37,056 nucleotides of DNA from Tannerellaceae bacterium (GTDB taxonomy: Bacteria > Bacteroidota > Bacteroidia > Bacteroidales > Tannerellaceae): the NCBI GenBank assembly GCA_031269535.1, contig JAISZA010000244.1, positions 1-37,056 of the forward strand, written 5' to 3'. Under the pieces are notes generated by a model. The model saw only the letters and a program-made list of their open reading frames with translations. It made no database searches and had not been told where the DNA came from. Positions within the stretch are counted from its first letter, which is position 1, and every line of letters begins with the position of its first letter. Of this stretch, positions 1 to 37,056 are shown one piece after another. The position numbers and the translations under genes were made by a program.

Positions 1-3000
1 TTTCTCTCCCAGTCCCATATAGCCCAATCCAGTCATATAGTGGTTGGTCACCTGTTGTGCCACACTGGTACGTTGTCCGCCAAACTGCGTGTATGCGCTG
101 TTGTCAGCTGTGTCGCCCAACATTCTTTGAAATAGACTTTTCGCCTCTTCAGGCTTGTTCATCCTGATTAGAGCAAGACCTTTGTAGTAATCGAACTCGC
201 GGTCATCGCCTCGTTCGGTTTCCACCTGCATCGCTTTTTCATATGATTCTTGTGCTTTAGTATGGTTGCCTCGCGATTCGTAAACAAGCCCCGCCAGATA
301 ATAGAGTTGTGCGTATCTTCCGCGGCCATACAAGCCGATAGGGTATGCCAGGGCAGCGTCTATATCCTTCATTGCACTATCGTATTCTTTCTTGTTAATT
401 TCTGCAAGGGCGCGGAGCGTATAACTATTGAGGTAGGCATTCTGGATATCACGCGAACCTTCGGTTTCGGATATACTATTTGTTTTCAGCATTCTCAATG
501 CTTCTTCGTATTTGCCATACTCCACTGCACGGGTAATCAGGCGCAATAAGGTTTCGCCGCGTTTGATTACAGTAGCATAGTTAGCCATAAGAAATTCGTA
601 TTTATCCTGTGGGGATACCTTATTCAACTCGTTAAGGCCGTCTATTTCGAACAACAGGCGGGCATCCCCGCTGTAAACTTCAGCTGCTTTCTTCATACTT
701 GTAAGGGCCTTCGCGTAATCCTTGTCAATTTCGTTGTATGCGAGTCCTAAATTCCGGTGAATAATATAGAACGCAGGATCAAGCTTAGCCGATTTTTCCC
801 AAAGCTCTATTGCTTTACGAGGTTGATGTTCGAAATAAAGATTACCAAGATAATAAGGAGCTTTAGCGCCACCGGCATCCATAGCCATTGCATGATTCAG
901 TATAACAACTTCTTCTGAGCGGAACGGGAAACAGTAGTCTGAAGGCATTGTATCGGCTTTCTTGTAATATGCAAGCGCTTTATTTGCATCGCCCTGTATT
1001 TCGTTCAGATAACCGAGATAGTAATAGAGCAGAGGAAACATATTACCTTTAGCTTCCATACGGCTAAGAAGGTCTATCGCTTCGTTGTATGCGCCTGCCG
1101 ACATATATTCTGTTGAAAACTCGAGATAAGCCTGAATATCCTCATGCATCCAGCCTGACAGTTTTTTAAGGCAGGAATCTGTTTGGGTTTTATTCCCTTT
1201 AGCCATATTCATCGAAATCAGTTCGTTCATCGCCATATAATTGATTTTGGTCTTTTCCAGAACGGTTTCGAACCAGGCCTGCGCTTCAGCCTCGGCGCCT
1301 AGTTTGCGAAGAATTAAGCCTTTTAGGTTCAATGCCTTGATATTGTCTGCATTAGTAGAAAGCGAACGGTTCACATGATCAAGGGCGATTGTGTAATTGC
1401 CGCGCCGGCAATCAATCTCAGCCAGCTGGTAATAGGCGGCTGTATGCCATGCGTATCCCCATGTAGATTGATAAAGCCAGTCGTAAGCTTCGTCTATTTT
1501 ATCTAATTCCTGAAGAACGATACCCAGATAATATAGCGCTTCGCAATTCTTAGGACGTGTATAGTTCATCTTCAAGCGCGTTGCCGCTATACGAAGATAC
1601 TTCTCTGCCTGTTCCCAATTGTGATCTTTAATAGCAAGGATGCCCAGTTGGGTATTAACGTCGGAGTTATCCGGATCGCGGCTGAGAGCTTCCCGGTAGT
1701 AAGGCATCGGGTCCATTGTGCTGTGGAACTGATTTATACGCAGCCCTGTGAGATACAGCTCTTCTACCGACTTCATATCGGCCGGCTCGGGGAATGTTCC
1801 TAAGGCTTTGGGTTTTTCCTGCTTAGGATATACATGTTCCTCAGGAATATAAGCCAGAATAAGTTGGTCGTTTGCGTCGTAGAGCGCCATGTCGAGGTCT
1901 GTTTCAACGATGCCTGCGGGCAGTACGACATTTATCTTGCGTGGTTCGGCGGGGCTGATACCGATAGTTTCGGTCTTTATTTCTTTTCCCTTGCCTTTCA
2001 ATACGAATTTAGCGGCCTTGTGAGGAGAAGTTGTATTTAATCTTACTTCTACAGCGGAGCCTTTTATCTCATAATTCAGGGCACCGTTACGGTTGGCATA
2101 CTTCAAACCGCCCAGTTCACGTATGGGGAACCATATCATTTTCCCGAATTTGGTTTCATAGGGTTCCAACCAGCTGTAATCGGGCTGGTTGTCGGTATAG
2201 AAACCAGCCATAAGTTCGATATAACGACCGTCGTTATCCGTAAGACCCTGATTGGTTTTAAGGCCGTTGGCGTTGTTGCCGTCGGCCCAGTATTTCATAC
2301 CCGGAGAAACATAATGGTTACCAACCCATGCTGTGCCGGCCTGAAGGTTGTGGTCGTAACCTCCGAAATAGTCTTCGCGCGGGTCCCATGAGAAGAATGA
2401 TGAAGGAACATGCGTGTTCATCCACCAACTGACATCCATTCCTGTGAAATCGTAGTTGTTGTAACGGCTGTCGGCGATGGGCCATGCCGTCATATCACGT
2501 TTTCCGTGGAATGTCACATATTGTACGGATGGCGGGAATATTACCTGGTAAGCCGAGTCGCAATGAACAGCCGGATTCGCCCAGAAAAGGAACGAATTTT
2601 CTAAAGCAGTCCTGTTACGCGGATTGATGGTCATCTCAACAACCGACGAATTCGGGTAAATCGTATAGCCTATCAATACATTGACACGTTGAAGCCGCTC
2701 AGTATTGTTAATCCAGACCGTCTTGCTGCCGTCAGCGTGTTCTTCAATCTCATAATCCATATTTTCAACCGTGGTGGGACCATGATGGTGCGGATAACCC
2801 CATGCCAGGCTACCGGAACGCCAATTACCGACCATACCGATTAGGGAAGGTTTGACAACATGGTTTTCATAGAACCAATTGTAACCGTTCGTCTTATCGT
2901 AAGCGGCATAAATACGGCCACCCTGTTCCGGCGCTATCTTGAGTTGAATGTATTCGTTTTCGAGAGAGAGCATTGGATAGCTGACATGCTCTGTTTTCGT

Positions 3001-3216
3001 AGTCAGTCCGTCGTCGAACGGGTAGGGATAAATCCGGCGTTGCACTCCCTGGTGGTTACGGCCTTCGTAAAAACGAGGCATCACATTGGGTGGCGTCTGT
3101 ATGTAGGTTTTTATTACCTGACTGCCTTCGTGTAATTTTACTTGCGCCTGAGCGTCTGCCGGGATGAATGTCCCGCTGAATACAGACGCGATGAGTATCA
3201 TTATAATATGCTTCAT
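1..3216 (-). CDS. DUF5107 and TPR-repeat protein, secreted (3' end outside window)
   Basis: The frame is open from the ATG at 3216 to the window edge, giving 1072 residues without a stop, so the C-terminus is missing. The N-terminus is a signal peptide with a probable cut after AQA (about residue 24). Residues about 40-330 match the DUF5107 family, a mutarotase-like beta-sandwich often found beside glycoside hydrolases in Bacteroidetes; aromatic and His-rich stretches include NGYNWFYEN and YPHHHGPTT (about residue 144). From about residue 500 on, the protein is helical tetratricopeptide repeats (for example EALYYLGIVLQELDKIDEAY, KALNLKGLILRKLGAEAEA). It is the last visible gene of the PUL, 45 bp after the GH50-like gene. 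A role in binding or modifying the sugar, with TPRs for protein contacts, is inference; no enzymatic activity is assigned. Confidence 0.88.
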   Translation of the reverse strand, partial: MKHIIMILIASVFSGTFIPADAQAQVKLHEGSQVIKTYIQTPPNVMPRFYEGRNHQGVQRRIYPYPFDDGLTTKTEHVSYPMLSLENEYIQLKIAPEQGGRIYAAYDKTNGYNWFYENHVVKPSLIGMVGNWRSGSLAWGYPHHHGPTTVENMDYEIEEHADGSKTVWINNTERLQRVNVLIGYTIYPNSSVVEMTINPRNRTALENSFLFWANPAVHCDSAYQVIFPPSVQYVTFHGKRDMTAWPIADSRYNNYDFTGMDVSWWMNTHVPSSFFSWDPREDYFGGYDHNLQAGTAWVGNHYVSPGMKYWADGNNANGLKTNQGLTDNDGRYIELMAGFYTDNQPDYSWLEPYETKFGKMIWFPIRELGGLKYANRNGALNYEIKGSAVEVRLNTTSPHKAAKFVLKGKGKEIKTETIGISPAEPRKINVVLPAGIVETDLDMALYDANDQLILAYIPEEHVYPKQEKPKALGTFPEPADMKSVEELYLTGLRINQFHSTMDPMPYYREALSRDPDNSDVNTQLGILAIKDHNWEQAEKYLRIAATRLKMNYTRPKNCEALYYLGIVLQELDKIDEAYDWLYQSTWGYAWHTAAYYQLAEIDCRRGNYTIALDHVNRSLSTNADNIKALNLKGLILRKLGAEAEAQAWFETVLEKTKINYMAMNELISMNMAKGNKTQTDSCLKKLSGWMHEDIQAYLEFSTEYMSAGAYNEAIDLLSRMEAKGNMFPLLYYYLGYLNEIQGDANKALAYYKKADTMPSDYCFPFRSEEVVILNHAMAMDAGGAKAPYYLGNLYFEHQPRKAIELWEKSAKLDPAFYIIHRNLGLAYNEIDKDYAKALTSMKKAAEVYSGDARLLFEIDGLNELNKVSPQDKYEFLMANYATVIKRGETLLRLITRAVEYGKYEEALRMLKTNSISETEGSRDIQNAYLNSYTLRALAEINKKEYDSAMKDIDAALAYPIGLYGRGRYAQLYYLAGLVYESRGNHTKAQESYEKAMQVETERGDDREFDYYKGLALIRMNKPEEAKSLFQRMLGDTADNSAYTQFGGQRTSVAQQVTNHYMTGLGYMGLGEK

Positions 3217-3240
3217 AAATAGATAATCATGTTGTTAGTT

Positions 3241-3256
3241 CTGTCTGTCTGTCTGT
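3241..3256. repeat. (CTGT)4 tetranucleotide microsatellite
   Basis: Four perfect CTGT units lie in the 45-bp gap between the GH50-like gene and the DUF5107-TPR gene, 24 bp upstream of the latter's start codon. On the coding strand it reads ACAG repeated. It is short and outside any coding frame, so any effect would be on leader length or spacing. Confidence 0.6.
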
Positions 3257-3261
3257 TATTT

Positions 3262-5202
3262 TTATTCATTCCAGTAATCGGGGATACTGCCATGTCCTCG
3301 GGCTTTTTCCGGCGCCTGGCTGAAAGGCTGAATCGTACCGGAATGGACGTCGTATAAGCGTTTAGCCGTTTCCATCATGGCTTCTACCTGATGTTTATAA
3401 GGACGGTCGGTCACGTCTATCAGGCCACAGTTATAGTTTTCGCCGTCCGAAGCACGTCCCATCAGATCCTGGTCGCACCATTGGAAATAGGCTGTGCCAA
3501 TCAATCCGGGATGAGCATATCCTCGTTCGGTATAATAACGATAGGCTACGCCTCGTTGCTGCTGGTTTCCTACCTGCCATAGAGATTGTGCCATACCTCT
3601 GTCAATTGTTCCGAAATGGTATTCTCCGATAATCATGGGGGTATCGGTAAGGCGCAGGGCGCGATCCATCATTTCCTTATCCGGCTCCAGGGCATAGCAG
3701 TTGAAGCTAAGAACATCGAAAGCATTGCGACAAATCTCCATAAGCGATTCGTCTAATTCGTTCAGATTACCGAAGCGGATGCCCAGGTTCAGATGATTAG
3801 GATCATAGCGTTTCATCGTCGCATTTACGGTTTGCAGGAAGGTATTAAAAGTACGGTAGATAAATTCTTTTTTGCCTTCCGGCGTACTACCGCCGTTCTG
3901 CAAGTATTCCTCCAATGCTGTTTTGATAGGACGAGATTCGCCTTCAAGGATAAGATCGCAAAGGCGAGCTTCCTGTCCCAGCCACGATGGTTCATTTCCT
4001 ACGAAATAGCCGATAACCCAGGGATTATCTTTGTTCGCAGGCAGGTATGTTTTCATACCCGAATCTATTCTGGCTGCAAAACCGGGAGCATATACATCGG
4101 CAAGTCCCATCAGGTTGCCATCCATGGCTAATCCGCGTAATTGGAGGGTATAGGCTTTCTTTTTCAGGTTATACACCTCTGCGTTCGACCAGTTGGCAAT
4201 GGTGTTCAACCCCCACCAGTCCATACGTTTGACGACCATCTCGTTCGCTTTTGCCCGGTAATCCTCCCCATAGCGGCGGTAGAGATTCCAGGCTCCGTAG
4301 GATGCGGATGGGCGATTGCGGACACTTTGTCTGAACGCTTCGGGAGGTAGTTCCCTGAACAGGTTTGCCCGTTTGTCCAGGTTGTTGGCATGACCGCCTC
4401 CTCCGGGATTCACACAGTCGACGCCATGGGAAAGGAACAAATAACCGTCAGGATCGACAAACCACCAGCGTCCATCTATCTTTTCCGTCCTGAAGAATCC
4501 GGAGCCTTTTACTTGTTTTTGCAGGTAGCCGCCATAGTTAGAATAATTGTAATCCGGCTGAATGCCTTCCATTTCCTTGTCTTCGGCGCTCCATTCGTCT
4601 TGCAATTGTTCCAGCGAAGCGATTTTCTCCTCGTATTGTACCAGATTATGTTGCCCAAACTCATCAACAGCATATATTTCTTCCAGATACTCGTCGCCCG
4701 GATCATCCACCGTAAGCGTAATGGAGCGAATTTCCAATTCTGGATTACCGATAGGTACGCGCATGCGGATACCAATGGAATCGATGCCATGGAGCTCGCC
4801 GCGTTTGCCACCCAGGTTGATCCATCCGGTGTACCGTGGCTGATTGAAGGTTGCTGCCAGATCGATTCTGGCATCCGGCAACCGGCGATAGAACTTCAGA
4901 GGGATAGCCAGTTTGTTCCAGCCATTAGGCAGATAACTCATTACACGTAATTCGTTATATCCGTAGTCGGTGGTAAATCCTACGTGAAAACGTTGAGCTG
5001 TGGTGATCCGGAACTCCAGTACTACATAATTATACTCATCCCAGTTACGGGGCAGGTCGGGGTTGATGTCCCGGATGGCAAACTTCCGTCCGGAAACTTC
5101 GTGGCTGCTGTCGAAACTGATTTTAAATTCTTTCGGAGCAGACGTACACTGGGTTGTTAAAAGCAGAGCTAAGACAGCCATGCCGGTAATTAGCTTTTTC
5201 AT
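3262..5202 (-). CDS. Clan GH-A glycoside hydrolase lipoprotein, GH50/agarase-like
   Basis: A 646-residue protein with a hydrophobic leader and a lipobox-like site ending in Cys19 (LTTQC), so it is probably a lipoprotein. Residues about 25-165 look like a beta-sandwich carbohydrate-binding module of the kind seen before agarase catalytic domains. The catalytic barrel begins near 232 (GFFRTEKIDGRWWFVDPDG) and carries the clan GH-A pair: acid/base Glu404 in GYFVGNEPSW and nucleophile Glu527 in PMIIGEYHFG. The C-terminal FQWCDQDLMGR stretch fits the last strands of the barrel. The length and layout resemble GH50 exo-agarases, but many related proteins act on other beta-galactosides or are untested, so agar as substrate is not claimed. 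It starts 6 bp after the upstream beta-helix gene, so it belongs to the same transcript. Confidence 0.8.
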   Translation of the reverse strand: MKKLITGMAVLALLLTTQCTSAPKEFKISFDSSHEVSGRKFAIRDINPDLPRNWDEYNYVVLEFRITTAQRFHVGFTTDYGYNELRVMSYLPNGWNKLAIPLKFYRRLPDARIDLAATFNQPRYTGWINLGGKRGELHGIDSIGIRMRVPIGNPELEIRSITLTVDDPGDEYLEEIYAVDEFGQHNLVQYEEKIASLEQLQDEWSAEDKEMEGIQPDYNYSNYGGYLQKQVKGSGFFRTEKIDGRWWFVDPDGYLFLSHGVDCVNPGGGGHANNLDKRANLFRELPPEAFRQSVRNRPSASYGAWNLYRRYGEDYRAKANEMVVKRMDWWGLNTIANWSNAEVYNLKKKAYTLQLRGLAMDGNLMGLADVYAPGFAARIDSGMKTYLPANKDNPWVIGYFVGNEPSWLGQEARLCDLILEGESRPIKTALEEYLQNGGSTPEGKKEFIYRTFNTFLQTVNATMKRYDPNHLNLGIRFGNLNELDESLMEICRNAFDVLSFNCYALEPDKEMMDRALRLTDTPMIIGEYHFGTIDRGMAQSLWQVGNQQQRGVAYRYYTERGYAHPGLIGTAYFQWCDQDLMGRASDGENYNCGLIDVTDRPYKHQVEAMMETAKRLYDVHSGTIQPFSQAPEKARGHGSIPDYWNE

Positions 5203-5208
5203 ATTCCT

Positions 5209-8200
5209 TTATTTATAGTTGTTAATTTGAATACCGTACAAGGATTTGGTCGTCGTGGCAAACAGCGTCTTAAAATCTTTACCGCCGATAGCCAGTGATA
5301 TAGGACGCTCTTCAAGCTGGATACGCTTGATTTCTTTTCCTGATTTGTCATATACAAATATTTCGCCATCAGCTATATATACATTACCCTCTTGATCTGT
5401 TACGCTGCTGTACTGACCACGTGGATATGCTTCCTTCAGGTTTGAAAGCGTACCGTCGGCATTTACATCAAGCCTTACGGTTGTCTTAATGTTTTCATGC
5501 ACTACATAAAGAGGCTCCGTTTGCCCAGGAGTTACTGAAACCAGTGCGGCCGAACGGCTTAAGTCATATGTTTCGGGAATAATCGTCACCTGGTCGGGAG
5601 CCAGGAAACTATATTCGGGCATGGTTGTTACCACTTTGTTGAAATCGCCTCTCCAGCGACTTGCAGGATGTATGATCCTGCGGATGTTCCCTGCATCCTT
5701 CGTAGCAATCTTTTGCAGAGGCATGAATGTTTCATCCGGATTTTCAGGGTTGATGGAATAAGCCCAGGCTGCCCATCCGCTGTTTCCCCATCCACTGTAC
5801 ATCGGGTTGTCGTCGGGCAAGCGCGGAACGCTTTCCTGCCGGCCATTCACCAGGTAACCGGGCTGAGGGTCATAGCGGAAAACAACCAGCAGATTGTCCT
5901 TCGTGTCGGTGGCGAGTGTGAACGGCTTCCAAGGATAGTCGGCCAGCAGGCTAAGCGCTTCTTTGGCAACGTCCCATTTGTATATTTTTTTGAGGCGGTT
6001 CTCTCCGAAATACGCATTCCCCTTGCTGTCGACCGTTATACCTGCGGCAAAGTCAAAGCCTTCGGCCAGTTTGTTGATTGTGCCCGACGTATGGTCGATG
6101 ATGCGCTTGCTTGTTTCTTTTCCCGAAACATTCAGACGGGCAATGTCCCAGTCATATACTGGCAATTTCTTGTTTACATCATAGACAGGAATCTCAATGA
6201 CAGGTAGTATCTGCGTATAGTTATGCAAGTTGCGGAATTGAATATCCTCACAGTTCCATAGCCTGATACCATATTCCTGCGGTGTAAAGGCCCGGATGAC
6301 ACGGTACATCCACAGGTTGGAAAACATCAGATGCCTACAATCAGACACTTCCATCATTCGGCAATCCTTGCCTTCGCGACCTTCTTCCTCAAACTGGAAG
6401 GCGTACACTTTCCAGTTGGCGACATTCTCGAAGCGCGCCTCGTTCCTTACATGGTGTTCCAGCGACATGGCGTAGATACGTCCGGGGGTCGAAGTATTGC
6501 TTACGTAAAGTCCGGAGGTCGCATAAGTATTAGCCGTCCAGATGTCCTTGATCGTCCCGCCCCCGTTGCGGGTGATCCAGAGGCTCCAGTACTGGTTATC
6601 CCAGGCCAGGTCTAACCCCTGGGCAGCGACGGGCGACGTGGGCGAACTGATTGCGGGCGCCATTCTGCGGGTTTGTTGCTGGGGCTCCTGAGACAGCGGG
6701 TTGGGCTTACGCATGGTGCCGTGGCCTCCCACAAACTTAACGTCGTTCAGGTAGGAAGCCTCCCCGGCCATCCATTTCAGGCCTACAGCGCGGTAGTTGT
6801 ATCCTCCTGTGTTGATACCGATGCCATTAAGGATGTCGTCGCCTCCTTCCGAGGATTCCACAACCGGTTGGGGCGAACCGAAGCCGCTAAAGGTCGCCTC
6901 ACTTTCTTTGAGTATAAATTGCGTAGCGAAGGGGTGAAGGCCTATCAGCTTCGTACCGGGCCGGAGCTTGAGGGTTTCCGTGATACGGTACCAGCCTTGG
7001 GGGACATAGATATGTTTGTGCTGAGCAATGGCCTTGCGAAAGGCTTCGGTATCGTCTGTTTCCCCGTCTCCTTTGGCTCCGAAGTCGCGTACGCTGACCC
7101 ACGTATCCATAGCCGGCAGGGCGGGAATATCGTTCGAGACAGGAACCTCAAAGCGGGCGAGCGGGACGATGTCGCGAAGGGTTTCATAGTGTGAAGGTGT
7201 CGTCAGGTCGGACATTATCAATCCATAAGTATAGTCTCGGACGTGGTACTGGCGCTCTTTCACCTCTTCCTTCCTTCCGCTTTGCAGGTAGTGTACGAAG
7301 GTAGGGACGTTGCGGCAGCAGAGATTCAGCACATTGAGCTGCGAGAACATATTATCCTCTACACTCACTACAATGCCTGCCCGGCTGATGTTCTCGAAAT
7401 AGGAGTCCTCCAGATGCAAGCGATCTACGCTCCCTTGCTGCATTTCGAAGGCTACGGGGGTGTTTTTCACGTGCATACGGACGATGGCGAAGCCTACTTC
7501 TCTGGTTAGGACGGCGGCTTTACGCTGCCCCTCGAAGTAGGTGTCCACCATCATCATGGGCCAGCCCGGCGAGGTGCGTCCCGATGTGATACCGTACTCG
7601 CCGCCGTAGAACATAAGGTTTTCTACCTCGTTCCCCACGTCATAAATCCCCGCCTTTCCATCACCGATGCGGATGACGCTATGGCTGATAAAGCTATGCT
7701 GGGCGAAGTGGGAACGGATGGCCACGGCTGCAGGATTACCTTGTTCGATGCGGAAATTGATGTTTGAGAGGGCACTGTAGAACGTACCGGCGCCAGCGTC
7801 CTGAGGCTGCCGGTCGGGTCGGGCGATGGCCCCGGTGAACCAAATCATGTAGTTCTGCCCTTCCTGATAGCCGGGGGTGTTGCGTCCGAGGATGATCTCG
7901 GGGCGGTTCTTCCCGTAGCCAATCAAGCGGATGGCAGATGGCACATGAATGGTTTTGCTGATAAGGTATTTCCCCTCCGGGATAAAGAGGATACCGAAGG
8001 TTTTCTCGGTCTTCACCTGGTTGACGGCTGCCTGGAGGACGTCGGAGACGTCTGTTTTCCCGTCAGCTTTGATGTTGTAATTCTCCGGCGTGAAAAAAAA
8101 GGCCTCCGGGTCACTGGGTTTTTGGGTATAGACCGAAGCCTCATGCGCAGCATACAGCAAGCAGCTGTGGAGAGCCAAAGCCAGAAGTATAAATCGTTTA

Positions 8201-8226
8201 CTGTTTATTTTCATATTCATATTCAT
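5209..8226 (-). CDS. Tandem beta-helix (pectate-lyase-3/GH55-like) plus beta-propeller protein, copy B
   Basis: A 1005-residue secreted protein. The signal peptide (KRFILLALAL...) ends near LLYAA; three in-frame ATGs (8226, 8220, 8214) make the exact start uncertain. Two pectate-lyase-3 type beta-helix starts are visible: IKADGKTDVSDVLQAAVNQV at about 52 and VRDFGAKGDGETDDTEAF at about 380. The second helix contains SLEHHVRNEARF (about 589), followed by FQFEEEGREG (about 611). Two tandem helices with an EHxV stretch and then a Glu-rich strand recall the layout of GH55 beta-1,3-glucanases; this is from memory, and the family is not proven. Residues about 715-1003 are an NHL/SMP-30-like beta-propeller (GITVDSKGNAYF, VTDQEGNVYIADGEIF). 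It is a clear paralogue of the gene at 10680-13706, and the two flank the GH9 gene. Confidence 0.8.
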   Translation of the reverse strand: MNMNMKINSKRFILLALALHSCLLYAAHEASVYTQKPSDPEAFFFTPENYNIKADGKTDVSDVLQAAVNQVKTEKTFGILFIPEGKYLISKTIHVPSAIRLIGYGKNRPEIILGRNTPGYQEGQNYMIWFTGAIARPDRQPQDAGAGTFYSALSNINFRIEQGNPAAVAIRSHFAQHSFISHSVIRIGDGKAGIYDVGNEVENLMFYGGEYGITSGRTSPGWPMMMVDTYFEGQRKAAVLTREVGFAIVRMHVKNTPVAFEMQQGSVDRLHLEDSYFENISRAGIVVSVEDNMFSQLNVLNLCCRNVPTFVHYLQSGRKEEVKERQYHVRDYTYGLIMSDLTTPSHYETLRDIVPLARFEVPVSNDIPALPAMDTWVSVRDFGAKGDGETDDTEAFRKAIAQHKHIYVPQGWYRITETLKLRPGTKLIGLHPFATQFILKESEATFSGFGSPQPVVESSEGGDDILNGIGINTGGYNYRAVGLKWMAGEASYLNDVKFVGGHGTMRKPNPLSQEPQQQTRRMAPAISSPTSPVAAQGLDLAWDNQYWSLWITRNGGGTIKDIWTANTYATSGLYVSNTSTPGRIYAMSLEHHVRNEARFENVANWKVYAFQFEEEGREGKDCRMMEVSDCRHLMFSNLWMYRVIRAFTPQEYGIRLWNCEDIQFRNLHNYTQILPVIEIPVYDVNKKLPVYDWDIARLNVSGKETSKRIIDHTSGTINKLAEGFDFAAGITVDSKGNAYFGENRLKKIYKWDVAKEALSLLADYPWKPFTLATDTKDNLLVVFRYDPQPGYLVNGRQESVPRLPDDNPMYSGWGNSGWAAWAYSINPENPDETFMPLQKIATKDAGNIRRIIHPASRWRGDFNKVVTTMPEYSFLAPDQVTIIPETYDLSRSAALVSVTPGQTEPLYVVHENIKTTVRLDVNADGTLSNLKEAYPRGQYSSVTDQEGNVYIADGEIFVYDKSGKEIKRIQLEERPISLAIGGKDFKTLFATTTKSLYGIQINNYK

Positions 8227-8252
8227 TCCTTGTTTATTAACGCGATATATCT

Positions 8253-10574
8253 CTACTCTATAAAATCACTCATTAACATTAGCCATCGGGTCGAGGGATG
8301 CACCCAGATCTCTTTCCAGTTGTAACAGTTCTCGGCCGGCCAATAGGGTGCGTCTCGGTTGAAATGCGTTTGTACGCCTACAGGGAGCCCGCCCACGAGG
8401 TTGCCGCTGGTCACGCTGTATTGCCCCGCAAAACAGTAGCCCTCACCGTACATCAGGCTCTGGGCGAAAGGGTTCAGGCCCAGGTGCCAGTCTAGCGTTC
8501 GGTACACGATGCGCCTGAGCTCCTCATCCTTGAGAAAGTGTGCAATCACCGACAAGCCCTTAGCCTGGGTCAGCGTCGTCCCGCTGTTTCCACGGAAGGT
8601 AGTCCAGACGGGGAAGCGCCTGAGGTAATAACGTTCACTAAGGGGGAGACCGCTCTTTATCTGCTCGGTCATCGTCTCGTTTTCGGCCTGCCCGAGGTCG
8701 TATATCCCGGCGGGGAGCATATAGTAGGGTGCATTGACGGTAGCTATTTCCTTGTAGAAATCGCCATATAGCCGGACGGCTTCCGTCCATTTCTCCGCCT
8801 CAGTGGGAAAGAGCTTCGCCAGGGCGACGAGGCCTACCACGGCGTCGTGCTCATGCGCCCGGTGAGAGTAGTGCAGGATGGTCTGCCTGGAGGGCGTGCG
8901 GTAGAAGAAGCCTTTTAGGGCAACATCGGCGCTTAGCGCGTCCTGCTGCTGGCATTCCAGGATGTAGTCGGCGTAGGAAACGGCCGCCTGCTTGTAGGCC
9001 GCTTCGCCGGTAGAGCGGTAGAGTGCCACGGCAGCGTTCAGGGCCGCACCCGCCAGTTCGATATGCATCTCCCGCTCGGCGATCCGGGTACCGAACGTAA
9101 AATCTTCGACAGCGCAGCCGAGGGCGTAATCCGACAGCCAGGTATCCTCCGTCCGGAAAGCCAGGGCGGCCGCAGCCTCAGCAGTGGCCGAGACGAGGTT
9201 GGCATGCGGACTGTTCTGCGCCTGGCTGTGGAAGTCGTCCGCCGTTCCGAAGATACCGTCCGTCCACATATCTTTTGTGGCCCATACATTGCGGAAGCCG
9301 TCGCCGAAGCGGGTCTTAAGCATCCAGTCCAGGCCCCAATGCGCTTCTTCCAGGAGACGGGAGGCCAAAAGGGAGTCTGAGTCTTCGACGGCCTCTCGGA
9401 GCATCAGCAAGGCGTAGGTTGCCTCAGCCGTATTGACCAGGCCTTGCGAGAGATCACCCGCATCGTGCCAGCCGCCGTGTATGGCAACTGCTTGGTCGCC
9501 GTGCGTGCTGAGCCAGTCCAGGTGGCAGGCATCGTGTATGTCCTTTACTGCATAACCGCAACGCTGGGTGTAGAAATGATTGATGGTTTTCAGGATGGAG
9601 CTCCGGTAAACGCGGGCAAAAGCGTCGATGGCGAAGGGCTTAGTCCGAAGGTTGCCCGCCTCCAGTACATACGTGCCAACGGTATTTACATCACTGAAAT
9701 CGGCTATGCGGAAGGAGCCTATGGGGGTTGCCTGCACCTCCGTCCCTCCTTTCCGGACCACGCGACCCGTTACCGCATCTTTCAGGTAGAAGGAGTCTAT
9801 CCGGGTGTCGGAGATCAGAGCCATTTTAGGAGCGTCTATGGCATAACCCGCATGGTTGTAGGCCACTTGCCCCGGGGCTACGTCCCAACCCTCGAAGTGG
9901 TCGGCATCCACCTTTTCAAGGTAGAGCTCATCGAGGTAGTAGCGGGCGGTCTCTGAGGCTCCGGGTTCGTTGCCCTGCAGACGGTATCGTATCTCTATAC
10001 CCGTCACCTTTTCTCTGCCCAAGTGTGCAATCTCCCAATATACCTTGTTCCATTTATGATTATCGAGCACCTGATAGTTTAAACCATTACGCTCATACGA
10101 ATCCGGCACGCGGTCTTCCCCCTCGTTATGGAAGACGAGGCTGATGGAAACAACCTTGAAACCTGGCAAGTCGGGGTATATCCGGAACGAAATGCGGTTC
10201 CAGTCCGTCCAATCCTCCTTATCCACCTTATACACCGCGCTCGCAACACCCCAGGGACGGCCTTCCCCCGGAGGGTTCGGCCCTTTGGTGGGAGATTCCA
10301 ATAAAAGGGCTCGTTTTCCTTCATAGGCATTTGCATCCGATAGAGTCAGGCTTCCAAAGCCTTTATGCTCCCAGGCTCCCATCGTTTCCATGTCCGACAA
10401 TAATCTGGAGTCATATACTTGCTTTTGCGACCAGGCATATTCCAACGAGTTCTCATAAACCGCCTTCATGGGCATGGGCGGAAACCCGCCTGCCGTCCCG
10501 CCTGTTTGCTTCGTGCAGGAGGCGAAGCATAGAGCTCCAGCCGTCATTGTCAGATAGAATGTAATCTTGCTCAT
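8253..10574 (-). CDS. Glycoside hydrolase family 9 lipoprotein with CelD-type Ig domain
   Basis: A 773-residue protein with lipobox Cys20 (CFASC). Residues about 40-225 form a beta-sandwich resembling a carbohydrate-binding module. About 233-318 is the Ig-like N-terminal cellulase domain (NHAGYAIDAPKMALISDT). The (alpha/alpha)6 GH9 domain follows: GGWHDAGD at 367-374 provides the catalytic base and water-binding Asp; GNSGTTLTQAKGLSVIAHFL and LGLNPFAQSLMYGEGYCF are typical late helices; and Glu755 in NWKEIW is the likely catalytic acid. GH9 enzymes act on beta-glucans (cellulose, mixed-linkage glucan) and some on chitosan-like oligomers, so the exact substrate is open. The gene is strikingly GC-rich (42 of 60 bases at 9001-9060). 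It lies 26 bp before copy B and 105 bp after copy A of the beta-helix genes. Confidence 0.88.
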   Translation of the reverse strand: MSKITFYLTMTAGALCFASCTKQTGGTAGGFPPMPMKAVYENSLEYAWSQKQVYDSRLLSDMETMGAWEHKGFGSLTLSDANAYEGKRALLLESPTKGPNPPGEGRPWGVASAVYKVDKEDWTDWNRISFRIYPDLPGFKVVSISLVFHNEGEDRVPDSYERNGLNYQVLDNHKWNKVYWEIAHLGREKVTGIEIRYRLQGNEPGASETARYYLDELYLEKVDADHFEGWDVAPGQVAYNHAGYAIDAPKMALISDTRIDSFYLKDAVTGRVVRKGGTEVQATPIGSFRIADFSDVNTVGTYVLEAGNLRTKPFAIDAFARVYRSSILKTINHFYTQRCGYAVKDIHDACHLDWLSTHGDQAVAIHGGWHDAGDLSQGLVNTAEATYALLMLREAVEDSDSLLASRLLEEAHWGLDWMLKTRFGDGFRNVWATKDMWTDGIFGTADDFHSQAQNSPHANLVSATAEAAAALAFRTEDTWLSDYALGCAVEDFTFGTRIAEREMHIELAGAALNAAVALYRSTGEAAYKQAAVSYADYILECQQQDALSADVALKGFFYRTPSRQTILHYSHRAHEHDAVVGLVALAKLFPTEAEKWTEAVRLYGDFYKEIATVNAPYYMLPAGIYDLGQAENETMTEQIKSGLPLSERYYLRRFPVWTTFRGNSGTTLTQAKGLSVIAHFLKDEELRRIVYRTLDWHLGLNPFAQSLMYGEGYCFAGQYSVTSGNLVGGLPVGVQTHFNRDAPYWPAENCYNWKEIWVHPSTRWLMLMSDFIE

Positions 10575-10603
10575 AGCTTTATAATCAATAATTTATAATG
10601 TAG

Positions 10604-10615
10604 TGTTATATAACA
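10604..10615. promoter_or_regulatory. 12-bp perfect palindrome upstream of the GH9 gene
   Basis: TGTTATATAACA is a perfect inverted repeat, 30 bp before the GH9 start codon, in the 105-bp gap after beta-helix copy A. The same gap also has a tandem GAAGCATT pair near 10661-10677 on the coding strand. It could be an operator or simply AT-rich chance; no -7 promoter box was found in this gap. Confidence 0.3.
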
Positions 10616-10679
10616 TCTCGCTACAAAGTTGTACTTCGACTTGATGCAACGCTGCACAATGCTTCAATGCTTCCCGACG

Positions 10680-13600
10680 TCATTTTATGCGTACGCTAAA
10701 GAGGCGTGAGCGAGCGGTGATAAAGAGCGTATTCCCGTCTTTCCCTCCGAATTGAATCGACGAAGGGCGTTCCGGGACGTCGATGAGGCCTTTCGGTTTG
10801 CCATCCCTGTCAAAAATATAAATCTGCCCGTCGGCTACGTACAGATTTCCTTCCTTATCGACAGCAGAGCCGAACTCTCCCCATTCAACGAAGTACTCCA
10901 GGCGGGAGAGCGTACCGTCTGGCGCCACTTCCATGCGTACCATCCGCTTGTCGTACTCGTCCGAAGCATAGAAAGGTTTGCCGGGATAGGCTTCCAGCAG
11001 CGAGGAAGCGCGCGCCAGATCATACTGGTCGGGGATGATAGTCTTGCCGTCGGGAGCGACGAAGCAATATTCGGGTTTGAACATCACAACCGTATTGAAA
11101 TCGTGAAAGTCGCGCCAGCGGTTCGAAGGATAAAGTGCCTTGTGCACATTCGTAACCGAACCCATCGGCACCTTAGGCAAGGCCTTTATCGTTTCCTCCG
11201 GGTTGTTCGGGTCGATGGAATAGGCTTTTGTTTCAAAAGCGTTGTTACCGTAGCCGGCAAAGGAGGTGCCCCGTGTGTCGGGATAGGAGATAGGGCGATC
11301 CGGCGATCCGTTTACGACATAACCCGGCTGCGGGCGGTAGCGGAAGACCACCAGCAGGTTATCCTCTGTATCTACCCCTAGCGACAAAGGCTCCCAGGGG
11401 AAGTCCGACACCAGCGAAAGGGTGTTCGTTTCGACAGACCAGCGATAAATACGGCGGAAGCGTTGGTCGGAAAAGTAAATATTCCCTTTACTGTCGCGCA
11501 CTATACCTTCGGCAAATTCGAAGCCTGCGGCCAGCTGCTGCACTTTACCCACCTCGTCGGTAAGCGCCACGCGGCGTGGCTCTTTACCCGTCATCAGCAG
11601 GCGCTGCAATTCCCAGGGGCGCACTTCGATGTCCTTATTAATATCATACAGCGGGTTGTCAGTGGTGTATTTAATCTGTGAATAATTGTGTACGTGGATA
11701 AACTCGATGTTCTCGCAGTTCTCCCAGATCCGTATGGAGTAGGGATAGGGCTTGTTGATGCGGATGACGCGAAACATGTATAGGTTGGCGAAGGTGATGT
11801 CTTTGCAGCCTTCCATTTCTATTGGCTGGCATTCGGTGCCTTCGCGGCTTTCTTCCTCAAGTTGGAAGCAGAGGATTTTCCAGTTGGCGACGTTTTTGAA
11901 GCGCGCTTCGTTGCGCACGTGGTGTTCAAGCGACATGGCATAGATGCGGCCCGGGGTTGAGGTATTATTCATATACAGACCGGAGGCGGCGTAGGTGGAA
12001 GCCGTCCATACGTCTTTGATCGTCCCCCCACCTCCCTTGGTCACCCAGAGGCTCCAGTATTGATTATCCCAGGCCAGGTCCATGCCTTGGGCGGCAATGG
12101 GATTTAGGGGCGAGCTGATGCGGGGGGGCTGTGGATTGGCTCCCCGGCCTTGCGGCGGTTGGGCGCTTTCGTCCGGACGGGGTTTCGACATGCCGCCGTG
12201 TCCACCGACAAACTTCGTGTCGTTTAGATAAGATCCCTCGCCTGCCATCCACTTCACGCCTACAGCGCGGTAGTTATAAGCTCCCGTATTGATGCCTATC
12301 CCATTAAGGATGTTGGTGCCTCCTTCGGATGATTCAAGCAGTGCTTTGGGCGAGCCGAAGCCGCTGAAGGCAGGCGTACTCTCGGCCAGACGCAGCTGGG
12401 TGCCGAAAGGATGCAGTCCGATCAAATGTGTATTGAGTTTCATCTTGAGCGTTTCCGAGATGCGGTACCATCCCTGGGGAACGTAAATCACCTCGTACCT
12501 GTCGATTGCCTGCTGGAAAACTTCCGTATCGTCGGTCGTATCATCACCTTTGGCGCCCAGGCTGCGGATGTTTACCCAACTTTTCATGTTCGGCAGGGCT
12601 GGGATATCTCTTGCCAAGGCCGGCGGCAGTTTGGCAACAGGCTCCGTGTCGAGGATGGTGCGATATTCGGGGCGCGAAGTGATGTCGTCCATACGGAGCC
12701 CGTGGGCGTATTCTTTGATGCGGTACGTCTTGTGGCTCACCTTGGTTTGGGTATTGCTGCGGCGATATTGGGCCAAGACGGGGACGTTGGAGCAGTATAT
12801 GTCGCGGAAGGTGATCTGGTTGTTGCTGTTGTTTTCGTTGCTGACGACGACGACGGCCTCTTTCACATTCTCGAAACGGCTGTTCTCAACGAAGAGCCTG
12901 TCGGCATAGTTCGGGTCGATATCAAAGACCACCGGCACGTTTCGGGCCTGAAGGTTCACCATCGCCAGGCCCGATTCCTGGCAGCGAAGCGCCGCCCGGC
13001 GCTGCCCCTCAAAGTAGGAGTCGATCATGGCTACCTGCCAGCCGGGCGAGGACTTGGTGGTATAAATCCCATAATCGCCCCCATAGAAAGCGACATTTTC
13101 CATCTCATTTCCCACATCAAACAGCCCGGCTTTCCCCTTACCGATATACACCGCCACGTGACTGATAAAACTGTGCTGGGCGTAGTGCGTGCGCAGGGCT
13201 ACGGCATGCGGATTGCCGTCGGAGATACGAAGGTTGATGTTGGACATGGCACTGTAAAATGTACCGGCTCCGGCATCGCGAGGCGTCTGCCCGTCTTCGA
13301 CAATCCCGCCGGTGAACCAGAACATATAGTTCGCCTTTCCTTTATCGCCGACCACCTCCTGGTCGTATCCGGGGGCATTTTTGGCCAGAACAAACTCGGG
13401 CCTATCCTTTCCGTATCCGATCAAGCGAATGGCTCCGGGGATGTAGATGGTTTTGCTGATCAAATACTTCCCTTCAGGGATGAAGAGGATGCCGAAATTG
13501 CGCTCGCGTTTGACCTGATTAATGGCCACCTGCAAGGCTTCCGAAACGTCGGTCTTTCCATCGGCCTTTATCGGGTAGTTTTCCGGTGTAAAATAAAACG

Positions 13601-13706
13601 CCTCGGGATCGTCAGGCCGCTCCATATAGACGGATTCAAGATGCACGGCATACAGGGAAGTACACATGATGCAACCAATCGTAGCAAATAAAAATTTCTT
13701 CAACAT
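10680..13706 (-). CDS. Tandem beta-helix (pectate-lyase-3/GH55-like) plus beta-propeller protein, copy A
   Basis: A 1008-residue secreted protein with a signal peptide ending at TSLYA. The domain order is the same as in its paralogue at 5209-8226. The first beta-helix starts at IKADGKTDVSEALQVAINQV; the second starts at IRSLGAKGDDTTDDTEVF. The conserved SLEHHVRNEARF (about 593) and LEEESREG (about 616) follow, then an NHL/SMP-30-like propeller from about 720 (EGIVRDSKGNIYFSDQRF, AVDKEGNLYVADGQIYIF). Long runs are identical between the copies, such as ILFIPEGKYLISKTI and AAQG.DLAWDNQYWSLW, including the putative active-site region, so both copies are probably under functional constraint. A low-complexity Pro/Gln-rich insert (ESAQPPQGRGANPQPPR) breaks the second helix; the other copy has a shorter one. 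It is the first enzyme-like gene after the hairpin at 13721-13758. Confidence 0.8.
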   Translation of the reverse strand: MLKKFLFATIGCIMCTSLYAVHLESVYMERPDDPEAFYFTPENYPIKADGKTDVSEALQVAINQVKRERNFGILFIPEGKYLISKTIYIPGAIRLIGYGKDRPEFVLAKNAPGYDQEVVGDKGKANYMFWFTGGIVEDGQTPRDAGAGTFYSAMSNINLRISDGNPHAVALRTHYAQHSFISHVAVYIGKGKAGLFDVGNEMENVAFYGGDYGIYTTKSSPGWQVAMIDSYFEGQRRAALRCQESGLAMVNLQARNVPVVFDIDPNYADRLFVENSRFENVKEAVVVVSNENNSNNQITFRDIYCSNVPVLAQYRRSNTQTKVSHKTYRIKEYAHGLRMDDITSRPEYRTILDTEPVAKLPPALARDIPALPNMKSWVNIRSLGAKGDDTTDDTEVFQQAIDRYEVIYVPQGWYRISETLKMKLNTHLIGLHPFGTQLRLAESTPAFSGFGSPKALLESSEGGTNILNGIGINTGAYNYRAVGVKWMAGEGSYLNDTKFVGGHGGMSKPRPDESAQPPQGRGANPQPPRISSPLNPIAAQGMDLAWDNQYWSLWVTKGGGGTIKDVWTASTYAASGLYMNNTSTPGRIYAMSLEHHVRNEARFKNVANWKILCFQLEEESREGTECQPIEMEGCKDITFANLYMFRVIRINKPYPYSIRIWENCENIEFIHVHNYSQIKYTTDNPLYDINKDIEVRPWELQRLLMTGKEPRRVALTDEVGKVQQLAAGFEFAEGIVRDSKGNIYFSDQRFRRIYRWSVETNTLSLVSDFPWEPLSLGVDTEDNLLVVFRYRPQPGYVVNGSPDRPISYPDTRGTSFAGYGNNAFETKAYSIDPNNPEETIKALPKVPMGSVTNVHKALYPSNRWRDFHDFNTVVMFKPEYCFVAPDGKTIIPDQYDLARASSLLEAYPGKPFYASDEYDKRMVRMEVAPDGTLSRLEYFVEWGEFGSAVDKEGNLYVADGQIYIFDRDGKPKGLIDVPERPSSIQFGGKDGNTLFITARSRLFSVRIK

Positions 13707-13720
13707 ATTTAGAGTTCTAT

Positions 13721-13758
13721 ATAAAAAGAGGTGAAAATAGGAAATATTTCCACCTCTT
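13721..13758 (-). terminator. Rho-independent terminator-like hairpin after the DUF3823 gene
   Basis: Arms at 13726-13739 and 13745-13758 (AAGAGGTGAAAATA and TATTTCCACCTCTT) pair over 14 positions with one mismatch around a 5-base loop. On the minus strand the stem is followed at once by TTTTTAT. It begins 16 bp after the DUF3823 stop codon and ends 15 bp before beta-helix copy A, leaving almost no room for a separate promoter. It probably acts as a partial terminator or as a 3' stabiliser for the susCD part of the message. Confidence 0.8.
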
Positions 13759-13774
13759 CAAAGAAATTAATCAA

Positions 13775-14539
13775 TTATTGTATATTAAAGTTGATGACCG
13801 TATAGGGGGCATAGTTGCGCCGGATGGTGCCGACGCTTGTGCCGCCCTCGGCAATGGCTGCCATGGCGCCTACCCTGAAATAGTAATTACGCGCGTATCG
13901 GAAATAGTTTTTATTCACCTCGTCCGTCAGGTCGATGGTCAAGGTGTATGTTTCGGATGCTGCGATTACTTTGGCAGGAGAGAAGTCTTGTTTGAAGCCT
14001 CCACCTCCCGGAGTGTAGGTAGTGACCTGGTCGCCCACATAGATATCGGTATGAGCGTAGAGGCAGACGTTGCTCAGGCGGACTTCGTCTCTGCCGGCTT
14101 CCAGATTGAAGGTTGCTTTAATGGCGTTGCCTTCTTTCACGATATTTACATTCCTGACACGTATGTAGGGTGTAACTTCAAAATCCATGGTATTATTGCC
14201 TTTCTTTATAACCACTTCCTCAACAAAGAACGGATAGAAGTTGCAGGCATTGAAATCAATACTGTAGTTGCCAGCAAAGAACATATCGTCGCGAAATTCG
14301 CCGTTCTGTTTCACTACGCGCGTAAGAAGCCCGGTGGGGTATCCCAGCTCCTGAAACTGTAAGCGCGAACCGTTCTGGATATCGGTTTCCACCAATTCAC
14401 CTGTTTTGATGTCTCGGATACTTCCGTTAAAGGAAGCATTGGGGCCTTCGTAATTGTCAATCTTAAACAAATCGCATGCTGTGAGGGCAAAGGCGGCAAG
14501 GAGAATTATCAATAAATTTTTCAGTTGTAACTTAATCAT
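13775..14539 (-). CDS. DUF3823 PUL lipoprotein
   Basis: A 254-residue protein with signal sequence and lipobox Cys22 (ALTAC), followed by a beta-rich body of the DUF3823 family. This family is regularly encoded directly after susD in Bacteroidetes PULs. The N-terminal half (FNGSIRDIKTGELVETD) has the look of a carboxypeptidase-regulatory-like or fibronectin-like sandwich, and a second sandwich follows from about residue 130. By analogy with other PUL accessory lipoproteins it may bind glycan at the cell surface; that is inference. It lies 19 bp after susD in the same transcript and is followed by a terminator-like hairpin. Confidence 0.85.
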   Translation of the reverse strand: MIKLQLKNLLIILLAAFALTACDLFKIDNYEGPNASFNGSIRDIKTGELVETDIQNGSRLQFQELGYPTGLLTRVVKQNGEFRDDMFFAGNYSIDFNACNFYPFFVEEVVIKKGNNTMDFEVTPYIRVRNVNIVKEGNAIKATFNLEAGRDEVRLSNVCLYAHTDIYVGDQVTTYTPGGGGFKQDFSPAKVIAASETYTLTIDLTDEVNKNYFRYARNYYFRVGAMAAIAEGGTSVGTIRRNYAPYTVINFNIQ

Positions 14540-14558
14540 AATATCTATTGTTTTTAAA

Positions 14559-16601
14559 TTAACGACCGGGGTTGTTTGTTAAACCGCTTACACCCACGCC
14601 GGGAATATTGTAGTAATAATTCATGGTCTGGAAAGTACGGCCACCGGCAAGTACGTCGTGAAATTGTTCCATCCTGAGAAAGACATACTTTGGTTTGTCT
14701 TCCCGAAGGTCGATCAATTGCACTAAGGCATGCCTGCGGTAATTGTTGACCAAGGTATGATATTCGCGTCGGCGGAACAAATCGCCCAGGCGGAAGCCTT
14801 CGAAGGCCAATTCGATGCGGCGTTCCTTCAGGACGTTTTCGAGCGTGAGCGGTATCTGATCGGTATGCCCGGCGCGTTTGCGCAAAGCATTGATGTAAGC
14901 TGCGGCGGCCGTTTTGTCGCCGGCGCCGCTCTCTGCGACGGCTTCGGCATAGTTCAAATAAATCTCGGCTAAGCGGAAGTCTATCCAGGGCGTGTAGGAG
15001 CTGCGCTCGAGGCCGGCGATTGTTTTGTCTTCAGCCAGGTATTTCCGTACGGTGAAACCCGTAGAGGAGAAATTGGCATCGTCGCTGCTTGTCATGGTGG
15101 CAAAGCCAGAATAGCCTCCCGAGCTTTCGGCTCCGTAGGTGTAGTAGGTATTGCCGTCTTTCCCTTCTTCGGAGTAGGATTGATAGACCTTGATTTCGCC
15201 GTTTTTGGTGATCAATCCTCCCTGCATCACGATGGTTATGCCTTTGTACTTGCCGCCCGGTACGACGATACTGCCGTGCAGGCGGGCGTCTTTGTTCCGG
15301 AAAGGTTCGTAGGGGTCGTCATACTTGACGAACGGGATGGCTGCTACCTGTGCATCGAGCGGGGAGTTGGTGTTGATGAATTCATTTTCTTTCCCATCGG
15401 TGCGTGTGACTATGCTGGCGCTCTTGCCTGATCCGTTGTCGGTATAATCTTCATACAAGTCAACTATATCCAGACTGGGAGAGAAGCGTCCCCATTTATG
15501 GAAACCGGTACTGGCCTGCGAGGGGCTGTAACGAATGTCGTAATCGTGCCCCTGGTCATTGAGTTTGGTACCATCCATATACGTCTTGGCAAAAATGATT
15601 TCATCGCCCAGCGTATTCATGAACATTTCCTGGTAGTTCTTGGCAGCTTCGTCGCGGCTGGCAGGATTCGGCTTGTAGAGCGAATGCCCGGAATTATCAA
15701 TAATCGCCTTCGATGCCGAAATACACTCACCGTAGAAGAAGTCGGCCTGCGAGGCATCCATTCCTACTAATTTCAGATTGGCTGCTTCGCCGGAAAAAGT
15801 CACTCTTCCTCCGTACTTAGCAAGAGAGGCTGCATAGAGGGCTGCTCTTGATTTCAAGGCATAAGCCGCCCATTTGGTGGCGCGGTAGAGGGGATTGCCG
15901 TCATCGGAGGCGAAATTTTCCGGTGTCGGCAAATACTGTATCGCCTGGTCACATTCGCTCAGTACAAACTTCCAGGTGTCGAGTTCCGTACTGCGGGGAA
16001 TGAATAAAGGCGTGGCATCTCCGTTGTAATCATCGTCCTGAAGCCAGTCGATAATGGGGACACCACCGTAACGTTTGGCCAGCGCGAAGTAGAGATAAGC
16101 GCGAACGAAATGAGCTTCGCCCGATAAACGATTGTATTTTCCTTCGTCGATAATACCTTCGTTTTTTGCCTGCTCGATGCTTCTCAGAAAGATGGAGACA
16201 TCTCTGTTTCTGCCGTAAGCACTGATCTGATAGATTGTATTTCCGCTGATACCGGTCGTATTGCCGTCGAAGAAGGCGTAATTCCCCGGACCAATGCCGT
16301 TGCCGCTGCTCAAGATGCTTTCATCGGTATACATGGAAGTCATGACCATTTCACCGGCTCCGCCTTGCCATCCGCGACGATTGAAGCCGTAATCCGGACG
16401 GTAGTTAAAGTCTTCCATAGGGATCGCGTTGTACAAATTGGCTAAAAGTGTTTTTAAACCATTTTCGTTTGACAACAATCTATCCGAACTCATTTTTGTT
16501 AATGATTCAACTTCTAAAAAATCATCACAACTGTTGTTTAATGCCAAAAACACGATCGACATTAAAAAAATCAATTTATATTTCTTGATATTCCTTATCA
16601 T
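14559..16601 (-). CDS. SusD/RagB family glycan-binding lipoprotein
   Basis: A 680-residue outer-membrane lipoprotein: leader, lipobox Cys25 (LNNSCDDFLE), then the SusD helical TPR-like scaffold (HFVRAYLYFALAKRYGGVPI; EIYLNYAEAVAESG; RRIELAFEGFRLGDLFRR). These are family hallmarks at the expected places. It caps the SusC transporter and captures oligosaccharide at the surface. It follows susC by 12 bp. At 680 residues it is longer than many SusD proteins (500-600), with extra sequence in the middle. Confidence 0.95.
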   Translation of the reverse strand: MIRNIKKYKLIFLMSIVFLALNNSCDDFLEVESLTKMSSDRLLSNENGLKTLLANLYNAIPMEDFNYRPDYGFNRRGWQGGAGEMVMTSMYTDESILSSGNGIGPGNYAFFDGNTTGISGNTIYQISAYGRNRDVSIFLRSIEQAKNEGIIDEGKYNRLSGEAHFVRAYLYFALAKRYGGVPIIDWLQDDDYNGDATPLFIPRSTELDTWKFVLSECDQAIQYLPTPENFASDDGNPLYRATKWAAYALKSRAALYAASLAKYGGRVTFSGEAANLKLVGMDASQADFFYGECISASKAIIDNSGHSLYKPNPASRDEAAKNYQEMFMNTLGDEIIFAKTYMDGTKLNDQGHDYDIRYSPSQASTGFHKWGRFSPSLDIVDLYEDYTDNGSGKSASIVTRTDGKENEFINTNSPLDAQVAAIPFVKYDDPYEPFRNKDARLHGSIVVPGGKYKGITIVMQGGLITKNGEIKVYQSYSEEGKDGNTYYTYGAESSGGYSGFATMTSSDDANFSSTGFTVRKYLAEDKTIAGLERSSYTPWIDFRLAEIYLNYAEAVAESGAGDKTAAAAYINALRKRAGHTDQIPLTLENVLKERRIELAFEGFRLGDLFRRREYHTLVNNYRRHALVQLIDLREDKPKYVFLRMEQFHDVLAGGRTFQTMNYYYNIPGVGVSGLTNNPGR

Positions 16602-16613
16602 ATTCAGATTTTA

Positions 16614-19600
16614 TTAAAAACTTAAATTAATACCGAAATTGACAGCTTTCATGATAGGATAAGACAGACCGGCATTCCATGCGTTCTCCTGCCGTTCGGG
16701 GTCTAAATCTTTCAATTCTTTCTTCGTAAACAGCAAGAGGTTTGTACCGTTTACGAAAGCACGCAGCCTGGTAACACCTATTTTGTTGAGCACAGCCTGA
16801 GGAACAGTGTAACCGAGTTCCACATTCTTTAACCGCAGATAGTTCGCCATTGGCCTCCAGACGTCGATGGCATACGAATCGGTCGTATTATCGTAATTAT
16901 AGGGTCTTCCCGCCGGATACTTTCCGGCTATCCATTGAGTTGCAGGATCCAACGGGTTGTCTGTCGGACTGGCCGTATGCCAGCGATCTAAGAATTTTGC
17001 ATGCAAAGTAGGATAGCGTCCATATCCCCAGATATCATTCATGTGATAATTTACCGAATAGAGCGCTGCTCCTTGCAGAAGCAGGCTTAAATCCCATGAC
17101 TTGTAGCTACCATCGAAAGTAAATCCGTATTGCAGCGGAGGATTAACCCGGTTATATGAGGCGCCATCAACGGCCTCCGAGGCCCCAGAGATGTAACCCT
17201 GGTCACCATAAGCCCAGTTTACAAACAATTGGTCATCACCGCTTATCCTGCCATCGCCGTTAGCGTCTATGATACGGTATGCACCCGGCAACATCTTCGA
17301 GTTACCACGATTGCCGCCATTTAATAAGGGGACTGTTTCAAATTCGGTCAATGAAGTGAACTGTCCGTCGTAGGTATAAATCCGGTTTCGTCCGGTGAAG
17401 CGGTCTTCGTTTCCGTTGATCCATTCATCCCACTGGCTGGTAAAAGGAGCGCGTTCTACATGTAAGCGTTTGGTTCGCGCGTAGGTGGCGTTCGCTCCGA
17501 TTGTATATTTGAAATCTTTCCCAACCGTACCTCTGTATTTTAGCTGCAATTCAAGGCCGATGTTCATATCCGAATTTATGTTTTCCTGCGGGAAAGAAGC
17601 CCCGAACGTATTCGGTACGGATGATTGTCGGTTGGCAAGAATACCGGTATTCTTACGTTGGAAATACTCAAGAGTAGCACTGAATTTGTTTTTCAGGATG
17701 TCGAGGTCGGCGCCTACATTGAAAAACTTGGCCGTTACCCAGGTCATATTGTCGTTGACAACGCCCGGAGGATACATACCGGTAGTTAACGAACCGTCGT
17801 CAAATATATAGCCACGCCGATTATCCGAGATATAGGCCGCTAAATATTCGTAAGCATTGCCCTGGTCACGCCCGCTTTCGCCATAAGAAGTGCGGAGTTT
17901 AAAATTATCAACAAAGGGTGCGAGGTTTTTGAAGAATTCTTCTTCCGACACACGCCAGGCTATACTTCCCGAGGGGAACAGAACCCATCGCTTGCTTGGG
18001 GCGTAGCGATAGCTGCCGTCACGACGTAACATACCTTCAAAAATGTATTTCCCTTTGAAATCATAATTTAAGCGACCTATGAAAGCCGCATACCTCCTAA
18101 ATTCACGATTACCCGAATTTGAAGCGGTGCTTACGGAAGCCTGGTCGAGAATATCGAAGGTGAATAAATCATTATACGAACGTTGACCTCTTAAATTATC
18201 AAAACGTTCCTGGGAAGCTTCAATGGCTCCCATAAGGCTGAGCGAATGGTCGCCGAATTTTCCTGTATAATTGGCCTGGAGCTTTGTATAGGTTTTATTA
18301 TACAGTCTGATTTCATTCCAATAGCGATCTACGCCTCTGGTGAGCAGGTAAGTGTCGGTGAAATAGTCGTAGATACCATGCGAGGCTTCCTTATCCGATT
18401 CATTCCTGTTTTGTAAATCGAAAGAGCCCAATAAATTTACGCTAAAGCCGGGAAGGAAGGGTGCGGTGTACGTAAAATCTATCTGCGCATTTCCGGTGAT
18501 ATTTTCATTCCGGCGATATCCTTCCAAATCAGGGCTTATCAATGCTGCCGGATTCTTATCTTCCGGACCGACGCGGGATAAGTGTTCAGGGTTATCCAAT
18601 GTATAAGGGCCTACACCACGGTCATTTACAATGAGGCTCTTATAGGTCCAAATGAAATCTTCGTGTGCTCGTTGCCTTTTGTCCATACGGCCCGAGAACA
18701 TGACATTCATTTTAATATCGTCGCTCAGGTTGGCTGTCAGATTGCTTCTGAGCGTATACCTCCGGTAGTATTGAACATCATTCTTGAATAAGCCTTTGTC
18801 TTCATTATAACCCAGGCTGGTGTAATAGCTCACTTTTTCACCGCCACCTCTTACCGAGAACGTATGGTTTTGCACGGGCACCGCTTTATACATATACATG
18901 TCTATCCAGTCCCAGTCCTGATAGCCCGGTTCGCCGTTTCTATACTTTTCGAGCAGTTCGTCGCTATAGCGGGGAGCAGCTCCGATGTTTCTCTGGTATT
19001 CGTTTTCCATCACGCGATAGTCGTATGCGCTCACCATATCGGGCATACCGGTAGGCATTTTCGCACCGGTCAGACCGGAATAGGAGAATCGCGCTTTTCC
19101 TGCCTCTCCTTTCTTTGTCGTAACAATAATTACCCCGTTTGCTGCATTCATACCGTAAATGGCTGCCGATGCATCCTTGAGGATAGAAATGCTTTCGATA
19201 TCATCGGAGGTTAATTGCGCTAATTCGGAAACGCCGTCGCGATTGCGGACAATTCCGTCGATAACGACAACTGGTGTACCAAAACCACGGATACTGATCA
19301 TGTTGCCGAAATCACCGGGTTCGCCCGTTTGCTGGCGTATAAGCAAGCCGGCCATCTTTCCCTGCATATTGCTTATCAGATTGTCTGTTTTTGTGGTTGT
19401 AAGTTCAGCCGCATTGATGGATGACACGGCGCCGGCCAGGGTTTCCCTTTTTTGCGTACCGTAGCCTACTACAACTACCTCTTCAAGCGCCTGCGAGTCT
19501 TCTTTCATGGTGATGGAGATAGTATTCGCAGTGCCGATGCGTATTTGCTGGGTCACGTATCCGATATAGCTGACAATCAAAATCGAGTTTGCCGTTACGC

Positions 19601-20135
19601 CCGGCAGTGTGAATTGTCCGCTCACATCACTGACGGTACCAATGGCCGCCCCACTTATCTGTATGTTCACACCGATAAGCGGTTCGCCGGCATCATCGAC
19701 GACCGTACCCGTAATGGTTCGCGTTTGTTGTTGGCTGCTTACTGCCGCCGGAGTCAGTTTGCCGGCAGTGGGTTTTGTACGCGAAATAAAGATCTGCCGG
19801 TCGCTGATTACATACGTATTATCGGTAGATTTGAACAGTTTGTCGAGTACCTGATCCACCGTTTCGTTTTTCACACGGATACTGACCTTCCGGTCGGTAT
19901 CGATAGCTCCATCATAATAGAAAAAGACGAATTCACTGTTCTTTTCTATTTCAGTTAAAACTTCTTTTATGTTCTTGTTACTCAATTCTAATGTTAACAG
20001 GGTGGATTGAGAATAGGTTACTTCGGCATAACTTATTCCACTGCCTGTAATCAACGACAGAACAACAATTACCATGCACCTGACGGCATTTTTATAATCA
20101 AATCTCACTAAAGGAATCTTCTGTTGATTTATCAT
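16614..20135 (-). CDS. SusC/RagA TonB-dependent transporter with STN signalling domain
   Basis: A 1173-residue outer-membrane protein. After a signal segment (about 18-40) comes an STN/secretin-N domain (about 48-118, LELSNKNIKEVLTEIEKNSE), which in this class contacts a FecR-type anti-sigma factor. Next are a carboxypeptidase-regulatory-like domain (about 138-220, GTVVDDAGEPLIGVNIQISG), the SusC signature EEVVVVGYGTQKRETLAGAV, a plug (GNMISIRGFGTPVVVIDG, DASAAIYGMNAANGVIIVTT), and a long beta-barrel ending in FGINLSF. It imports oligosaccharides using TonB energy. The STN domain together with the upstream fecR and ECF sigma genes indicates trans-envelope induction. A -7-like box and a hairpin lie in the 119-bp gap before it. 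Confidence 0.95.
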   Translation of the reverse strand: MINQQKIPLVRFDYKNAVRCMVIVVLSLITGSGISYAEVTYSQSTLLTLELSNKNIKEVLTEIEKNSEFVFFYYDGAIDTDRKVSIRVKNETVDQVLDKLFKSTDNTYVISDRQIFISRTKPTAGKLTPAAVSSQQQTRTITGTVVDDAGEPLIGVNIQISGAAIGTVSDVSGQFTLPGVTANSILIVSYIGYVTQQIRIGTANTISITMKEDSQALEEVVVVGYGTQKRETLAGAVSSINAAELTTTKTDNLISNMQGKMAGLLIRQQTGEPGDFGNMISIRGFGTPVVVIDGIVRNRDGVSELAQLTSDDIESISILKDASAAIYGMNAANGVIIVTTKKGEAGKARFSYSGLTGAKMPTGMPDMVSAYDYRVMENEYQRNIGAAPRYSDELLEKYRNGEPGYQDWDWIDMYMYKAVPVQNHTFSVRGGGEKVSYYTSLGYNEDKGLFKNDVQYYRRYTLRSNLTANLSDDIKMNVMFSGRMDKRQRAHEDFIWTYKSLIVNDRGVGPYTLDNPEHLSRVGPEDKNPAALISPDLEGYRRNENITGNAQIDFTYTAPFLPGFSVNLLGSFDLQNRNESDKEASHGIYDYFTDTYLLTRGVDRYWNEIRLYNKTYTKLQANYTGKFGDHSLSLMGAIEASQERFDNLRGQRSYNDLFTFDILDQASVSTASNSGNREFRRYAAFIGRLNYDFKGKYIFEGMLRRDGSYRYAPSKRWVLFPSGSIAWRVSEEEFFKNLAPFVDNFKLRTSYGESGRDQGNAYEYLAAYISDNRRGYIFDDGSLTTGMYPPGVVNDNMTWVTAKFFNVGADLDILKNKFSATLEYFQRKNTGILANRQSSVPNTFGASFPQENINSDMNIGLELQLKYRGTVGKDFKYTIGANATYARTKRLHVERAPFTSQWDEWINGNEDRFTGRNRIYTYDGQFTSLTEFETVPLLNGGNRGNSKMLPGAYRIIDANGDGRISGDDQLFVNWAYGDQGYISGASEAVDGASYNRVNPPLQYGFTFDGSYKSWDLSLLLQGAALYSVNYHMNDIWGYGRYPTLHAKFLDRWHTASPTDNPLDPATQWIAGKYPAGRPYNYDNTTDSYAIDVWRPMANYLRLKNVELGYTVPQAVLNKIGVTRLRAFVNGTNLLLFTKKELKDLDPERQENAWNAGLSYPIMKAVNFGINLSF

Positions 20136-20173
20136 TTGTATTGATTTTTTTTGTAATGCTTTTTTTGTTTAAT

Positions 20174-20181
20174 CAAAACTA
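20174..20181 (-). promoter_or_regulatory. Bacteroidetes -7 box upstream of susC
   Basis: On the minus strand this reads TAGTTTTG, matching TAnnTTTG, about 40 bp before the susC start and just after the hairpin at 20189-20209. No convincing TTTG -33 element is seen at the right distance, so it could be chance in AT-rich DNA. If real, susCD would have basal expression independent of fecR transcription. Confidence 0.4.
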
Positions 20182-20188
20182 AAATTAG

Positions 20189-20209
20189 CTGCCTCTTTAG
20201 AAAAGGCAG
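20189..20209 (-). terminator. Weak hairpin between fecR and susC
   Basis: CTGCCT at 20189-20194 pairs with AGGCAG at 20204-20209 (6 bp, 9-base loop). On the minus strand a T-rich stretch follows (CTAATTTTAGTTTT). The stem is short, so this would be a weak terminator separating the regulatory genes from susC. Confidence 0.45.
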
Positions 20210-20254
20210 GCTGTGGTTTGTCTTCATTTTTTTTATTGTTCCATAGGCATTTTT

Positions 20255-21463
20255 TTATTTGTTTGTAATGATGTAAACTCCCTGATTATATTGGTACGTT
20301 ATGGACGCTATCTGAGAAATTCCGTCCAGTATGGTTTCTAATTTGTCTTTCAGGTCTAATTTCCCTGAGAATTTCATTTGTGATACTTTGGGAGAACAAA
20401 CAATGGAACAGCCATAGTAGTGGGATAAATGCTCCATAATCACTCCAAGCTGTTCACTATTATAATGGTAAAGACCGTTCTTCCATGAAATATGGTCTTC
20501 TACTTTCACGGTTTGTATCTTTGAAATACCATTACTGAATGAATACATTTCATTAGGCGATAATATAGTTTCATTCTCCTGATGAATAGTACGTACTTTT
20601 ACGCTACCTCTGACTAACACAATACGTTGGGCGTTGTCTTTTTCATAAGCCGTAATATCAAATGCAGTACCTAATACTTCCACATCCATTTCTGTTGTTT
20701 TTACAATGAATGGGCTCTGCTCGTCAGGTGATACCTCTATATAAATCTCGCCATCTACGTATATTTCCCTTTTCTTCTTATCGAAATCAACCGGATAGGC
20801 TACCCGCGTACCTGCATTTACCCATATACGGCTCCCTTCGGAAAGTGTCAGTATCGAACGTTTCCCCCAAGGGACAACTAACTGATGAAACGTCTGCTTT
20901 TTGTCGGTCGATAATTCTTTTTTCAAAACAATGTCATTATCATTTATCGTAATATTTTCTTTATTGTATGCAATCTTCGCTTCTCTTCCTCCTAAAGAAA
21001 CAGGTTTATTGCCGTCGAGATATAGCTGAATATCTGTTCCTGCTTCAAGCCGGGCATCGGTAGTAAATAATGGGGAAAAACCACTGGTGTTATCCGGAAT
21101 AATAGTCCTTACCGATAGTATAAGCGCAAACAAAGCTATCATACCCGACACAATCGAAATGATATGGTAACGTTTTTTCTTCCTCTTCATATTCGCTTTG
21201 TTGGTCACCTCGATATCTACCCATAGATTGAATATCTCTGCATCTGAAATAAACTCAGGACGAACCTGTACAGAGCGGATAAAACGGCAGGCAAATGTAT
21301 AGTCTTCCCTATCTATAAGTCCTTTTTCAAGCATTTCATTCCAATACGCCTCCGATTCCGGCTCTGAAGACAATTGTGAGGCAATAAAATTGTCATCTTG
21401 AAATAAATCATCAAAAGAATACTGCTTGCCATCGTCTTTGCGTGAAATTTCGTTTTGCATCAT
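20255..21463 (-). CDS. FecR-family anti-sigma factor
   Basis: A 402-residue inner-membrane protein. The cytoplasmic N-terminal part (1-98) is expected to hold the sigma factor. One transmembrane helix lies at about 100-120 (HIISIVSGMIALFALILSV). The periplasmic FecR domain (about 190-300) contains LTLSEGSRIWVNAGTRVAYP and EVLGTAFDITAY, and a C-terminal DUF4974-type STN-like domain ends the protein (SHYYGCSIV, LDGISQIASITY). It starts 1 bp after the sigma factor stop codon, so the two are translated from one message. It should receive the signal from the SusC STN domain. Confidence 0.95.
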   Translation of the reverse strand: MMQNEISRKDDGKQYSFDDLFQDDNFIASQLSSEPESEAYWNEMLEKGLIDREDYTFACRFIRSVQVRPEFISDAEIFNLWVDIEVTNKANMKRKKKRYHIISIVSGMIALFALILSVRTIIPDNTSGFSPLFTTDARLEAGTDIQLYLDGNKPVSLGGREAKIAYNKENITINDNDIVLKKELSTDKKQTFHQLVVPWGKRSILTLSEGSRIWVNAGTRVAYPVDFDKKKREIYVDGEIYIEVSPDEQSPFIVKTTEMDVEVLGTAFDITAYEKDNAQRIVLVRGSVKVRTIHQENETILSPNEMYSFSNGISKIQTVKVEDHISWKNGLYHYNSEQLGVIMEHLSHYYGCSIVCSPKVSQMKFSGKLDLKDKLETILDGISQIASITYQYNQGVYIITNK

Positions 21464-21464
21464 A

Positions 21465-22133
21465 TCATTTTTGTTTAATTATACTCATGTGCTTTTTCAC
21501 ATGTTGTATAGTATTACCAGTCTCATCAAATGTTTTCTTGATTTTTTTGATCGAACGTTGGATCAGGTTTTGAAGCGATTGGTAATTAATTTCCATTAGC
21601 TTACAAATCTCGTCCAGCTCCATTCCTTGTATATAACGATAATAAATAACTTCTTTCTGCCTGGGAGTCAGCGAATCTAATATTCGCCTCAGCTTTTTTT
21701 GTTCCTCTATTTCCTGTTCCTCAGCAATGAGATGTTCTTCAGTCGTATAGTCAATGCAGAAGACCGGTTCCTGCATATCAATATAATAAACGATCTTATC
21801 TTTCTGAAAAATAGTATAGAGTTCGTTTTTCAAAGAAATAAACAGATAAGCCTGTATTTGATTGACATGCCTCAGATTCGGGCGCTTACTGTATAGCTCT
21901 ACAAAAACGTCATGGATACAATCCTTCACCAATTCTCTATCGGAAGTAAACCTCATTCCGTAAGAGAAAAGCACCTTCACGTATTTCTGATAGAAATACG
22001 CGTAGGCCTCATCGTCTCCTGAAACAAACTTTTCCCAGAACACTGTGTCTTCTTGACTATGTAATCCTCGAATCATTGTCTTCCTTGTAATTTTCTGTTT
22101 GTTACAAAAGGAATATTTCGTCTGCCCGGACAT
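21465..22133 (-). CDS. RNA polymerase ECF-type sigma-70 factor
   Basis: 222 residues from the ATG at 22133; an internal ATG at 22076 (MIRGLHSQED) would give 203 residues and fits the usual start of the family. Region 2 is visible (EAYAYFYQKYVKVLFSYGMR, ELVKDCIHDVFVELY), as is the helix-turn-helix of region 4 (LTPRQKEVIYYRYIQGMEL, EICKLMEINYQSLQNLIQRS). It pairs with the adjacent FecR and most likely activates this PUL. A TAnnTTTG match at 22165-22172 gives a short leader to the 22133 start, which is why I keep the longer form. Confidence 0.95.
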   Translation of the reverse strand: MSGQTKYSFCNKQKITRKTMIRGLHSQEDTVFWEKFVSGDDEAYAYFYQKYVKVLFSYGMRFTSDRELVKDCIHDVFVELYSKRPNLRHVNQIQAYLFISLKNELYTIFQKDKIVYYIDMQEPVFCIDYTTEEHLIAEEQEIEEQKKLRRILDSLTPRQKEVIYYRYIQGMELDEICKLMEINYQSLQNLIQRSIKKIKKTFDETGNTIQHVKKHMSIIKQK

Positions 22134-22164
22134 TTCCTCGTTACATAGATAGACTGTAGAAAAA

Positions 22165-22172
22165 CAAAAATA
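22165..22172 (-). promoter_or_regulatory. -7 box for the ECF sigma gene
   Basis: The minus strand reads TATTTTTG, a full TAnnTTTG match about 32 bp before the start at 22133. A TTTG lies farther upstream (22198-22201) but at 25 bp spacing, more than the usual 19-21. The box sits close to the edge of the sigma-factor remnant on the other strand. Confidence 0.5.
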
Positions 22173-22199
22173 TACTCATCTTTCCCCAAAAACTTTTCA

Positions 22200-22425
22200 A
22201 AAAAATTTGATCCGGAAACCGAACTGATATCTTCGGAGCTTATGGAGAGGCTGAATCACGCTATTGAACAACTCCCGGAAAAATGTAAAATGGCATTTAA
22301 GTTGATAAGAATCCACAACCTGAGCTATGATGAGGTCGCCAATATTATGAATATATCCAAAAAAGACATTGGAAGGGCATATCACTTTAGCTATAAAACG
22401 TTTAAGGGAAACAATGAATATATAA
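22200..22425 (+). pseudogene. C-terminal remnant of a second ECF sigma factor, frameshifted
   Basis: The plus-strand reading gives DPETELISSELMERL, then IEQLPEKCKMAFKLI, then LSYDEVANIMNISKK, which is the region-4 helix-turn-helix of a Bacteroidetes ECF sigma factor. Regions 1 and 2 are absent. After residue run NISKKDIGR the frame breaks. Removing one G from the GGG at 22375-22377 restores the expected ending HITLAIKRLRETMNI and a stop at 22423-22425. It is unrelated in sequence detail to the intact sigma gene next to it and points away from it, so it is probably the tail of another PUL regulator lost by deletion. Confidence 0.85.
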
Positions 22426-22461
22426 AACCAACCTGACCCGGAAATAATTATGTAAAAGCGA

Positions 22462-22489
22462 CAGACCCGGCAAGAAGTTCTCTTGTCTG
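22462..22489. other. Nested inverted repeat in the gap between the two gene remnants
   Basis: CAGAC (22462-22466) can pair with GTCTG (22485-22489), and inside it CAAGA with TCTTG around AGTTC. No T-tract follows on the plus strand. The rest of 22437-22581 shows no gene or clear signal. Confidence 0.3.
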
Positions 22490-22581
22490 CGTCCTAGTAT
22501 TTAAGGAGGATGATATTGCTGCTAAAACTACTGATAGAAATAAACTTTACTTTTTTCATGACTTTATCTGTTTGGAAGGGT

Positions 22582-22800
22582 TTAAAGCCTATGGGTGATT
22601 TTTCTGTAAATCATCTTTGTTGCAAAGTCTGGTTTGAATTTATAGAGCAGGTTCATGGTCTTTGAATCCTTGCCTATATACAAGCGTTTCCGGCCTTGTT
22701 CCATTGCCCGTATGATTATTTCTGCGGCAATGGCAGGCGATAGTGCCAGGTTCGTATCTTCAGAGACATCGGAAGCGCTGATACCGGCTTCTTTGCCCAA
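22582..22800 (-). pseudogene. C-terminal remnant of a short-chain dehydrogenase/reductase
   Basis: The minus strand encodes about 72 residues ending at a TAA at 22582-22584. The part SPAIAAEIIIRAMEQGRKRL, then YIGKDSKTMNLLYKF, then FATKMI matches the end of SDR-family oxidoreductases that commonly stand beside AraC regulators in Bacteroidetes. The Rossmann fold and the YxxxK active site are missing. Upstream sequence stays open a little further (to about 22860) but shows no recognisable SDR motif and runs into the AraC gene start. It is probably a deletion remnant; a small expressed protein is unlikely. Confidence 0.7.
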
Positions 22801-22861
22801 TTCGGAAAAGACAAAAAGGAGTAATAATTGGGCGATAATCCGTTTTATACGTATTAATACA

Positions 22862-23764
22862 ATGAATAGTCATATATTTATCGAAAAATTGCTCATGACA
22901 AAAACAATAGCATACTTTAACTGGCATACAGCACTGGAAAATACGAATGTAGGCGCCATTGATGAGGATTTCATCTTACTTGAAAAGCCTGTTCTCATAC
23001 CTGTATCCTCCAATCCTTTCAAAGCAGATGTTACTACCGTCGTGATTTGCCTCAAAGGAACGACGGAAGGAACTATTAATCTGAAACCGTTCAAAGCGGA
23101 AGCGCCTTGTTATGTTGTGATATTACCAGACCAGATTTTAGAGCAAAAATATTTCAGTGATGATTTCTCGGGGCTCTTTATTATTATGTCGAAACAGTTT
23201 ACGGATAATCTGTTGCCCAATGCACAGAAAAAACTTCCCTTGTTTCTTTCCGTGCAGGATAATCCATGTCATTCTTTAGGCCAGGAGGCACTGGAAGGGA
23301 TGATATCGTATTTCGAGATGCTGAAAAGAGTCATGAATATAAAAGAAATTCCCGGCAGGATAGAAGTAGTAAGACACCTGACACTGGCATTTTTCTATGG
23401 ACTGGAATTTAGCATTCATCCGCAAACCGAAAATAAAGAGAAATCAAAAAACGAACTACTTGTGGAAAGATTTATGGATCTGGTACAGAAACATTATAAA
23501 CGACAACGGCTTGTGAGCTTTTATGCCGACAAACTATGTCTCACTCCTAAATACCTCTCGAAAGTAATCAGGAATACAAGCGGCAAATCGGCCAGCGACT
23601 GGATTGACGACTACATCATATTGGAAGCCAAGGCGCTGCTCAAATCAGGGAATATGACTGTGCAACAAGTCTGCAATGAATTGAATTTCAACGACCAGTC
23701 ATTCTTCGGAAAATACTTCAAACGACACACCGGTATGTCGCCAAGGGAATATAAAAGGAAGTAA
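22862..23764 (+). CDS. AraC-family transcriptional regulator
   Basis: 300 residues from the ATG at 22862; an alternative start at 22895 gives 289 residues (MTKTIAYFNW). The frame is open farther upstream, but that part is antisense to the SDR remnant and lacks family features. The N-terminal half is a cupin-like effector domain (VVICLKGTTEGTINLKPFKA). The C-terminal 100 residues carry the two helix-turn-helix motifs of AraC proteins (SFYADKLCLTPKYLSKVIRN; VQQVCNELNFNDQSFFGKYF), ending GMSPREYKRK. In this family such genes often regulate the divergent SDR gene; here that partner is a remnant, so the regulator may be an orphan. A palindrome GTATTAATAC (22851-22860) directly precedes the start. 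Confidence 0.92.
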   Translation: MNSHIFIEKLLMTKTIAYFNWHTALENTNVGAIDEDFILLEKPVLIPVSSNPFKADVTTVVICLKGTTEGTINLKPFKAEAPCYVVILPDQILEQKYFSDDFSGLFIIMSKQFTDNLLPNAQKKLPLFLSVQDNPCHSLGQEALEGMISYFEMLKRVMNIKEIPGRIEVVRHLTLAFFYGLEFSIHPQTENKEKSKNELLVERFMDLVQKHYKRQRLVSFYADKLCLTPKYLSKVIRNTSGKSASDWIDDYIILEAKALLKSGNMTVQQVCNELNFNDQSFFGKYFKRHTGMSPREYKRK

Positions 23765-23861
23765 TAAAACCCACATCACCCTATAAGAATGTTCATTCCG
23801 GCTGGATATACATTTATTATCACTTCCAAAGGGATGGGTGAGAGTAATTCATTCGGATCAG

Positions 23862-24346
23862 CCCCCTCTGAATTTCAGGGGCGGGAAATTCGTTTGGATT
23901 ACTTCTCCCGGAAATTCTGGAGAAGCGAAATCATTTCATTTTGTCTTTCCAGAATTTCTGGAGAAGCAAAATCATTTCATTTTGTCTTTCCAGAATTTCT
24001 GGAGAAGCAAAATCATTTCATTTTGTCTTTCCAGAAATTCTGGAGGAGCAAAATCATTTCATTTTGTCTTTCCAGAAATTCTGGAGAAGCAAAATCATTT
24101 CATTTTGTCTTTCCAGAAATTCTGGAGGAGCAAAATCATTTCATTTTGCCTTTCCAGAAATTCTGGAGAAGCGGAATCATTTCATTTTGTCTTTCCAGAA
24201 ATTCTGGGGGAACTAAATCATTTCATTTTGTCCTCCCGGAAATTCTGGGAAAACTAAATCATTTCATTTTGTCCTCCCGGAAATTCCGGAGAAACCAGCA
24301 TGTTTCATTTTGTCCTCCCGAAAATTCCGGAGGAGCTAAATCATTC
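23862..24346. repeat. 41-bp tandem repeat array, about 12 units, with paired inverted repeats
   Basis: The core GAAATTCTGG or its variants recur at 23870 (diverged), 23911, 23952, 23993, 24034, 24075, 24116, 24157, 24198, 24239, 24280 and 24321, an exact 41-bp step. The typical unit holds two inverted repeats: CCAGAA-A-TTCTGG, and CAAAAT-CATTTC-ATTTTG. Both arms of the first stem change together in some units (CCAGAA/TTCTGG in the middle, CCGGAA/TTCCGG at 24280). Outer units differ most and central units least. The array fills the space between the convergent AraC and Nudix genes and stops about 14 bp before the Nudix stop codon. All three plus-strand frames are open because the unit lacks stops; I regard those readings as not coding. 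Confidence 0.95.
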
Positions 24347-24359
24347 CGGCTCCCTTGAA

Positions 24360-24950
24360 CTATGGTGTAATCTTCTCCATTATGGGAAAGACTATCGCTT
24401 GCTCCGACAGATATTTCCAAAGGGGAGCAACCATCAGCGCCTGTCGGATTTCGTCGGCAAACAAGAGGGCTTTGACTTCGTCTATCGACAACAGATGTAC
24501 GGACAGGTCTTCCGATTCTTCCAGTTTCTGTTCGCCTATTTTCTCTACATCTTTTGCCAGGAAACAATGTGTCAGATTGGTATGCGTACTGGCATTGGGA
24601 GAGATATGCATGTATTCTTCCCAAATGCCGTTTCCGTATCCTGTCTCTTCCAGTAATTCCCTTTGCGCTGAAATGAGAGGCGTAGCATCTTCCTTTTCGC
24701 AAACGCCGGCGCATAGCTCAAACCGTGTTTCCTTTATTCCATGGCGGTATTGCTTTACGAAAACAAATTGCTTCTCTTTCGTTATGGCAATGATATTCAC
24801 CCAATCGGGATATTCCAATATATAATAAGAAGGGATGCGGTTTCCATTAGGTAGTTCCACACATTCCCGCCGTACGGTAAGCCAGGGTTCCCGGTGCAGG
24901 TATTCGCTTTTTATAACCTTCCAGCCGGCTTCTTTTACTTCTGTATTCAT
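24360..24950 (-). CDS. Nudix hydrolase, ADP-ribose pyrophosphatase type
   Basis: A 196-residue cytoplasmic enzyme. The Nudix box is GVCEKEDATPLISAQRELLEETGYG; its core RELLEETGY fits REUXEEXGU, with one extra residue between the leading Gly and the Arg compared with the standard spacing. The N-terminal strand layout (KVIKSEYLHREPWLTVRREC, WVNIIAITKEKQFVFVKQYR) is that of nucleotide-sugar pyrophosphatases, which hydrolyse ADP-ribose-like compounds with Mg2+. Its ATG overlaps the stop of the SNF2 gene (ATGA at 24947-24950), so the two are probably translationally coupled. Confidence 0.92.
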   Translation of the reverse strand: MNTEVKEAGWKVIKSEYLHREPWLTVRRECVELPNGNRIPSYYILEYPDWVNIIAITKEKQFVFVKQYRHGIKETRFELCAGVCEKEDATPLISAQRELLEETGYGNGIWEEYMHISPNASTHTNLTHCFLAKDVEKIGEQKLEESEDLSVHLLSIDEVKALLFADEIRQALMVAPLWKYLSEQAIVFPIMEKITP

Positions 24951-27900
24951 TTTATATCCTGTGTATCAAAAGTGATGAGTTCTTTCAAATCCTTATCGTT
25001 TAAATTGCCTATCCATGATTCGCCTCTGGAGATGGTGAGGCTGGCAAGTTCTTTTTTGTCTTGTATCATTGCATCTATCTTTTCCTCGAGGGTATTTTTG
25101 GTGATGAAGCGATAGACCATTACTTTTCTTTGCTGGCCGATGCGGAAAGCCCGGTCGGTGGCCTGCGCTTCTATGGCCGGGTTCCACCAGAGGTCGTAGT
25201 GTATCACGTGGGAAGCGGCCGTCAGGTTGAGTCCCGTCCCTCCGGCTTTCAGGCTGAGGATAAAGGTATCCATATCGGGCCGGTGCTGAAAGTCTTCGAC
25301 CATTCTGTCGCGTATCCTGCGGCTGGATTCTCCGTGGAGGAATAAGGATTGCTTGCCGTATCGCTCATAGATCATGTGGGTGAGCATAGAACCCATTTCG
25401 GCGTATTGCGAGAAGATGAGTGTTTTTTCGCCGGATTCATATATATTGTCGAGCAATTGGAAAAGCATTTCTGTTTTACCCGAAAGAGAAGGGGTCAGGT
25501 CGTCTTTCTTCAGATATTGGGAAGGGTGGTTACAGATTTGTTTCAAGGCGCCCAATAGTTTCAATACCAATCTCTGGCGTTCCAGTCCACCGGCATTTTC
25601 CACCTGTTCCAGATTTTTTTCTATGGTTGCATTATAGAGCGATATTTGTTCGGGACTGAGGATACAGTATTGATTATTTTCGATTTTCTCCGGTAAGTCA
25701 TTGATTATGGATTTATCGCTTTTTTCCCGCCGGAGGATAAAGGGTTGGGTTATTTTGCAGAAGACTTCCAATTTCTTCCGGTCTTTATTCAGTTCAATGG
25801 GTTTGGCAAAATGTTCGTTGAAAAAGGAGAGATTGCCCAGGTAGCCGGTATTGGAGAAGTCGAAGATGCTCCAGTATTCCGAGAGGCGGTTTTCTACCGG
25901 TGTGCCGCTCATGGCAATTTTCACCTTTCCTTTCAGTTGTTTGATAGACTTTGCCTGTGCGGTCTCATGATTTTTGATATTCTGGGCTTCATCGATGATG
26001 ATGGCGTGCCATTCTATTTTCCTGAATTTCTCCGTATCCGCACGGGCGATACCATAAGAGGTTAGTAATACATCGGTTTCCGAAATAAATTCAGGGTCTA
26101 ATAGTCTGCGCCCCGTCCCATGATAGATGAAAGCCCTCAGAGCCGGCGCGAATCGGTGTATCTCTTTCTCCCAGTTGGTGAGCAGCGTAGTAGGTACCAC
26201 GACCAGAGCGGGATGTCCTTTCAGTCGTCCTTCTTCTTTGAATTTAAGCAGTATGGTAATTACCTGTAATGTTTTTCCTAATCCCATATCATCGGCCAGC
26301 ACAGAGCCGAAGCCTAAGCGGGCATTCTTGTACATCCAGTTGAACCCGCGCCGCTGGTAAGGGCGGAGCGATGCGCGCAGGTTGTGCGGGAGTGCAGTGT
26401 CTTCTTCCTGTATGAGCCGGCGGATCTCCTTCCTCGCTTCTTCGCCTATATCTACTTTGGCTCCTTCAAACTCTCCGCTTAATGCTGATTGAAGCAGTTG
26501 CAGGGGGCCGACGTTGCGGGTAGTGGAGAGCGAGCGGATGATTCTCTTTATCTCGTTCTCGTTCATCAGGGCATAGCCGTCTCTGATACGGACCAGTCGC
26601 CCGGCATTCTTCGACAAGGCCCTGAATTCTTCTTCCGTCATCAGGAAATCTCCCAGGGCAACCCGCCAGTCGAACGTGAGTAATTCATTGAGCGAAAAGT
26701 AAGACTTGAGTCCTCTTTTGTCGATCCGCATCGAAACCTGGGGTTTCAGTATGTTCTGCAAAGACTTGGGTAAGAGTATCCGTATGCCGAAGAGTTCCAG
26801 GGCAGGCAAGGTTTTTTCCAGCATTTCAACTACGGTGGCATTATCAAACCTGACAGGTGTTTTACCGGATGAGGCTATCAGCTCGTTCAGCCCGGGCATA
26901 TATTCTGCCAGCATTGCCAGGTCTTTGATCAGTTCCAGTTGTTGAGGCAGGTGTGACACATCCGACATAAACTCCCTCAGAGGTACCGGCGCTTCCAGTG
27001 AGTTTTCTTTGCTTTCCACCAGCACATTGCAATCAAAATGACTTTCAAACTCGTCGATAGCCAGCACGGGGGCATACTCTTTCCGTGCGATATTGAAACG
27101 ATTAAGCCAAAGCTGGATGGAGTTAGGTATTTCCTTTTCGGTAAACGCATCGAAAAATTGTGCTCCGGGGCAGAAAAACAATTCCGCCACCTTTACATTA
27201 TGGGTGACTGCGCTTTCACTGCCAAGGCGTGATTTCGGGGATTCTTCCGATTTAAAGAAAAAATCCAGAAACAAGGCACAGAGTGCTTTCAGGTTTTCGT
27301 CCATCGGGAGGTAATTTTCGGAAATAGTCTTCCCCCGTTTGTTTTTTATCTCCAACCGGCAGACATCAGGAGGAGTAATTTGCAGCAGTACATCGAAAAC
27401 AGTTTTCACATGCTTGTTAATCAAAGCCGGAATCCAACGGATCCGATAGCTGCAATCATCATTTTCAATTAATTGTGGCAAAAGAGCGCCTTGTCTTACC
27501 AATTGTTTACAATAATGAAATACATAATACAGTGCAGAGAAACAGGGTGAGTAATTAAGGATACGCTTTGCCGGAGTCTCATTGAGCAACACACAGAGTT
27601 CGGTAAGGCCTATTGTTTTCGCTTCTTCGTAAGCATATTGATACTGAATATAGGGTGTACCCGGTTGCGGCAGACAAAGGGTTATCCGGCTGTTTCTTAC
27701 CGGATGGAAATCAGAAATATCGGCTGTCCAGGGCATTTTCTCAAAGTTTTTGATCTTAGTCTTATAATGATAGGCCAGAAGCGTCTGGAAATCGCCATTG
27801 AAAAATAATGTCTTTGGCGGATACAGAGAGACGATCTGTTTCGTCAGTTCCGGGATGACAGAAAAGTCGAGCTGCTCATAAGCTTCTTTGTTTATCACTG

Positions 27901-28489
27901 CTTCCGCCGGATATTGCTTTTCAACCGCTATGTCGTAAAGGTTGAGAACAGGTTGTTTCTCTTCTGTTCTCAGATGACTCTCCATGTCTTTTAAATGTTC
28001 CAGTATATCAAAATTATGGAGCTTGAAAACCAAAAAGGGGTTTTTATCTATTTCATTGGCAATAATATAAATCACGGCAGCCAAATGTTTGCAGGGGACA
28101 GCCTCGTCGGGACACGAACAATTCAGCTTGATGTCCCTCCAGCTCGAAGGGAAAATCTGAATCCCGCTTTGTTCGGCTATAGACATCAGCTCCTGCGGCA
28201 GTTCACGGTTAAGAAGTTTGGGTAATACCAAGGGGTTGACTCGTATCGCATCAATAAATACCGAGGTCTGTTCTTCATAATAAGGCGGGACGACAATATT
28301 CACCTTGTAAGGATTTATCGACGTACCCTGTACCTTGGCTTCGATGCGGTTTTCCTTGATTTGAATGGAAGTAACAGCTCCCTTATTTGCATACGATTTT
28401 CCACGGGGCAGACGGTTTGCGTGGTCAATACGGTTTAATGCGCCCAACCACTGTTGGCCCCACCAGGTATTTCCAAAAGATATAGCCAT
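24947..28489 (-). CDS. SWIM zinc-finger SNF2-family DNA helicase/ATPase
   Basis: A 1180-residue protein. A SWIM zinc finger lies near residue 125 (CSCPDEAVPCKH, pattern CxC...CxH). A long middle region has no recognised motif. The SNF2 ATPase follows: Walker A in ADDMGLGKTLQ (about 730), the DEAH-type box as DEAQN (about 830), SGTPVENRLSEYWS, and the helicase-C motifs LSLKAGGTGLNLT and QATDRAFRIGQ. Members of this class remodel protein-DNA or RNA polymerase-DNA complexes using ATP; the specific role is unknown. It has its own likely promoter (28524-28531) and drives the Nudix gene downstream. Confidence 0.95.
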   Translation of the reverse strand: MAISFGNTWWGQQWLGALNRIDHANRLPRGKSYANKGAVTSIQIKENRIEAKVQGTSINPYKVNIVVPPYYEEQTSVFIDAIRVNPLVLPKLLNRELPQELMSIAEQSGIQIFPSSWRDIKLNCSCPDEAVPCKHLAAVIYIIANEIDKNPFLVFKLHNFDILEHLKDMESHLRTEEKQPVLNLYDIAVEKQYPAEAVINKEAYEQLDFSVIPELTKQIVSLYPPKTLFFNGDFQTLLAYHYKTKIKNFEKMPWTADISDFHPVRNSRITLCLPQPGTPYIQYQYAYEEAKTIGLTELCVLLNETPAKRILNYSPCFSALYYVFHYCKQLVRQGALLPQLIENDDCSYRIRWIPALINKHVKTVFDVLLQITPPDVCRLEIKNKRGKTISENYLPMDENLKALCALFLDFFFKSEESPKSRLGSESAVTHNVKVAELFFCPGAQFFDAFTEKEIPNSIQLWLNRFNIARKEYAPVLAIDEFESHFDCNVLVESKENSLEAPVPLREFMSDVSHLPQQLELIKDLAMLAEYMPGLNELIASSGKTPVRFDNATVVEMLEKTLPALELFGIRILLPKSLQNILKPQVSMRIDKRGLKSYFSLNELLTFDWRVALGDFLMTEEEFRALSKNAGRLVRIRDGYALMNENEIKRIIRSLSTTRNVGPLQLLQSALSGEFEGAKVDIGEEARKEIRRLIQEEDTALPHNLRASLRPYQRRGFNWMYKNARLGFGSVLADDMGLGKTLQVITILLKFKEEGRLKGHPALVVVPTTLLTNWEKEIHRFAPALRAFIYHGTGRRLLDPEFISETDVLLTSYGIARADTEKFRKIEWHAIIIDEAQNIKNHETAQAKSIKQLKGKVKIAMSGTPVENRLSEYWSIFDFSNTGYLGNLSFFNEHFAKPIELNKDRKKLEVFCKITQPFILRREKSDKSIINDLPEKIENNQYCILSPEQISLYNATIEKNLEQVENAGGLERQRLVLKLLGALKQICNHPSQYLKKDDLTPSLSGKTEMLFQLLDNIYESGEKTLIFSQYAEMGSMLTHMIYERYGKQSLFLHGESSRRIRDRMVEDFQHRPDMDTFILSLKAGGTGLNLTAASHVIHYDLWWNPAIEAQATDRAFRIGQQRKVMVYRFITKNTLEEKIDAMIQDKKELASLTISRGESWIGNLNDKDLKELITFDTQDIK

Positions 28490-28523
28490 AGATTTTTTTT
28501 TAAATTTAGTAGAATTTCAGAAG

Positions 28524-28531
28524 CAAAAATA
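28524..28531 (-). promoter_or_regulatory. -7 box for the SNF2-Nudix transcript
   Basis: The minus strand reads TATTTTTG, a TAnnTTTG match 34 bp before the SNF2 start. No TTTG is found at the usual -33 distance. It abuts the palindrome at 28531-28544. Confidence 0.45.
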
Positions 28532-28544
28532 CAGAAATTTCTGT
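28531..28544. promoter_or_regulatory. 14-bp perfect palindrome between divergent promoters, candidate operator
   Basis: ACAGAAATTTCTGT is a perfect inverted repeat. It lies directly upstream of the -7 box of the SNF2 gene and about 30 bp upstream of the -7 box of the response-regulator gene. This position fits a shared operator, for example for autoregulation by the response regulator; that is inference. Confidence 0.5.
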
Positions 28545-28573
28545 CAATCCGCTTTACAGATTAAACAAATACT

Positions 28574-28581
28574 TACATTTG
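28574..28581 (+). promoter_or_regulatory. -7 box for the two-component genes
   Basis: TACATTTG matches TAnnTTTG, 62 bp before the response-regulator start codon. No clear -33 TTTG is seen, consistent with a promoter needing an activator, or with weak consensus. Confidence 0.5.
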
Positions 28582-28643
28582 CAGAACATATTTGCCATAC
28601 CGGCCTATCATCCGGTTATGAAAACATAAAACATGAAAGAATC

Positions 28644-29318
28644 ATGAAGATACTCTTAGTTGAAGACGAGGTTAATATCGCCTCCTTCATTGAGCGGGGT
28701 TTGCGCGAATCCGGCCATGAAGTGCTGACGGCATACGATGGATCCGCGGGCTGGGAACTTATACAAAAAGAGCGTTTCCAGCTACTGATACTCGACCTTA
28801 TCATGCCTAAGATGAACGGGTTGGAGCTTTGCGCCAGATACCGGGCGGAGTATGGATATACCTCTCTCGTCATTATGCTGACGGCATTGGGCACTACCGG
28901 TGATATCGTAAAAGGTCTGGATGCCGGAGCCGATGATTATCTGGTGAAACCTTTCAGTTTTGCTGAACTCGAAGCCCGTATCCAGGCTTTATCGCGCCGG
29001 GCAAAGACAGAATTGCCTCCTGTTGCCCTCAGTTGCGGTGACCTGGTTCTGGAAACGGAGAATCACCGGGCTATCCGCAAGGGAATCCCCATCGACCTCA
29101 CCGTCCGCGAATACCGTCTGCTCGAATACCTGATGGCCAACCAGGGGACCGCCCTGAGCCGCCAGAGCATCATCAAACAGGTATGGGACAAAGAACCTGA
29201 CCGGAATATGAACATCGTCGATGTCTATGTCAATTACCTTCGGGCAAAGATAGATAAGGAATTTGATACCAAATTGATTCACACCGTGTCAGGTATCGGC
29301 TACAGGATGGAAGGATGA
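28644..29318 (+). CDS. OmpR/PhoB-family response regulator
   Basis: 224 residues from the ATG at 28644, which begins directly with the receiver motif MKILLVEDE; the frame is open farther upstream but that part overlaps the divergent SNF2 gene and promoter. The receiver domain shows acidic D8/E9, phospho-acceptor Asp51 (LLILDLIMPKMNG), the MLTALG Thr and the VKPFSF Lys. The C-terminal winged helix (LVLETENHRAIRKG, LTVREYRLLEYLM, VYVNYLRAKID, IHTVSGIGYRMEG) binds DNA. The stop overlaps the kinase start (ATGA). Confidence 0.96.
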   Translation: MKILLVEDEVNIASFIERGLRESGHEVLTAYDGSAGWELIQKERFQLLILDLIMPKMNGLELCARYRAEYGYTSLVIMLTALGTTGDIVKGLDAGADDYLVKPFSFAELEARIQALSRRAKTELPPVALSCGDLVLETENHRAIRKGIPIDLTVREYRLLEYLMANQGTALSRQSIIKQVWDKEPDRNMNIVDVYVNYLRAKIDKEFDTKLIHTVSGIGYRMEG

Positions 29319-30169
29319 TACCGGGGAAGAAAATAGCGTATCGTTATACGTATATTACTATCGGAGTGGTTACGGCCGTGAGCATTCTTTTTTACTTAGT
29401 TATTGTTCTTTTTCCGGGTATCCTGCTTCCTTACCGGATAGGCTTGTTAGTTGCTTTTTTATTGATCAACGGGATGTTGGTCTATTGGGTAGCCAGGCGT
29501 TATGCCAACGATATGACAACATGGATAGATAGCACCTATCAAAGCGAAAAATCCTTTATCAGTAATGCTTCCCACGAATTGAACAATCCCCTGACAGCCA
29601 TACAGGGCGAATGTGAAATCAGCCTTATGAAAGAACGCTCCCCTTCCGAGTATCAGGCCTCACTGAAACGCATCGCTTCAGAAGCCCAGCGCATCATCCA
29701 GCTAATGAAACACCTGATGTTTTTATCAAAAGGAGAGGAAGAGATATTGAAAACCGCCTCCCAAACCATTATCCTTGCCGAATTTCTGATGCAATTCATG
29801 GAGAAACGAATACAGTTTTCGCCTGATAATTTCGCCTTTATGCTAAATGCAAATCCACAGTTATTTAAAACAGCTATAACCAATATCATTGGTAACGCCC
29901 TCAAATATTCCGGCGATAAGATGGTGGAAATAAGGCTCAGGGGCGCCGTACTGGAGATTAAAGATCAGGGCATCGGTATCCCTCCCGAAGAATTGAACCG
30001 GGTCTTCCAGCCGTTTTATCGCGCAGGCAATACGCGCGAATACGCGGGCAATGGCATCGGGCTAAGTCTGGCGGTACGCATCCTGCATGCTTACGGAGCA
30101 GAGGTAAGTATCTCTTCCGTATTAAACGAAGGTACCAAGGTGAGAATAGATTTTCAGCATGTAGAATAA
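29315..30169 (+). CDS. Sensor histidine kinase with minimal sensor region
   Basis: 284 residues. Two transmembrane segments (about 14-34 and 41-60) are joined by only a few residues, so there is essentially no periplasmic domain, and no HAMP domain is evident. The H-box SNASHELNNPLTA contains His87. The ATPase domain has the N-box NIIGNALKYS, G1 DQGIGIP, the F-box VFQPFYRAG and G2 GNGIGLSLA. It phosphorylates the response regulator encoded by the overlapping gene. With no sensor domain it may sense the membrane itself or act through a partner protein; neither is visible nearby. Confidence 0.94.
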   Translation: MIPGKKIAYRYTYITIGVVTAVSILFYLVIVLFPGILLPYRIGLLVAFLLINGMLVYWVARRYANDMTTWIDSTYQSEKSFISNASHELNNPLTAIQGECEISLMKERSPSEYQASLKRIASEAQRIIQLMKHLMFLSKGEEEILKTASQTIILAEFLMQFMEKRIQFSPDNFAFMLNANPQLFKTAITNIIGNALKYSGDKMVEIRLRGAVLEIKDQGIGIPPEELNRVFQPFYRAGNTREYAGNGIGLSLAVRILHAYGAEVSISSVLNEGTKVRIDFQHVE

Positions 30170-30186
30170 TATAATGTAGAATAATA
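30159..30186. repeat. Short direct duplication over the kinase stop codon
   Basis: ATGTAGAATAATA occurs at 30159-30171 and 30174-30186, a 15-bp step. The first copy includes the last codons and stop of the kinase gene; the second is in the 23-bp gap before the convergent GT51 gene. It looks like a replication-slippage duplication. Confidence 0.55.
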
Positions 30187-30192
30187 AGAGTC

Positions 30193-32082
30193 TTATCGCT
30201 GTAAATACCCCGTCACCGGCCCATTGAAAACAAGATCCGGATGGGCACGGGCGGCATCTTCTGCACTGATAAGGTTTCGCTGGGCCAGTCGTTTAACTGC
30301 ATCGCGAAAGAACTCATAATAAGGATATTTCAGTCGCAAACCATTGAAATGGTTCCGTATGTATTTCGGGTAAGGAATGATATAGGCCAGGAAGATACAT
30401 TCGCTCAGTGTCAGAGCGGCAGGCTCCTTAGCAAAATAAAAACGGGCGGCTTCTGTTATCCCATACACATTGGGGCCCCATTCAATGATATTCATATATA
30501 CTTCAAGCATACGGGATTTAGAGGTAAGGCGATTGTTCTCTATCAGCCAGACAATCAATATCTCCTCTAATTTGCGCACCATGGTTTTGTCTGAATTAAG
30601 GAATACATTCTTTACCAGCTGCATACTCAGCGTACTTGCCCCCCGTGTAAAACTACGCGCTTCGATATTCTCAACCAGTGACTTATGGAAAGCTTCCTGG
30701 TAGAACCCCCGGTGATTATAAAACGCAAAATCCTCGCCATGCATGATAGCAGGCGGCAAATAGCGCGAGATGGCATGGATGGGGCGGAAATCCGGATGGC
30801 GGTTACCCACTTCAAAGCGTCGTACGACACTTCCCTTGTCGTAGATTGTATGCACAAAAGGCCCGTTCATCCTGCGGAGGTCGGTATTCCCATACGTTAA
30901 GATTCTGAAATTACGGGGCCGGGCGGCTGATTCGAACACTAAATTACTTACCTGTGTCATATCTACATCCAGCAGGAAATGATAAGAGAGTTCGCCTGTC
31001 ACCTTCAGTCCGTCAAGATGGCCGAACAAACCTTTAGGCAGGGAGGCAAAGAAATCGTCTGCCGGGAAGTTATTCTTATCCAATGCCAGTTTCAGTCTCC
31101 AGTTTTCGTTTTTTTCTATCCGCAGGTAAGGTTTGAACTGCATCCGGTTATACCGGATAGTGGTTGCACTGCTATCGACTTCCAGAAAGTTTTTTCCCAC
31201 AAGCACTCCATAGCTGGCAAATCCTTTGCCCAGAAATATCGTGTCCGGAGAGAGACCTTCATGATAGACCGAAAGTCCTTTCACACCGGCTCTTCCGCGA
31301 AGTAGTTGGCCTTTACTGTTTTTATCCATCTGCAGATCAATAGCCAATGTGTCAAAACACAGACTTGCGCGTGTATAATCAGTCAGCAAAGGCAGGCTTA
31401 TTTTTTCCTGTTCCAGAGCATAGAGGCGCAGGCTTATCTTAAACGGATCATCCTGGTATGTGCCCCGGCATATCCATTTGCCCTGACTGCCTTTTTCTGC
31501 ATTTTGCATCTCTGCTACAAAGCGGTTGCCCGAAATCAGAAGCCTTGGGATATAATAGGTTCGTTCGTTCTTATTTTCGTCTCGGTAGGAAAAGTGAATA
31601 CCTTGTATCAAAATGTATGGCGGAAGATAAAGTGGCAGGGACGATAATTTTTCGGCTACCAGCCTGACATACGAAGCATAGTCAGGCTCTTCTTCGCTGC
31701 CGGTGCGCTGATTCGTCTTCCGGACATAATGAATATGCAGGCCTTCTATCTCGAAACCCTTTATATCTCTTGCAGGCCTGAAATCCGGTTTCCGGAAATT
31801 TGCTTTTATCCGAAAGGTCTGAGCATATAATAATAAGGAAGAAGTGTCGGAGACGATGGTAAAGCCTTTGATCACTATGCTGTCAAAGCCTCCCAGGGAA
31901 ACCGATCGGTAGCGTATGTCGAGATTGTACTGTTTCTTCAGGGCTTGCAATTTCTGTTCGGCATAATATTTTGTCACAACAGATATTACAAACCATATAC
32001 CTGTCAGAAGAAGTAAAATAATAACACCGGTAATCGTATATTTTCTCCTACGATGTCGTCGTGATGATCCTCGTCTTTTCAT
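30193..32082 (-). CDS. GT51 peptidoglycan glycosyltransferase with AsmA-like N-terminal half
   Basis: A 629-residue inner-membrane protein. A basic N-terminus (KRRGSSRRHRRRK) is followed by one transmembrane helix (about 15-38). Residues about 45-400 are beta-rich, without known catalytic motifs, and resemble AsmA/TamB-type repeats (RYRSVSLGGFDSIVIKGFTI). The GT51 domain starts near 435: Glu about 448 in GEDFAFYNHRGF is the catalytic base, then GASTLSMQLVKN and EVYMNIIEWGPNVYGITEAA. It polymerises lipid II into glycan strands. There is no transpeptidase domain, so it is a monofunctional glycosyltransferase but about twice the length of MtgA. It lies 41 bp after the SDR gene and may share its transcript. 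Confidence 0.92.
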   Translation of the reverse strand: MKRRGSSRRHRRRKYTITGVIILLLLTGIWFVISVVTKYYAEQKLQALKKQYNLDIRYRSVSLGGFDSIVIKGFTIVSDTSSLLLYAQTFRIKANFRKPDFRPARDIKGFEIEGLHIHYVRKTNQRTGSEEEPDYASYVRLVAEKLSSLPLYLPPYILIQGIHFSYRDENKNERTYYIPRLLISGNRFVAEMQNAEKGSQGKWICRGTYQDDPFKISLRLYALEQEKISLPLLTDYTRASLCFDTLAIDLQMDKNSKGQLLRGRAGVKGLSVYHEGLSPDTIFLGKGFASYGVLVGKNFLEVDSSATTIRYNRMQFKPYLRIEKNENWRLKLALDKNNFPADDFFASLPKGLFGHLDGLKVTGELSYHFLLDVDMTQVSNLVFESAARPRNFRILTYGNTDLRRMNGPFVHTIYDKGSVVRRFEVGNRHPDFRPIHAISRYLPPAIMHGEDFAFYNHRGFYQEAFHKSLVENIEARSFTRGASTLSMQLVKNVFLNSDKTMVRKLEEILIVWLIENNRLTSKSRMLEVYMNIIEWGPNVYGITEAARFYFAKEPAALTLSECIFLAYIIPYPKYIRNHFNGLRLKYPYYEFFRDAVKRLAQRNLISAEDAARAHPDLVFNGPVTGYLQR

Positions 32083-32123
32083 ATGATCCAGCGAAAAAAA
32101 ACATCACCAAAGATATGATTATT

Positions 32124-33074
32124 TTAAATACGCGCTTTCAGTTTAGCCAACATATCTCGTGTCATGGTATCCAAATCATACACAGGCTGCCAGTCCCATT
32201 CCTCACGGGCACAAGTATCGTCCAGGGAGTTAGGCCATGAGTCGGCAATCGACTGACGCAGGGGGTCAACATCGTATTCCATTGTAAAATCAGGCATATA
32301 TTGTCTGATATTCTGATAAATGATTTCCGGGTCAAAACTCATGGAAGCAATATTAAAGGCATTTCTGTGTATCAGGCGGGCAGGGTCGGCCTCCATCAGG
32401 CGGATGGCAGCATGGAGGGCATCCGGCATATACATCATATCCATAAACGTCCCTGCCGCTATCGGGCACACAAAACGGTCTCCTCTGACGGCTGCATAAT
32501 AGATATCTACCGCGTAATCGGTTGTTCCTCCGCCCGGAGGTGCGATATACGAAATCAATCCGGGGAAACGCACCGAACGGGTATCTACTCCAAAGCGGAT
32601 GTAGTAGTAGTCGCTCAGCAATTCTCCCCCTACCTTGGTTACCCCGTACATAGTACGCGGATTACGTATCGTATCCTGGGGTGTTTTGTCTTTAGGTGTA
32701 TTATTTCCGAATACGCCGATTGAGCTGGGAGTAAATACGGCACAATGGTACTGGCGCGCCACTTCCAGGACGTTGAAAAGCCCATCCATCCCCACCTTCC
32801 ACGCCAGTTGAGGTTTGGCCTCCGCCACAGCCGACAACAAAGCCGCCAGATTATATATCGTATCAATTTTATACTTCGATACCACCTCGGCTATCTGTTT
32901 ATCGTTTGTAATATCAGCCAGTTCGGCAGGGCCTGTCTCTGCCAGTTCCCCTTTAGGTTCAGCTCCGGGAATATATCCGGCGACGATATTTCCTTCTGTG
33001 TAGCGTTTTCTCAGTTCCAGCGTCAGCTCCGTACCGATTTGTCCGGTAGAGCCAATAATCAATACATTCTTCAT
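32124..33074 (-). CDS. NAD-dependent epimerase/dehydratase, L-threonine 3-dehydrogenase type
   Basis: A 316-residue extended SDR. The NAD-binding glycine motif is GSTGQIGTE (8-16); the catalytic residues are Ser117/118, Tyr143 and Lys147 (YGVTK). PGGGTTDYAVDIYYAA and the C-terminal WPNSLDDTCAREEWDW are characteristic of the UDP-galactose-epimerase-like threonine dehydrogenases that oxidise L-threonine to 2-amino-3-ketobutyrate. No acetyltransferase partner (kbl) is in the window. A perfect -7 box (33103-33110) precedes it. Confidence 0.92.
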   Translation of the reverse strand: MKNVLIIGSTGQIGTELTLELRKRYTEGNIVAGYIPGAEPKGELAETGPAELADITNDKQIAEVVSKYKIDTIYNLAALLSAVAEAKPQLAWKVGMDGLFNVLEVARQYHCAVFTPSSIGVFGNNTPKDKTPQDTIRNPRTMYGVTKVGGELLSDYYYIRFGVDTRSVRFPGLISYIAPPGGGTTDYAVDIYYAAVRGDRFVCPIAAGTFMDMMYMPDALHAAIRLMEADPARLIHRNAFNIASMSFDPEIIYQNIRQYMPDFTMEYDVDPLRQSIADSWPNSLDDTCAREEWDWQPVYDLDTMTRDMLAKLKARI

Positions 33075-33102
33075 TGCGTTTTTTTCTTTTTATATTTTGA
33101 AG

Positions 33103-33110
33103 CAAAGGTA
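33103..33110 (-). promoter_or_regulatory. -7 box for the threonine-dehydrogenase-type gene
   Basis: The minus strand reads TACCTTTG, a TAnnTTTG match 28 bp before the start codon. A TTTG at 33142-33145 is too far for the usual -33 spacing. Confidence 0.6.
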
Positions 33111-33273
33111 GGACAGAATAAAATAATCACCATATAATTTTCAAATCATTTTTACAAATTAATTCTTTTTCAGGTAGCAGACAGGATTTCCCGGCACCCT
33201 GAAGAAGGAAGGGGGTGGATGGCCGGTTTAAAAATTGACCGCATTCCAGGAAACACATGATAAAAAAAAATAG

Positions 33274-33281
33274 TACTTTTG
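33274..33281 (+). promoter_or_regulatory. -7 box for the metallophosphoesterase gene
   Basis: TACTTTTG matches TAnnTTTG, 70 bp before the start codon, leaving an AT-rich leader of about 60 bases. The rest of the 277-bp divergent gap shows no other recognisable feature. Confidence 0.55.
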
Positions 33282-33351
33282 TAGTCACAAAATTGTAAAA
33301 GAATAAAACAAATATCATTTATTAACTTACTTAATTAATTGAAAAAGAATC

Positions 33352-34332
33352 ATGAAAAAACAATTTATTTTTTATTTTATTCCTTTTATTTTCATTGTAT
33401 CGTCGTGTCAATCGACCGGGACTTTCAAATTAGTCTTACTACCCGATACGCAAAACTATTCAGCAGCATATCCCGAAATATTCAAAGCACAAACGGAATG
33501 GATCGCTGATAATGCCCGTGAGATCGCATTCGTTCTGCACCAGGGAGATATAACCGATAATAATATCGATGAACAATGGCAGAATGCAAGAGCTGCTTTG
33601 ACTGTACTGGACGGGAAAGTGCCTTATACAGTCGTCACCGGAAATCATGACATCGGAGACCCCAATAAAAATTCGAATATCCGTAAGTCGGAACTTTTCA
33701 ATAATTACTTCCCATACGAAAAGTATAGCCAAATGAAGCACTTTCAGGGTGCATTTGAAACCGGATATATGGATAATGTTTACCATACTTTCAGGGCTGG
33801 GGGTACAGACTGGCTTATCCTCTCTCTGGAATTCGGGCCGAGGAATAAGGTATTGGACTGGGCAAAAGAGGTTATAGAGAAACATCCCCGGCACAAAATC
33901 ATTATCAATACACATGCATATATGTATTCGGACAATACCCGTATGAGTATCCATAAGAATCATTTCTGGGTTCCACAAAGCTATGGATTAGGCTCTGATA
34001 CGGGAGAAGATGCAGTCAATGACGCGGAAATGATGTGGGAAAAACTTGTAAGCAAATACCCCAATATACTACTCGTTTTCAGCGGGCATGTATTGCATAG
34101 TGGAACAGGTAAGCTAATAAGCCAGGGAGTACATGGAAATAAGGTATATCAGATGCTGGCAAATTACCAGACCGGTGTAGAGGGAAGTGAAAAGGGAGGA
34201 AATGGCTTTTTGCGCATGCTTACCATAGATACTAAAAAGAAAGAAATCCGGGTGCAAAGCTATTCTCCTTATATAGATTCATATAAAACAGAAGATTCAC
34301 AAGAATTTGTATTTAAGGATGTGGAATTTTAG
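33352..34332 (+). CDS. Calcineurin-like metallophosphoesterase lipoprotein
   Basis: A 326-residue protein with lipobox Cys19 (IVSSC), so exported and lipid-anchored. The metallophosphoesterase motifs are PDTQNY (Asp32, with Gln34 in place of the usual His of DxH), GDITDNN (Asp66), GNHD (97-100), IINTHAY, and SGHVLHSG near residue 245. The DxQ form is known in a subgroup of secreted phosphoesterases. It likely hydrolyses a phospho-mono- or diester in the periplasm or at the surface; the substrate is unknown. It stands alone, with its own promoter. Confidence 0.9.
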   Translation: MKKQFIFYFIPFIFIVSSCQSTGTFKLVLLPDTQNYSAAYPEIFKAQTEWIADNAREIAFVLHQGDITDNNIDEQWQNARAALTVLDGKVPYTVVTGNHDIGDPNKNSNIRKSELFNNYFPYEKYSQMKHFQGAFETGYMDNVYHTFRAGGTDWLILSLEFGPRNKVLDWAKEVIEKHPRHKIIINTHAYMYSDNTRMSIHKNHFWVPQSYGLGSDTGEDAVNDAEMMWEKLVSKYPNILLVFSGHVLHSGTGKLISQGVHGNKVYQMLANYQTGVEGSEKGGNGFLRMLTIDTKKKEIRVQSYSPYIDSYKTEDSQEFVFKDVEF

Positions 34333-34530
34333 TGCAACAGCATACGGCAAGCTCCCCCAGGTCCGATTTGATATTTTGGTATTTAAGAATTGAATAGGGT
34401 GCATTTGACTACGTCGATTTTCAATTCAAAATGTCGCATTGTCATTTGCGAAGGAACAAAATGCTACCTTTAGTTTGTCATATAAGAAAAATAGCAAATG
34501 CGCTTAATGTTAAAATAAACGATTTATTTA

Positions 34531-35229
34531 ATGGAAATTAGAGAATACGAGAATCTTATCATATCAAAACTAAAAGATGTTGTAGATTCAATTATAATAA
34601 ATAATCCTGAGTTAAATATATCAGCAAAAGCAAGAGCCGGAGCTGAGATCAGTGATTGGCTGGAAGAAAAATTTGTGGAGCTGACACAAAATCATGATTA
34701 TTTTGAAAACTCAGAATCTGCACCCAAAGGAAGCACAAAAAATCCTTGGGATGCAAGAACTGTTTTCAAATGGAATGACATTAGAGAAGAGATATGGATT
34801 GACTTTAAAGCTTTTAAAATTACAAGTGCTGATAGTAATCCAGATATTGGTACCCCCAATAAAATCTTTAAATTAATCAGAGAAGGGAATTTTTACCATG
34901 CATTTATCCATGTATTTTATCAATCTAAAGGGAATGGTTTAGAATTTGTCAATTACAATGATAGTTATTCAAAATTATATTTCATCAAAGACATTAGTTC
35001 AACATTCAGAAGAAATCCCAAAAATCAACTTCAGGTCAATATCTCATCACCTACTGAATATAGAACAAGAGAAGATTTTATAAAACTGCTTATAAAAAAG
35101 ATCAAAGAAAGCCATATAAGACAAATCGAAATATCCAATAGAGCATTAAAAGAAATAGACCAAACAGAAAGCAAGCTTATTGAGGCAAATAAGAAATCAG
35201 AGGAAAAGCTGATTAAAAAGATTCAATAG
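34531..35229 (+). CDS. Probable type II restriction endonuclease, PD-(D/E)XK fold
   Basis: A 232-residue soluble protein, not recognised at family level. A PD-(D/E)XK-like set can be seen: Glu39 in AGAEISDWLEEKF, Asp74 in NPWDAR, then Asp91 and Lys93 in EEIWIDFKAFK. The C-terminus (about 195-232) is a Lys/Glu-rich helix. Function is inferred from this motif set and from the adjoining methyltransferase gene, with which it overlaps tail-to-tail by 17 bp. The gene is extremely AT-rich (11 G+C of 60 at 34561-34620), unlike the genes to its left, which suggests transfer. The 198-bp gap before it holds no clear promoter match; TACCTTTA at 34465-34472 is one base off the -7 box. Confidence 0.7.
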   Translation: MEIREYENLIISKLKDVVDSIIINNPELNISAKARAGAEISDWLEEKFVELTQNHDYFENSESAPKGSTKNPWDARTVFKWNDIREEIWIDFKAFKITSADSNPDIGTPNKIFKLIREGNFYHAFIHVFYQSKGNGLEFVNYNDSYSKLYFIKDISSTFRRNPKNQLQVNISSPTEYRTREDFIKLLIKKIKESHIRQIEISNRALKEIDQTESKLIEANKKSEEKLIKKIQ

Positions 35230-36928
35230 ACTTCTGTATTGTTCTGATTTCATCTTTATTCATATCAAAAGCAGAATATATAAGATGATTAATCTCACAT
35301 ATTCTGCTTTCTGTATTTTTGTTTTGGTATATCTCTTCAACAATACCTGTTATTTTCTTTCTTAAATTCGTATCGGTTGGGATGGGTAATGTATATAAGT
35401 CCGACACCTTAATTTGTGGTTGCTTACCCTTTGAATATCTGATAATATTCATTTGCTGAGCATAGAATGTGGCTATATCAGAATTGAAATAGCCGCAAAG
35501 AAATTTCAGAAAATCTGTTTGATAAGTATCATTCCCTCTTAAAGAGAAGACATAAAGACTGTTATTTGCCGCACTTGGCCATTCGTCATAGGATGCTATA
35601 ATTTCTTTTGCAGATTGTCTGATATAAATTTTCGGATTATCGTATATTACAGTTTCTCCAAGCCCCAATCTCTTCTTATTTTTTATTCCTTTTTGCGTCA
35701 ATTCTTCTCTCAGCCTATCATTTATATCATTCTGAAGAGTCTTATTATAGTGAAAATATTTTGAATATTGTAAATCTGCAAATTTTGCAGACAAACCTTT
35801 AGAACCCTGATAATAAGGATATACCCTGGAGCCAAAATCTTTCTTTTCTTCATTAAACACAAAAACAGATTCCATATCCAGTAACATTACACACGTTCTG
35901 AGATTTTTATTTGGATACAGTTCCTTTAATTGTGGAAATTTAAATGACGATATTTTATTAATAATATTGAGTTTTTCGGTAGAGCCATTAAATCTGAATC
36001 TGTATTGATCTGCTGGATTCATCCATTGCTTTTGATCTACAAGTATAACTTCATTTGTTTCTGAATTGATTATTTCAACAAAATTACTGCTTACTTTTTC
36101 TTTCTGAATTGTAAGAATTAACTGTCCGCTAACTACATCAAAACAGCTTATATTGATTTCTATACTTATTATTTTTGTGTGTAAAAGTAAAAACTTTCTT
36201 GTGTATTCATACGCAGTTTCAAAAAAAGAGAGGTCGATAATAAAGCTTAGAATCCCACCTTCTTTTAAGAAATCAACTGAATGTTCAATAAATAGCATGA
36301 CATAATTGATTTTCCCGTTTTTCAAAGTCTCAGGGAACTGAGAGTAATTAGTCAGATAATAAATTCTCTGAATCTCATTTTTCTTCCGATCCCGTCTGCC
36401 ATAAAGTGATACATAAGGAGGATTTCCTATGATATAATCTATCTCATTCAATATATTTTTTAAGGGGCTAATAAAAATATCATCCGGGAACAAATCATTT
36501 TGTTTAACCATGATTCGTTTTGTAAAATCATAAACAAATCCATTAAATCTACCTTTATAGTCTATTCCAAATCTGTTCTTAAACCAAGCCGAAATATTCG
36601 CTCTGGTTTGCCCGACCATATCTTTTTCAATATCAATAAAGAAAACAGAGTTTTCAATAAAGCTATAAGCTTTATCAACATCACAATATCTTAAAATCTT
36701 TTCAAGTAAACGGATTATAAAGATACCATTTCCACAAGAGGGTTCTAAAAATTTTTTGTTCAGAATATATGCATCATCAAAGTTGATGTTTGCCAAAATT
36801 TTATCTACAACACGAATATCATTTGTAAAAAAAACACCAAAATCTTTTTTATAAGAATCAGAGAATTCACTTTCCAAATTCTTTTGTTTATATATAATGC
36901 TCTGTGAATCCATGTCTGTCATACCCAT
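35213..36928 (-). CDS. N6-adenine DNA methyltransferase, gamma class with target-recognition domain
   Basis: 571 residues from the ATG at 36928. Motif I is FLEPSCGNGIFIIRL (about 61-75) for S-adenosylmethionine binding; motif IV is IIGNPPYVSLYG (about 167-178), the NPPY of adenine methyltransferases. The C-terminal half is a target-recognition domain (AANNSLYVFSLRG; LCGYFNSDIATFYAQ; LYTLPIP). The order resembles M.TaqI/Eco57I-type enzymes, and it should protect the site cut by the neighbouring endonuclease. The frame is open to an ATG at 36982, but that start would overlap the end of the upstream gene (stop at 36951-36953) and include the -7 box at 36938-36945, so a start at 36928, 36922 or 36913 is preferred. 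Confidence 0.9.
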   Translation of the reverse strand: MGMTDMDSQSIIYKQKNLESEFSDSYKKDFGVFFTNDIRVVDKILANINFDDAYILNKKFLEPSCGNGIFIIRLLEKILRYCDVDKAYSFIENSVFFIDIEKDMVGQTRANISAWFKNRFGIDYKGRFNGFVYDFTKRIMVKQNDLFPDDIFISPLKNILNEIDYIIGNPPYVSLYGRRDRKKNEIQRIYYLTNYSQFPETLKNGKINYVMLFIEHSVDFLKEGGILSFIIDLSFFETAYEYTRKFLLLHTKIISIEINISCFDVVSGQLILTIQKEKVSSNFVEIINSETNEVILVDQKQWMNPADQYRFRFNGSTEKLNIINKISSFKFPQLKELYPNKNLRTCVMLLDMESVFVFNEEKKDFGSRVYPYYQGSKGLSAKFADLQYSKYFHYNKTLQNDINDRLREELTQKGIKNKKRLGLGETVIYDNPKIYIRQSAKEIIASYDEWPSAANNSLYVFSLRGNDTYQTDFLKFLCGYFNSDIATFYAQQMNIIRYSKGKQPQIKVSDLYTLPIPTDTNLRKKITGIVEEIYQNKNTESRICEINHLIYSAFDMNKDEIRTIQKSIESF

Positions 36929-36937
36929 TTTAGTATG

Positions 36938-36945
36938 CAAATATA
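36938..36945 (-). promoter_or_regulatory. -7 box for the methyltransferase gene
   Basis: The minus strand reads TATATTTG, a TAnnTTTG match. Transcription would begin near 36932, which leaves almost no leader for a start at 36928 and about 20 bases for a start at 36913 (MDSQSI). Confidence 0.5.
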
Positions 36946-36950
36946 GGTAT

Positions 36951-37056
36951 TTATTTCGGTATGCTGAAATCCTTATCGGCAAATAAGGCGGCTAAGCCTG
37001 ATATCTGTTTATACCGGAGCACTTCGTCTTTATCCATGCCTATATGCTTCATAATC
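36951..37056 (-). CDS. C-terminal end of an upstream gene, possibly ParB-like (partial)
   Basis: Reading in from the right edge on the minus strand gives 34 residues and a stop at 36951-36953: MKHIGMDKDEVLRYKQ, then ISGLAALFADKDFSIPK. The sequence has clear coding character and resembles from memory the end of ParB-domain proteins in which a MxxDEVLRxKQ helix precedes an LF..REFS ending. The family call is tentative because the catalytic domain is outside the window. It lies 22 bp before the methyltransferase start. Confidence 0.6.
   Translation of the reverse strand, partial: IMKHIGMDKDEVLRYKQISGLAALFADKDFSIPK

Follow-up and report, generated by a model that had tools for sequence, protein, structure and literature searches.

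Which glycan is served by a locus that joins a GH9 enzyme, two beta-helix/propeller fusions, an agarase-like enzyme and a DUF5107-TPR protein is the question raised by this DNA from an insect-gut-type Tannerellaceae bacterium. A sequence-only reading had proposed a mixed beta-glucan or a beta-glucan/galactan target. Our analysis points, with a probability of about two in three, to a PUL whose target is a beta-1,3-linked glucan that probably also has beta-1,6 linkages, either as branches or mixed in; the glucan would probably be fungal, oomycete, or of the callose/laminarin type.

Locus organization

The window (the whole stretch of DNA analyzed, 37,056 nt) is one entire contig, and its minus strand carries a ten-gene operon from 22133 to 1, with all ten ORFs at the positions previously given. 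The intergenic gaps from the ECF sigma gene to the DUF5107-TPR gene are 1, 119, 12, 19, 68, 105, 26, 6, and 45 bp, which bears out the earlier delimitation of one locus of ten same-strand genes with gaps of 119 bp or less. Pfam also agreed with the family calls made for ECF sigma, FecR, SusC, SusD, DUF3823, GH9, and DUF5107 with TPR.

The first gene encodes an ECF sigma factor of the Bacteroidota Sig70 type (21465..22133; Pfam Sigma70_r2/r4, NCBIfam TIGR02985), followed at a distance of 1 bp by the gene for a FecR-type anti-sigma factor (20255..21463; Pfam FecR and FecR_C). Next come a SusC/RagA TonB-dependent transporter with STN and plug domains (16614..20135; TIGR04056, E 3.5e-243), a SusD-like glycan-binding lipoprotein (14559..16601; PF07980, PF14322), and a DUF3823 lipoprotein with the lipobox LTAC (13775..14539; PF12866, PF18003), probably a surface glycan-binding protein. 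The DUF3823 gene comes after SusD in relatives too. The presence of a SusC-SusD pair with co-directional CAZymes makes the operon a PUL. An AraC-family regulator gene (22655..23764, plus strand; PF12833) diverges from it and is at most a candidate member of the system.

As had been noted before, none of the ten operon proteins was recognized as a sulfatase, an alpha-glycosidase, or a member of a characterized pectate-lyase family. A pectin or rhamnogalacturonan target was considered and rejected, the NCBIfam match to the BT4146 rhamnogalacturonidase covering no more than the first 48, generic positions and scoring far below the cut-off. Since the window is a whole contig, the DUF5107-TPR gene is cut by the contig end, and the locus may run on.

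GH55-type helix/propeller proteins

The two fusions recognized earlier, BHP1 (10680..13706) and BHP2 (5209..8226), each have two PF12708 domains and a C-terminal SGL propeller in Pfam. Both are predicted to combine a GH55-type beta-1,3-glucanase with an SMP-30-like propeller. In BHP1, residues 24-706 form a tandem beta-helix and residues 716-1008 a six-bladed SMP-30-like propeller. The AlphaFold (AF2) model of BHP1 (pLDDT 82.9) contains two right-handed beta-helix domains in the GH55 arrangement and matched Phanerochaete Lam55A (3eqn) over both helices (Z 33.2, rmsd 2.8, 615 residues), as well as the GH55 structures 5m5z (Z 32.9) and 8jhh (Z 31.4); the best non-GH55 structure matched one helix only (Z 19.0). 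With the generic tailspike motif removed, the C-domain profile had three GH55 enzymes as its only PDB matches; a profile restricted to 125 residues surrounding the catalytic ones gave no PDB match, and a longer one did.

By HMMER alignment, E594, H595, E617, W551, and W554 of BHP1 correspond to E591, H592, E614, W552, and W554 of MnLam55A, the roles of the latter residues being taken from PMC10637969. The general acid E617, the EH pair E594/H595, and both tryptophans are invariant in 88 of 88 homologs, as is Q177, which aligns with the GH55 proton-relay Gln. BHP1 is therefore predicted to be an inverting beta-1,3-glucanase with E617 as the acid. In a weak local alignment, Y617 of MnLam55A, which orients the acid, corresponds to S620 (S, G, or T at this position), and the subsite -1 Asp557 to N or K; between the firm anchors the register may be shifted, and other residues may substitute. 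As Tyr617 and Asp557 are not kept in this alignment, the exact specificity may differ. The tandem beta-helix is shared with PcLam55A (3eqn), the Chaetomium enzyme (5m5z), MnLam55A (8jhh), and SacteLam55A (4pew), together with the acid, the EH pair, the proton-relay Gln, and the two active-site tryptophans, whereas identity is about 17%, a C-terminal SMP-30-like propeller is added, and, by the same weak alignment, Ser would replace Tyr beside the acid and the subsite -1 Asp would not be kept. This GH55 kinship had been missed in the sequence-only reading.

BHP2 is 55% identical to BHP1. The two form separate old orthologous groups (tree support 100/100); the tree rules out a recent tandem duplication, and the pair goes back to an old one. 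Both carry signal peptide I, which points to the periplasm. The propeller (716-1008) matched gluconolactonase and xylonolactonase structures with Z of about 18 and has their six-bladed SMP-30/gluconolactonase fold. Comparison of the SMP-30 metal site covered the Glu of the first blade, which is present in BHP1 (FAEG) and replaced by Ala in BHP2 (FAAG).

GH9, GH50-like and DUF5107-TPR proteins

The GH9 lipoprotein (8253..10574; PF00759, E 3e-23; lipobox FASC) has a CelD_N Ig domain (PF02927) and an N-terminal extension of about 230 residues. The Asp-Asp base pair D371/D374 and the C-terminal Glu acid E755 are conserved across 95% or more of the 23 members. Its motif is the canonical DAGD with an Asp spacing of three; judged by motif spacing, this differs from the wider D140/D144 of exo-acting GH9 glucosaminidases (PMC6096475). 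A paralog in the same genome (37% identity) adjoins a GH20-like gene.

The GH50-like lipoprotein (3262..5202; clan GH-A, lipobox TTQC) has no Pfam domain, but its full-length phmmer match to GH50 beta-agarases (6xj9, E 3e-55) shows that it had been named correctly. The catalytic E404 and E527 are kept in all members, and the C-terminal DGENYN motif of GH50 agarases is also kept. While alignment and catalytic glutamates are shared with the agarases, the enzyme belongs to a distinct Bacteroidota clade on a long branch (support 97/100), whose operon partners are GH55, GH9, GH30, GH16, and GH5. In the tree it did not group with GH50s in an agar-type context, and those next to genes of the enolase superfamily and to sulfatase genes lie on a branch of their own. 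The family comprises beta-agarases (GH50_1) and, already, beta-1,3-glucanases, for which the subfamilies GH50_2 (PaBglu50A) and GH50_3 (Fsa16295Glu) have been proposed (PMC11079163).

The last gene (1..3216, cut by the contig end) encodes a DUF5107-TPR protein (PF17128, E 6e-41; TPRs), periplasmic by its signal peptide. The low-confidence model of the DUF5107 part (pLDDT 58.6) matched galactose mutarotases and, as the closest solved structure, 5cd6, which is BDI_1685 of Parabacteroides distasonis, a DUF5107-type mutarotase-like fold with TPR; these fold matches support a mutarotase-like sandwich and no more than that. Nothing on DUF5107 function was found in the open literature searched.

Relatives and gene neighborhoods

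GH55/propeller proteins are encoded in at least 291 genome stretches, and those read were nearly all from Bacteroidota. The complete set is known in three lineages and three gene orders; besides the window, it occurs in Parabacteroides sp. PF5-9 and in Bacteroidales MAG AS06rmzACSIP_547, where the gene orders differ. This recurrence in other genomes shows that the combination did not arise from faulty assembly. GH16 laminarinase, GH30_3, GH3, or GH5 genes join the set at homologous loci of other Bacteroidota, as in the order SusC-SusD-DUF3823-GH55-GH50L-GH30-GH16-TPR5107-GH55 (L055). The best PDB matches of the partner GH16 are beta-1,3(4)-glucanases and laminarinases, and the closest structure to the partner GH30 is 5ngk. 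In Mucilaginibacter, many homologs have GH18 and ThuA genes as neighbors, not beta-glucanase genes. A tally of 60 other same-strand neighbors gave mainly housekeeping genes among the first 25 of 88 families, so that rare sulfatases could have been missed.

Genes that could complete the pathway were sought in the same genome. Relatives of GH30 with 67% identity and a weak one of GH16 lie on other contigs, and contig C4 holds an ECF-FecR-SusC-SusD-GH30-GH30 PUL; a search run without a positive control matched no relative of the GH2/GH5-like partner.

Bacteroides fluxus has a minimal SusC-SusD-DUF3823-GH55 locus. Its growth on laminarin was attributed to its GH158 locus, whereas yeast beta-glucan and curdlan did not support growth (PMC7157763); possession of the minimal locus is therefore not enough for use of the latter two.

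Predicted substrate

The relation of the helix/propeller proteins to GH55 makes a beta-1,3-glucan the most likely target rather than an agar-like galactan. This reading is supported by the GH55 fold and catalytic residues, the GH16, GH30, GH3, and GH5 partners, the GH30 PUL of the same genome, and the known GH50 glucanases. Of the target proposed earlier, the beta-glucan part is well supported and narrows to a beta-1,3-type glucan. Against the beta-1,3-glucan reading stand the usual beta-1,4 action of GH9 enzymes, the GH20-like neighbor of the GH9 paralog, the two GH55 active-site residues that the alignment does not show as kept, the growth pattern of B. fluxus, the GH18 and ThuA neighborhoods in Mucilaginibacter, and the lack of GH16, GH30, GH3, and beta-glucosidase in the window operon, although the contig end may hide some of them.

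The GH9 enzyme is the starting point of a less likely interpretation, in which the substrate is a mixed beta-1,3/beta-1,4-glucan or a substituted cellulose-like backbone (cereal-type glucan, lichenan, or bacterial exopolysaccharide), with GH9 hydrolyzing beta-1,4 linkages while beta-1,3 stretches or side chains would be removed by the GH55-type proteins. The CelD_N domain and DAGD motif fit it, as do the facts that GH9 and GH50-like enzymes are the commonest enzyme partners of GH55/propeller proteins and that one locus (L070) has a second, canonical GH9-CBM6; however, loci without GH9 are common, several carrying GH16/GH30 instead, and the window GH9 matches cellulases weakly and partially (E about 1e-11).

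Utilization of agar or another beta-galactan led by the GH50-like enzyme seems improbable. Its resemblance to agarases extends to the DGENYN motif, and elsewhere (G031) a GH50 with 30% identity adjoins a DUF5107-TPR protein and a GLAA-B (alpha-galactosidase type) protein, but the clade stands apart among beta-glucan enzymes, no agar-specific partner (GH86, GH117, or sulfatase) was identified by Pfam in the window operon, and we know of no galactan role for GH55 machinery; the galactan part of the earlier proposal is therefore unsupported. We consider it similarly doubtful that the GH55-type proteins act on an oxidized or lactonized beta-glycoside, with the propeller as a catalytic lactonase in 3-keto or aldonate chemistry. 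The lactonase-like fold and the ThuA, lactonase, and sugar-acid genes of some distant loci would agree with this, but neither the window operon nor its close relatives have partners of this kind, the first-blade Glu is Ala in BHP2, and propeller folds also serve purely for binding.

For the beta-1,3-glucan reading, the following scheme can be proposed. An oligosaccharide signal passing via SusC and FecR would free the ECF sigma factor to transcribe the operon; SusD and DUF3823 would hold the glucan at the cell surface, where the GH9 and GH50-like lipoproteins could cleave the chain, and fragments would enter through SusC. The periplasmic GH55/propeller pair may then trim at beta-1,3 bonds, inverting the configuration, while the propeller grips the chain, with DUF5107-TPR as a putative sugar-binding or mutarotase-like accessory. 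The last glucose-release steps could depend on genes that lie beyond the contig or elsewhere, e.g., the PUL on C4.

Comparison with known systems

We tentatively suggest, at somewhat less than even odds, that GH55/propeller fusions and GH50-like enzymes make up a widespread uncharacterized beta-1,3-glucan degradation system of Bacteroidota, the latter being one more GH50 subfamily that acts on glucan and lies outside agar metabolism, while the propeller serves as a processivity or lactone-handling module. Independently of this suggestion, our findings make so far unnamed proteins open to assay as GH55-type enzymes carrying a new appendage, give a GH50 clade of terrestrial and gut bacteria a predicted non-agar role, and offer a candidate route for breakdown of fungal or callose-type glucans in insect guts; every part is an ordinary target for recombinant work.

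The earlier statement that no described PUL matches holds in that no characterized PUL with this set was found, but the pairing of GH55 genes had been remarked on before: according to the passage of Lapebie et al. (2019) on such loci, PULs with GH55 alone always carry it in two copies (PMC6499787). The window locus likewise has two GH55 genes with SusC/SusD and adds GH9, GH50-like, and DUF5107-TPR proteins; that passage mentions neither a propeller fusion nor a mechanism. With the 1,3GUL of human gut Bacteroides, composed of TBDT, SGBPs, GH3, GH16_3, GH158, and HTCS (PMC7157763), it would share SusC/SusD-based uptake of beta-1,3-glucan, as judged from its genes, whereas ECF/FecR stands in place of HTCS, and GH55, GH9, and GH50-like enzymes replace GH16, GH158, and GH3.

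Operon organization and proposed function

The window is one entire MAG contig. Ten of its genes, all on the minus strand and separated by intergenic gaps of 1 to 119 bp, run from an ECF sigma factor gene (21465-22133) to a DUF5107-TPR gene (1-3216), which is interrupted by the contig end, the sequence beyond lying outside the contig. The gene list that the sequence-only reading had given for this operon was borne out by domain searches. The operon is a real, conserved polysaccharide utilization locus (PUL), and from its GH55 machinery and operon partners we infer a beta-1,3(/1,6)-glucan as the substrate. In the proposed model, the glycan would be sensed by ECF/FecR and bound at the cell surface by SusD and the DUF3823 lipoprotein, the lipoproteins GH9 and GH50-like would cut the chain, SusC would import the fragments, and two signal-peptide GH55/propeller proteins would trim; localisation follows the lipoboxes and signal peptides read in the sequence. 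One caution is that neither yeast beta-glucan nor curdlan supported growth (PMC7157763) of Bacteroides fluxus, in which a minimal form of the locus is present.

GH55-type proteins

The two beta-helix/propeller proteins, BHP1 (10680-13706) and BHP2 (5209-8226), are predicted by sequence profiles and structure modelling to be GH55-type. The top match of BHP2 in sequence searches was GH55 (E 1e-14), and the family profile matched the GH55 beta-1,3-glucanase PcLam55A (3eqn) with E 9e-18. In the AlphaFold2 model of BHP1 (pLDDT 82.9, pTM 0.85), residues 24-706 superposed on PcLam55A over 615 residues (Z 33.2, rmsd 2.8); ranks 1-6 were all GH55, and the first non-GH55 fold (Z 19) matched a single helix only. 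For residues 716-1008 the match was to SMP-30/gluconolactonase propellers with six blades (Z about 18).

A C-domain profile built without the generic motif and run against PDB matched GH55 enzymes only. With a modest local alignment score, it aligned E594, H595 and E617 of BHP1 with E591, H592 and E614 of MnLam55A (8jhh), and W551 and W554 with W552 and W554. The roles of the MnLam55A active-site residues, including E614 as the general acid, have been described (PMC10637969). These five BHP1 residues and Q177 are invariant in 88/88 homologues; the Tyr adjoining the acid and Asp557 of MnLam55A are not conserved in this alignment register. As the local score was modest and a shorter profile had no matches in PDB, the residue equivalence is well supported, though short of structural proof.

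BHP1 and BHP2 share 55% identity and fall into separate, fully supported groups of the tree; the BHP2 group contains Bacteroides members, and Prolixibacteraceae-type loci also carry BHP2-like copies. The pair is therefore old. Lapebie et al. reported two copies in every PUL whose content is GH55 only (PMC6499787).

GH50-like, GH9 and DUF5107-TPR proteins

The GH50-like gene (3262-5202) has no Pfam domain; its product, related to GH50 agarases over the whole length (E 3e-55), has invariant acid/base and nucleophile glutamates that align with their agarase counterparts. Relatives in 395 sampled genomes of the class form two groups, the GH50-like clade and agarase-like GH50s (about 30% identity), several of the latter adjoining enolase-superfamily, sulfatase and GH2 genes. 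The tree, whose branches are long, splits them with 97/100 support, and the galactan alternative raised earlier is not supported. Since the proposed GH50_2 and GH50_3 hold beta-1,3-glucanases (PMC11079163), a glucanase role would need no activity new to GH50 and is plausible. Two loci (L146, L147) have members of the clade not adjoining BHP genes.

In the GH9 protein (8253-10574), D371, D374 and E755 are conserved; the spacing in its DAGD motif is not that of D140/D144 in glucosaminidases of GH9 with exo action (PMC6096475). A second GH9, 37% identical, occurs in the source genome in a separate SusC/SusD locus (contig C11, 8673-19653) that also holds GH20-like and GHL10 genes.

DUF5107 looks mutarotase-like in modelling, and its role in the locus we only infer. 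The DUF5107-TPR protein is not glucan-specific, as a copy in genome G031 adjoins an agarase-like GH50. The gene for this DUF5107-TPR copy (contig C116, locus 524-11999) also adjoins one for a GLAA-B protein, and encodes 2460 residues, the C-terminal ~1,400 without an assigned domain.

Distribution and operon partners

Searching 84,980 species genomes for BHP relatives gave 291 encoding stretches, of which 78 loci were read. Same-strand neighbours at 77 loci, not all phylogenetically independent, were GH9 (13), GH50-like (13), GH30 (12), GH18 (10) and TPR5107 (8), more rarely GH5 (6), GH16 (2) and GH3 (2). Locus L055 reads FecR-SusC-SusD-DUF3823-BHP-GH50L-GH30-GH16-TPR5107-BHP; its GH16 is nearest to beta-1,3(4)-glucanases and laminarinases, its GH30 to 5ngk, which we take to be the B. 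theta GH30_3 beta-1,6-glucanase BT3312. GH3, GH30, BHP and GH5 occur together in L083 and L092. The complete window gene set recurs, in differing orders, in Parabacteroides PF5-9 (L026/L027, L049) and L064, and the minimal SusC-SusD-DUF3823-BHP locus in L030, L041, L045 and L052. Contig C4 of the source genome has a further locus, ECF-FecR-SusC-SusD-GH30-GH30.

The locus-carrying relatives belong to a Tannerellaceae genus, and several of these MAGs presumably come from termite or cockroach guts, judging by bin names. A Candidatus Azobacteroides MAG has a run of GH30-type (1139 aa), GH55/propeller and GH50-like genes (L074, 917-9178). Mucilaginibacter-type BHP homologues have other neighbours, GH18 and ThuA; in L086, L090, L098 and L108, DUF5009 and GH18 genes come after the GH55/propeller genes, which sets this context apart.

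Remainder of the window

The right half (regulators, helicase, transglycosylase, NUDIX, restriction-modification) has no apparent relation to the operon. In its low-GC tail (0.30-0.36), convergent genes at 34531-36982 for a SwaI-like endonuclease (PF22081, E 1e-100) and an Eco57I/TaqI-type N6 methylase constitute a probably acquired type II restriction-modification pair. Positions 22230-22430 (plus strand), in the interval from the operon to the AraC gene, resemble, by eye, a broken sigma-70 region 4 remnant.

Follow-up and report, generated by a model that had tools for sequence, protein, structure and literature searches.

The array between the AraC-type regulator and NUDIX hydrolase genes

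The window analysed here, a stretch of 37,056 nucleotides, belongs to a Tannerellaceae genome represented by a metagenome assembly of 251 contigs with 87.5% completeness (G000). Between the convergent genes of an AraC-type regulator and a NUDIX hydrolase, both of which lie outside the element, it contains a tandem array of 41-bp units (Table 1), which was called by TRF at 23911-24345 with a period of 41, 10.6 copies and a score of 616. Eleven core units could be anchored, the last of them decayed and cut off, and one decayed unit or leader precedes them on the left; since the array sits in a metagenome assembly, this unit count is uncertain. The initial annotation had described about 12 units at an exact 41-bp step, with two inverted repeats per unit and a convergent gene setting, and all of this was confirmed.

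Table 1. Coordinates of the array, its parts and the adjacent genes in the window
Feature	Position	Strand	Remark
AraC-type regulator (HTH_18)	22766..23764	+	left convergent neighbour
Decayed left unit or leader, GAATTTCAGGGGCGGGAAATTCGTTTGGATTACTTCTCC	23862..23903	.	resembles the left edges of two further arrays of this genome (G000), C216 and C138
Core palindromic array, 11 units	23904..24345	.	exact 41-bp step
Core unit starts	23904, 23945, 23986, 24027, 24068, 24109, 24150, 24191, 24232, 24273, 24314
Dyad 1 (example), CCAGAAWTTCTGG / CCAGAATTTCTGG	23990..24002	.	one per unit
Dyad 2 (example), CAAAATCATTTCATTTTG	24008..24025	.	half a period from dyad 1
NUDIX hydrolase	24360..24950	-	right convergent neighbour

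Typical units in the window each carry both inverted repeats. When the consensus unit is rotated and compared with its own reverse complement, 73% of the positions agree, a value reached by 16 of 20,000 letter shuffles, and a BLAST comparison of the array with its own reverse strand gave a match of 72% over 318 bp. As in the other arrays described below, whose units measure 40-43 bp, the entire unit forms a single imperfect palindrome, and its two dyads are offset by half a period; in the window, the dyads therefore necessarily recur every half period, i.e., about every 20.5 bp. In the core, the units match the consensus at 95-100% (identity 0.98), with a drop to 0.61 at the right end, in agreement with the earlier remark that outer units are more diverged. 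It is the whole unit that repeats, and the units differ from each other by a few point changes. As a series of head-to-tail units longer than 10 bp without spacers, the array belongs to the tandem minisatellites (VNTR class).

Several other assignments were rejected. The array is not a CRISPR array, as the whole unit repeats and no unique spacers lie between constant repeats. The plus strand is open in three frames over the array, which is explained by a stop-free repeat unit and is no sign of a gene. Rfam yielded no match above the gathering score, with the sub-threshold matches being chance matches of mostly microRNA-like families, and phage, plasmid and viral collections yielded no match to the array. 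Elsewhere in the window, a polysaccharide-utilisation-type locus (3262-22133) encodes an ECF sigma factor, FecR, SusC-like and SusD-like proteins, two pectate-lyase-like proteins (one of them Pfam-tested) and a GH9 glycosidase. At the window end (34531-36982) lies a restriction-modification pair with overlapping ends, consisting of a SwaI-like endonuclease (+) and an Eco57I/TaqI-type methylase (-).

Occurrence and genomic placement of related arrays

A search of the genome and its relatives for the unit, as proposed in the initial annotation, revealed three more arrays of the same family in G000 (at C216, C111 and C138). In a sample of 20 contigs of this genome, two arrays of another palindromic 41-bp family were present as well (L112:435-751 and L129:16836-17046). 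Over 458 bp, the arrays at C216 and C138 can be aligned at 84%, whereas their flanks cannot be aligned, showing that at least one whole array block has been duplicated into another locus whose flanks are unrelated. It is mainly on this one clear whole-array copy that the mobility of the arrays rests.

Using a covariance-model search with the two-unit model R1, arrays were found in 19 of 125 Tannerellaceae genomes, all of them in two genera. One array (L003) had entered the underlying alignment A1 in arbitrary orientation, as loci were given in contig orientation; this is harmless for the model search, since the unit is near-symmetric. Nearly all matches in relatives had a TRF period of 41-43 bp (38 in one weak match), with differing letters, as illustrated by the units of G118 (CCGGAAAATCCGG + AAAAAGCGCGCTTTTTT), G115 (AATCCGGAAATTCCGGATT + AAACAGGTCTGTTT) and G111 (CCCGGAGCTTCCGGG + AAAAATTCTGTGGAATTTTT). 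Thus, the letters of the unit vary between arrays and species, and period and symmetry persist. Essentially no arrays were present in the sampled relatives from the window's own genus (G006, G010 and G013), in the other genera sampled, or in about ten other families of the order. Downstream of the NUDIX homologues of G016 and G004, an array is absent.

To count arrays without a sequence query, 0.82 Mb (27%) of a complete relative genome (G106; 3.01 Mb, 56% GC) were read. With array counts depending on the TRF settings, this part contained 183 arrays with a period of at least 15, of which 116 had a period of 40-43 bp (7, 42, 62 and 5 arrays at 40, 41, 42 and 43 bp, respectively). Arrays of 40-43 bp and of multiples of that period made up 4.3% of the DNA read, and few arrays had other periods. 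Extrapolated to the whole genome, this would correspond to about 430 arrays. A comparable array density was found in 100 kb examined of G018. In some Tannerellaceae of gut and mouth, arrays reach a density of up to about one in every 6-7 kilobases. The 116 arrays fall into 66 sequence families of up to 10 members. Edge units were worse than inner ones in 80 of 94 arrays examined.

Repeats of other kinds were noticed alongside. In G106, two long AT-rich gaps (L083:12243-13757 and L091:9839-10733) consist of 42-bp palindromic units that have decayed and are organised in higher-order blocks; both gaps terminate with the same 41-bp AGCAACTAAGAG array. A second class of 22-bp units in the same genome has the form GGCGC-loop-GCGCC, joined by ATAACTACC, with one palindrome per unit (L078:506-5773, L090:19296-19587 and L077:9558). 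On contig 1 of G029, a 77-bp tandem repeat is present in about 40 copies with 70% matching (L208:12078-15173). Four of the palindromic arrays, at C111 and C138 of G000 and at C66 and C23 of G009, are located at contig ends. Draft genomes lose arrays at such ends, and the arrays may interrupt the assembly of short reads from these bacteria, so that they may be undercounted.

The arrays avoid genes and ignore gene orientation. According to a simple codon-usage gene caller made for this analysis, 126 of 132 arrays overlap coding sequence by at most 5%, with 72% of the DNA being coding. Among gaps longer than 100 bp, 31% of the tandem, 34% of the divergent and 36% of the convergent ones bear arrays, so the convergent setting of the window array is not meaningful. 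In tandem gaps, for which it is known which strand is transcribed, mismatched stem pairs on the sense strand were G-U in 111 and A-C in 119 cases, and predicted RNA folding did not favour the sense strand (46 of 85, p 0.38). In addition, no terminator-like site, i.e., a G+C-rich hairpin followed by a T run, was found within 23600-24500 of the window. The lack of a G-U excess, of a folding bias and of a terminator-like site together indicate that the palindromes are kept by something acting on DNA.

Symmetry of the units and compensatory changes

Units fold better than shuffled units, with mean z values of -2.6 in G000, -2.0 in G018 and -1.0 for the 116 arrays of G106. The self-complementarity of the whole unit averages 0.539 in G106 compared to 0.459 in shuffles (z 18.5), with a z of 7.0 in G000. 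Taken singly, 38% of the G106 units pass as palindromes at p 0.05 and about 60% are individually non-significant; symmetry is therefore a strong tendency and not a rule.

The initial annotation had argued from units in which both arms of the first stem change together. Such changes to G-C do occur in two units of the window, accompanied by two G-T intermediates. Within arrays generally, however, compensatory double changes match the shuffle expectation (4 vs. 4.0 and 19 vs. 18.5), and as a general rule the within-array argument fails. It follows that the force on the dyads is exerted when arrays arise or on a long time scale. Compensatory arm changes do appear when related arrays from different loci are compared: in 60 such pairs, drawn from 24 families, there were 34 double changes of stem pairs, compared to 11.5 expected, and 82% of them were still Watson-Crick, compared to about a third by chance. 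Since family members are not independent, resampling was done by family; this bootstrap gave a 1.9-3.7 times excess and a Watson-Crick share of 0.55-0.95, with seven families contributing. An example is the pair TTGCGGGGCTCCCGCAA and TTGCAACGGTGTTGCAA, in which the remainder of the unit is nearly unchanged. In a dimer alignment across species, both sides had changed in 51 cells compared to 28 expected (0 of 500 shuffles), a result to be read with the caveat of relatedness. Templated correction of quasi-palindromes, in which one arm is copied from the other, is an established process, and both selection on symmetry and templated arm copying would produce the between-array compensation. What stands of the earlier argument is that either selection or a templated process acts on dyad symmetry, at the level of DNA and not of RNA.

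A search for a responsible factor linked no enzyme or protein with the arrays, whose distribution is followed by neither Y1 transposase nor SbcD nor MutS2. For the hairpin nuclease SbcD, loss was rejected as a cause, as a match over the cut-off was lacking in 8 of 19 array-positive and 37 of 106 other genomes, and the array-dense G018 has SbcD. MutS2 does not separate array-rich from array-poor genomes, being present in both, with the incomplete G000 as the exception. Intrinsic curvature could be dismissed as well, since A-tracts show no phasing at 10-11 bp. Y1 genes were found once each in G000 and G106 (L190:15060-16250 and L189:8700-9700). They are flanked by a separate palindrome family of the GCCCAGGGCGAAACCCTGGGC type (CCCAGGGC...GCCCTGGG, GGGCGAAACCC), resembling REPs around a RAYT.

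Interpretation and comparison with known systems

Taken together, these observations make it somewhat more probable than its negation (roughly 0.55) that the window array is one member of a genome-wide intergenic class of palindromic satellites which is mobile or self-amplifying and acts at the DNA level. Arrays of this class would expand and contract where they stand, through slippage or unequal exchange, and would spread as blocks into other gaps. The dyads might be kept because a step at the DNA level depends on fold or symmetry and is indifferent to the letters; candidates for such a step are the extrusion of hairpins on single-stranded DNA, the correction of an arm with the other as template, and a dimeric protein reading shape. 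As a sharp length of 40-43 bp across unrelated sequences calls for a ruler, unit length would be set by a ruler that spans about four helical turns and works regardless of sequence, and the dyad at every two turns suggests that this ruler is a protein or an enzyme. A more far-reaching version, for which the odds appear clearly lower, has dedicated machinery make or keep the satellites: a structure-reading enzyme or protein that needs dyad symmetry, measures about four helical turns irrespective of sequence and through which hundreds of unrelated arrays can come to occupy several percent of a genome.

An ordinary neutral minisatellite, arising by chance tandem duplication and slippage with symmetry as a by-product of hairpin seeding, is an unlikely explanation. 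Edge decay, locus-specific units and the missing compensation within arrays would all fit it, whereas slippage by itself would not be expected to yield either the sharp period over unrelated sequences or the compensatory arms between arrays; adding templated arm correction would account for the compensation, but not for the period. The initial annotation had named absence from relatives, combined with no excess of compensatory changes, as pointing to this explanation: relatives do carry such arrays, and compensation is absent within arrays and clear between them.

Rather improbable, too, is a nucleoprotein scaffold, in which a dimeric, sequence-tolerant nucleoid protein would sit on each dyad every two turns on one DNA face and the arrays would be kept for chromosome organisation or silencing. 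In its favour are the period close to four turns, the offset of the two dyads by half a period, the intergenic and orientation-free placement and a symmetry that persists under sequence change. However, with 66 unit families counted in one quarter of a single genome, no common recognition sequence is left, A-tracts are unphased and sampled species of the same genus do without arrays. The phased protein-binding array proposed earlier is conceivable only in a form that is not sequence-specific, and it lacks A-tract phasing.

Movement in trans by a Y1 (RAYT) transposase, as for REP or REPIN-type elements, is very improbable: extragenic palindromes with compensatory arms and the single Y1 genes in G000 and G106 are compatible with it, yet these genes are flanked by a different palindrome family, and the array-bearing drafts G009, G018 and G008 gave no Y1 match. 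Least credible is the previously suggested bidirectional terminator or RNA-decay block: the hairpin-capable array does lie between convergent genes in the window, but arrays show no preference for convergent gaps, no sense-strand bias in pairing or folding and, in the window, no terminator-like site.

Of the three roles put forward originally, the selfish repeat family is thus the best supported, given the further arrays in the same genome and in relatives and the array copied between loci, and the initial interpretation as a whole is partly supported. Within the preferred reading of a DNA-level satellite class, we lean towards a self-amplifying element, selfish or neutral.

The arrays are bacterial intergenic minisatellites of a new variety. 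No published description of them was found in the literature searched, and they are not mentioned in the passages searched of the BU063 single-cell genome paper (PMC3925233). By form they are intergenic tandem arrays with decaying edge units, which they have in common with minisatellites of the MIRU/VNTR type. MIRU/VNTR-type minisatellites of bacteria are likewise intergenic with edge units that decay; to our knowledge, they have neither a strict common unit length nor a palindromic architecture common to unrelated sequences, unlike the arrays described here, which share both. In integron attC sites, fold and symmetry are also conserved with the sequence being free, but these are single-copy recombination sites beside cassettes, and no integron context was noticed in this analysis. 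Nearest in kind are the BrickBuilt element of Porphyromonas gingivalis and the REPINs, and the defining features of both fail here. BrickBuilt is a MITE with a 23-bp unit and leader/tail segments of up to about 300 nt with terminal inverted repeats, which is always intergenic and differs in copy number between strains (PMC4596501). It is likewise a dispersed, intergenic tandem minisatellite without spacers in the Bacteroidales (PMC4596501). The window array has a period of 41 instead of 23, the class comprises many sequence families of a palindromic 40-43 bp unit, and no leader/tail segments with terminal inverted repeats were found, the copies at C216 and C138 sharing nothing past the decayed array ends. 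REP, BIME and REPIN elements have conserved REP cores, occur mostly as doublets with an associated RAYT, and are multi-copy, hairpin-forming extragenic palindromes with reported compensatory changes, as are the present units (PMC3116915). The arrays differ from them in being long and tandem, in having no conserved core (66 families in 116 arrays) and in that the local RAYT genes accompany another palindrome family.

Bacterial minisatellites are usually treated as locus-specific accidents, and eukaryotic satellites are often described as sharing unit length and symmetry but not sequence. The hundreds of arrays in one genome, with a common unit length and mirror symmetry and no common sequence, parallel the latter description and raise a concrete question, namely what measures 41-42 bp of DNA and requires a palindrome.
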